This document shows, one piece after another, positions 1 through 64,000 of a stretch of DNA of 64,000 nt. The stretch covers positions 363,118 to 427,117 of the forward strand of contig JH720329.1 in NCBI GenBank assembly GCA_000231825.2, given 5' to 3'. The position numbers and the translations under genes were made by a program. The DNA comes from Tetrahymena elliotti 4EA (Eukaryota; Ciliophora; Oligohymenophorea; Hymenostomatida; Tetrahymenidae). Position 1 is the stretch's first letter. Each line of letters starts with the position of its first letter. Under the pieces are notes generated by a model that worked only from the letters and a program-made list of their open reading frames with translations, was not told the DNA's origin and ran no database searches.

Positions 1-96
1 CCAATTTTGAGAAATTAAATTTACAAAAATATTTCAAGAACAAAGAAGTATCAACTCTCGATATATTTTATTTTTGTTTAAATAGTCAACAACAGT

Positions 97-1227
97 TCAT
101 TAGTAAATTTTGTTAAAACTATTAGATATGTAAAAATTGTTCTAATATTTTTTGTCCAATTTTGAGAAATTTATTAATTTATTTTGACACTCTTATTATT
201 TTTCTAAGTCTATTGATTAAAAATCAAGATAAGCAACTTCGCTTAAGTATTTTTCATAACCAAATTAGTCTGAAGGATATTTATTTAAGAATTATTTAAG
301 GTAGTATTATTTTTGTTATTAATATTTCAGTCTATGACATATTGTATACATCTCTTTAAGATTAGACTTTTGAAATTTTTTGTTCTTGAATGAATAAAAA
401 CGTTTATAATTTTCAAGACTTAGCCTAAATGAAGACATTTTTGAATAAGTTAAAGCTAAGCTTTAATAAGCCATTTAGGAATCTGGATCTTTTTAAATAG
501 CCTTGTTTGCATACTTTATAGATTTTTCAAACTTGTTGAGAAAGTCTCTGCTAAAATAACTATAATAATTGTATGGTGAAGAAGATTCAGGATTTAATAA
601 GATAGATTTTTTAAAAATTTATTTTGATTTTTCTTACTAATTTAATTTTAAATATACAAAAGCTAGTCTAATTAGAATTTCGTAATCTAAATTTTATGTT
701 TTTTCAATATTTTCAACTATTTCTAGAGCCAATTATTTTTTATCAGGCATTTCTGAGTAGAATTAGCTAAGGTAAGCACCTATCCAAGTGTTATCTGGAA
801 ATGTTTAATATAATTTTTGTAGAGAATAAATCGTAGCAATCTTGTTTTTCTGACTATAAGAATAACAAAGCTATACATATAAAGTCCTCCAATATTAGTT
901 ATCTATAGCTAAGCATTCATCTAACATTTAATGAAAATAAATTTTTTTTAAATTATGATTGGTCATAAACAGAATTTGAATCAAATCTAATCTTGTATCA
1001 ACATTCTTAGAATCTATTTAAAGAATTTTTTTACAAGTAGCCAAAGCAATCTAAAATCTATTTTTATATCTATATTCTAATTATAATTTAATTAGCAGAT
1101 ATTTAATATTATCGCTACATTCATTCAGCTATTTATCTACTCTTTCTTCTATTGCTTCTAGTGACTCATAATAATAAACTATTTCTTTTTAAGTAAAAAA
1201 GCAATACACTTTATCCTAATTATGCAT
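97..1227 (-). CDS. TPR-repeat protein, copy 1 (376 aa)
   Basis: The frame is uninterrupted from ATG at 1227 to TGA at 97 when TAA/TAG are read as Gln. The protein begins MHNQDKVYCFF and is almost wholly helical. It contains TPR-like 34-residue units; the clearest lie in the C-terminal half (for example KSIKYANKAIQKDPDSQ and the following AYQSLALTY, with the usual small and aromatic residues at TPR positions). TPR proteins act as protein-protein interaction scaffolds; no partner or compartment can be read here, and there is no signal peptide or TM segment. It is a paralogue of the next gene (1788-2942): both share the N-terminal NQ-D-K start, an ILQID segment and the LLDECL/MLDECL segment in matching positions. 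A tRNA-Glu lies 244 bp upstream. No intron is needed. Function beyond TPR scaffold is unknown. Confidence 0.85.
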
Positions 1228-1470
1228 AATTTTTTCTTAACTATTATTAACTATTAATTGTATGATATAAATAATACGTTGAGTAAATATTTAGTTATGA
1301 CAACCAATCATAAGATAAAAATTTTTAATATACATTTATTTCAAATATTTAGAAGTGAAAAAATGATATTATTTTAAAAGAAAATTGTATTGATTGATTT
1401 CTAAAATAACAAAATAAATTTTATTACTTAAAATAAATTAATGATTTTTGGTGATATTAATAAAAAATAA

Positions 1471-1543
1471 TTCCCCCACCGGGACTTGAACCCGGGTCTG
1501 AAGGGTGAAAACCTTCTATCCTAACCTGCTAGACTATAGGGGA
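1471..1543 (-). tRNA. tRNA-Glu (UUC), copy 1
   Basis: On the minus strand a 73-nt cloverleaf folds. The acceptor stem is TCCCCTA with TGGGGGA (one G-U pair) and discriminator A. The anticodon stem is GAAGG/CCTTC around loop TTTTCAC, giving anticodon TTC. The T arm is CCGGG/CCCGG around TTCAAGT. Anticodon UUC reads GAA/GAG as Glu; it is not one of the ciliate suppressor tRNA-Gln(UUA/CUA) genes. A run of six T follows the 3' end on the minus strand, as expected for a Pol III terminator. The gene is identical over its 73 nt to the copy at 3084-3156. Confidence 0.97.
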
Positions 1544-1787
1544 TTACAAGATTTTAGAGAATAAAGTAATATTGTTTTTAATAACTTTTATTAATTTATT
1601 GTATTTGAAGTTTTGATTATATTATTTTAGTTTTTTTAAAAGAATTTTTTTATCTAATATAGAAGGACAGATCTCTGTTTTACTTAAATTTTAAGTAATT
1701 CAAATTTCTAATAGAGAAAAGGTAGATTTTACTTATTATTATATTATTGAACTTTATTAAATACAAATAGATATAAAAATTGGAGAC

Positions 1788-2942
1788 TCACTCATCAAGG
1801 AGATAATTAAGAGTAAGTTATGAATTTTTATAGGTTATAAAGGAATAAGAAGAACCACTTTTTTAGATTCTATTAATGTTGCTAAGTTGAGTACTTTCTG
1901 CAAGTTCAAGATCTATTTGTTTACTATCACAAAATTTCCTAAACTAATGTAAAAAATATAAGTTATTTCCATATTCATCATTTTTGAACAATTTAGGGAA
2001 TTTGCTAAGATAATAATCTGCTAAATTTTCATCTTTAATTATTTCCATATGAATGTAAGCCAGCTCTTAATAAGAATTAAGCCTTTTTTTATCAAGTTGT
2101 ATGCATTTTTAGAAGTATTTCACTGAGTTCTCATAATCTTGTAAATTGTAATAAGAGCATGCTGAATTGTAATAAGCATCCAGATATGTGTGATCTAAAT
2201 TTGTTGCTTTTTTACAAACTTCTATTGATTTTGAGTAGTTTTTAGTAACTCTAAGTAAAAATCCATAATTGTTATATCCTTTAGCAGAGTTTGGGTTTAA
2301 TTCTAAAGCTTTTTCTAAAAGTTATTCAGTCAATTCATTTTTAGATAAATTAATATATGTATAAGCTAATCTGATCAATAATTCAAAATCATATTCTTCT
2401 TCTTTCAAAATTATATCTACAATTTCATTAGAATCTTTTAAGCTATTTTCTTTTTTCATGTCGGAGTATATTTAAGCTACAAGAGACATTATCCAATGGT
2501 TATATGGTATTAATTCTATTGCTTCTTTTACTATATTCAAGCCAAGATCAACTTTCTCTTGGTGGAAGAATAAAACACACTGAATATAATAAATTCGCCA
2601 ATAAAGCTTATCAAGCTACAAGCATTCATCTAACAAATATTATTACTGACTGATATTCTTTATTTTTTTTAAAATACAAATTTGAACTATATCTAATCTT
2701 GCATCAACACTATTTTAATCTATTTACAAAATTCTTTTTAGAATCTTTAAGGCTTCATTGTACTATAATTAATATTTGTAAAGTATCTAGGCTTTTATTT
2801 ATAGTGCTCTTATATTATTAGGCTATTCCTTCAAAATTTATTCTACCTATTTTTCTATAACTTCAATACCAACTTTAAACTTTTCTTCTTTTTTTTCAAA
2901 AAAGAAAGTAAAAACACACTTATCTTAATATTCTTAATTCAT
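1788..2942 (-). CDS. TPR-repeat protein, copy 2 (384 aa)
   Basis: The single open frame runs from ATG at 2942 to TGA at 1788 (385 codons, TAA/TAG = Gln). It starts MNQEYQDKCVFTFFF. Tandem TPR motifs fill residues roughly 40-320. Well-formed examples are LLEKALELNPNSAKGYNNYG, YQKSIEVCKKATNLDHTYLD and YENSVKYFQKCIQLDKKRLN, each with the A-x-x-L-x-P/D spacing of TPR helix B. The C-terminal 60 residues are non-repetitive and polar. It is a scaffold-type protein with no catalytic motif, signal peptide or TM segment. It is the sister of the 97-1227 gene, and each is preceded by an identical tRNA-Glu, so gene and tRNA were duplicated as one unit of about 1.6 kb. Confidence 0.9.
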
Positions 2943-3083
2943 AAGTCTTTAATCAATTTTCTGATATTAATTGAAGTATTTAAAAATTATAGTAGCTCCT
3001 TATTTTAAATAGAAAATCGTTTGCTTGATATTTGATAACTAAAATTCTATTAACAGTATCTTCATCTTTGATAAGTAAAAAAT

Positions 3084-3156
3084 TTCCCCCACCGGGACTT
3101 GAACCCGGGTCTGAAGGGTGAAAACCTTCTATCCTAACCTGCTAGACTATAGGGGA
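3084..3156 (-). tRNA. tRNA-Glu (UUC), copy 2
   Basis: The 73-nt sequence is identical to the tRNA at 1471-1543: same acceptor, anticodon (TTC) and T arms. A T6 run follows directly after the 3' end on the minus strand. It sits 142 bp upstream of the TPR gene at 1788-2942. The flanking sequence differs from copy 1 apart from the A/T-rich terminator, so the identity reflects selection, conversion or recent duplication. Confidence 0.97.
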
Positions 3157-3482
3157 TCATGTTAATTTACCATATTTTATTTAATAATTTCTTAAATTTT
3201 ACAATTTTTAGATGTACTGTTACTTTTATTTAAAAATAAGAGTTTTTTAGGTGAGACAACAACAACATACCATATTTTTTTAAAACTTGATGTTTTTATT
3301 GATGAAAAATATAAATGATAAAATAAATTTAATGTATGAAAATTTATTTAGTTCCTTCAAGAAAACTAAAACAACATAAATTGAAGACTTAAGGTTTATG
3401 GATAATCTTAATTTTTGACTTTTAAAATAAATTTTTATTTACAGAATAATTTTTTATTTAAGAAATTTATTAAAAAATTTTC
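3157..3482. other. intergenic, no feature seen
   Basis: About 325 bp of A/T-rich sequence separate the 5' end of the second tRNA-Glu from the 3' end of the histidine kinase gene. I see no reading frame, repeat or RNA structure in it. Confidence 0.6.
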
Positions 3483-6400
3483 TCATAGAAATAAATCTTG
3501 CCAATTAATAATAAGCTATTGAAAAGCACTTTTTAGCAATGGCTTATTAATAAAATCACTCATACCAGATTATATTGCTTTGTCATAATCTTCTTGTCCT
3601 ACATAGGCTGTGCATGCTATAATTACTGGTGTATCATTATATGAGATACTATCATAAAATTGATTGATTTCAATTGAGAGCTAGTATCCATTTTTAAAAG
3701 GCATTTCTATATCCATAAATATTAGTTTAGGAGATTAACAGCATTTTTAATGATACATATTTTAGATATAGTCAACAACTAGAGAACTATCAGAAATAGA
3801 TTGAGATTAAAATGAGAATGTTTGTATAGTTTTCGATAAAGCATATATATTAAATTAATTATCATCAATAATCAAGATTTATGGACAACCACACTTTTCT
3901 TGCTTAGAGATATTATTTAAAATAATCTTATCTATTGTAGTCTAAGGATTAGGTATTTCAAGAGTGCTTAAACTTAAGTACTTGTCATTCGAAAGTGAGT
4001 TTATTTTAACTAGAGATTTAATTATTTTATTTTATTTTTTTATGCTAGAAGAAATATAGTTTGAAGAAGTTATTTATATATCATTTAGCTTATTAAAAGG
4101 AGTATAAGATGTAAATCCTTCATGTTTTTAACTTAGTTTATCTAAAGATGCATTCTTCATTGAAGAATATGATTTAACTTTAGGTAAATTTTTATAAAAA
4201 TTATAATTCTTAGCCTAAGAGTCTTGGGATGATTCTGATTCAGATATTATTCTATTTCTGCAACTTGTTATTGTTTTGTGCTTTTCCAACAACATAGACT
4301 CTAAAGTATTGCATTATTATGATGTATCTATTTAGTCTATTGTTCTTGTTTTCTGAAATTAAATTTATTTACTTAATTCTTTAATTGATTTTGCTTTTGT
4401 TAGAGATAATTGTGATTAAATTCTTTATTCACTCTCTTCCTAAAATTTCACATTCTTCTTTTTAACAAAGCTTTGAGAAAATTCATATTTTATTTAATTA
4501 ATATTCTCTTCAGACTCAATTAAAGCTGAAGAGTCAAATTGATTTTAATATTCTAAATTACATTAATTCATTGACTTTTGCTTTTTGATTTCATTTAAAT
4601 TAGATTATATTTATGTTGACAAACCTTCTAATTTGCTATTTTCTTCATTTTCTAAAGTATTCTATTCTTCTAATGAATATTAAGTTTGATTTTGCTTTAA
4701 ATTTTTAACACTTTATTTAGAATGTTTGCAAGTATTGTGTTTCCTCTTTTTTTAAATAGAAGATTTAGTTGTGGTTTTTTGAAATTCATCAACTTATTTA
4801 AATAAAGCTCTGATAGACATTTTCGTTTCCTCACTTTGAACTTTGCTAAAACGAGTAAATTATTCTACATAGGATTAATCCTAAATAAGAAAGCTAAAGA
4901 CTGATCCTTTTCCATAATCAGATTCTACTGAAACTCCACTTTTTATATTTTCGTTTTACACTAACCCTCTAGCGATAGAATTGGAAATATACAGACCTAG
5001 TCCACAGCCTGAAGTATTTAGCTTCTCATCATTTTCACTGTAATTTATCTTAATATGAAAAGTTAATTAAAATTTTAATATAAAAAATAATTCTTCTACC
5101 TTTGCACAAAACTTAAATATTTCTTCTAAATTTTCTTATTTTATTCCTATACCAGTATCTTGAACTGCTATTTTGTAAATACCATTATCGAACATGCTGA
5201 TAGAAACCTCTATAAAACCTTATTTGGTAAATTTTAATGAGTTAGATAAAAAGTTTAAAAGAATCTATCTTATCCTATTTGGATCAGAACATATCTACTC
5301 AGGTACTCCTTTATCAATATTTATTCGTATTTATAATTTTTTCATCTAAGCTTGAATTCCAACTAATTTTTAGCAATCTCTAAAGAGACCAAAAATATGA
5401 AATTCTTAGAATTAGTACTTAAACTTGCCTTTATCAATTTATACAAAATCAAGTATATCATTGATTTGATTAAGTAGTAACTAATTTGAAAACAAAGCTG
5501 GATTCAAATAATCTTCAACATATTAAGAATTTAAGTCCTTAACTTCATCTTTTAGTACTTCAAGCATCGAAATAGAGCAATTTAGAGGAGTTCTAAGTTC
5601 ATGGCATAAACTTCCAAACAATGTCATTTTTTCCATCTATATTTGTTCAACTTTTTTCACAAAAAATTCTTCACAAATATTCTAAACAGTAACAAAAACT
5701 AAAGAGTCTACTTTCTAATCATCCTCTAAAATGTCTACAGATTAGAACTGCAGAAAAATATCCTTGTTCTAAATTTTACCCTAAAAATAAAACCAAAATT
5801 AAAATTTGTTGATTTTTCTAAAATGATTTACTTGTAATTTAACGGTATTTTCTTTGTTGCTTGAGATAGCGTATTTATTTTTTTTAATAATTTTTTTTTA
5901 ATTCTTCATGAAATCATTATGCTAACATTTTGTTTCTTCAAGTTAATGTTTCAATTTTGGTTGTTTCCGCTGTATATTTTATTGATTTTAAAGCTGTCCT
6001 TCTAATGTATTTTCTAATATTCTCTATGAATTAGCAGGTTTGATCATTGTCTTACTACCAAAAACAATTTATCCTATTTGATTCAAAAATAAAAAAATTT
6101 GTCAAATTATTTTTAATATTTTAGTTTTAATATAATTTACTTTTATCATTTAAGCTGATGCTGTTGGATTAATTGTCTTTTACAAATTAATTTTTCGTAT
6201 TTTAAATGCTTTTTTCTATGAGTTGATTTTCTTTATATATTATGCTACTTAAATTTGAGTTTTTTTAGTAGTGTTTATCTGAATTTAATAATTAATTAAC
6301 ACTGTTATCAAAACTTTCATTTACTAAATTTTATTTAATTTTTTATTCTTTGTAATTTTTTAATAAATTCTATTAATTGAGTTGAATCTCATATTTTTCT

Positions 6401-8007
6401 TTATCATATTCTAAATTTAAAGAACTTTAACATCTTTTTTTCTAATTAGATAACTGTTTTAAATTATTTGATTTCTAAAATTTCTTTTCATTCACTTTTA
6501 TCTTTTTATCAAATTATTAATTTTATTTACGAGAGTTGAGATCATCTTCAAAGAAATTAAATCCACCATGATCATATCTTAGCACTGTATATGAATGACA
6601 ATTAGATTACTTAAATCCTTTCTTAGAAACCTTATGTATAAAAATAATATTAAAAATATTTTTTTTGTAGTAGAAAGAAATTACACTTAAATCAATGCTA
6701 TTTTCATTAAACTAAGAATTTGAAAAGACATATTTATTTGGTTTATCCTTTTAAACCGTTTAAGAATTCTTAATTTTATTAATTTATATTAAATGATTAA
6801 GTTATTTTTCTTATTGATGGCTATCTTTTTGTTAAATTTCAGTGAATTAATTTTAATTTTAAAATTATTAAATTGATTTGGATGGTTCATCAATATTTTA
6901 TTTGATTAATTAACTTAAATTTAATTACTCTTCTTTTTAGTTGATCAAGAATTTGGATGTATTATTACCTTATAATTAAGAAGAATTTTAATTAACAATA
7001 TGATTGATACTTTGTGCTTTATTGTATGAAATTTGTTATTCCATTTATTAATTTGTATTTCTAAGAATTTAATCCAACTTATTTTCATTTTTTACATCAA
7101 TTTTCTATTGTAATAAGCTAGAAAATATTTTTTATGAGTCAATTTACTTTTTAGCAAATATATCAGGTAATTCATTTTGCTATCCTAAATTTAATAAAAT
7201 ATTCTAAATATCAACCTTTTTCTTTGTATCAAAAATTTTTTTGAGTGAAGAGTTAGCAAAAACGAGTTTTTTGTCAGAATTAAGAACTACTATTCCTTAA
7301 GGTACTAGCGATAATACATTCTAATATAAACTATAGATCACTTGTGTTTAATCTTTTTAAATTTCTTTTTTTCTTTTCCTATTTTAATAATCTATCTCAA
7401 TCACTTTAAGGAAAAAGAATAAGGATAAGCAATAGATTAAATTAGCTATCATTACTTCTACTTCAACATTTAAAGATGAAAATTGATACAAAGATATTGC
7501 TATCAACTCTAAGACAATAATTAACATCTACATATACTTATTTTTTAAATTCATGACTTAATTGCAAGAAATTTAGCTCTAAGCCAGTGATAAAATTATT
7601 AAAAGCTGCTATTTTTCTTACAGATAAGTCAAAATAATCAAAGAAAAGATTATTTATAATCCTACTATCATACATTCTAAAATCTAAATAAATATATTTG
7701 TTCTGAAAAGCTGAATAAATTTCTAAATCTTATTATCCTCAAGAGTATATTCTTATTCGCTTAAAAATTGTCTTTCTGATTTATTGATTTCAATCATCTT
7801 AACCACAGTATATAAACATATGCTCAAAAATAAAATTATACCCATCATTATTTTTTATAGTTCAATAATATATATAACAACAATAAATATATAAAAGATT
7901 GAAGTTGTAGTTAATTTCAAGCTTTCATAAAGTTTGATTCTCTCATACTAATTTAAAATATTTTACTCTCTAAGCTTAAAAATCTTACTTATTATTTTTT
8001 TTACCAT
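3483..8007 (-). CDS. membrane hybrid histidine kinase (PAS-HisKA-HATPase-receiver), about 1485 aa
   Basis: Exons are 8007-6141 and 6073-3483. The 67-nt intron at 6140-6074 (GTAAAT...CAAATAG) is inferred because it restores one frame to the TGA at 3483. The first 200 or so residues hold about six hydrophobic segments, for example IFYIFIVVIYII and MMGIILFLSICLYTVV. A PAS-like segment follows (about residues 230-320, GIVVLNSDKKLVFANSS). HisKA carries the phospho-accepting His at about residue 780 in CHELRTPLNCS. The ATPase has FLSNSLKFTKQG (N box), DTGIGIK (G1) and GCGLGL (G2). After a long Q/S-rich linker comes a receiver with phospho-acceptor Asp (about residue 1410, FMDIEMPFKNGY) and the conserved Lys in INKPL. 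Known biochemistry of the family: ATP-dependent His to Asp phosphorelay from a membrane sensor. Input signal and downstream phosphotransfer partner are unknown. Confidence 0.88.
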
Positions 8008-8052
8008 TTATCCCTCTTTCTTTCTATCTCAACTCTTGTTTTATAATAATTG

Positions 8053-8212
8053 TTTTACTTCTAAATTAGATACAATTATCTTAATTTCTTATCAATTTGA
8101 TATTAATTTGTTAAAAAAGGGTTATTAAATAGATTATAAATCAAGTAGAATTCTCAAAAATACACTAAAATTACCTTTAAATTTAATGACTACAAATAAT
8201 TATTAATTAATT
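8053..8212. repeat. diverged direct repeat, copy 1
   Basis: It shares an ordered series of blocks with 8361-8515: CTAAATTAG, AATTTCTTATCAA, AAATAGATTATAAAT, AAATACACT, AAATTTAATGA and AATTATTAATTA, in the same order and spacing. It lies just upstream of the histidine kinase start. Confidence 0.6.
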
Positions 8213-8360
8213 TAATAAAATCCACATGATAAAAAGTTGATCTAAAAAGTTAATTCCTTAATTATCTATTAAATAAATGAATATATTTAATTAAATCTCT
8301 ATTAAATAACTGATAAAAAAACATAAAAAATTTAAAGAGTTTTTCTGATAAGATAAATAA

Positions 8361-8515
8361 ATTTTTACCTCTAAATTAGGTACTCATATTATAATTTCTT
8401 ATCAAAAATTATCAAAAAGGTTTTTTAAATAGATTATAAATAAAATACAATTTTCCTAAATACACTGAAATGACATTTAAATTTAATGATTACAAAAAAT
8501 TATTAATTACCATGT
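8361..8515. repeat. diverged direct repeat, copy 2
   Basis: This is the second copy of the segment at 8053-8212, in the same orientation, with substitutions and small indels. The two copies begin about 310 bp apart. It could be a duplicated promoter or a remnant of an unknown element. Confidence 0.6.
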
Positions 8516-9042
8516 ATTCCCATAAATAAAGATACTTTTCAAAACAAATGAAACCACAGTAGTTAAGGGGAGGATGACAAATTTTTTTTTTACGATTTCT
8601 AGTGAGTTATTTGTTCAATTTTTTCTAGTTTCAGAATATATTATTTTTATGTATCCTACTGTTATATTTTTAAAAATTTCAAAAATATAATAATTTTTTA
8701 ATTCGTTTTTGAATGGAAATTATTTTTTCTCCAATTATTTTTCTATGAAAATTAATAAATCTTAGATTTTTCCAATTAAAAATGATTTAAACTGCTATGA
8801 ATTCCTCCTTAAATTATTAATATCAACTATTGATTTATTATTAAGTTAAACTACAATCACAATCATAAAAAATTTTTTTGAGAACTATAAAAATTTAAGA
8901 TATTTACTTTAAAATTGATAACAAATGTAAAAAGCAGTTAATTTTTGTTTTGTTTGAAATTAATTTTTGTGATATTTTTTATTTGTTTTTTATCAAGTTT
9001 AGACAGATAAATACTAAGAGCTTTGAATACCTAAGTTATTAA

Positions 9043-11870
9043 TCAGTGCCAAAAATTATAAATATATTAATGAAAATTTTTAAATAGGAAGAACCGCTGT
9101 TTATTTTATGATTTTATAATAGAATAATTTAAAGCTTTCTCAAGTAAAACCAGCTCTTTGTAAAACACTAGCTATCTTTAAACTTAGAAAATTATATAAC
9201 AGCAAAATATAAGCAATATTATTAAGAGTATTATAATAGAATAATTTTAATTCAATTTAGAGCATTCTTAGCATTAAATTCCATCATTACCTCTTCCATA
9301 TTATACACCCCAAACATTTCCTTAAAAATCAAATAGCTCCTACATGACCTACAGAACATCCAAATTTATTTGAAGGGTCTTCAGGAATGCAATTTTATGA
9401 ATTAAAATGCATTTGTAAATTAGATCAGAATTCTTATTATCACTCCAATATCCATTTTATAGCTCAATAATATTTGAATAGCAATTTTTAGATCCAACAG
9501 GACATTTAAGACACTAAACATTTTCAAATTAGTCTGGGTCCTAGAAGCAATAATTACCTTGATTCAACCAAAATAAATTAAATTTCATCATAAATAAAAT
9601 CATGAAAATGTTTAATTAAAGATAACAAGCAAATTATAAGAAAAGAAGTTTTAATAAACTGTGAAAATATATTATTAAAATAAAGGAATTACCTTATTGA
9701 CAATAACAGCATATTTTGTATTTTTGTAAAGTTTACAAAATTTCTCCTAGTTGACATTTCCTAAAACTAATATCATGAGAAATACTAAGCTCTTTTTAAT
9801 AAAATTTGAAGGTGGTGGTATTTAAAACAGGTTTTGTACCTACAGTTTTAACTATTATAGAGGAATTAGATTTAGATTGGTATGAATATGATACATTAAA
9901 CAGGAATCCAAACTAAACAAAATTGTAATTTTATCTAAGATTACCATCTAGCACAACTTCTTAGCTCTATAATTCTAGAAAATAGCTACCAAACTCAAGT
10001 AAGATGTCCTAGTTTATACTTGAAGTATTTATAAAAAACTTGATTTCTCTCATCTCTTCATCTATTAATCTTATTAAAATAGGTGAAGATGTACTACCAC
10101 TCTGCACATTTTACAATGTTGCCCTTTGAATTCTTCTATCATCGCTAAATTCATTTTTAACATCCAATAAAACTGGATAGGATCAAATATTTTTCCAATA
10201 TAAATCTGCTGAATTTTTTACAAATTAATTTTAATTTTTTATTAAAATTCTTTGATTCTGGTTAGTTTTTTGTAAGACTTGCAGCTATATTCCTTAATAC
10301 CTAAATGCTCCTTCTACTATTAGTGCAAAATTTTATTTGAAAGTATTTTCAGTCATATCTTAAATATCACAATTATTTAGTAGTAAAGCTCCACCCGATC
10401 CTTATGGACTAGAGTTTTAATAGAAAATTTTTCCATCAAACTACTACTAAAACAATAAACAGCTCCTCCATTTCCTGTTAAAGATTAATTTTACTGATAA
10501 GTGTTATCATTAAATATTATTGAAAGATTAGAAATAAAGTTATTATTTTTCATAATCAAAAGTTTAATAACTGTTAAGTAAAAGACACTTGCTATGCTAT
10601 TTGTTTCTACATTGGTTGAATCTACATTCTTTATAATATTAAAAAAGCTATTTTATTTGAGTTCAATACTTTTGATCTTGATAGAATCTAAAAGTAAATT
10701 TTAGCTAGCTTAAATTTAAATTAAGCTGAAATCATTATTTTAGTTAGAGATTTGCTAAAAACTAGCTTCTTACAAATTTTAATAATTATTTACCAAAAAC
10801 CCTCCCCTTGGTTTCAGAGGTAATAAGTTATAATTTTAATTATTTATAAAATTTACCTGTGAAATTTTGACAACTTAATTGGTTTGATTAGAAATGATTT
10901 CTATTTAGTTTTAGTTATCAATAAACATAAATAACCCCAGGCTCTCATCTAAAACAACTTAGCTCTACTAATTAAACTAATACTGTGATATAATTGTCTT
11001 TAATGATTGTTAACTACTTAAATCATAGATGGTAATCTAATTAGTATAAAAAGATAGTAGCTTGACTTACTTTTGATCAGAAAAAAAGCAAAACTTTTTT
11101 TAAAGAAAGTAAATAAAGTTTAATAAAAAATTTGAATTGATTTTACTTAGTATAGGTTCTCTAGAGTTTTTGAATTAAAAGCTGTGAAAGAAGTTTATTC
11201 AAGTTTAAATGTTTCCAAATTTAGTAAAATAACTTTTTAAGAAGTAGATTCTCCAAAAATAATTTTGTTTCCAAATCCATCATAATAGATATTATAAGAG
11301 ACAAAGTCTTTTGAGAAAATGCTCATTTTATATTTTTATTCCTCCAAAGAATATACTCTCAAATAATTCACACTATAAAATATCATTAAGTTTTTTTCTC
11401 TTTACACAATAGTGTAAAGAGGTAGTCTTCGTTATATGTATTTTAGTTAGGTATACATTTTAAGATATAGGCTATACTTCAAAAGTGTATAAATTGATTT
11501 CTCTTACTGTTAAAATTCCTGTGATTATAATTTTGTCTCTTCTTCTACTATTATACAGTTAAATAATAAATAATCTTTTATTTGTTATTAATCAAAATAG
11601 CTAAAATTATCCCAGATATAAAATTATTTAGCTATTTATCCTGAAATTAAATCATATTGATAAGCAACACCATTTCCTTTTAATTCTATCACTTAATTAT
11701 TTACAGCTGTATTTAAGAAATTAACAGTTAAGCAGTAAATTATTACTAAGTATAAACAAGAGAATGCTGCTCAGATAAAAAATATATATTATTAGATGTT
11801 TTTTGGCTTTGAGTTAGTTCTTAAACTTAAAAATCTTACTTAATTTTAGTTAACAGATAAAACTTACCAT
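9043..11870 (-). pseudogene. damaged gene of the GNGGA-repeat, Cys-rich membrane protein family
   Basis: The 5' half reads well. ATG at 11870 is followed after 4 nt by an intron (11866-11767), giving a signal-peptide start MAFSCLYLVIIYCLTV. A propeller-like region follows, with another intron at 11146-11094. Then come repeat-like stretches with SLTGNGGAVYC and PQGSGGALLLNNCD, resembling Pmp/POMP-type repeats. An intron at about 9693-9556 leads into a Cys-rich part (CLKCPVGSKNC, NCIPEDPSNKFGC) and one hydrophobic segment before TGA at 9043. Damage seen: an apparent one-base frame change near 10437-10448, an in-frame TGA at 10185-10183, a one-base change near 9397-9412, and a small deletion with frame change near 9325-9335 where a CxxC pair is expected. 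Assembly errors are the main alternative. Confidence 0.6.
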
Positions 11871-12738
11871 GATTTTACAAAATTTCTAGAGTAGTTAGAT
11901 AACAAGCTAAAGGGGATGGAAGTTTTATTACGTATGGATTGATAAAATTATTTTCTTTGATTTAGAAAATATAAAGTAAGCTTTGTTTTTGAGAGAAAAA
12001 GTTTTCATCTGTTTTCCAAAAGCAATCTGAATTCAAAAGATTTGAAGGGACTTGACTTGTGATTTCTGAATATATTTATTTGAATTAATTTAGAGTACTT
12101 AAAAGGCAAATTAATTCTATTCTCCTAAGAACTAAAGTCTAAATCTAGAACATTAATTAATGTTAAAATTTATTTATTTTTATATTAAGCAAAAAATTTT
12201 TAATCAGATTTCACTATAGTTTAAAGTAAGAGTTAAGGAGTGAAAGATTTAATCAATTGACAAATTTATCCAAAAAAAAGAAGTAAATTTCTATTAGAGT
12301 TTATGGATAGAAGGCCCACATATTTGTGTATTCAAATTGATAATTTGAATTTTATTTTTAGATGAGTATTACAAAAGAATATTCTTCTTATATAATATAT
12401 CATAATAATATATCATAATAATATATTGTATTAGTAGAATTAATAGCTAAGCTAAACATGCCGTTATTTTGCTATTAATCTTAAACGCATACTATTTAGT
12501 TGAGCTAATCTGATGATTTATCAATAACAAAGAATTGAGGTTACTAAAAGATATATTATACTAATTAGAGAGCACTTGTCAAGAATGTAATTTGTTACCC
12601 AAATAAGAAATTTATATTAGTAATTATCTAACTCAATGTAATATTTTGATTCTCTAGTATTCCAGATGAGATGTCAAATGTAACCACTTATGTATTAAAA
12701 TTGATGCAAGAAAGAACTTTACTTTTAGAAAATTTGCT

Positions 12739-12782
12739 TTCTAAATGAACACAATTTGTTTTCTAAATGAACACAATTTGTT
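12739..12782. repeat. perfect 22-bp tandem duplication
   Basis: Two abutting identical 22-bp units, each beginning TTCTAAATGAACACAATTTG, lie in non-coding DNA. No gene adjoins them. Confidence 0.9.
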
Positions 12783-15514
12783 AGCTGTTATTAATTGTAA
12801 AACTTGTTCATCAATTTAATGTATCAAAAACTTACTGATGCAAGTTATGGAATGTTATAATAATCTTGAGGTAGAATTTAAGGAATAGATTTCAAGATGC
12901 CTTTCCAAATTCATCTATTTGAACCAGCTAATTTCTATCTCATTAATAAGAATTAATTATGGAAGGAGTATTAAGATTTTTTTTTAATTTATATTAATTG
13001 TTTGAATAGCAATATTGATGAATGAATGCGCTCAAAATTTAATTATAAATTTTAATCAATCAGTAATAATTAACTTAAATAGAAAAAATAATCTCTTTAA
13101 AAAAAATTAATTAAAAAAACTGATTATTTATCAATAATTCTACCTGCATTAATTACTGTCTTCTCCAGAACCTAGGGATGTAATAATCTTATTTAAATAA
13201 AGATAAATAAGTATTAAAATGTTGGGTTTCATAAGTATCTTTTAGCTTTTTAACTTTAATTATCTACAAAAATTATTGACTAGTGTTTTGATAAAAAAAA
13301 AACATTAAATAAAATGCTAATAATTTTTAATAACAAAATATATTACAAAGAAGCTATTCAAATATAATCTCTAAATAAATAAAAAATTAATAATATTAAA
13401 TCAAAACTAATTCTTCTAATTTCACTACATAACTAATAAAAAAAGTGCTTTCTTTATTTCTTATTCATGTTTTGGATTGATTTTGTTTATTTGTTTGATG
13501 GTGTTTATTTTTCTTTTTTATTTGTTTTTGATTCATATTTGTGACTTATGTTTGTTTGAGGGTATATATATTTATTTTTAACTCTAAAAACGTATTCATT
13601 TTTTATAAATAAGGAATAATTAAAATCTGGAAGTTGGAAACTAATTTATTCATTCACTTTTTAAAATATAAATAAATAACTATTAAGGATCAATATTTAA
13701 TTTATGTTATCTGACACTCAGATAGAAATATAATAAGTGTAAATTATCTTCATTTTTATTTTAGAAAAAATTTCTTCAATATTTGATAAATTTAGCAATA
13801 TTTAAAAAAAAATACATTTAAAATGATAAATTTTTCTTTAAACTCCAATAACAATTGATAAAATTTAAAACTTTTAATTTCAAAAATTTATTAGTTAGTT
13901 AGTTAATCCATTTAACATTTCTTATTGTTTTTCATAAAGATTATATTTATGCATAAGCAAAAATTGTTATATTAAAAGAAATTAAACAAAAATCGTAAAT
14001 AAATAGACATTTTTGATAAAAAATTATGTACTTCAGCTTGAATATTATTTTCTAAAATAAAATTATTATTTATGTCATTTTATGAGAAAGAATTAAAATT
14101 TACTTTAAATTTAAAATGATTTTTAATTTAATTTATCATTCATTTCTTGATCAATTTTAAATGATTTTTAAGTATTTTTCATTATTAACATAAAATAATT
14201 TATATTTTCATTACAAAATAACATTATTTTAAATAAACCAATACATTAACTATTTCTATTTTCATTTAAAGATAGTTAGAATGAATTTCAGTCAACAGCA
14301 AAACAGCCTCGTATTATTAAATAACTAAGCATTTATTTTTACATTCAAATAAATAAATAAAATTCATTAGAAAAAGTAAGCTTTTATATTATAAATGATT
14401 AATATGATCGATCTATTCTTACCTTGTTACTAAAAATGATATGCCTTTAAATGAAATTTTCAAAGCAATTCTAAAAAATAACAAAAATAAAATTTCTCTG
14501 GTAAAGTTATTTTATTATTTATATTATCTTATTGTCTAAAATAGAGCAAAAAACTAAAAACATTTATCGCAATTAGACACTTAATTGTAACTTACTGATT
14601 TCAAATTATCATAGTAGAAGAAAAGTTATTGAAAATTTTTTAATAATAAATTGTTTTTTTTTGTAACTGGAGAAATTCATAATTTCTTAAGTATTAAATA
14701 CAATATTATTAGTAATACAATAATTAGTTAAAGTATTATCTTTACCTTATTTTTTTTGCATCATTGATAATATGCATCATCTCATCATACTTGATAAAGA
14801 TATATTTATTTTTTTTTTAAGATGTGAAAAATTTGGCTGTATATCCAAAGAAAGAAAGAAAATTTAAGTTATTGTTAATAAAAAAATATTAATATAATTT
14901 ATAAAGCATTAATTACTAATAATTTGTTTAAATTATCCTTTATGTTCATTTAAAAAAAAATCTTCCGTCAAACTTTCTTAGTTCTTTTCTAAAAAGAAAA
15001 TATGAAAAATATTTTTTAAAATACATTATAAAAACATTTATTTGAATATTTAGAATCACTAGAACTAATGCTCAATTTTAGTAGAATGGTAGGTAATTGT
15101 GGCTAAAAATATCTGTACAGCATAATAATTTTATGGTATTTCTTGGATAGCACTTTTCTATGAAAAAATACAGTATCTCATTTCAAATTGCATAAACAAA
15201 AATCCAAAAGAAAAAAGGAGTTAAAAAAAACTTGTTAAAAAATTCTTAATTTTATATTTAAGTTATTTTTCTTTTTTATTTGAGGAAACAAAATATTTTA
15301 TTTTATTTTTAAGACACTGGATAATTTGATATTTAGAAGGCATAAAACAAATTTAAGTGAATAAACTCACATCTTCTTACCTCAATTTATTTTAATAACT
15401 TCAATTCTAAATATTAGAGTTTAATCTTTCTATACTATTATCTGTTTAAAAGAAACTTTGGCTCTTATCCTTGGGTAATATTTATGTTTGAATATTAATT
15501 ATGCATTTTTGATT

Positions 15515-15560
15515 TATCAACTAACCGACTCCTCTCGTTTGGTGGTGTGCTTGGAGACTT
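15515..15560. other. G+C-rich island, possible structured RNA
   Basis: A stretch with CCGACTCCTCTCG and GGTGGTGTGCTTGGAGAC stands out by base composition from hundreds of bases of A/T around it. A short CTCC/GGAG stem can be drawn. It does not match tRNA, or the U2, U4, U5, U6 or telomerase RNA hallmarks I know. It lies about 440 bp upstream of channel gene A. Confidence 0.2.
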
Positions 15561-15995
15561 TATACTATCTTTGACATTAATTAAAATAAAATAGGTAGTA
15601 ATAATACTAGCAAAAATTTAAAATGTTTTTTCAAATAGAAGTTAATAAATCAATTAGAAAATTAGAAGAAATTTGAAATAATATATAAGAAAGAATTCAT
15701 CTTTTGAAAAAGCAAAAAATCAAATAAATTTGCTAATTTATTATTAAAATGGATCAATAAACTCTGAAATATTTTTTAATTTTATATATTGAATTTTTTA
15801 AACTATCATTTGATTAATTAAAAGCAAAAACAATAAAAAAAAGTACAAAAACTTTTATTTTTCAGCAAATAATCTAAGTCTTTAATACCTCTAAATATCA
15901 TATAAAAAGCTTGTTATTTAATCAAGATTTTGATAAAAAAATTAACAGTTACTGAAAAATAAATCAATAAAGTAGGGATAAAAGCCAAAGGAGAT

Positions 15996-18900
15996 ATGTA
16001 ACAAGAATTTATTAATACCAAAAGTGATAAAAGCGACAGAGATTATTAAAGATATTCAATAAGTGATGATAGAAGTGAAAAAATTAAAAAGGGGCTATAG
16101 GGTGACTCTGATGTAAAAATCTCTTTTAATTTTGGTGATGATGAGTATGAAGATGAGAAAATCTAAACCTCCTAAATAAATAAATATACCCAAATTTAAA
16201 ATACTATTTTAAATGAGTTAGAGAAAACTTAAATAAATTAACTCAACAGCAACTTAAATGGTGAACAAGGATATTTAAGATTTTAAAAAAATGAGATAGG
16301 TAAAATAATTGTTATTGTAAATTTCTAATAAAATCAGTTAGTTCTACTTATTTTGAATATTATTATTTCAAATAATAAAGAAAAGACTTCAATGAGAACC
16401 AATATGAATTTAAGATTGAAAGATGATGATTTATAACTTAAGGAATCAAATCAAGGCTTCTTCTTAAATAAAAAGACTGTTATTAATACCAAAAATGATA
16501 ATTTAAAGTAGTATTTTAGCAAGAATAGTTAAATTTGTAAAAACTATAACATATCAGAAGATTAAAAACATCAATAATATATTTGTAATAAAAGTAGTAA
16601 AAGTATTTAAATAGCTATGAATAAAAACAAATAATCTAATTCAGCTTAGGCCAAAGTTTTACAGTTCATTAATAGAATAAAATTGATAAATAGGAATAGA
16701 AAACTTGAGAATATTTAAAGAAAACAAGTAGAAATAATTCGAGATAAATGCTACTATTTCGAAAAATAATTATTAAAAAATTCACTTTACAATTATTTCT
16801 AATAAAGCTTATATTAACTCTTTTAGCTCATCCCAATATTTATTCCAACAAACAAAACAATCATAATTTATGAAATATTTAGTATAATTTATTTCAATAT
16901 TTTCTTTTTCTTTCTTTCAGTTTTAGCTTTTTTTAACTAAACTGAACAGAACTCTACTTTGTTTATAATTTTTAGTTATATAACAATATTTATTATGATA
17001 ACAGATGTGATTTTAACTCTGAATATAGGAATTTTTCATAATGGAAAATTTATTTAAGAAAGGGATGTCATTGCTAAATAATATCTATTAAGCATGCATT
17101 TTCTCACTGATTTTTTGAGTCTTGTTATATTTTTAGCAAAGATAACTTCTGATCCAAAATAAATTACATTTAACCCTTAACATAATATTTGTAAATATTT
17201 ATTTACTGTGATCATACTCTCTAAGCTTTATAGCATAAAGAAAAAAGTAGAAAGAGTAGATTAAATTTTCATGCTAAGCTAAACTAAAAGGCAAATTTTC
17301 TTGCTACTTTGTTAATTTTTTTATCTGCTTTCAGTAGCTCATACATGTAAAACATATTTTTAAATCAATAGATATCTAAAATAACTTATATTAAGCATGT
17401 ATAGGATGGTACTTACAGGCATTCATTTTGGAGGAAGAAAAAAATTGGCTGTAAAATAAAAACATAGTTGAAAGCAGTTTTTATATAAAGTATATTTATT
17501 CTTTTTATTGGGCAATCAATATAATGACAACAAGTAAATTTCATATTGTGATAGATTTGAAAATAATTTTTTTCTTCTCAATTAAATAGTTGGGAGTGGT
17601 GATATAGTAGCTTAAAATGTTTATGAAGCTTTATACACCGCAATAGCATCAATCATATTTAGTTGTGTATTTGCTTTTTCTCTTTGGAATGTTTTTTAAG
17701 TTCTTAAAGAAATAGGAAATTCAAATAAGAGCCTTAAAAAATAAACTTAAGTTTTAGAAAAGTAAAATTATTTTTAAAATAGAGAGAATTGAATAATTTT
17801 TGTTTAGATATCTTAGGAGAAAAAATATAAACTCTTTGCTTAAGGCAAAAACTATGAATTAGCTTTAATATTTGGAAGAAGAAATTTGCAGAAAATAGTA
17901 ATAAGAAGAGGCATTAGTTCTCTCTCTTTTGCCTGCTAAACTTTAAGCACAAATAATGTATGAAGCAAATTCATAAAGAATTAAAAATTTTAAAATATTT
18001 AACTGCTTTTCTGATCAGTCTATCAATAAAATAGCTTTATCAATGAAAGAAATAATTGTGGCTCCAGAAGAATTTGTATTTGAAGAAGGAGATAGAGATG
18101 ATTCAATTTATTTAATAGTTCAAGGATAAATTGAAATTTTATTAAATACCAAATAATTAAACAACTATCCTATTAGGCTAAAATAATTATCAGAAAATTA
18201 AATTTTTGGTGAATTAGCATTTTTTTCTTAAATGCCTAGAAAAGCTTCAGCTAAAAGTATAAATCTGTCAACTTTATATTAAATCTAAAGAGAAGACTTC
18301 ATTGAAATTATTTAAGAAAATTAAAAAGACTTTGAAACTTTTAAAGTTATTTAGCATAATATATTATTTTAAAATAACCATTTAAATACTAAAAGTTTAT
18401 GCTATTGCTGTCATTCTAGCAATCATATCATACAAAAATGCCCTATTGTTAATTAACCATTAGACAAATAATTAATCAAATTGAAATATAATTTTGATTA
18501 ATTTTAAGAAAGAAAAACGTACAATAGAAAAAAGAAAAAGATTATCAAAGCATTGTAAAAAAATTTATTCATTGATAATAAGATTTTATTTAAAATTAAT
18601 TTCAATTAAAATTATTCTTTAAATAAATAAAAAGGAGTTTCATAACATAAAATTATAACATTCAAAGACAATTCAAAAGAGTGAAATCAGAGTATTTCCC
18701 ATAATTTCGTTAAGAATAAAGCAATTAAGAATTTTCAAATTTATAGATAGAAGAAATAAAGCAATAAGAACTTATTAAATAAAACATTGAATCATGCTTT
18801 ATTAATTTAAATGAACTAAATTATTCTGCACATAATTTAGAAAATGTTACACTAAGTAAAAGATAGATTTCACTAGATTAATAATTATCAAATTCTGGTA

Positions 18901-19933
18901 GAAATTAAGTTCATAATAAAAATAATGTGGTTCAAACTGATTTTAATCATAATAACAACAATAATAATTTAATTTATGAAATCAAAAAAACTGATAAAGA
19001 TTAAGATTTTCAAACATCATAAGATAACAAATAAATGAGTAGTTCTCTTGTAGACATAGGTAAGTGTTTTTATTAATATATTTAAAAATTTAATTATTAT
19101 TTTATTTTAAAGAAAGTAAAAATGATGCAATCTATTCAAATAGGAAAATTTCTATTGATAAAAAGAGAAAAAAATCAACTATTCTGAAGCATTATAATTT
19201 TATTGAAAATATTTCGTATGATAAGAATTCATCTAACAATTAATTTGAATAAGAATCAATTGATTTATCTGCTAGCATGATTTTAGAATCGATCCATTAA
19301 TAAGATTAAAAATATCGTAAACATTTACCAAGCTCTTCAAATCTATAAAATAGTCATGATGATAAAACAAATAAAATTAAGGCTTCAAAAACCCAAGAAA
19401 ATAAAATACTTAAACTTTTTAAAGACGAATTACAGGATGAATTAATAAATGAACTCTTTTCTTAAAACTAATTATCAGTAAGTGCTCATTTATCAAGTTG
19501 TAAATAAAGTAAAAACTCCCCTTTTAATAGAAGATAATTAATGTAATAAAAAAATTAAAATCATGATAGAGAATAAAATCCATAATTTGTTAAAACATAC
19601 TCTGTGCTAAACATAAGCAAATTATTTTCAGCCAACTTTGAAACAATGAAAAATTATGAGTATTATTTCCCTTAAAATAACTCAAATTTTGTAATTAAAG
19701 AATATAATTATTTGTAAAACATTAAGTAGAAGCCCTCATCTTCAAAAAGACTGATAAAAAACATAAACAGTCTCATCATAAAAAGAGCTAAATCTTTAAA
19801 ATAAGAACTAGTAGATCCAAAACAGCATTAAAAATTAAACATAACAAATTTATCCTATGGAGTATCTACTAAAAATTGCAGCAAATATCCAAAAGTATCT
19901 AATATAATTAATTGTGATAAATAATAAAAGTGA
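15996..19933 (+). CDS. channel A: six-TM channel with non-GYG pore, CNBD and CCHC zinc knuckle (1190 aa)
   Basis: Exons are 15996-16299, 16381-17346, 17396-17533, 17590-17761, 17808-18554, 18635-19059 and 19113-19933; they join to 1191 codons. S1-S6 lie at about residues 260-520 (S1 IIYFNIFFFFLSVLAFF, S2 IFIMITDVILTLNIG). The pore reads NIMTTIGSGDIV (I470-G-S-G-D), so the usual filter Tyr is Ser. The CNBD (about 590-690) has EEGDRDDSIYLIVQGQIEI and the phosphate cassette FGELAFFSQMPRKASAKS with the R-x-A-S motif. A zinc knuckle CYCCHSSNHIIQKC follows at 728-741. The tail contains FETMKNYEYYFP and LSYGVS. EAG/HCN/CNG relatives are cation channels gated by voltage and/or cyclic nucleotides. The closest neighbour in sequence is B. 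Conductance and ion selectivity are uncertain because of the altered filter. Confidence 0.9.
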
Positions 19934-20596
19934 TTATTAATCATAGTATCATTAATTCAATAAATGTATTTTTATTACTATGATACATAGAAAATTATAT
20001 ATAATATTATATTAATTTAGGCTTCAATACCATAAAACTTCATTCCCTCTCCCCTCGTTTAAGGAACAAGCACGAGATAAGAGCATAAATAAAATAAAAA
20101 AGATAAGGCTAACCCTCACTAAATTGCTTGCATTGGTAAAATGAGGTTTTATGGTATTTCATTTTTATATTTAGTATGAGATTAGCCTTATTTATTCTCA
20201 AGTTATTAAATAAAAGCAATTATTAATTTTATTTTTCAATCTTAGAAATAAGAAAGTTTTACAAAGGAGGATATTTGAGGGTATGAATTTATTGAATAAT
20301 CCATTTTGATTTTAATAAGAAGAAATAATACTATAAAATTTGTTCAGTCTTAAAACTACTTCACCACAAATCCTATAAATTTATTTAATACTATTAATAC
20401 TAAAAATTAGTTTATTGTTTTTTTGCTTTTTTATGGAGAGATAGAGAAAAGATTGGCAATATTTAATAATATAAATAATAAAAATTGCCTTTAAAATTTG
20501 TTTTGTTTGTTTGTTTTTTTAATAGTTGTTTTGTTATAATTAAAATAATCAAAAAAGACAGAAAAGTAGTTTTTTCCAGATTGAAGACAAATAAAA
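19934..20596. other. intergenic A-B, with a long inverted repeat
   Basis: No coding sequence is seen. The notable content is the inverted-repeat element at 20026-20158 (separate entry) and a G-rich patch near 20260-20285. Confidence 0.6.
20026..20158. repeat. inverted-repeat element with inner hairpin
   Basis: The left arm 20026-20044 (AATACCATAAAACTTCATT) and right arm 20140-20158 (AATGAGGTTTTATGGTATT) pair over 19 positions with a single G-T wobble. A hairpin CTCGT...ACGAG (20054-20076) sits inside, in a patch richer in G+C than its surroundings. A further inverted pair (ATAAGGCTAA near 20103 with TTAGCCTTAT near 20183) straddles the right arm. It could be a structured RNA, a small mobile-element relic, or a transcription-end structure for gene A. 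Confidence 0.55.
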
Positions 20597-23500
20597 ATGG
20601 ATATTTAAAATTTGGAAAATTCTGTTGAAAATAATAATAATTCTTAGCTATTAGCTGATCAAGATTTATAAAAAGAAAGCTTTTTAGATAAAACAAGGTA
20701 AAAAATGAATGCTTATGATAGAAAAGATCAAGGTGATAACTCCAGAATTATATTTAATGATGGCAGATTTTAAAATATAAATTAAGATATCACATAAAAA
20801 GATTAAAGCTTAAACCTTAGATTTAACCAAAAGAATAATCTTGAAGAATCTAACTTTTATTCCAACATACAAGACAATAGCTTATTATCTGAATTTGAAG
20901 AAAAAGGTATGAATTCCATTCAAAAGAGATAAATTGCTTATTACTTCTACTTTATTGTATGTAGTTCTATATTAAATTTAATTCAAATAATATGTAGGTA
21001 AAAGTAAGTAGCTAAAAACCTATGAAATTACAAAATAGACCTCATAAAACATCAACGAAGTTTAACGATATTCTTCATAAGGATAACAGTCTGCTTATAA
21101 GATTAATAAAAACAGTTTATACAAACAAAAAAACTTGAATTCATCAAAGAGTCTACATAGAAAATAAAAATAAGAATAATTAAAAAGTAAAAATGAAGTC
21201 CAACAATCAAAGATTTTGAAAATAAAGTTGTTAGTTTCTTAATTTATTTAAAAATTAAAATATTTAAAAAAGAATAGAAAATTAGATCATTATTCTTAAA
21301 AGAAAGTTAAAATTATTTTTGATAAATGCTGCGATTTTGAAAGTGAACAAATAAGTTAAATTAGAGGCACTTTTTACAATTTGCATTAAAGGATTAAACA
21401 GATAATCAATTAAATTCCTCTTTTTACTCCTACAAATAAGATTGCTATTATTTTTGATGCTTTTCTTGTAGTTTATTTTTACTTGTGGTTTTTTTGTTTA
21501 TCAATTGCAGCTTTCTTTGATTAAAATGAATTAAATTCTGATTTATTTGCTGTTTTTTCCATCTTAACAGTATCTATTATGGGATTAGATATTATTGTTA
21601 CTTTAAATATAGCTTTGATTTAAAAAGATAACATGGTCTATGACAGAATATTTATCTTTAAAAAGAATACTTTTAGTCTTTATTTCCTATCAGACATGTT
21701 AAGTATTGCCTCTTTATTTGTGCAAATTATAAATAATTCAAATGAAATAACATACAATCCAGACAATTCAATTACAAAGTATGCTTAAATAATATTAATC
21801 TTTTCTAAAATGTATGCGATTAACTAAAAAAGAAAAAGATTAAAAAATATTTTAATCCTTAGCTAGTCCTAAACACATTTTTTAGAGGTTTTTAGCTTAA
21901 TTTTTAACATAATCTAATTGGCTCATATCAGTAAAAAATGTAATTTAATTATCATTTATATTAAACATCTATTTTAAAATAGCATGCATTGGCTTTTACT
22001 CTCTTACGCTTATCTCTAAAAATGAAAGAAATTGGATTTAGAGCAAAAATATAGAAAATAGTGCTTATTATATTAAGTATATTTATTCTTTTTAGTGGGC
22101 AGTATTCACTTTAACAGCAAGTAATAATTATCATAAAAATCATCATTAAAATTAATCTCTATTTTAAAATTGAAAGACCTTCTAAAATTAATTAATTCAC
22201 TTTTAATTTAGTAGGAAATTAAGAAATTTCAGCAACGAATTCTTTAGAAATGATATATGTGTCATTCTCTGCAATCTTATTTTACTTTGTCTTTATTTTT
22301 AATATCAGTAAAATCAGTAGAGCTTTTAATGAAATATGTCAATAAAATTTTAATGAGCAAATTTAAATTATTTCAAGGTAAATTATATTTATTCAAAAAA
22401 TAATAAAATATTATTCGACATTAGTAAAATAATAAAATATTTTTTAATAGATTTTTAAATAGATAGAACTTAAGTACACAGCTCTAAGTAAGAGTTAAAT
22501 AATATTTAAATGCGTTATTAGAGTAAGAAGAAACATAATAGATTTCAAAAGTAAGATAAACACTTTCTCTACTAACTCCTCAACTTAGAGAAGAGATTAA
22601 TTTTGAAACTAATATTTAAAAAATTACAAAATTTGAAATATTTAATTGCTTTTGCTAAAAAACTCTAAATTAGCTTGCTTATTAGATGAAAGAAATTTAA
22701 TTTTCTCCAGGAGAATTAATTTTTATGGAAGGAAATTAGGATTAATCAATTTATTTAATTATTAGTGGGGAAATAGAAATATTTCTAAAAGGAGTATAAA
22801 ATGATTGTTAATAATCTTTTACGCTTAGTTCTTTATCTTCTAATCAAATTTTTGGTGAAATTGGTTTTTTTTCTTAGCAGCCAAGAACTGCTTCAGCTCG
22901 AAGTCTAAATTTTACAAACTTATGTAAAATTGAAAGAAAGGATTTTATGGAAATTATTTAGTAGAATTAAATGGATTTTTAGATATTCAAAGAAATAGAG
23001 CATAAGATTACTCTAAATAAGGACTATAAACAAATTCATGTTGAATGTTATGCTTGTAATTCTAATAATCATGTTATTAAAACATGTCCTATCCTAAACT
23101 GTAAAGTAGATGATAAGGTCGTCAAGCTTAAAACAAATTATTGTCATTTTTAACAGAGAAAGAAACAAAAATAAAGATTTTTATCAAAGCTATTGAAAGC
23201 TAGGTAAAATTAAACATTATTTTCTTTAAAAGTAAAAATAAATGAATAAATTGTTTAAAAATATAAATTACTTAATACTGTATTACCTCTGAAACTCAAT
23301 TCTTGATTAAGATTACCTTGATTATCAATCGAGGTTTCGCTTCAAATTCAATAAAATAACTAAAATACCCAATTAAATTTTAATCATTAGAATATTACAG
23401 TATATTATTTAAAAATAAAAATAAATGAGTATTTTATTAAAATGACTGAATATCTTATTTAAAAAGTAAATATAAATTAATATTTTATTAAAAAGAAATT

Positions 23501-24814
23501 TAATAGGTTTGAACAAAAAGTTACACAATGATTTGAAAAATAATTTAAATTGCTAAAGTTTTTTCAATTGTACAAGATTCGATAATAAATAAGCTTTTTC
23601 GATGAGAAAGCTAGAAGGTTTGAATTGCTAATAAGATAAAATAAATAATGAATAATTTTATTTTAATTAACCGAGAACTTAATCATAACATAATTTACAA
23701 GAAAATCAAATTAGATGCAAATAAAAATCTATTGAATAAAATTTGGCTAACCAGAGCAAGAACTAAATTAAAAGTGTTTCAAATAAAAATACAGTAATAC
23801 AAAGACACGACATCTATTTATCAAATGATGATGATGATAATTAAGAGAAAGAAAAAGACATCCTTTAAGATGATTTGAGTATGAGTTAATTGAATTCGAT
23901 TTTTGAAATAAGTAATTAATTAACATTTTTCTTTGTTTTTGATAAATGAAAAATTTAAATTATATTATAAATTAGGCTGTAAAAATGATAATTTTACTTC
24001 TAAAAACTCCTCTCATAATAGAAAAAAATAAATAAGTATTTAAAGAAACTATAATTATATAGAGAATGTTTAAACTGATCCATAAAAGTAATCGCTACCT
24101 TTCATAAATTGTCTGGATTAAGAATCTATTGATATATCTGCAAACTTAATTGCAGAATCAAGCTATACCCTTGATTAAAAGTACCATAAATAGCTATCTA
24201 GCTTGGGAAATATTTAGCTCTAACCAGAAGAGAGGAAAAATGTTAGCTGGAAATCGTAAGAAAATAAAATACTTAAATTTTGTAAAGATGGATAAATGAA
24301 TAACTTGAAAAAGGAATTAGAGAGCTAGAATTCTGTTAAAATCCTATCTTTAAATGACAAACAAGATAAAATTTCTGCTTCTAAAATAAAATCTTAAATA
24401 GTATTCTCTACTAAAAGGCATGGCACTGAGTAAAATATAAAAAGTTATGATAACAAATAGACATCTAATAAATAACCAGATCTTTTTTTAAATTAATTTG
24501 ATAAAATGAAGTTATTTAAATACTATTTCCCACTATATAATTACAACTTAATCATATAGAATTACAACTCTTTGTAAAATAATAATACTAATAATATATT
24601 TTTTTCAAGTAAAGTGGAAAAAAATACAAGCATTAAGATTATTTCAGATACTAATAAGAAAAGATGTTTTTCGACTAAATTTAAATTTGAATAAAATAAA
24701 TTTTAGATTGAATAAACTTCTAATACCACTAATATTTCTTATGGTATCTCTACTAGAGGATGCAATAAACATCCAAAGAAATACTCAAACGAGTTAGATG
24801 AGAAATTGTAATGA
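20597..24814 (+). CDS. channel B: six-TM channel with degenerate pore (IGNQE), CNBD and CCHC zinc knuckle (1184 aa)
   Basis: Exons are 20597-20906, 20998-21930, 21983-22120, 22212-22377, 22451-23203, 23496-23911 and 23976-24814 (1185 codons). The fold is the same as A: S1 near VVYFYLWFFCLSIAAFF, S2 near SIMGLDIIVTLNIA. The pore helix reads QWAVFTLTAIGNQEISAT: the filter is I461-G-N-Q-E, without GYG or GxG. S6 (YVSFSAILFYFVFIFNI) is intact. The CNBD has FGEIGFFSQQPRTASARS, with the canonical Arg and A-S. The zinc knuckle CYACNSNNHVIKTC is at 715-728. The tail keeps FDKMKLFKYYFP and ISYGIS. The intact frame across seven exons and the kept CNBD argue that it is expressed. It may be a non-conducting or modulatory subunit, or a channel with altered selectivity. 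The 292-nt intron 23204-23495 is long for this array. Confidence 0.88.
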
Positions 24815-25397
24815 AAAATATATCTTTTGTTTATTTTTTATTCGATAATTTATGAATATTTTATTTGTTTTTTGGTCATGCATTTTATATCAAAAAATTA
24901 TTTCTTCAATTTTTAAAATAAAATTAATTTGTTTCGATACAACTTCTCTTTATTAATCAAATAAAGTATTTTTTTGTGAGAATAATTAATTAGTAAATAA
25001 TTATTTGAAATATAAAATACGAAAATGTATAATAATGTATGATTTCTCTGTCTATTCATTTCAATTTATACTATGAGAAATAAATGAATTGAGTAGTATT
25101 ATCATATTTCTATGAACATAAGTTAAGATTAACTATTGACATAGATGAAAAAAAAATAAAATAAATTAATCAAAGGACGTAGATTTCTTACATTTCAGTC
25201 AAGTGATTAAATTAACAATTCATTATTTTTTTTCACATTTAATCAATATTATATGTAACTTTATATAAAAAGCCTTTAATAATAAATAATTGCTAAACAA
25301 ATAATTACTAAAAAAAGGAATAAGAATAAAATACAAGATACTTTTTTCAAAAGGAACATTTTCTTAAACAAAAACAACTCTTATATTTGTAGTTTAT
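24815..25397. other. intergenic B-C, no feature seen
   Basis: A/T-rich spacer between channel genes B and C. I see no frame or repeat. The promoter of C must lie here but no motif is recognisable. Confidence 0.6.
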
Positions 25398-28300
25398 ATG
25401 AGCAGCAGCTAAAGTATGTAGAATACTCTATCAGATAACATTGAGCTCCATAACAAATCTATGTAAGGAAAGATTTTTTGTTAAAGCTTTATAAATTGTT
25501 TAAGAGGGGATGAGGATTTTACAAATGTTTCTTACCCCTGCAATCATAACACTGATTTTAATGAAGGAAGATAAAAATCATAGGAAATATTTGAACCATA
25601 AAATGAGACTTTTGAATAGTTTACAAAAGTAAAATAATTCTTTCTTTCTATAATTGATAATATTATAAGCAACTTTTATAAGAAATAAATAAGTTAAGCA
25701 GAAATGTAGGAATAGTAGCACAATACATAAAATTGTTTACCTTCCATTTAAAAAATGTTGACATTTTAAGAATAAAATAATTCTAAAAAAGCTCCTAAAG
25801 TTTACCTATTTTAAGGTAGCAAATAAAAAACTTTAAAAAACTCTAGAAATTTATAGCATGATAAAGAAAAGCTCAAAGTAGAACTAAGCTTAATCATCAA
25901 AAAAAAGGAGTCTGTTAAATTTAATGAATAAAATAAGTCAGAATCTGTTCTTGATGTGAGCAATCTTAACATATCATAAATTAAGTCAGAGTAATCGCAA
26001 ATCAGACAAACTTAAAAGTCTTTTAGCAAGTAGAGTGAAACAAATTATGAAAGAGCTGCTGAAATCATTAAGAATATATTTAGTAAATCAATGAATAGAG
26101 TCTAGAGGATAAACAAACATGTAAAAACGTTTATTTAAGTTTTAAAAAACAGGAAAAAAAATAGATCAATTATAAATTTACAAGAAAACGAGTATAGATT
26201 AATAAATGACTAAGCATTCTGTCATTAAGCTAGAATGAGGGCAAATCAACCCAAAAAATATCTTCATAAATTATATTGCTTAGCTAAAATGAGAATGCCT
26301 ATTCCTCTATTTATGCCAACAAACACTTTCAGAGTTTACTGGGATATCTTTCAAACAATCTACATTTGCTTATTTATTTACATTTATTCTATTTTAATTT
26401 TCTTTGCNNNNNNNNNNNNNNNNNNNNNNNNNNNNNNNNNNNNNNNNNNNNNNNNNNNNNNNNNNNNNNNNNNNNNNNNNNNNNNNNNNNNNNNNNNNNN
26501 NNNNNNNNNNNNNNNNNNNNNNNNNNNNNNNNNNNNNNNNNNNNNNNNNNNNNNNNNNNNNNNNNNNNNNNNNNNNNNNNNNNNNNNNNNNNNNNNNNNN
26601 NNNNNNNNNNNNNNNNNNNNNNNNNNNNNNNNNNNNNNNNNNNNNNNNNNNNNNNNNNNNNNNNNNNNNNNNNNNNNGCAATAAATTTATTAGTGTTTTT
26701 TAAATTGAAGTGCGTTAATTAAAAGAAGAAGAGATTTAGTTATGCCTTTACATTAGGAGATAATTAAAAACATGTAATGAAATTATTTAACTAACTCCTT
26801 AGTGTTGTGTTTGTAGCTCATTTGGGTAAATTATTAATTGATCATTTTTAAATTTTATTTTTTAAAGCTTTTCTTCAATTATTAATTTTTAATTATCTCC
26901 CCACTTTTTTATTGTTTTTGTTACTTTCTCATTTTAATTTAGATAATAAATCTGAAATAGATCGTAAAATTTATTTTTTCTTCTCAAAAATAATATAGTG
27001 TCTTTAGCTTGGTTTACATTAGCTTAATAAGAAATTTAAAATGGCTACTCAGTAACATGGATTTAAAAATATAACATAAATGGATTACCATATATTTAAT
27101 AATATATTTATTCTATTTATTGGTCTGTTACTACCATGACTACAGGTATTTTACTTAATTAACTCTTCTAAAATGATAAAATTATTTTTTTAGTTGGGTA
27201 TGGAGATATCTCTGCTTGTAATTATGTAGAAGCGTTTTTTATAACACTTTCTATGATTTTATTTAGCTGCGTTTTTGCTTATTCAATCAATAATATTGGA
27301 TTTATATTGTAAGAAATTGAAAAATCTTCAAAAGAGCTAAATGACAGTATCATTATAATATAAAGGTAATTCATTCATTATTCAAATTTAATTTTTCAAA
27401 ACTAATCAAACTCACATTATAGCAATCCAAAATTTTAATGATAAATTTATCAAATAAAATTTACTTATTTTTATTATGAAAGATATTTGAATAGAAAAAA
27501 CGTTAACCCATCTTTATAGTGTAGAGTAAGGCATTATCTTAGTTTTTTAGCTCGAGAACAAAAGGACAGAAATTAAAGTGCTGAAAATTAAATTTTGTCA
27601 ATATTATCAAATAAATTAAGAAGCGAAATAGTTATTGAAATTAACTCAAGATTGCTGAAGAATAATTCAATTTTTAGTGCAAATTTTTCTTCTCAGACTC
27701 TGAAAAAATTGGTTTTTATTATGGAAGAAGTTGTGATATCTCCTAATGAAATCATTTTTGAGGAAGGCGATTATGATGACTAATCAATGTACTTTATAGA
27801 GAGTGGCTAAATAGAAATTTACTCATCTTCTTCCTCAAATCAAATTTTAGATAGCTTAAATCAATCATCAAATACTCATTCTTTAAAACTGTTATAAAAA
27901 GATAATATTTTTGGAGAGATTTCTTTTTTTTCTGGGTTATCTAGAAAGGCGAGTGCAAGAAGTATTAATTTATCCACACTGTATAAAATAAATAGAAACA
28001 GTTTTATAAGCCTTATTTAAGAAAATTAAGAGGATTTCGAGAGATTTAAAATGATGGAAGAATAAATCAAATTCTTGCAAGATAATTCAATTCTATATTT
28101 AGAATGTTACGCTTGTAAGAGAATCGGTCATACTGTCAAATATTGCCCTTCAACTCACTAAATTGTTGATCAGTAATTTACAATATTGAAAGAGACCTTT
28201 AGCTTGTATTAAGAAAGAAAAGGAAGAGTAAAAAGAAGGCTTAATTATAATAAATATAATGCAAGGTTTATTATTAATATTTTTTACATCATATTATTTA

Positions 28301-30034
28301 TTTTTTATATTATATCAATAACCTTTTTTTATAAAAAGAATCAATATTGGTAATAACATAACAACTTGCCAGGTACTTAAAGAAAATATAAGATACTTAA
28401 ATACAGAAATTGAGATTCTTTTTTAAACAGATGAAGATGTTTACTTAAGTTAATACTCTAATGAAGATGATATCTAATAAGCTGACTAACTGACAACAAG
28501 TTACTAGAGTTCATTATCATCATTAAAAGGAATGAGTTCTAATAAATCTCTTAGTGATAAATAAATACTAAAAAGCGAGAGAAGTTTGAATTCAGCAACT
28601 AAAGACCAATAAATAAATAATAGCTTGTAAATTATAAAATCTTAAATCTAACTTGGAAAGCAGTCTAGTTACATCAAAAGTCAGCAAAGCAGTTTAAAAG
28701 ATAATAAAATTAGTGAAAACATTGAAAATTTATTAGTAAGTGAAAGATAAATTATTGATACTCATAATATTAATGTTAAACCTATTAGAGCTACTAAAAA
28801 TTCTAATTAGTTTCTTGAAGATCAACTTCTTTCAGCAAGCATTGAAACTGATCAATAACATAAAGAAAACCAAGATAAGTAACAAAAAACTGAAATTGAT
28901 ATTAAAGATTCTGTCTATCATTATTCCTAGGAAACACTTGAAAATTAGAATTCTTCAAATAAATTTCATAATTTGAAAATTTAAAATTTAAAAGTGTAAG
29001 GTTGTATCAACAAAGATTCTTCATACAAAACTTAATAAGAAACTAATGAAGAAAAAACAAAAATTAGATCAAACAGGCTCACACTTAAGTATAATTAAGA
29101 TGATATTAGTATCAGTGAAAAAAGTGACGGATTGGATGAAGATATTTTCAAGTAAAATTAAACCTCAAATGCTTCTGTAAAAAAATAAAATACAAAAATT
29201 AAATTTCAGTAATCATATAATGACCTTAGGCCTTCATTAGATTTTTCAATCTAAAATGGAATTTATGGTGCATTTATGGCTCAAAGTTTAGCGCTAATAA
29301 ATGCTTAAAACTAAATAAATGAATTTGAAAATGCTGTGGAAAAGTTAGATGAAAAAATTTTAAATATTTAATATGTAAATTCATTCTAAAATTTGGAGAG
29401 AAAGAGTATCCTTTGCAATATGAAGAGAAATACTTCTTAAATCTTTTAAAATTAATCAAAAAGAAAATTAGCAAGTTAATATTTTTGTACTGATTAAGAT
29501 ACAGCCAAATATCCGCTTTAAAAAAATAAAACTTTTAGATTATCAAATAAGAAAAGTCTAGAAGTCTTAAAATAGAATTCTTAGGTAGTTTCCTTATCTG
29601 AGTCACAATAAATTCTCTAAAAATTTTATAAGATGATCAACAGCTAAGCATAGGATTATTTTAAATCCAACAATGAATAACCTGAGATTCATAATATTTT
29701 TATGATAGATTGTTTTGATACAATGAAAAATTATAAAAAATTCTTTCCTCACAATAATTCATGCAATTTGATTAATTAAAAATTAAGTCCTTAAACAAAA
29801 GTTAAAAGAAAGATTAATTCAGAAAAATCAACTAAATAAAGAAGATAAAATATATTCTTAAGTCAAAATTCATCAAGAAAATCTATTTTTTGTAATTTGA
29901 TGCTATAAAAATAACAATTTTCAGAAGTAGATTTTGACAAATACAAGCCTACATTCTTATCATATGGTGTTTAATAAAAAACGGAATCTATTTATCCTAA
30001 ATTTTATGTAGATTTAACTTTTAAAATTAATTGA
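25398..30034 (+). CDS. channel C: six-TM GYG channel with CNBD and CCHC zinc knuckle (about 1387 aa, interrupted by gap)
   Basis: Exons are 25398-25628, 25683-26825 (containing the N gap 26408-26677), 26999-27145, 27194-27365, 27483-28265 and 28339-30034. An N-terminal box HNKSMQGKIFC...LRGDEDFT is followed by a Q/K-rich stretch, a basic helix (KSMNRVQRINKHVKTFIQ) and S1 (VYWDIFQTIYICLFIYIYS). S2-S3 fall in the gap. The pore is TTMTTVGYGDISA. The CNBD contains EEGDYDDQSMYFIESGQIEI and FGEISFFSGLSRKASARS. The zinc knuckle CYACKRIGHTVKYC begins at about residue 770. The tail has FDTMKNYKKFFPHNN and LSYGV. The first intron (54 nt, 25629-25682) is a multiple of three without TGA and is inferred from genes E and F. 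A potassium-selective, cyclic-nucleotide-responsive channel is the likely role. It is close to D over its whole length. Confidence 0.88.
26408..26677. other. assembly gap (270 N)
   Basis: The gap removes the S1-S2 to S4 coding segment of channel C. In gene D the same interval, from the GCC/GCN codon to GCAATAAAT, is 264 bp. Here it is 272 bp, which would put the two sides out of frame. The gap length is therefore probably an estimate that is too long by 8 bases, or off by some other amount that is not a multiple of three. Confidence 0.95.
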
Positions 30035-31406
30035 AATTAAATTTGTATTTCTTTTTATTTTATAATGTGTGATGAAAAAAAAAAATAATTATTCTTTGTT
30101 ATGTTAATATGTATTTAATTTTATTTAAAAAAATATTCATTAATTTTATTGGTAAAATTTAAAATGTTTAAAAATTTTATGAATCTTAAAATGAACATTA
30201 GGTCTAAGTTATTTTTAAAGTTTTAATGATATTTAAAAAAATTTTTTAATAGATTATCAGTAATTTAATTTATTTAAGCACACATTTTAAATGAATTTGC
30301 TTACTTATTAATCTATAATCTAAGTTTTGAATCTGTAAAAAATATAATTTATTAATTTAGACTATTAAATATTATTGTAATAAAAGTATGTTTAGGTTTT
30401 TACTTTCTAGAATTATAAAAAAAATTGGATTTAGATCAAAAATATAATATAAACTTTTTTGATGAAGAGACTTAACAAAGATTTAAAGTTCTAATAAGAT
30501 CACAATTTTATTAATTAGAATCATACATACTAAATCATAAAATAAATGAAACATAAAATACAACAATATGAATCAAAACAAGAGCTAAATGAAATGAATT
30601 TCAAAAATTGATACAGCAAAAGAAAGATATGATTTTTACAGATAAAATGATAAAGCTAGTTATGGAATAATTTATTTTTGGACATATTTCTAAGTTAAAT
30701 ATTTTAAATATTATGAATAATCAGTCAATATTGAATGATAAATTAACAACTAAAATTTATAAAAATAATAGGTATTTTTAATTATTTAATGAGAGATATT
30801 TGATAAAAAATTAAAAAATATTAATTAATTAATTATATATTAATTGATGAATAATAATAATCGAATATCAAAATATTTGGATTTTAAAAAATATTTTATT
30901 TCAACTCAACTTTAATATTTCAAAGGAAAATGATGAAATATTTTTTAAAATAAATGCTATGAATAATTAATCAAGAAGATGATTGATTGAAGTTAAAAAT
31001 TAAAATTTATTAAAATAATACACACTCATTTTTAGAGATCTAAAATATATAATAAAAAATATAAAAAAACATTAATTTATTACATTTCATATTTTTATTG
31101 ATAAATAATAGATAAACATAAGCATGGTTTTCAGAAAAAGTATTGAAGAAACTAAAGAAAGACATTGTTTTTTTCACACATTGATCGACACAACTAAAAA
31201 CTTACTAATTTTGATGTTTGATCTTTTATTAATAAAATTTTAGAAAATTTTTATTAACAAATAATAACAAAAAAAGCAAGATTATTTTCTAAATTTATTT
31301 AAACTCTAAATCATTAAAGACAAATAAAGATTAAATACCCTAAATATATTTTCAAGAAGAAAATATTCTAATTTAAAATCAATATTATTTATTTTATCAA
31401 GTATGT
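30035..31406. other. intergenic C-D with a channel-gene relic
   Basis: Spacer of 1.4 kb. The part around 30310-30470 resembles the exon 2/intron/exon 3 junction of channel B (separate entry). An open stretch near 30660-30840 (FTDKMIKLVMEQFIFG) looks protein-like but matches nothing I can name. Confidence 0.5.
30310..30470 (+). pseudogene. relic of an A/B-type channel (S5-pore linker exon)
   Basis: TAATCTAAGTTTTGAATCTG followed by TAAAAAATATAATTTATTA matches the S5 end and intron start of gene B (TAATCTAATTGGCTCATATC, then AGTAAAAAATGTAATTTAAT). About 60 bp on, GGTTTTTACTTTCTAGAATT and TTGGATTTAGATCAAAAATA match gene B exon 3 (GGCTTTTACTCTCTTACGC, TTGGATTTAGAGCAAAAATA). Spacing is conserved but the frame is not. 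I infer a decayed copy left by unequal exchange within the array. Confidence 0.55.
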
Positions 31407-34400
31407 ATGAGCAGCCAAAGTCTATAGAATACTTTATCTGAAAACATTGAGCTCCATAATAAATCTCTATAAGGAAAGATTTTTTGTGAAAGTTTTATTA
31501 ATTGCTTAAGAGGGGATGAGGATTTTACAAATGCTTCTTAGCCCTGCAATAATAACACAGAATTAGATGAAGAAAGATAAAAAACTTAGGAAATATTTCA
31601 ATTAAAAAATGAACTTTTTGAATAAGATAAAAAAGTAAAATAATTCTTCAATCCTTTAAGTTTAATAAACATTTTTTTTAAGAAGTAAATAAACAAAGTA
31701 GAAATATAAGAATATTAACACAATACATAAACTTCCGCTTTAAAAAATTAGACAGAATAAAATGATTTTAATAATACTAATGATAATAGAATTTAATAAA
31801 GGACAAAGAAAAAATAGAAAACTTTATCTAATTCTATTAATTTGTATCATAACAAAGAAAAGCTCAAAGTAGAACTAAGCTTAATAAGTAAAAAAAAGGA
31901 TTCAGATTAGCTTAATGAATAAAATAAGTAAGAATCAGATCTTGGTGTGAGTAATCTTGACATATCATAAATTAAATCAGATTAATCTTAAATTAAGTAT
32001 ACTTATTAATCTTCTGGAAAGTAGAGTGAATCCAATTATGAGAGAGCTGCTCGGATTATTAAGAATTTATTAAGTAAATCAATGAATAGAGTCTAGAGGA
32101 TAAACAAACATGTAAAAACGTTTATTTAAGTTTTAAAAGATAGGAAAAAAAATAGATCAATTACAAATTTACAAGATAACGAATATAGATTAATAAATGA
32201 CCAAACATTCTTTCATTAAGCTAGAATGAGGGCAAATCAACCCAAAAAATATGTTCATAAGTTATATTGCTTGACTAAAATGAGAATACCTATTCCTCTA
32301 TTTATGCCAACAAACACTTTCAGAGTTTACTGGGATATCTTACAAACAATCTACATTTGCTTATTTATTTACATTTATTCTATTTTAATTTTCTTTGCCA
32401 TGCAAGATCAAGACTCTCAGTTTATTAAATAGTATTATAAATATACCTTTATATTCTTTCTAATTGATATTGTTGTAACTTTAAATACAGCTTACTTTAA
32501 AAAAGATGTTGTTGTCATGAATCGCAAATAGATAGCTTGGAAATATTTTTCTTCCAAGGTTTTTATAGGAGATGCAATATCTTTAATAACTATGGGTTCT
32601 AAACTGATGTTGATGAATTCGCAGCTTGTTTATAACCCTAATAATAGCTTTAAAGTATTAGCAATAAATTTATTAGTGTTTTTTAAATTGAAGTGTGTTA
32701 ATTAAAAGAAGAAGAGATTTAGTTATGCCTTTACATTAGGAGATAATTAAAAACACATAATGAAATTGTTCAACTAACTTCTCAGTGTCATATTTGTAGC
32801 TCATTTGGGTATTAATAAAATTTATCTAATAATTTTTGATTAGTGATATAATTTTTTAATAAATTATCAAATTATTACCTCCCACTTTTCTATTAATTTT
32901 TGTTTATTTCTTACTTTATTTCGTTTGTCCTCAAATTTATGGGAAAATTTATTTTTCTTCTCTAAAATAATATAGTATCATTAGCCTGGTATACATTAGC
33001 TTAATATGAAATTTAAAATGATTACTCTGTAACATGGATTTAAAAATATAATTTAAATGGATTATCTTATACTCAATTATATATTTACTCTATGTATTGG
33101 TCTGTAACTACCATGACTACAGGTAATATTTAATTTTAGATTGAAAGTTTAGTATTCAAATTTTTAATTAGTTGGTTATGGAGATATCTCTGCCAGTAAT
33201 TATGTAGAAGCACTTTTTATTACATTTTCTATGATTTTATTTAGCTGTGTTTTTGCTTATTCAATTAATAATATTGGATTTATATTGTAAGAAATAGAAA
33301 AATCTTCAAAAGAGCTAAATGATAGTATCATTATTATATAAAGGTAATTCAAGTTTTTAAATTTTATTTTCTTAAAAAAATGTAATAAAATTTATTTTTA
33401 TTATGAAAGATATTTGAATAGAAAAAATGTTAATCCATCTTTACAGTGTCGAGTAAGGCATTATCTTAGTTTTTTAGCTAAAGAGCAAAAGGATAGAAAC
33501 CAAAATGCTGAAAACTAAATTTTGTCAATACTCTCAAATAAATTAAGAAGTGAAATAGTTATAGAAATTAACTCAAGATTTCTGAAAAATAATTCTATTT
33601 TTAGTGCGAATTTTTCTTCTCAGACTATGAGAAAATTGGTTTTTATTATGGAAGAAGTTGTAATTTCTCCTAATGAAATAATTTTTGAGGAAGGAGATTA
33701 TGACGACCAATCTATTTATTTTGTAGAGAGCGGTTAAATAGAAATTTATTCTTCATCTTCCTCAAATCAGATTTTAGATAACTTAAATCAATCTTCAAAC
33801 ACTCATTCTTTAAAAGTATTATAAAACGATAGTATTTTTGGAGAAATTTCTTTTTTTTCTGGTCTATCTAGAAAGGCAAGTGCAAGAAGCATTAATTTAT
33901 CAACACTATATAAAATAAATCGGAATAATTTTATCAGTCTCATATAAGAAAACTAAGAGGATTTTGAAAGATTTAAAATGATGGAAGAACAAATCAAATT
34001 CCTATAAGATAATTCAATTATATATTTAGAGTGTTATGCCTGTAAGAGGATGGGTCATATAGTAAAAAATTGCCCACAAATTCATTAAATTGTTGATCAG
34101 TAATTTACAATATTGAAAGAGACTTTTAGCTTGTTCTAAGAAAGATAAGGAAGGGTAAAAAGAAGACCTAATTATAGTAAGTAAAATGCAAGGTTTATTA
34201 TTAATATCTTTTTGATCTTTTAATTTAATTTAATTTTTAAACTTTTTTTATAAAAAAGAGTGAATGTTAATAATAACATAATCATTTGTGAGGTACTGAA
34301 AGAAAATATAAGACATTTAAATACTTAAATAGAGATTCTTTTTTAGACAGACGAAGATGTTTATTTAAGTTAATACTCTAATGGAGATAATATTTAATAA

Positions 34401-35978
34401 GCTGACTAATAAACAACAAGTAACTAGAGTTCATTATCTTCTCTAAAAGGATGTAGCTCTAATAAGTCTATTAGTGATAAATTGATGCTAAAGAGTGAAA
34501 GAAGCATAAATTCTACAGTTAAAGATCATTAAGTAAATAATAGCTTGTAAATTATAAAATCTTAAATCTAACTTGGAAAGCAGTCTAGTTATATAAAAAG
34601 TCAGCAAAGCAGTTTAAAAGACTATAAAATTAGTGAAAACTTTGAAAGTTTGGTAAGTGAAAGATAAGTAACTGACAACCACAGTATTAATGTGAAATCT
34701 ATTCGTGCAACTAAACATTCTAATTAGTTTGATGAAGATCAGTCTCATTTAGTTATTGAAAATGACCCATAACAAGATAAGCATGAAAAAATTGAATTTG
34801 ATTCTAAGGATCATGGATATCATCATGCATAAGAAATACTTGAACATTAGAATTCATAAAATAAATTTCATAATTCTAAAATTTAAAATTTAAAAATTTA
34901 AGGCTGTATCAACAAAGATTCTTTGTACAAAACTTAGTAAGAAATGATTGAAGAAAAAACAAAAGTTAGATCGAATAGGTTCACACTTAAGTATAACTAG
35001 AATAACTAAGTTGATATTAATAATAATGAAAATAGTGAAGGAAGTGATGAAGATATTTTCAAGTAAAATTAAACCTCAAATACTTCTGTTCAAAAATAAA
35101 ATACAAAAATAAAATTACAACAATCACATGATGATCATAGGTCTTCATTAGATTATTCATCATATAACGGAATTTATGGAGCATGTGTAGCTCAAAGTTT
35201 AGCACTCATAAATGCTTAAAATCAAATAAATAAATTTGAAAATGCTGTGAACAAGTTAGATGAAAAAATTTTAAATATTTAATAAGGAAATTCGTTATAA
35301 AATTTGGAGAGAAATAGTATCCTTTACAATATGAAGAGAAATACTTCTTCAATCTTTTAAATATAATCAAAAAGAAAATTAGGAAGTCAAGAGTAAAGAC
35401 TAAGTTAATTTAATAGCATGGATTTAAATACAAATAAAAACCAGCTTTAAAAAAGCTCTACTAAAAGATCATCAAATAAGAAAAGTGTAGAAGTCTTTAG
35501 ATAAAATTCTTAGGAGATTTCTTAAACTTAGTCACAGTTAATTCTCTAAAAATTTTGTAAGATGATCAACAATTAAGCAGATGAATATTTTAAAATTTCT
35601 CAAGATTAGTCTGAATATCATAAATTAGATTTTGTTGACAATTTAATAATAGATAATTTTGATGCAATGAAGAATTTTAAAAAATTCTTTCCCCACAACA
35701 ATTTTAGTAATTTAATGAATTAAAAATCTTAGACTAAAGTTAAAAGAAAGATTAATTCATCTAAATCGGTCAAACAAAGAAGATAAAATATATTCTTCAG
35801 TCAAAACTCATCAAGAAAATCTATTTTTTGTAATTTAATAATTCAAAAATAAAATCTCTCAGAAATAGATCTTGATAAATACAAGCCTACGTTCTTATCA
35901 TATGGTGTTTAACAAAAAACAGAATCTATTTATCCTAAATTTCATGTTGATCTACCTTTCAAAATTAGTTAAAATTGA
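31407..35978 (+). CDS. channel D: six-TM GYG channel with CNBD and CCHC zinc knuckle (1391 aa)
   Basis: Exons are 31407-31634, 31683-32808, 32976-33122, 33172-33343, 33410-34192 and 34259-35978 (1392 codons). This is the complete reference for the C-D-E group. S1 is at about 291-312 (VYWDILQTIYICLFIYIYS). S2 is FIFFLIDIVVTLNTAYF, S3 KVFIGDAISLI, and a lysine-rich S4 region follows (FFKLKCVNQKKKRF). The pore is TTMTTVGYGDISA (V501-G-Y-G), S6 MILFSCVFAYSINNIGF. The CNBD (about 615-740) has EEGDYDDQSIYFVESGQIEI and FGEISFFSGLSRKASARS. The zinc knuckle CYACKRMGHIVKNC is at 766-779, then FDAMKNFKKFFPHNN and LSYGV in the tail. The first intron (48 nt) is a multiple of three and could be retained. 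The GYG filter predicts K+ selectivity; the intact cassette predicts cyclic-nucleotide binding. Confidence 0.92.
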
Positions 35979-37113
35979 ATTTATACTCCTTTTTATTTTT
36001 ATGTGTATTAAAAATGAAAAAATATGAATCATTATTTTTATTTTGAAGCAAAAAACATCCATGAAATGTATCAAAAATTAAAAAATATTTTCATCTAAAT
36101 TTTAATAAAATATTTACATGGTTTTTTGAAGGAAAGATTGTAAATGTCTGAACAAATATTTTTATTAAATCTAAATGTTAAAATTAATTCAGATGATTAT
36201 TTTAACTAATTTTAAATATTTTAATAAAATTATTAAGATTGGTTTTCTTTTATTCCTTTGATTTGATTTAATTTTTTGTCAAAACTTTAATAACAAACAA
36301 AAGATTATTTTCAACTCTTTTTTTGAAAGTAGTATTTAATATTTTTTTTTTGTATTGAATTAATAAAAAAATGAAGACAGACTCAAAAGTGTAAGTGTTA
36401 AATTTATCATTTAGTTAATAATATATTGATTTCTTCTCAATTTCTTCCATTTTTCTTCACGATAGCTCACTTTTATATATAAATTTTAAATTTTTATTTA
36501 AAAATAAAAATAAAATGAAATAGAAATATTTGAGCTTTTTTAAGTGAAAATTTTCAGATATGATTTTGGGAGTTATTTTTTATTTTTTATATTTAATGCT
36601 TGTGTTACTTTTTATCTATTATCTAAATACTTTTTTAATTGAGTTATTTTGAAGAGAATAAATTTTTTTTATTTGAAAAGTGAAATGGTATTATTAAAAA
36701 CTATTTTTGTTTTGGAAATATTTTATTCAAAATAAAGACTCTCTAAAGAATTGAAAGTAGAAAAACTATGAATGATTTTCTCTTTATATTTATTCACTTG
36801 AGATTAAATAGGAGTGTAATAATTGAGGGGAAAGTTATGTTAGGCAATTCATTTAGATTGAAGTTATTTTATTGATGTAAAGTGATTTATTAATTATTTA
36901 ACTACTTTCATAGAAATTAGATCATATTTTTAATTATTAATAAGAAATATTAATACTATTGTTTATTTTTAGAAAATAATTAAAATTTCTAAAAAGTTAG
37001 ACAAACAGAATACAAGAATTTTTAAATTAATTTTAACTATTCTTAGTGTGCAAAAATATTTTTATAAATTGAAATAAAAATTATTAATTATCTAGCTAGC
37101 TAGTGTTGAATTT
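35979..37113. other. intergenic D-E, no feature seen
   Basis: A/T-rich spacer without a gene-like frame. No repeat of the D-E unit extends into it beyond short A/T matches. Confidence 0.6.
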
Positions 37114-40100
37114 ATGAGTAGCCATAGCATTTAGAATACTTTATCAGATAATATTGAGTTCCACAACAAATCTTTGCAAGGTAAGATTTTTTGTGAAAGT
37201 TTTTTAGACTGCTTAAAAGGAGATGAGGATTTTACTAATATTTCTTATCCCTGGAATAATAACACAGAAAAAGATGAAGGAAGATAAAAATCATTAGAAA
37301 TTTTTCAATAATAAAATTAACCTTTGCAATTTGATATAAATGTAAAATAATTTTTATTGATTACGATTGATGAGTAAAATAATCATCTTTTTTAAGTAAT
37401 AAAAGGGCTAAGTAGAAATATAGGAATTTTATGGCAATTCTTAAAGCTACTCAGATTCTAATTCCTAAAATTTTACCATTTAGGAATAAAATAATTTTAA
37501 TAATAGTAATAATCAATAATTAGATTAAAAATAGTTAAGTAATTTAAAATCATAAAAGACAAATACTATGTATTTATAAAGTGATAAAAATAAGCTCAAA
37601 GTAGAACTAAGCTACACTAGCAAAAGAAAGGAAAAACCTTCTATTTAATAAGAAAGTAACTAAGGATCTATCTTGAGATCTAACCTTGAAGTAAGCAATC
37701 TTGATGCATCATTATGCAAATCATAATAATCACAAATAAGGGAAGCTCAATAGTCTTTTGGAAAACAGACTGAAGCAAATTTTGAGAGAGCTGCTCAAAT
37801 TATTAAGAATATTTTAGGTAAATCAATGAATAGAGTTTAGAGGATAAATAAACATGTTAAAACATTCATTTAAATGCTAAAAGACAGAAAAAAAAATAGA
37901 TCAATAGGGAATTTGTAAGAAACTGAATATAGAATAATAAATGATTCAGCATATTCTCATTAAGCTAGAAATAGAACAATTTAAGTTAACAGACATATAT
38001 ATAAATTATATCGCTTAGCTAAAATGAGAATACCTATTCCTCTGTTTATGCCAACAAACACTTTCAGAGTTTACTGGGATATCTTACAAACAATCTACAT
38101 TTGCTTATTTATTTACATTTATTCTATTTTAATTTTCTTTGCTATGCAAAACTAAGACACATTATTTATATAACAATACTACAAATATACATTTATTTTC
38201 TTTCTTATTGATACAGTAGTTACTTTAAACACAGCTTATTTTAAAAAAGATGTTATTATTACTAATCGTAAACAAATAGCTTGGAAGTATTTTTCCTCAA
38301 AAGTTTTTATCGGAGATGCTATATCATTGATAACTATGGGATCTAAGCTGATGCTAACAAACTCTTAACTTGTTTATAATCCTAATAATAGCTTTCGAAC
38401 ATTTGCAATAAATTTATTAGTGTTTTTTAAATTGAAGTGTGTAAATTAAAAGAAAAAGAGATTTAGTTATGCATTTACACTAGGAGATAATTAAAAACAT
38501 GTAATGAAATTGTTTAACTAACTCCTGAGTGTTGTGTTTGTAGCTCATTTGGGTAATTAATTAATTTTTTTATTTAATTTGATCAAAATACAATTTTTTA
38601 GATGTTTTTCTATTTAACATATTCACATCAATTTATGACCCAGCTTTTTTTATTTTTTTGCTTCTTATCTGCTTTTCTTCAATCAGAAATAAACAAATAA
38701 TTAATTTTTCTCAAAAATAATATAAGTTTCGTTGGCTTGGTATACATTAGCTCAATATGAAATTTAAAATGAATATACAATCACATGGTTAAGCAAATAT
38801 AATTTAAACGAGCTATCCTATATTTAGCAATATATTTATTCTATGTATTGGTCTGTTACAACTATGACTACAGGTAAATTAATTAGTTATTTGAAAATTA
38901 AAAAATAATATTTTTCATTAGTTGGGTATGGAGATATATCTGCAAGCAACTATGTCGAAGCACTTTTTATTACATTATCTATGATATTATTTAGCTGCGT
39001 GTTTGCTTATTCAATCAATAATATAGGATTTATATTATAAGAAATAGAAAAATCTTCCAAAGAATTGAATGATAGTATCATTATTATATAAAGGTAATTA
39101 ATTAGTATTAATTTCTAATTTAAAAGTTTTGCAAAAAATAAGATGTTTATGTGAAGTTGTTGATTTTATTTTTCATTTACAACTCTATTTATTAATACCT
39201 ATTTAATTAATATTAAAGATATTTGAAGAGGAAAAATGTTAATCCTTCTTTGTAATGTAGAGTAAGGCATTATCTCAGCTTTTTGGCTAAAGAATAAAAG
39301 GATAGAAATCAAAATGCGGAAAACTAAATTCTAGAAATACTGTCAAATAAATTAAGAAGCGAAATAGTTGTTGAGATTAACTCAAGAATATTGAAAAATA
39401 ACTCTATCTTTAGTGCAAATTTTTCTTCTTCGACACTGAGAAAATTAGTATTTTAAATGGAAGAAGTTGTAATTTCTCCAAACGAAATAATATTTGAGGA
39501 AGGTGATTATGATGATTAATCGATTTACTTTGTAGAGAGCGGTTAAATAGAAATTTACTCATCTTCTTCATCAAATCAAATTTTAGATAACTTAAATCCA
39601 AAATAAAACACTCATTCTTTAAAAATCTTATCAAAAGATAATATTTTTGGTGAGATTTCATTTTTTTCTGGATTATCAAGAAAGGCGAGTGCAAGAAGTA
39701 TAAATTTATCAACATTATACAAAATAAGTAGGAATAATTTTATCAGTCTCATATAAGAAAACTAAGAAGATTTCGAAAGGTTTAAAATGATGGAAGAATA
39801 AATTAAATTCTTGCAAGATAATTCAATTATATATTTAGAGTGTTATGCCTGTAAGAGAATTGGTCATACAGTTAAAAATTGCCCTTAAATTCATTAAGTT
39901 CAAGATCAATAATTTATTATTTTGAAAGAGAACTTTAGTTTGTTTTAAGAAAGATAAAGAAGGGTAAAAAGAAGAGCTTAATATAGTAAATATAATGCAA
40001 GGTTTATTATTAATTTATTTTGTTTTTTTTTTATCAGTATTTATATTTAAGCTCATAATTCACATTTTTATTTTTTGTAATAGAACCAACATTGATAACA

Positions 40101-41842
40101 ATAATTAAATTTGTCAAATTCTAAAAGAAAATATAAGATACTTAAATACTTAAATTTAGATTCTTTTTAATACAGATGAAGATGTTTTTTTCAGCTCGCA
40201 CTCTTCTGAAGAAGATGGTTAATAGGGTGATTTTTTAACAACATGTAACTAAACTTCATATACTTCTTTAAAAGGAGATAGTTCTAATAAATCTTTGAAT
40301 GATAAATAAATGATAAAAAGTGAAAGAAGTTTTAATTCTATAACAAAAGATCAGTAAGCAGCTAATAATAGCTTGTAAATAATAAAATCTTAAATATAAA
40401 TTGGGAATTAATCTAGTAATATAAAAAACCAGTAAGGGAGTTTAAAAGATAATAATAATAATAAAATTATTGAAAACCTTGAAAATTTATTGGTCAGTGA
40501 AAAATAAAATAGCGATATTAATAACCTGATAAATACAAATATAAGAACTATTCGTGCAAATAAATATTCTAATTAGTTTGAAGAAGATCAATCTCATTAA
40601 GCTATGAATTAAAATGATTTATAAACCAAAGAAATCTAAGAGAAGCATGAATTAACTGAGGCTGATATTAAAGATAATGGTAATGGTTATCATAGCTAAC
40701 AACGCCTAGATAATTAGAGTTAAAACAAACTTTATAATTCCAAAGTCTAAGGTTTATTACTTTCAAGTTGTACCAATAAAGATTTATCACACAAAAACTA
40801 ATAAGAAATTAATGAAGAAAAATTGAAACCAAGATCAAATAGACTCACACTTAAATATAATTCAAATAATTAAGATGATTTTTATAGTAGTGAAAAAAAT
40901 GATGAAAGTGATGAAGATTTACTTAAGTTAAATTAAGGATCATCTACTGTTATTAAAAAATCCAATTCAAAAATAAAATTTTAGCAGTCATAGAATGAAT
41001 TTAGACCTTCTTTAGATTATTCATCTTATAGTGGTATATATGGAGCTTGTATAGCTCAAAGTTTGGCATTAATTAATGCTTAAAGCTAAATAAATAAATT
41101 TGAAAATGCAGTGAATAAATTAGATGAAAAGATTTAAAATATTTAGTATGAAAGGTCATTTTAAAATATAGAGAGGAATAGTATTTTATGCAATTATAAG
41201 AGAAACACTTCCTCAATTTTATAAAGCTAGTCTAAAAAGTAAATAGAAACCTATGATTCAATAATTAGTTAGCATTTTAAAAAAGATTAAAATCTAATTA
41301 AAAATTCATTTGAAAAAACTCATACTAAAAGGCTATCAAACAAAAATAAAAAAAGTATCTAAGTGATGAAGTAAAATTCATAGGTTAATATATTATCTGA
41401 ATCACAATATATCCTATAAAAATTTTGCAAGATGATCAGCAATCAAGCAGAAGATTATTTTAAATTTAATCGTGAATAATCTGATATTCATAGATTTGAT
41501 TTTGCAAATAACTTTATGATAGATCATTTTGATTTAATGAAGAACTTTAATAAATTCTTTCCTCACAACAACTTTATCAATTTGATTAATTAAAAATTAA
41601 CTAGTTTGACTAAAGTTAAAAAGAAAAATAATCCAACTAAATCTACTAAATAAAAGAGAATAAATATTTTCTTCAATCCATAGTCATCTAGAAAATCAAT
41701 ATTCTGCCATTTAATACTACAGAAATAATTATTTTCTGAAGTAGATTTTGACAAATACAAGCCTACTTTCTTATCATATGGTGTTTAATAAAAGACAGAT
41801 ACCATTTTTCCTAAATTTCATTCTGATTATCCTTAAAAGTGA
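37114..41842 (+). CDS. channel E: six-TM GYG channel with CNBD and CCHC zinc knuckle (1414 aa)
   Basis: Exons are 37114-37341, 37397-38552, 38727-38873, 38922-39093, 39219-40001 and 40084-41842 (1415 codons). The first intron is 55 nt, not a multiple of three, so it must be removed; this establishes the intron position used for C, D and G. The N-terminal box is HNKSLQGKIFCESFLDCLKG. The S1-S6 region is nearly identical to D, with VGYGDISASN at the pore. The CNBD cassette is FGEISFFSGLSRKASARS. The zinc knuckle CYACKRIGHTVKNC starts at residue 776. The tail is Q/N/S-rich with FDLMKNFNKFFPHNN and LSYGV before DTIFPKFHS. Its role is as for D. Exons of 147, 172 and 783 nt are the same length as in C, D, F and G. 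Confidence 0.92.
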
Positions 41843-43582
41843 ATCAACATAAAGTTCAAATTTATCAATAATTTTTTTTGAAAGAATTTTTATTTATGAT
41901 AACTTTTGTTAAATATTTATTATTTTTAAGTCAGTCTAGTTTGTTCATAATTTTTTATTTAAATAAAATTATCCATTTGAAAAATTTAAATTTATTTATT
42001 AAGTAAAATTACATTTTCTTTCAAAATTCATCTCGAAATTTATTTTGATAAAACAAATGTTATTTTTTCTATAAAAAAGAATCAAAATAAAAAAAATGTA
42101 TTCTTCCAATATTTTCAAAATTCTCGTTTTTTAAATTTAAGAATCATATTTTAATTTATTTTTGATTTTTTTTTCTAAATTAAATCAACTTTCATGATTG
42201 AATATTATTGATAATTTCATTTATTATCAACACTCAAATCATAATTAACTATCAGATTCAGTTTATTCAATAAATAAAAAAATATTTTTTAAATTAATTA
42301 AAAAATTATTTTTCCTTAGATTTAACTTTTTAACAAATTTAAATATAATATAAAAACCAAATAATACCTATATGCTTAAGAAAAAAATAAAAAATATACT
42401 AGTGACCCATCAAATAGAAGGAAAATTGATATTTTGAAATGATAAAATTTAGAAAGAAAATCTTTACTTTAAGTTAAGCAAAAAATAATAGTAAATTGAA
42501 TATTCAATATTTTATCTATGTCACAATGCTATGAAAATTACTATTAAAAAATTAATATTTACATTTAGTAAAATCTTATTTTATCATTGAATATTATTTG
42601 TCATATTTTGAATGAAAAGAAAAGTATAAAATTCATACTTGTTTTATTTTATTTATATTTCAAATAAGATAAAAATTTACAAATAATAATTTGTAAAAAA
42701 TATTTTCTTTTTTTAATTTTTCTAATTTTAGAGAAACAAATTTCAAGAAAAAAACAAATTTAAAAATAATTTGATTTTTTAACTAATTTAACTTTCTTTC
42801 TTTTATTTCTAGAAAGCCTTTTAGAGTTATATTCTACTCAACCAAGTTTTTTTTACTTTAAATTAATTATTTACTAGATTTATAATGTAGACATTAAATG
42901 CATTCAATTAATTAAAAAACCTCTTGCTTATAATTATTAAATTGTAAAGTATTTTATTTTTTTAAACCTATTTTCAGTTAAAGTTTATTTTGGAGAAAAT
43001 TTTGCAGTATATTTGCAAATGTTAGAGAAATTAAATAAGTAATTTATTTTAAATTATTAAATTTCTTATAAAATTTATGGTATTCACTGAATTCTGTATT
43101 TTTTTGAAAGGGGAAAATTTTTAAAAATAAATTTATTTCTTTTTTTTTTGATAGATTTATACGAAATAAGTTTAATTTTTACAAATAAAAACAATGATCA
43201 GAAGTAACTATTGTTAGTTAGATTTTCTTTTTTACTTTTCCTTTTTTAGCTTAAAAAAAAGGTGTAGTGGAAATAAATGTTTCAGTATATAGGAGCAATT
43301 TTAAAAAAAAGTAGAGAAAAGAAAAATTAAGGCAGACTCAAAGCAATAAAAATGCTATTTAATTATTTAGTAATAATACTTATAAATTTATTTGGTTATT
43401 TGAATTATTATGGGATTGAAATATTGCCAATAACTTTTTTAGTTTTGAGCATAAGCAATTCGATAAAATATTAAAAGGAATTTTTTCATTTTTTAATTAA
43501 TTATAGTTGAATAATAAAAAAGAAGAAACCAAAAGGAGTTCTAAACAAATTCATTAAGATTGTTACTAAAAAATAAACAAAT
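41843..43582. other. intergenic E-F, no feature seen
   Basis: 1.7 kb of very A/T-rich sequence with many homopolymer runs. No frame, repeat or RNA candidate stands out. Confidence 0.55.
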
Positions 43583-46500
43583 ATGTCTTAAAATTAAATA
43601 TTTTAAACAAATCTCATAAAAACAGAGTCAGTATTAGAAAACGAAGAATTTTAAAATAAATCTTTACAGGGAAATATTTTTTGTTAAAGCAGAACTCATT
43701 TCTTGAAAGGAGATGAAGATTAAATTCATTTTTCTGTATCTTCAAATGCAAAAGATGCAAAAGAAAAAATATTGGTTTCATAAGAGCAATTCTAAATAAA
43801 TGACTAAAATTTAGATGCATGTGATGATGTAAAAATATTTTTAAATATATATTCATTAACTTTTTTTCATGCAAGAATTAACTAAGCTATAAAGAATCAT
43901 AGTAAAGTTCTATAGATGTGGATCAATTATAAAAAATTTCATGCTAAAGAGAAAGTGCTGGTAGAATTAGCTAAGTAGAATTAAGCTAGATTAGTATAAC
44001 TAAATAAAGTATAAACAATATTTAGATAGACAAAACTTAAGAAAACTTTTAAGTAGAGCTCAGCATAATAGAAAAATCTAGAACCTCTTCTAATAGATAA
44101 TAAGGTGAATCAAAGTACTTTTAAGAGAAGGATGTCAATAAAACAAATCAATAACCATTAATATCAGACATAATTTAATTTAGAGGTGCTTAGCAAAATA
44201 AGAGGAGACAAAGTATTGAAAACTATGAAAAAGCAAGCTAGATTATTAATAAAGCATTAGGCAAGTCTTTGAATAGAGTTCAAAGAATTAATAAGCTTGT
44301 TAAAAATTTTATTTACATGCTAAAAATCAGAAAAAATAATAGATCAGTTATGAATTTATAAGAAAATGAATACAAACTTATTAATGATTTAGCTTATTTT
44401 TTTCATCCTAAACCTAATAATTTTATAGTAAATTATTATTTTTATAAATTAATTAATCTTTCTAAAATTGGCATTTAAGTGCCTCAAGTTTTTATGCCAA
44501 CAAACACTTTCAGAGTATACTGGGATATCTTACAAACTATCTACACCTATTTATTTATATTTATTTACTCTATTTTAATTTTCTTTGCAATGAAGGAATA
44601 GGATTCTTTTTTTGTAAAGTAATACTATAAATTTACATTCATCGTTTTTTTGGTAGATGTTTTGATAACTCTTAATACCGCTTTCTTTAAATAAGATGTT
44701 GTTATAACTAATCGGAAAAAAATAGCTTGGAAATATGTGACTTCCAGCATTTTTATAACTGATGCTATTTGTTTGATAACTATGGGATCTAAGCTGATCT
44801 CAATGAACTCTAATCTAGTTTACAACCCTGATCATAGTTTGTAAAGTATTGCTATTAATTCTTTAGTTTTTTTGAAATTAAAATGCCTCAGTTAAAAGAA
44901 AAAGCGATTTAGCTAAGCATTTATATTAAATGATAATTAAAAACATATTATGAAACTGCTTAATCAACTTTTCAGTGTAATCTTTGTGGCTCATTTTGGT
45001 AATTAATTTTTAATAATTTTAATTTCTTCAGTAAAATGTGGCTTGAGGACAAAGACTTTTGTTTTATATCTTTCTTTCTTTTTATCTCTTTGTTTAAACA
45101 ACTGGCTACTTTATTATTGAAATTTATCATATTATATTACTTAATTTCAATATAAAAACAGTAAGTTTAGCATGGAATATTTTGGGAAAGTATGAAAATT
45201 AAAATGGGTATTCATCTTCTTGGATTAAAAAATATAACTTTGATGAATTGACCTACTTATAGCTATACATTTATTGCATGTATTGGTCTGTTACTACTAT
45301 GACAACAGGTATCTATTTTCAGAATTATAGTTATTTTTATTTATGCTTTATTATTTTTATTAGTTGGTTACGGAGATATATCTGCAAGTAATTATGTAGA
45401 AGCGCTATTTATATCTATATCTATGATCTTATTTAGTTGCGTATTTGCTTATTCAATTAATAATATTGGATTTATTCTTTAGGAAATAGAAAAATCTTCA
45501 AAAGAACTTAATGATAGTATCATTGTTATATAAAGGTAAATAATAAATATAAAATTATTTCAAAAAATAATTCATGGTGATTTAACCCAATTTCATTTTT
45601 TTAACAATATTGATTTTGAAAAGATTAGTTCTTTAGTTTTCTTTTAAAAGATATTTATTGAAAAAATTTATATTGAATTTATTTAATCTCTAAAATAGTG
45701 ATCATACATTTAGTTAAAGTATTTAAGATTCATTATTAATTGAATTCATGGAAAGAAATTAATATTTTCTGATATTTTTAATTTCAGAATAAATTTAAAA
45801 AATATTCTTAATTATCAATTAAATTTAAATAATAGGTATTTGAAAAGAAAGAACGTGAATTCTTCTTTAAAAAGCAGAGTTAGGCATTATCTTTGCTTTT
45901 TAGCTAAAGAATAAAAAGATAGAGATACATAATCTGAATAACAAATTTTATAAATTTTATCAAACAAACTGAGAAGTGAAATAGTTATAGAAGTAAACTC
46001 AAGAATACTTAAAAATAATTCTATTTTTACTGCTAATTTCTCTTCTCAAACCTTAAGAAAATTAATATTCTTAATGGAAGAGGTTATAGTTTCACCTAAT
46101 GAAATTATATTTGAACAAGGAGATAGTGAAGACTAATCAATATATTTTATAGAGAGTGGCCAAATAGAAATTTATCAATCAGTTCCTTAAAGTTTAGTCT
46201 CAACCAACTAAAATGTAAAACCAAATACTCATTCAATAAAAATAATATCAAAGGATAGCATTTTTGGTGAGTTATCTTTCTTTTCTGGAGTGGCTAGAAA
46301 TTCTTATGCAAGAAGCTTGAATTTATCAACCCTTTACAAGATAGATAGGAATAAGTTTATTAGTTTGGTGAAAGAAAATCAGGAAGATTTTGAGAGATTT
46401 AAAATGATGTAAGAGTAAATTAAAGTCTTGTAAGATATTTCATTCTTATTTTTAGAGTGCTTTATCTGTAAAAATTAAGGTCATATAGCAAAAGATTGTC

Positions 46501-48390
46501 CATTAGTTCATTAAAAATTTGATTCATAATTTATCACACTAAAGCATAACTTTAGCTTATTTTAAGAGAGAAATATGAAAATCTAAAGAAAATAGTTTAA
46601 ACTTAAATTTAATTCTAGGTAAATTATATTGAGCTTTTACATCTTAAAAATTCAGCTTATTGAAATATTCTTTATTTTATTATCAAATAGAATGAACATT
46701 AATAAGAATATTAACATTTGCAATCTTTTGAAACAAAACATCCGATATTTTAATTCTAAAACAGATATTTTATTTTAGTCTGATTATGAAATAGACAGCG
46801 AATAATAGGAAACTGATAATTTGTATAAGAAAGAATAAAAAACATCAAGCAATTGCTCTTCATAATCATCTTAGAAAGAAGGAAGTTCTTCAAAATCAAT
46901 AAGTGAGAAATTCATCTTTAAAAGTGATAGAAGTATAAATTCGGTGCAAAAAGAATAATAGGCTAGCAATAATTTAAAGATAGTTAAATCGTAAATCTTT
47001 ATAGGTAAACAACCTAACTTGACCAGAAACCAAAGAGATTTAGATAACTAAGAAAATTTACTTCATTCTGAGAAACAAAATAGTAAAAAATAAACATAAT
47101 TTTTTTATTAATTTATTTAAAAATAAAATTTTTTTAGAAACAGAGGAGAACATTTATATAAATATAAATTAAAGTGAATGTTATTAAAAAGAGTAACTTT
47201 TAGATAGATAAGAAAACCAACTTGAGGTCTAAGAAGATAATACTTAAAATAATGATTTATCTGACATTTAAAATAACACTAATTAGGGTTAGTATTCAAG
47301 AACTTAAAATACGTCAAAGCTCTCTAATTCAAATATAAAAGACTCCTCTTCTCATATTAGTGTGTAAGAATAAAATGAGGAAAAATAAAAAAATTATCAG
47401 AAAAAACCAACTATTAAATTGAATAATAAAAACTAAGAAGACTATATCTCTTGCAATTCAAATGAAGATGATAATATAAATCTAAATCATAGTTTTGTGT
47501 CAAGTAAAACTTTTAAAAACTCAAAAACAGCTAAAAGCTTTAAAAATAAAGAATTTGAAAAACCTCAATTCGAAAAAATATTGAGTAAAGAAATTTTCAA
47601 TTCTTATATTGCTTAAAGTTTTGCATTGATACATACATAAAACTAATTAAATAAATTTGAGAATTCTATGAGTAAACTAGAATCACAAATATAATCTATT
47701 TCTTCTCAAAAGGTTAATTTAAATTAAGAAAGAAACATGTAATAGTATATTAAATCAAAGAACCCTTCCAGAATGTTTTCTACTCTTTCAAGGAAGTAGA
47801 ATGGTAGCCAAGAATTGAGGTTAAGCGATATATTAAAATATGATTTTGATTAAAATTCTAAGGGTGAAGATTCATATAAATTTTAGAAAGAATAAAAGTA
47901 AACTCATAAAAGCATAGATGTTTATGATTCAAACTCATAAAATTAAATAGATTCTTCAAATTCTCTCAAGATGCTTCAAAAAATTTGTAAAATACTCTCT
48001 TAGAAAGGCACTAATATCTTCAATTTTGCAGGGTAATAACAAGATGAAGAAAAAATAGTAGATAATTTAATAAGTGATCATTTTGATATGATTTAAAGCT
48101 ATAAAAAATTTTTCCCTCATAATAATTTTTAAAATGTCATTGAATAGACTAATAATTTTAGTTTGTTTAAACGCAAAAAAACTAGTAACTCCACAAAGAG
48201 TATTAAAAGTAGAAGAAAAAATAACATATTTATTAAACAAAATTCGATAAGGAAGTCGCTTTTTTTCAACCAAGTCTAACAAATCTAAAATTATTCATAA
48301 ACTGAATACAAGAAATTTAGACCTTCGTTTTTGTCTTATGGAGTATCATAAAAAAATGATACAAATTTCCCTAAATTTTATGTATTTTGA
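43583..48390 (+). CDS. channel F: six-TM GYG channel with altered CNBD cassette and consensus CCHC zinc knuckle (1371 aa)
   Basis: Exons are 43583-43828, 43876-44998, 45162-45308, 45364-45535, 45836-46618, 46691-47082 and 47138-48390 (1372 codons). The first intron is 47 nt. The start MSQNQIFQTNL leads to the N-terminal box NKSLQGNIFCQSRTHFLKGD. S1 is VYWDILQTIYTYLFIFIYS; the pore is TTMTTVGYGDISASN (V506). The CNBD has EQGDSEDQSIYFIESGQIEI but its cassette reads FGELSFFSGVARNSYARS, with N-S-Y where R-x-A-S is usual. The zinc knuckle CFICKNQGHIAKDC begins at 771 and fits the CX2CX3GHX4C consensus exactly. The tail carries FDMIQSYKKFFPHNN and LSYGVS. An extra intron in the tail (47083-47137), shared with G, separates this pair from C-D-E. 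Likely K+ channel; ligand binding may be weakened or changed. Confidence 0.92.
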
Positions 48391-49772
48391 TTTATTTTAT
48401 ATTTTGTTTTATTCTACATTTTGCTTTATATTAAAAATAAAAATTTGTGGAATAAAAATATTTTAATGCATTTTACTAATATAAAAAAGCAGGGTATTAG
48501 TTTTATTTGTGAAGAAATACTTTGTATTAAAAAGATAATTTAATTAACAAAAATCTACCTTATGACCTGAGATTTTCAAGAATTATTTATAAATACAGTA
48601 AAGAAAAACAATTACAAAAAATAATATAAATAATAAATTATAAGAAAAACTTTATTAATATTAATTAATTCTTTGGTTTTCTTTTGATTTAAGTTTCATT
48701 AATCAGAAAAAACTTATTGACGGACCTTTTACTTACAGTAGAAATTCTAAATCTAGATATTAATTGCAAAAAGATTAGATCATAATAGGGTTTACTATTA
48801 TTTAATTCAATAAAATTAACTCCTCTTCTAACAATTTGTTAATTTTTCCATCCTTCTCAAATAAATTATTAACTTCCTCTGAAATCAAATTAGTGAATAC
48901 AATTAAATTTGATTATAATTGAGGAAAATAAAACTGATTAAAAATTTATATTTATTTTTATCAGTTCTCATGTAGTAAATGAATTTAGGGTTTATATTAA
49001 TATCTTCAGATAATTTTTTTTCAATTTTTAAATGACTTAATAGATTTTTTTTTTCACAATATTCCAAGAGTCAAAAAGCAATTGACAAAAAATATTAAAA
49101 TTTAAATACTGTAATTAAATTAAAACTTTCAAGTCACTGATCAATGACCTATATCATTCAATAAAAAAATATTTTTTAGTCAATAATTTAAAATCTTCTT
49201 ATTTTAGCTGTTTAATCTTTGCAATACATAAAATGAGATTAATTTTTTTAGGAGTTCAATTATTACAATGCAAAATTTATGATAATACTTGATTTGGTAA
49301 ATTTATTAAATTAAATTTCAAATTAGCTAAATATTTTTAACAATTTTCTAAAATTAAATTTTTATTATAATTTGGTTAATTTCTAGAGAAAAAATAGAAG
49401 AAACTAAGATTAGTTAACAAAAGTAAATTTCTTAATAATAAAAAGAAAGGTAGAAGTAAATGTTTAATTTATAATCAATTAGTCAAAAAATTAGAGACAA
49501 GAAGAAGTAGATTATTAAGAATAAACATTTAAGTTTATAACATTTAGTACTAATATTATAGTTCATTTGTTTCTTATTATTTAAAGAGTATTAAAATGGA
49601 AGCAATAGTAAGGTTTTTAAAATACCTTTATTTTTTAAGAGAAAAATTAGCAATATTAGTTTTTTTTGATAAATAGAAAATAATAAAAGAAAAAAAAACA
49701 AAAAATACTCCAAATTAAAAATAAGATTAGATTATTGTAATTTAAAATAAGACCATATAAACAATTCTTGAA
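48391..49772. other. intergenic F-G, no feature seen
   Basis: About 1.4 kb of A/T-rich spacer. I see no gene, RNA or long repeat in it. Confidence 0.55.
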
Positions 49773-52700
49773 ATGGATATTAGAAGAATTGAAACAGTTA
49801 TAGGAAGCGAAGAATTTTAAGATAAATCTTTGTAGGGATAAATTTTTTATTTAGGGAGGACTCATTCTTTGAAAGGAGATCAAGACTAAATTCATTTTCC
49901 TGTTGTTACAAAAACAAGTAAGGCAAAGGAGAATTAAAATGCTTCATAAAAGCATTTAGAAATAAATGAATAGAATTCCTTTCAGCATGATGAAAGTGTA
50001 AGTTATGAATAAATTAATGTTAAGATAAATATTTTTTAGAATTAATTAGGAGAAAAAGAATCAGAGCAAAGTTCAGTTAATGGCAATATTAACAATTTAT
50101 AACCAAAAAATTAAATCCTATTTGAAAATAAATGCTAAAATATGCATAGGATCAGTTTAGTAGATATAAGCTTGATGAATGAAAGCAAATAAAGTACAGG
50201 TAACATTTAAATGGAAAAAAGTGAAGAAAATTTCAAAGTAGAACTTAGTATGATAGAAAAATGTACAAAATCTCCAATTAAGTTATAAAACTCCAAGCGT
50301 TCATCAGATCCTGAAATAAGCAAGCTTCATCAATTGAATACAAAATCCAAAATAACTCCACATAGAAACATTTAGTAAAATATGAGGAGATAAAGCATAG
50401 AGAGCTTAGAAAAAGCAATACCGATTATTAACAAAATCCATAACAAAAATATGAATAGACCTTAAAGAATAAATTCGCTTGTTAAAAAATTTATTTGCAT
50501 GCTAAAAATAAGAAAAAATAATAGATAGATTAGTCACTCTTTATAAGAAAACTAATATAAAATCATTAATGATTATGCTTTTTTTATTAATTCTACTTCT
50601 AAAAATTTCATAGTGAACAATTATTTTTATAAGTTGATAAATCTTGCAATGAGTAATACTAAGGTGCTACCGTATGTTTTTATGCCTACTAACACTTTCA
50701 GAGTTTACTGGGATATTTTATAAACAATCTACACTTATTTATTTATCTATATTTATTCCATATTACTTTTTTTTGCCATGTAAGAATAAGACTCTATTTT
50801 AATAAATTAATATTATAAATTTAGTTTCATCTTATTTATGATAGACATATTAGTAACATTTAATACTGCCTTCTTTAAATAAGATGTTGTGATAACTAAT
50901 AGAAAATAAATTGCATGGAAATATATGACTTCTAGTATTTTCATAACAGATGCTATATCTCTAATAACGATGGGGTCTAAATTAATACTAGCTAACTCTA
51001 ATCTAGTTTACAACCCTGATCATAGCGTATAAAGCATTGCTATTAATTCTTTAGTTTTTTTAAAATTAAAATGCCTCAGTTAAAAGAAAAAGCGATTTAG
51101 CTAAGTGTTTATTTTAAAAGATAATCAAAAACATATTATGAAATTGCTTAATCAACTTTTCATTGTTTTCTTTATAGCCCATTTTGGTAATTAATTTAAT
51201 TAAACGTTTTTTTAAATTTTATTGATTCGATAAATAAATTGATAAATTCTAACAATCAAATAATAACTATTTAACATTAGTCAGTTTAGCATGGAACATA
51301 TTAGGAAAGTATGAAATTTATCATGGATATGAAATTTCTTGGATTAAAAAATACAACTTTGATGAGTTAACTTACTTATAGCTATATGTCTATTGTATGT
51401 ATTGGTCATTTACTACCATGACAACAGGTATTTTTACCTTTAAATATTTTATTGTTTTTTAGACTTTAAATTTTTTAAGTTGGATATGGAGATATAACTG
51501 CAAGTAATTATGTAGAAGCACTTTTTATATCAATATCTATGATCTTATTTAGTTGCGTATTTGCTTATTCAATAAATAGTATAGGATTCATACTTTAAGA
51601 AATTGAAAAGTCTTCAAAAGAGCTTAATGATAGTATCATAGTTATACAAAGGTAAATAAATATTCATCTAAGTCTAAAATATCATTCTCTTTTACTATTT
51701 TTTAAATTTAACTTTTATAATTATCAACATCTAATCTAAAATTAAAGAAAATAATTTTTTTTGAAATATTTCATTAAAAATCTATTTACTAGATAATAAA
51801 AAAATAGATGAATCTAAAATCAAATTAAAAAAAATTTACTTTTATTTTAAATAATCATAAATACTTTAAAGCTTTCTTATTCGAAAGAAATAAATTAATT
51901 TACTTTATTATAATTTTTCTTTTTACTATTATCAATGATTAGCTAACTTTAAACGTAGAATAATTTATTTTAAGCGCAATTGACTTTCAAAGATAGATAA
52001 ATTTTAATTCATACAAATTATCTATCTATCTATCTTTAAACTAATATCAATGAAATATACCTACTTTAATTACATTTAAACACTAAATTACTTGAATTTA
52101 CTAATATTTTTTCATAGAATATATGTATGTAGCCGAAAAGGCAGTACCCTAGGGTATTATACATATATATATATATATATATAAACTATTTTTGAAAGTA
52201 GTACAGATGTTAGCTATTTAATATTATTAAAGTTTTTAGTTTTAAGTAATTTATTTTTGAAATTAACTAGGTATTTGAATAGAAAAAATGTGAATTCTTC
52301 TTTATAAAGTAGAGTTAGACACTATCTTAGCTTTTTAGCTAAGGAATAAAAAGATAGAGATCAAGAATCTGAAAAATAAATTTTACAAATCCTATCAAAA
52401 AAGTTGAGAAATGAAATAGTTATTGAGATAAATTCTAGAGTACTTAAAAATTTTTCTATTTTTAGTAGAAATTTCTCTTCTCAAACCTTGAGAAAATTAG
52501 TTTTTTTAATGGAAGAAGTGGTGGTTTCACCTAATGAAATAGTATTTGAACAAGGAGAAATTCAAGACTAATCTATATATTTTGTAGAAAGTGGTCGAAT
52601 AGAAATTTATTAATCCGGCCATGAAAGTTAAGTTTCTCATAACTAAAATACTAAACCAAAGACTCATTCAATTAAAATCATTTAAAGGGAAAGTATCTTT

Positions 52701-54771
52701 GGTGAAATATCTTTCTTTTCTGGAATGGCTAGAAATTCTTGTGCAAGAAGTCTGAATCTATCAACTCTGTACAAGATAGATAGAAATAAATTTATCTGTT
52801 TGATAAAAGAAAATTAAGAAGATTTTGAGATATTTAAAATGATCGAAGAGTAACTAAGAGTTTTATAAGATAATTCATTTTTGTTTTTAGAATGCTTTGT
52901 GTGTAAAAACAAAGGACATATTGCAAAAGATTGTCCAACAGTTCATTAAAAATTTGATTCTTAATTCTTAATACTAAAGCATAATTTTAGTTTATTTTAA
53001 GAAAGAAATATTAAAATCTAAAGAAATTTGTATAAATACAAATGTAGTGCAAGGTAATTTATAAATTTTTCATTTTTAAAAATTAGATTTTATTAAATTT
53101 TTATTTTTTATTTAAATAGAATGAACATTAGTAAAAATAAAAACATCTGCAATGCTTTAAAATCAAATATTAGATATTTTAATTCTAAAACAGAAATACA
53201 ATTTAAGACGGACTATGAAATATAAAGCTAAGAATTTGATACTGATTATTTTTCAAGTTAAGAAAAATATGCATCAAGTGGTTATTCTTCATAATCTTCT
53301 GAAAAAGAAGAGGATTCTTCAAGATCAATAAATGATAAATTTATCTTTAAGAGTGATAGAAGTATCAGAGAATTATAGGCCAATAATAATAATTTAAGGG
53401 TTGTAAAATCTTAAATATATATTGGAAAACCTTCTAGTTTGTTGAGAAATTAAAGAGATAGCATAAAACCAAATTAAATTCTTGAAAGCCAAGAAAATTT
53501 ACTTCAATCTGAAAAATAAAATAGTAAAAAAATATAAAAATGAAATTCTTAATTATTAAAAATATTTTTCATATTAAATAGATGAGCCTTTGAGCATGAA
53601 TTTAAATCAAAGTGGGTTTTATTAAAAAGATAACCTCCACATATCAGAAAATTAATTAGAATTCAATAATCATAGTGATGAATTAATTGATAATGATAAC
53701 AACAAAATGAGTCAGGCCTAGTTTTAAACAACTTAAAATGAATCAAAAGCTCCTAATTCAAATACAATAGGTAACTCTCATATTAGCCTGTAAGAAATAA
53801 ACGAAGAAAAATAAAAAAATATCTCTAAATAACAAACAGTAAAATTTAATAATTTAAACTAAGATGATTGCAATTGTAGTAACTCAAATAGAGATGATAA
53901 TTCAAGTTAAAAATATGTATCTTATAAAACTTTTAAAAGCTCAAAAACAGCTAAAAGCCTGAAAACGAAAGAATTTGAAAAACCTTAATTAGAAAAAATA
54001 TTGAGTAAGGAGATTATGAGTGCTTATATAGCTTAGAGTTTGGCATTACTAAACACATAAAATTAATTAAATAAATTTGAGAATTCTATGAGTAAATTAG
54101 AAGATAAAGTGTAATCTATTTCTTCTTAAAAGTTAAATTTAAGTTTGGAAAGAAATATGATAAAAAATAAAAACTCCTCTACAATGTTTTCTACAATTTC
54201 TAAGAGGCAGGAAAGTAGTCAAGAATAAAGGTTAAGTGATTTAGTAAAATAAGATTTTGATTCAAATGACGATTCAATTAAATTTTAGAGATAAACCAAT
54301 AAGAATCTAGGCTTTTAATAATAAAATTAACTGGAATAATCAAACTCCTTAAAAATGCTTTAAAAAGTTTGTAAAATGCTATCTTCAAAAGGAGCAGATA
54401 TTTACAATTTGTTTAGTCACTTGGAAAATGATGAGGATAATTAAGATAATTTAATATTTGATAATTTTGATGCTCTATATAACTTTAAAAAATTTCTCCC
54501 TCATAATAATTTCTGTAATATTATCAAAACATCTAATTATTTTGCTTAATTTAGACACAAAAAAAGCTCAGCTTCTATTAAGAGTACAAGAAGTAGAAGG
54601 AAAAATAATTTATTTATTAAACAAAGCTCAAAAAGAAAATCACTTTTTTGTAATCAAGTTATGTAAATTTAAATTCATTAATAAACTGATTATTTAAAAT
54701 TTAAACCTTCCTTTTTGTCATATGGAGTATCTTAAAAGAAAGATACTTTCCCTAAATTTTATCTTTTTTGA
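49773..54771 (+). CDS. channel G: six-TM GYG channel with altered CNBD cassette and consensus CCHC zinc knuckle (1355 aa)
   Basis: Exons are 49773-49997, 50040-51186, 51281-51427, 51480-51651, 52271-53053, 53120-53523 and 53582-54771 (1356 codons). The N-terminal box is DKSLQGQIFYLGRTHSLKGD. The pore is TTMTTVGYGDITASN (V507). The CNBD has EQGEIQDQSIYFVESGRIEI and the cassette FGEISFFSGMARNSCARS, again lacking R-x-A-S. The zinc knuckle CFVCKNKGHIAKDC starts at 772. The tail contains FDALYNFKKFLPHNN and LSYGVS. The fourth intron (51652-52270, 619 nt) is the longest in the array and holds simple repeats. The first intron is taken as 42 nt, a multiple of three, by analogy with E and F and might be coding. 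Closest relative is F. Confidence 0.9.
51989..52186. repeat. simple repeats and inverted repeat inside intron 4 of channel G
   Basis: AAAGATAGATA (about 51989) is the reverse complement of TATCTATCTTT (about 52026), the end of a (CTAT)n run. Further on is a (TA)n tract near 52160-52182 preceded by the unusually G+C-containing AGCCGAAAAGGCAGTACCCT. All lie within the intron between the S6 and C-linker exons. Confidence 0.6.
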
Positions 54772-55240
54772 TATATTTCTATTTATTAAACTAACAAGTA
54801 AATATATTTCTTTAAATACATTGATTACTTCTAAATTATTGAAAATCATTTATAAATATATTTATTCTATTTATTATATATGTAAATAGGTTTCTGAAAA
54901 TATGATATAAAAATATTTTTTTGATAAATTATTTAAAAATCATTAAAATGACCTTACCAAAATAATTGTGTAAAATAAATATATAAATCATACGAATACT
55001 ATACAGTATATGTTAATTTTTTTAGTATTGTATATTTTTATAATATCTTTTTTTGGCAGAAGTAATAAGAACATACAATTTTTGGAAAATAGAAAAAATA
55101 CTTGATTTTAAATTCATCAATTTTTGAGCATTTTAATTCATAAATAAAACTCATTTGAATTATATTTTTTATATAAATAAACATTTTAAAGTAGTTACTA
55201 CATGATAAAATTAATTTTTTATTTATGAACATAAAAGTTT
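54772..55240. other. convergent intergenic region, no feature seen
   Basis: This spacer lies between the 3' end of channel G and the 3' end of the receptor-like kinase. It is A/T-rich with no frame or clear terminator structure. Confidence 0.6.
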
Positions 55241-57910
55241 TCAATTATTTACTGTAAGCTCAGTTTATGTTCTAGAGATTAACTGCTAATATGATTTTCT
55301 TGTAATATCAAGAAGGTGCTACTTAATAATGAAGCATGTAGGACGCTTTTTAGGATCAAAGGATGTCATTTTTCTCAAGAGAGAACGAAATTCTTTATCA
55401 ATATTAGTATGCTGAGTATCTAAATTTCGAAAATAGTTGTTTAAAATATATTCAAACCTATTACACCCTTTTAATTTAACTTTCAAAATACAGTATAGCA
55501 AAGTGAGGCCTAAACTAAAAATATCACACTTCTCGTAGTCTATTTATGATAAAGTAGCATCATCTGCAATTTCATCATATTGTTCAATAGCTTAGATTAA
55601 TTCTGGAGCCATCCATGCTAGTGAACCAATTAAATCATCATTTTTTTTTGTGAAGTTTGTAATATTAATTCTTTTTGCTGCTCCAAAATCTGTAAGCTTA
55701 ATTTATTTTTCATCTTCCATAATCAAGATATTGCTAGGCTTAATGTCTCTGTGGTTAAAATTGCAATTTCTTAACTAAACAATAACTTCAACTAAATCTA
55801 AAGCAATTTAAATGATTTCATTATCTGTAAATCTATTCCCATACTTCATTTAGATGCAGTCTTCTAGAGAATATTTAGCTAATTCAAGTACTATATAAAC
55901 CTTTTCGCTACCTATACTATAATTTATCATTTTGATTGCTGACTAGCAATTTTTTACTGCTAGTAATGCATCAATTTCTTGTGTAATCATATCCATATCA
56001 TCATTAGTTTTTGTAAGAACTTTACATGCAAACATTTAGTTCTGTTTATACTTCTTCATGAAAGAATATTCAGCTGAAGGGGTATACTAACATTTATACA
56101 CTATTCCAAATGCGCCTTCTCCTAATTTACAATCTGTTAATATTGTATAACATTTGTTAAAGAGCTCTTCAGAAATCTTTGTTTGAGTTTACTTAATAAT
56201 AAAATCTTTCATTTACTCACATTCTTTATAGTGGATAAAGGCAGTGTAAAAGTATATACAACTCCTCAAAAGGAAGTAAGTACAAAGAGTAATAGCAATA
56301 AAAGAAAAGGGACTGCTTGAACTTTTATTATAACTTATTTTTTCTCTCAAACTAGATTTAAAAACCATCCAATTTCCATTAACTTTAGCAGAGAAATAGT
56401 AATCTTATAATTTTGTTGAGAATGCATTTTAGACAATAGAAAATTCATTTATTTACAGTGATGTTACATTGATATTATCTCCATTTTATAGTTTGATTAC
56501 ACAAGGATTTTCATTATTTAAATATAAAGCTCCACTTGATTCTAGTTATTAAATTTATAGGCTTTGATATTCAATCAAGCTTCTAATCTGATTAGATTTT
56601 TCTTATTCCTCAATTATTAAGACTTCTTTGTGTAATTCTTTAATTTATTAAACATTTTTTTCAATATCTTTTTTATCATAATCATTCAATTCATCATTTG
56701 CATGATAAGATTTACTTGAAACATTTTAGCTCATCTAAATCAATTTTTTTTATTTATCAATTGCTAAATTTTCTTTTTTTAATTCTTTAAATTGTTAAAC
56801 ATTTTTTTGAAGATCTTTATTTTCTTAGTAATTAAATTTATCATTTACATGTTCAGATTTATTTTATAAATTTGGATATTAGTCACCTTAATTTTCTTAA
56901 TTTAGATTTGCTAATCCAGAAACATCATTGTTTGTTTAAACTTAGTCGACTATTAATGGTTAAAAATATTATTAGTTGGTTACCCATACGTTTTGCTAAT
57001 TATTATAAAACTTAATAGAATTATTTGTTAAGAGAGATGTTGTATAGTAAGTTTCGTTCAAGACAAAAATTAAAGTACTATTTGCTTGGTAATATGATAT
57101 TCCATTTAAAATACCAATTTATATATGCTATAACTAGTTATTTGAATTTATTTAAGGCAGTTTCACATCTTAAATTAGATCACCGTCTTTGTTAAACTAT
57201 ATTAGCCTTATTTAGTTGGTCTAAGGAATAAATATTTTTACAGAGATCTACATATTGATAAATTCTATTTATTAAAGGGGATCTACAATTCCATCTCCTT
57301 CTAATTAGTAGGATTAGACCAAATCACTAAAATAGATAAATTAAATTTCATTTTTATAAAAGATAAATTTATAATAATTAAAAGCAATCCAATAAATGCT
57401 ATTATCAGGTAAATCAAAATAGGGAATAGTCTTTCCTGCAGAGTAGATATATATTTATCTTTTTTAATTATCAGAAAATGTTTCTATATAGACATTGCTC
57501 AAATTATCAATAAATTATATCCTTAAAACATTTTTGACATTGCGAATTGTGAATGTATAAATAGTTTTTTCAAATTATATATTATAAAGAAGTTTTTCTA
57601 CTGGATCTATCCAATATATTTGGATGTATTATGACTTGCTATTTGCGTAGACATCTATAATATCATCTGATGGGAAAGGATAACAAGATATTATATCTGT
57701 ACAAGATATAGCAAATGGTGGATACCGACCCCAATCAACAAAGCCATGTCGAGTAATAGAATAACAAATACCATTACAAGTGTAAATAACTCTCTAACTC
57801 TAAGTAGTATTTAGTGGAATTAGTAAATTAGGAGTGTAATCTATTAGTGTGTATGTTGAACTAAGCACATTAAAAACCAAGCAATTTAGGAATAGGAATA
57901 TGGTCTTCAT
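55241..57910 (-). CDS. receptor-like protein kinase: signal peptide, ectodomain, coiled coil, TM, kinase domain (889 aa)
   Basis: One frame runs from ATG at 57910 to TGA at 55241 (890 codons, no intron). The start MKTIFLFLNCLVFNVLSS is a signal peptide. About 360 residues of beta-rich ectodomain follow, with Cys residues near the N-terminus. A coiled coil then contains two related repeats, KNVQQFKELKKE and KNVQQIKELHKE. A TM segment (FIAITLCTYFLLRSCIYFY) lies at about 535-555. The kinase domain begins near residue 567. It has the Gly loop LGEGAFGIVY, the ATP-binding Lys in MFACKVL, the catalytic loop HRDIKPSN (about 718), DFG (about 740), the APE motif in WMAPEL and the late-lobe Arg in KKRPT. 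HRDIKPSN points to Ser/Thr specificity. Single-pass receptor-type kinases are familiar in plants and animals; here ligand and pathway are unknown. An alternative start at 56212 would give a soluble kinase. Confidence 0.88.
56634..56851 (-). repeat. internal duplication in the kinase coiled coil
   Basis: Two copies of about 70 bp (56781-56851 and 56634-56704) share AATTCTTTAA, TTAAACATTTTTTT and the segment ending CATTTRCATG. In protein both read N-D-K/E-x-N then KNVQQ-x-KEL-x-KE. They lengthen the coiled coil between ectodomain and TM segment. Confidence 0.7.
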
Positions 57911-59198
57911 TTTAAATGGAAAATCTAACTTTTGATCTTAATTTTAATTTAATCTATCTATCTAAATTTGATTGAAAATATTTTGATCCCAATTAAATAA
58001 CCTGATTAAAGACTGATAAGAAACAAGATTTAAGAATCAATAATCTGATTAGCTAATTATTCGATGAACATGTCCGTCCTAATAAATCAAACAATTTTAT
58101 TTTATTTTCTCATTTTAGTAGGTCAGTTAAATAATATTTTCAAAAAAAATGTTTGTATTTATCAAGTTTTTTTTGAAAATAAAAATATTTTACAAAATAA
58201 ATATCATCATTATTAACCTACTTAAAATAAAGACAAAAAATAGAAAAATGTACAATTATCTTTTTTACTATAATAAGAAAAAAGGCTCCTTAGATAAGAA
58301 ACAAACTAATAAAAGAGTTTTCTTTTAATATAATAATACTAAGTTTTTTCTTTTTTAAATCTTCTTCCAATTATTATCCTCATTTTAGTGAAATATTATT
58401 AACGAATTAGGTGATAAAAATATATCATAAATAGAGGACTACTCTCAAAAATCATAACATTTTAACATTATAGAGTTGATTGTCATAAGATTATTTTATG
58501 AATAATAAATAAAAGTTATTTTCAATTTTATAAAAGATATTTTTAGAATATTTTGATTTTTTTTTAAACTTATGAACAAATTTTTAACATTTGTAAATTA
58601 TTTGACTTTTAACAATTCTATTTTGAACAAATTAATCAAATTTTTTAATTTCTGAAAATCTTACATAATTTAGATGCTTTAAGGATAGATCTCTACTTTA
58701 TTGGTTTTTTCTTATCACTTACTACCTTTATATTTATGAATCAAAAAGATAAAAAATTTGAAATGAAATTCAGTTGATTTTTTAATTTTTGCATGCATAG
58801 AGAAAAAAATTCAAACATTTTAAAATGAAACTAAAAATAAGGAATTGTTTGATATTTAAATTAAAAATAAAATTAATTTAGTGATGTTCATTTGTTTTTA
58901 TTGAATACTTACTATTTGTAGACACATTTTTAAATTTATTTATTTTTTTGAAAAAAAGAAAAAAATCAAACATAAATCATCAAAATAGAATAGCTTATAT
59001 TAAATATTTTTTGTATGTACGTTTGTTAGTATTTAATTAATTTCAATTTAGGCATGCTTTAAAAAGAAGGCAATATTTAAGATAAAAAATATATAATTGT
59101 TAATAAAAAGCAAAGAAAGAATATTTTTCAAAATTTTACATATTACAATTAGATTCAAGAGAAAAGAAATTATTTTATTAAAACAAACAGGTTGAAAA
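57911..59198. other. divergent intergenic region
   Basis: 1.3 kb between the divergently transcribed receptor-like kinase and Q/N-rich gene. Both promoters should lie here, but no motif is recognisable in the A/T-rich background and no RNA gene is seen. Confidence 0.6.
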
Positions 59199-61862
59199 AT
59201 GGATGAATAAAAAATTTAATAGAAGCTTTAACAGTATAAAATAAATGTTAACAGCAATTAGAATCTAAGCGATGAAGAAAAGTAAAAGATTTTATAAAAG
59301 TTAGATGAATCTTATATAGAGGCTAATGGAGTTTTTGATGAATTTGAAGAAATAATTCTGTGTCTTCCTAATGAACAATTGGAAATTATTATTAATGCAA
59401 ATTAAGCAAGTAGCTAAGCTGCAACAGCTTCTCTAAATAGCAGTGGAATTATGAGTTAATAATCTAATGAAGGATACAATCGTAATTAATAAATGTCTTA
59501 AGGTTCCTCTAATTTAATTCCTCCAAATAATTCAATGGCACCTCCAAGAGGTTTAAGTTAAAACTATTAGCAGGTTCCTCCTTCATATTATTCATAATAA
59601 AATATGTAATAAAAAAGTTATGGATCTTCATAATAGTATAGCTCTTAATAAATTCCTAAAATGCCAAGCAGTTAATAGTATTAAAATGTTTAAGTAACTC
59701 CAGAACAAAGAAAGTAATATACATATTAATTACTTTCAAGTATTCTAAAAAGAAATATGAGTTAAATAAATAAGCAGGATCCTAAATATGCCCTTTGGCA
59801 TTAAAAATAGAATTTATTGTATGAAAAATACTAGAGTTTAGAAGAGATTGATTAATAATAATGGAGTTTTTTAGATAAATAGAAATACTTGCAATATCAT
59901 CTGAACCTATTTGAATAAAATATAAGGCTTTGCAAAGATCCAAATAGACAAGAACATCTATCAAACTTTTTTAATAATTTTAAAATTAAAATCAGCAATG
60001 ATCCAGATTTATTCTTGTTTTTCATAAGCAGTGACAAGACTTTGAGTCCAAATGATAGAAAAGTTTTATTTAACGAAGACCTAGGTTGCACCTCAGAGTT
60101 TCAAATCCTTTTGGATTACTATAAAATTTCTTAAAATTAAGCAATGGAAAAATAAATAGAGACTATTTAAAGTCAAAAATAAGTTAAGGGTTTTGATTCT
60201 TTCCTCATGATCTTAAAAGAATTAAAAATTGACATGCTTTTTGCTATTTTAGAATCAAGAGGAATGTTAATCAAAAAGTTCTGTTCAGCCTTCTATACAG
60301 AAGTTGTTACCTTTTTCAAATAACTTGGATTAGATCAAAGTACTTAAACAGAGAGGGTATAGTAGTTTGAGATAAATTTAAAAAAAATGTTAAATTAATA
60401 TTAATTCAGAGAAAATTTTATTTTGAAAGAAATAAAAAGTTATTTTCCTGATCAATTAGTTGTAAATCATTTAAATTTAATAAATAATATCATAAACAAT
60501 AAAGAGTTAAATTCAATAAGTAACCATTTATCAGGCATGTACCAGTAATAACCAGATATCAGCAATTTCATTTTAAAAAGAAGCTAAATTCCTCCAAGAT
60601 AGTAAAGCATGAACTCTTCTTAAGGTATCGCGGCAGTAACAAGATAGCCAGATGATACTTTATCACAATCTTATTAAAAATAATAGCAAATGAATCAAAA
60701 TTAAGCAGCTCAGTATAACACACCAGCAACAGCTGATTCTAGTTAATTTAGTCTTTCTTAGCAATAATCTGCAGGATTTTCATAGAGTTAACCATAGATG
60801 TAAAGTAAACCTATAAATTTATCATCTTAATAGTAAGCTCAAGTGGCATAGTAATAAGCATAACCTTAGAATAATTAGTTTGCAAATCCATATTCTAATA
60901 GAAATCCTAGCTAATAATAAGTAAAAAATGAAGAAGAAGGAAAACCAAATATTCCAAGTTAATAACAATCATAAGCTACTTAATAACAATTTTCTCAAAG
61001 CTAAGTTTAAGCAAAATCTGGTTATGGATTATAGAGCAGTAATTTCGAAGAGACTTAATAAGTAACTCCTGCTTAGCCAGTTAAATAGGAATATGTGAAG
61101 CAAGAATACTAATAAAATCTTTAGCCTGCCAAATAAATGTTTTCATAAACAAAAACTAAAACTAAGAGACTACTTAGTGATGATGCTATTACTAAGAGAT
61201 TAGAGTATTTATGTAAAGAAAATAATATAGAATTGCCAAGTAGTTCTGACATTGAATAAATAATCGTTTATTTAAATGAAGTTTTTAAAATTTATATGAA
61301 AAATTTAATAGAAAGATTGCTTCAAAGTAGTATTGTTGAGAATATTGATAATGAATTCCGTCTTTTCTGCTCTGATAAGTTAGAAGCTCATTTAGTTCCT
61401 TTTCGTGGTTAGTCCATAGATAAATATCTGTTGAATAAGCAAGATTACACAGGCGCTCGTGACATGACATTTTTAAAATACTATATTGTTTAATCTGAAA
61501 ACAAAAATATCAGGCGTACTCAGCTTGATAGAAACGATGAAGAATTAGAATAAGCTTGCTATGATTCGATCTGCAAAAACTCTCTCTTTGATAAATCTTC
61601 CATGAAGTATAACCTAGATAAAACTTAACGTAAAGGGTGTGCAGCTTCAGAAGAAATAAAAAATAATATTTCTAAAGTTCCTCCATAAAAATCCAAAAAT
61701 GCTAAAAAAGACCTAAAATTAGAGTCCATGCCCTAAGCTATCAGCTTGGCAACTACTAATTGTTAAAGATAAAAAATTACTCTTAAAAATATTTAACTAT
61801 TTTTAGAAGCAGATCCTATATATCGTAAATCTGCAATCCTTCTTAAGACTTATTTGCAATGA
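59199..61862 (+). CDS. Q/N-rich protein with possible TAF4-like C-terminal region (887 aa)
   Basis: The intronless frame (888 codons) runs from ATG at 59199 to TGA at 61862. A short acidic helical start (residues 1-65) is followed by a Q/N/S/P-rich stretch. A folded helical region spans about 170-440 (KYALWHQKQNLLYEKYQ, then a segment with LDIDMLFAIL-like hydrophobics). A second long Q-rich, prion-like stretch runs to about 640. The C-terminal 240 residues are charged: KRLLSDDAITKRLEYLCKEN, then DIEQIIVYLNEVFKIYMKNL. That spacing resembles the TAF4 histone-fold helices of TFIID, which would make it a general transcription factor subunit. I hold this only weakly, since the match is by eye and coiled helices can imitate it. 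Most of the glutamines are TAA/TAG codons. Confidence 0.85.
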
Positions 61863-62951
61863 GTGAGTGTTTTTTTCAAACAAAAATTAGAGATTATTAT
61901 TTTCTTTTTGCATTAATTTTAAAAACTTGTTTAGTATTTTTGTATTTCTTCTTTCTTGTATGTAGTTTAATTTCGATTTTGATTTATTTTTTTTTATCAA
62001 ATTAAAATTTAATTACATAGAGTTTTTAAATCAGCAAATAGATCTGCTAGCTGGGCTGGCCTATCTATCTTTCACATGATTTGGTTTTTAGCAGTTATAA
62101 AAATGTTTAGAAAGCTTAGCTTTTTGCTTTTGTCCTTATTCTCAATAAAGATATCACTATATAATTTTTTCACATCTCTAATAAATATATTTTAATTACT
62201 TAATATAGAAAAGTAAAAATAATATTTTTAAAAATTTTCATAATATTTTATTAAAACTCAATTTAATTCATCTTTTTTTATGTTTTTTTTTAATTTTTAA
62301 ATTTAATCATTTTTTTTAGTAATTTGAAATAGAATTCTGTTCAAGTATAAAGCATTAAATAAAGGTGTCTTTATTAAGAATAAGACCTTTACACAAAACA
62401 AAAATTTCTCTCAATTATATTTTTATTTTTTGAATTGGTTGGTATTTTGATTGTGACTAGTTATTATTAATAAGAAAATATTTAAAAAAGTAAAAATAAA
62501 ATTTTAAATTAATCCTATTTAATTTTCATTATAACAAAGAATTTCAATTTTTTTTTGTTTATTTTTTTCTATGTCTTTTTATTAATTTATTATTTTTCTT
62601 CATAATTAAAGATTATTTGAAATAGAATTCACGTTATTTATAATTTTCTTTTTTTAATTTTTTAGTAAGACTTTATTTACATTTTTAAATCTACTCACAA
62701 ACAAATTATTAATAAGAATAATATGCATAATTTATTTGGTCATATTTTTAAAAAATAATCTAAATATTTTGAGATTATATATAATTATTTTTAATGGATG
62801 AAGGAGATAAATTTTATAAAAATGATTTGTTTTTTTAATTTTACAATTTACACAAAAATAATTAAATTAGAAGATTTATATCAAGTGAATCAAAAATTAT
62901 AATTACATTTTGAGAAAATATAAACTTATTAACTAAATTACTTTTTTTGAG
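61863..62951. other. intergenic, no gene seen
   Basis: A/T-rich spacer. A short block, CTAGCTGGGCTGGCC at about 62047-62061, is unusually G+C-rich for the region but shows no structure I can assign. Confidence 0.55.
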
Positions 62952-64000
62952 ATGATAGAAAAAGACGAATTAGATTAAAATTAGGTTAAAAATTAGCTTT
63001 GCAGTTTATGCAAAGCTTCATAAAATATAAAGTACATAAAGTTGGAAAGGGTTAATATTGTTGAAAAAATATGTGGTAATTGTAAATTTAGTGTAAAGGA
63101 TTTGTATCTGTTTAAGAAAAAATATAATTCGTGTGATCTTATCCAACTAGCTTTTCCTTAAATTGCTCCACAAATAATCGATGGATCAATAAATAAAATT
63201 GAAGGTCTTTCATCTGAGATATATAAAAATAAATAAATTAAAATAACTTAAAATACTGTGGCTAACCAAGAATTTTATCAAAATTTAGTCTTTGCAGAGT
63301 TAGTTCACATCGTTATTGATAAAAAATTTATTTCAGCGTAAATCTTATTTTTGCATTTTAAATAGATCATTTATAGATTTACAATTTTAGCTAATTTAAC
63401 TTATTATACATAGCTTAAAATAGTCTAATTAATTACTACAAGCTATCTAAGCAGCATAGGATAAGTGTGTAATCTTAGATTTATAGGAAAATATCGATTT
63501 CAATTAAGAATAAAACAACTCTCCTATATTCAAGTTTTTGCAGTAGTATTCTACTTAGTTATTCATTAAAAGCGAGTATTTCAATTTATAAAATAGTCAA
63601 AAATTAAATTAATTTTAATTAATAGTCTAGCATAGGACTTAGGAAATTGGTAAAATGTATAGCATCTATCATATGACATTGATCCTTTCCATGGGAATTA
63701 GGATCTTATACAAATATAATAATAGTTTCCTATATTGAAAAGTGTTGATTGCTCATTTTTTATTAATGAAACATCAAGTAAATTAATTATTCAAAATTAT
63801 TAATCTAAATATAAATTTTTAAGATGAATAAATTTGTTAGTTCTACGAATATATCTTGTCATAGATTCTTAATTTAAGTCAAGTCGAATCAATAACTTTA
63901 AATATTTTGAGGTAATTTTTTACTAAAGCCTTTCTAAATATTTTATTAAAGCAAACAAATTTTAGTTAACAAGATGGTGAATAAGATTATTATGGAGATG
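62952..64000 (+). CDS. partial gene with N-terminal double CxxC motif, runs off the right edge
   Basis: Exons are 62952-63777, 63824-63911 and 63966 to the window end. Introns of 46 nt (GTAAAT...TTTAAG) and 54 nt (GTAATT...TTTTAG) keep one frame; without the first, translation would stop just after it. The protein starts MIEKDELDQNQVKNQLCSLC and has CSLC followed by KICGNC about 27 residues on, a likely single zinc site of the B-box or zinc-ribbon type. The rest of the visible 320 residues is helical, hydrophobic in places, and Q-rich, with FYEYILSQILNLSQVESI after the first intron. I do not recognise the family. Stop codon and C-terminus lie outside the window. Confidence 0.8.

Follow-up and report, generated by a model that had tools for sequence, protein, structure and literature searches.

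What is a zinc knuckle doing behind the cyclic-nucleotide-binding domain (CNBD) of an ion channel? The question is raised by a 64,000-nucleotide stretch of Tetrahymena elliotti DNA (the window), in which a gene finder written for this analysis and run on the + strand only placed seven CNBD-channel genes in tandem within positions 14000-55300, each with a CX2CX4HX4C motif downstream of the domain. Literature searches gave no description of a channel-borne knuckle in the titles and abstract openings among the matches listed. In the species-specific genes of Tetrahymena the CNBD ranks in the top seven of all domains, and the phrase “ion channel” occurs 0 times in the accessible part of that report (PMC6564038).

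Seven tandem channel genes and their knuckles

Judged by sequence, the window genes belong with the 6-TM channels that make up the CNBD superfamily (Table 1). The core of gene E, the sole one of the seven scanned over the pore, matches PF00520 (47.6 bits) and PF07885 (36.8 bits); the other genes align to gene D in spliced alignment, gene C in part. The model of gene C is incomplete because of its run of N, and its alignment to gene D begins only in the later part of the core and does not cover the whole transmembrane part. The selectivity filter reads GYGD in C to G; in spliced models that have an intron at that place, gene A reads GSGD and gene B reads GNQE. PF00027 scores above its cut-off in all seven CNBD exons, and Arg150 of the phosphate-binding cassette is invariant across them.

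The motif itself was confirmed, as quoted in the preliminary description, when all six frames of the 64 kb were scanned using the ciliate code: CX2CX4HX4C occurs in these seven places only. A chance origin is ruled out by this result, with seven six-frame matches, all in one place. CNBD and knuckle share one uninterrupted exon in every gene (from spliced alignments against gene D and the gene models derived from them), and the proline directly after the last cysteine is invariant in the alignment of the seven. The knuckle does lie behind the CNBD, as had been described; the distance of 30-40 residues did not hold, since in 7/7 the first cysteine stands 26 residues past the point where the Pfam CNBD match ends. 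The domain search that had been suggested gave a divided answer: PF00027 was found in all seven and PF00098 (cut-off 20.8) only in D, F and G, with E just below, C at 14.9 bits, B at 13.5 bits and A without a match.

Table 1. Positions in the window of the seven channel genes, their knuckles and the tail behind the knuckle of gene E.
Feature	Positions	Strand	Knuckle	Exon	Details
Gene A	15996..19933	+			six exons in model; pore filter GSGD in model
Gene B	20597..24814	+			seven exons; pore filter GNQE in model
Gene C	25398..30034	+			26408-26677 reads N
Gene D	31407..35978	+			four exons in model
Gene E	37114..41842	+			six exons; PF00520, PF07885, PF00027 on core
Gene F	43583..48390	+			six exons in model
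Gene G	49596..54771	+			six exons in model
Knuckle of A	18400..18441	+	CYCCHSSNHIIQKC	17820-18554
Knuckle of B	23046..23087	+	CYACNSNNHVIKTC	22463-23203
Knuckle of C	28105..28146	+	CYACKRIGHTVKYC	27495-28265
Knuckle of D	34032..34073	+	CYACKRMGHIVKNC	33422-35978	PF00098 23.8 bits
Knuckle of E	39841..39882	+	CYACKRIGHTVKNC	39231-40001	PF00098 20.6 bits, just below cut-off
Knuckle of F	46458..46499	+	CFICKNQGHIAKDC	45848-47082	PF00098 24.1 bits
Knuckle of G	52893..52934	+	CFVCKNKGHIAKDC	52283-53053	PF00098 25.0 bits
Conserved tail behind knuckle of E	39883..39990	+			C-P-x-x-H, then predicted helix with Arg241 and Arg247 (exon numbering)

Reach and conservation of the ligands

Seven is the right count for the window and a large undercount as a family size. 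Elsewhere in the T. elliotti genome, C-C-H-C stands at the aligned columns in 73 of 75 further CNBD frame matches, and the two exceptions are exon or intron edges. Query bias was countered, for this genome only, by fetching sequence downstream of 12 matches that end before the knuckle: a C-C-H-C site followed in 12/12 (canonical in 8, split by an inferred intron in 1 and with altered loops in 3). About 93 T. elliotti genes were examined, out of at least 153 matches. Protein searches extended the sample to other species, with C-C-H-C at the aligned columns in 114/133 proteins found, among them 4/4 from Paramecium and 2/2 from Ichthyophthirius, which rules out a trait of Tetrahymena only. The preliminary description had made its case depend on conservation in other ciliates, and Tetrahymena, Ichthyophthirius and Paramecium all retain the ligands; its selected C-C-H-C site on genuine channels has been borne out. 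The site's family-wide reach, its fixed spacing and its persistence without the nucleotide-binding arginine had gone unnoticed there.

Taken together, 194 of 203 rows have C-C-H-C after removal of 12 rows that we chose as non-ciliate or unrelated (P0080, P0103, P0120, P0124, P0126-P0130 and P0132-P0134), or 194 of 215 without removal; seven of the removed rows (P0080, P0103, P0120, P0126, P0130, P0132, P0133) are listed with neither organism nor name. Three further proteins (P0131, P0135, P0136) gave no match to the profile, and in seven family proteins (P0016, P0069, P0072, P0073, P0075, P0079, P0113) the ligands are not intact. In a tree of 87 rows that we picked, all knuckle rows fall on one side of a branch with support 95/94. 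Given that the query regions of the three protein searches and of the own-genome search contained the knuckle, relatives lacking it may be under-sampled.

The distance from the FGE motif to the first cysteine is 65 residues in 186/194 knuckle rows, and the spacing CX2CX4HX4C is found in 191/194. Ligand spacing is altered or interrupted in 3/73 T. elliotti rows (L069, L070, L074); loop length differs in L069, L074, L082, L088 and L089, and the four ligands stay. Recent gene conversion as the source of this invariance is ruled out by two observations: ligand codons are synonymously mixed across 75 rows (TGT/TGC 39/36, 47/28 and 42/33 for the cysteines; CAT/CAC 58/17 for the histidine), and the examined matches reach down to 25% identity to the query. 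The zero entropy of the ligands in residue counts arises by construction, because rows were chosen to have C-C-H-C. The cassette position holds arginine in 173/193 knuckle rows of the wider family, and neither arginine nor lysine in 17. By these sequence counts the knuckle ligands are conserved more strictly than the nucleotide-binding site, suggesting that metal holds this part of the gating machinery together.

Position of the knuckle and known channel systems

The structure predicted for the gene E exon places the C-helix at residues 178-194, the knuckle at 204-217 and a further helix at 226-253, with pLDDT of 78 and 71 for the knuckle block; the knuckle-bearing element thus sits directly downstream of the predicted C-helix. 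Fold searches with the CNBD exon and with a full-length relative matched CNG, HCN, SthK and plant K+ channels, in a comparison that barely tested the parts beyond residue 210. The core of gene E has Ion_trans, Ion_trans_2 and cNMP_binding in common with the superfamily at large (CNG, HCN, SthK, plant AKT/SKOR/GORK and KCNH); what differs is the knuckle, for among the 60 PDB matches listed for the exon profile only 7w5z_C, which is a Tetrahymena member of the family, matched past position 199, where the knuckle lies.

Other channels carry something else in the same place. In HCN channels, helices D/E come after the CNBD and grip the C-helix, which makes cAMP affinity about 30-fold higher; in CNGB1 calmodulin binds the region after the C-helix (PMC10825183). 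HCN helices D/E and CNGB1 helix D resemble the knuckle in following the C-helix directly, but they have no metal ligands, whereas the ciliate element is a C-C-H-C turn and then a helix. In CNG channels the knuckle's position is taken by post-CNBD helices and a coiled coil. The zf-CCHC family (PF00098), known from retroviral nucleocapsid and CNBP, has the spacing CX2CX4HX4C in common with the ciliate knuckle, and P0054 joins D, F and G above its Pfam cut-off; scans of three Paramecium proteins did not list PF00098. Unlike zf-CCHC, the ciliate knuckle is a single copy on a channel, has a conserved P-x-x-H tail, and does not keep the aromatic and glycine in its far members. The Kv T1 domain provides a cytosolic structural zinc site in a tetrameric K+ channel, with ligands that lie between subunits and N-terminally. 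The putative ciliate zinc site would resemble it in being structural and in a cytosolic domain of such a channel, and would differ in having all four ligands within 14 residues behind the CNBD.

Possible roles of the knuckle

The best reading of these sequences is, we suggest, a zinc-stapled module rather than an RNA binder. Zn2+ held by C-C-H-C would close a small turn whose distance to the nucleotide pocket is fixed; this turn could lock the end of the C-helix (the lid and gating helix) to the conserved helix that follows, and the module would then act as a staple on the gating ring. In position it corresponds to the D/E helices of HCN channels, which clamp the C-helix and so determine the affinity for cAMP (PMC10825183). 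Tuning nucleotide affinity alone fits poorly as the role, given that the ligands persist in channels without the arginine. We give about even odds to a structural zinc site that is old, is shared by the ciliate CNBD channels as a family and fixes the end of the C-helix. Two findings were counted against it: in the near clade (rows with at least 40% CNBD identity to E, including window genes C to G) the knuckle is still of the canonical nucleic-acid type, which goes beyond what a staple alone would require, and the seven family proteins mentioned above lack intact ligands.

The knuckle would have no importance if splicing removed it from the mature protein in most transcripts, as T. thermophila gene models P0016, P0069, P0073 and P0075, which splice into or over it, could imply. 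The letters of P0069 there fit a knuckle in another frame, however, and such matches occur elsewhere once in 165,833 residues, so that the P0069 model looks mis-spliced; L039, by eye the T. elliotti counterpart of P0075, has an open frame including the knuckle. Moreover, ligand codons change synonymously while the ligands are invariant, which indicates that the segment is translated and under selection, and splicing-out is hardly credible. A less far-fetched reading has the knuckle bind RNA or single-stranded DNA close to the membrane, if only in the near clade. Nucleic-acid-binding knuckles use an aromatic at position 2 and a glycine at position 8 as a binding platform, and often come in two or more copies. 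All seven window genes have the aromatic, and C to G the glycine; near rows retain the aromatic in 115/117 and the glycine in 91/117, and D, F and G pass the PF00098 cut-off. Against this, A and B have asparagine at position 8, each channel has one knuckle only, and far rows keep the ligands but the aromatic in just 41/77 and the glycine in 11/77. The preliminary description had offered RNA binding; as a general role it is unsupported, because aromatic and glycine are not kept outside the near clade, and as a family-wide role it is rejected since they are kept mainly there. For the near clade it is very doubtful.

Two other roles are somewhat less improbable, although still unlikely. The knuckle could stand outside gating and offer a surface through which subunits assemble, partner proteins make contact or the channel is targeted (e.g., to cilia). 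A conserved predicted helix comes after it, and CNG structures resolved past the CNBD, including the CLZ coiled coil, head the Foldseek rows; yet little follows from a Foldseek match to a long helix, and the fixed distance from the CNBD is more what one expects of a piece of that fold than of a free docking site. This we judge unlikely, and much the same is to be said of a regulatory metal or redox switch, in which zinc release or cysteine oxidation would free the C-helix and change gating with or without cyclic nucleotide. The ligands outlast the cassette arginine, as expected if metal and not nucleotide is the regulator, but canonical C-C-H-C knuckles bind zinc tightly. A bolder and slightly less probable proposal from the same sequences is that the ciliate gating ring is metal- or redox-operated, with C-C-H-C as the family's conserved sensor in place of cyclic nucleotide; nucleotide sensing would have been lost in several lineages, including the Paramecium members found, and the zinc switch retained.

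With at least 153 matches in one ciliate genome, and metal ligands stricter than the nucleotide contact, the family would be a natural experiment in how gating rings are held or switched. The CNBD-knuckle pair offers a simple way to recognise from sequence a class of channels whose module is only partly visible to Pfam, and the knuckle ligands form a directly testable set of mutations in the genetically tractable Tetrahymena.

One deposited entry carries a sequence that matches such a channel. The sequence of 7w5z chain C, from what we take to be a T. thermophila complex IV entry, matches the Tetrahymena knuckle channel P0033 over 1-1471, and the aligned part that was compared is identical. 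The entry is not among the best 50 rows of each of three fold searches, suggesting that the model leaves the CNBD out, and it yielded no evidence of zinc. As far as the accessible parts of two papers go, 7w5z was used as the initial model Tt-CIV2 (PMC10227065), and another structure assigns COX3 to Ymf67/Ymf68 (PMC10060162).

Occurrence of the knuckle in the window and in the family

The preliminary description placed a zinc knuckle (CX2CX4HX4C) behind the cyclic-nucleotide-binding domain (CNBD) of seven tandem channel genes, A to G, and a six-frame scan of the window bears this out, returning exactly seven matches, all at the claimed sites. In each gene the knuckle follows the CNBD within one exon, its first cysteine 26 residues past the end of the Pfam CNBD match, and invariant columns of the seven-exon alignment include C204, C207, H212, C217 and P218 (gene E exon numbering). 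Pfam finds cNMP_binding in all seven CNBD exons (with Ion_trans, Ion_trans_2 and cNMP_binding in the gene E core), and zf-CCHC (PF00098) exceeds threshold for the knuckles of D, F and G only, not for those of A, B, C and E. The ciliate code fits the window, giving 141 stop-to-stop frames of at least 150 aa versus 1 under the standard code. Seven genes were recovered by a codon-and-splice-site gene finder written for this analysis and run on the + strand, and spliced alignment of A, B, C, E, F and G to gene D yields cores with common intron positions, C being aligned only behind its N stretch. The best named relatives of the gene E CNBD region are proteins of T. malaccensis, T. thermophila and T. 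utriculariae (up to 76% identity). Six T. malaccensis family proteins (P0007, P0125, P0004, P0002, P0001 and P0087) carry consecutive numbers from ABPG73_007097 to 007104, which suggests an equivalent tandem cluster there.

Features with coordinates (window positions unless a contig is named)
Feature	Position	Strand	Remark
Window in the genome assembly	G000:C37:363118-427117		assembly of 90 Mb, 134 contigs
Seven channel genes	14000-55300	+	
Gene A pore filter	17396-17761	+	GSGD
Gene B pore filter	21983-22377	+	GNQE
Gene C N run	26408-26677		270 bases, in the transmembrane part; flanking reading frames differ
C-P-x-x-H tail (example)	39883-39894	+	behind the knuckle; without counterpart in plain zf-CCHC
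Long ciliate-code frames	97-15000 and 55241-63827	both	outside the cluster
CCHC array (L001)	G000:C120, ~19588-20088		elsewhere in the same genome

On the sequence evidence, the knuckle is a family-wide trait. Three protein searches gave 136 proteins, 133 of them matched by a profile built for this analysis, and C-C-H-C stands at the aligned columns in 114 of these 133, as it does in 73 of 75 further ORF matches of the T. elliotti genome. The two exceptions are L051_p_573, whose frame stops before the knuckle (nearby L051_p_1233 has one), and L066, where an intron apparently cuts inside it. As a counter-test, 12 own-genome matches that had ended before or near the knuckle were fetched: a canonical knuckle lies downstream in 8, and reading by eye finds one across an apparent intron in L081, CX2CX3HX4C in L082 and CX2CX9HX4C in L088 and L089. 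With L069 and L074, the last three loci retain all four ligands around a shorter or longer Cys-His loop. No clear knuckle-less family member was found among the approximately 93 own-genome genes inspected, of at least 153 matches.

Conservation, losses and age

Among the 194 rows selected for having C-C-H-C, ligand spacing is canonical in 191, and in 186 the first cysteine lies 65 residues from the F of FGE; synonymous codons are mixed at the ligand positions (75 rows, including the seven window genes). The phosphate-cassette arginine and glutamate are kept in 173 and 152 of 193 knuckle rows, a comparison that favours the ligands by construction because the rows were chosen for them. Without such selection, 194 of 203 ciliate-type rows show a complete ligand set; of the nine that do not, five have no residues aligned at these positions.

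Seven family proteins lack intact ligands: P0016, P0069, P0072, P0073, P0075, P0079 and P0113. P0079 (first Cys to Tyr) and P0072 (last Cys to Tyr) look like real substitutions. P0069 looks mis-framed: its letters past the skip fit a knuckle in another frame, a match found once in the 165,833 residues of the other proteins. In the T. thermophila models P0016, P0073 and P0075 the frame is left at the knuckle or ahead of it. These three and P0069, also from T. thermophila, splice into or over the knuckle, through either mis-annotation or true alternative splicing. Two other models, P0114 (Paramecium sonneborni, additionally bearing PF03133) and P0115 (T. thermophila, named "SNF2 family"), are read as fused or misnamed, though both match as channels.

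Loss of the ligands in other ciliates would have spoken against the preliminary description; they are present in all four Paramecium proteins found (P0110, CNICKSYSHLDIQC; P0112, CNYCKMADHLNIDC; P0114; P0117) and in both from Ichthyophthirius (P0054, P0081). A tree was built from 87 selected CNBD sequences with the knuckle columns left out. A branch with 95/94 support sets apart 78 of its rows, every knuckle row among them; P0079 and L066, the latter with its apparent intron, are the two in this group without C-C-H-C. Of the nine rows on the other side, none of which has the motif, four are unnamed, one bears a protist label and the rest come from an oomycete and land plants; the positions of several outer rows are uncertain on account of their long branches. 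Taken at face value, this would mean a single origin predating the Tetrahymena/Paramecium split.

Structure and possible role of the knuckle

AlphaFold2 (40-row alignment, mean pLDDT 78.9) predicts for the gene E exon C-linker helices, CNBD barrel, C-helix (178-194), knuckle (blocks at pLDDT 78 and 71) and a further helix (226-253); a full-length Ichthyophthirius relative is predicted with the identical order (knuckle blocks 77 and 67). The fold matches listed are CNG, HCN, SthK and plant K+ channels, the top Foldseek rows being CNG structures resolved past the CNBD. The deposited sequence of PDB 7w5z chain C matches P0033, a full-length T. thermophila knuckle channel; the 7w5z CNBD is absent among the matches listed in three fold comparisons, and the sequence assignment of this chain is possibly wrong.

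HCN helices D/E, downstream of the CNBD, grip the C-helix end and raise cAMP affinity ~30-fold, and calmodulin binds helix D of CNGB1 (PMC10825183). The ciliate knuckle and the next helix occupy the place of HCN D/E at a locked distance, and it is for this reason that we propose a staple role: zinc held by the knuckle would fasten the C-helix and the gating ring, with the module packing against the C-helix. Neither Arg nor Lys stands at the cassette Arg position in 17 knuckle rows, including all four from Paramecium, and survival of the knuckle in such channels argues for a role in holding or assembling the ring beyond affinity tuning. RNA binding could be a near-clade property: an aromatic at knuckle position 2 and Gly at position 8 occur in 115 and 91 of the 117 rows with at least 40% CNBD identity to gene E, and in 41 and 11 of the 77 remaining rows. 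Conservation continues past the knuckle at Pro218 (164/194), His221 (168/194), Arg241 (186/191) and Arg247 (171/186); His221, the tail histidine, is possibly a fifth ligand or a structural mark.

Literature searches found no description of a channel knuckle among the matches listed. Precomputed domain lists place PF00098 beside PF00027 in 13 of 80 proteins of the gene E protein search, so anyone consulting them can see the two domains together. The array at L001 comprises seven canonical CCHC knuckles and is CNBP-like.

In the spliced models the pore filters of genes A and B depart from GYGD, with an intron at that place, a possible sign of subunits with a regulatory role or non-K+ selectivity. 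GNGE stands at this site in P0001 and P0113 of T. malaccensis; T. thermophila P0074 has GYGD, though it groups with genes A and B in the tree.
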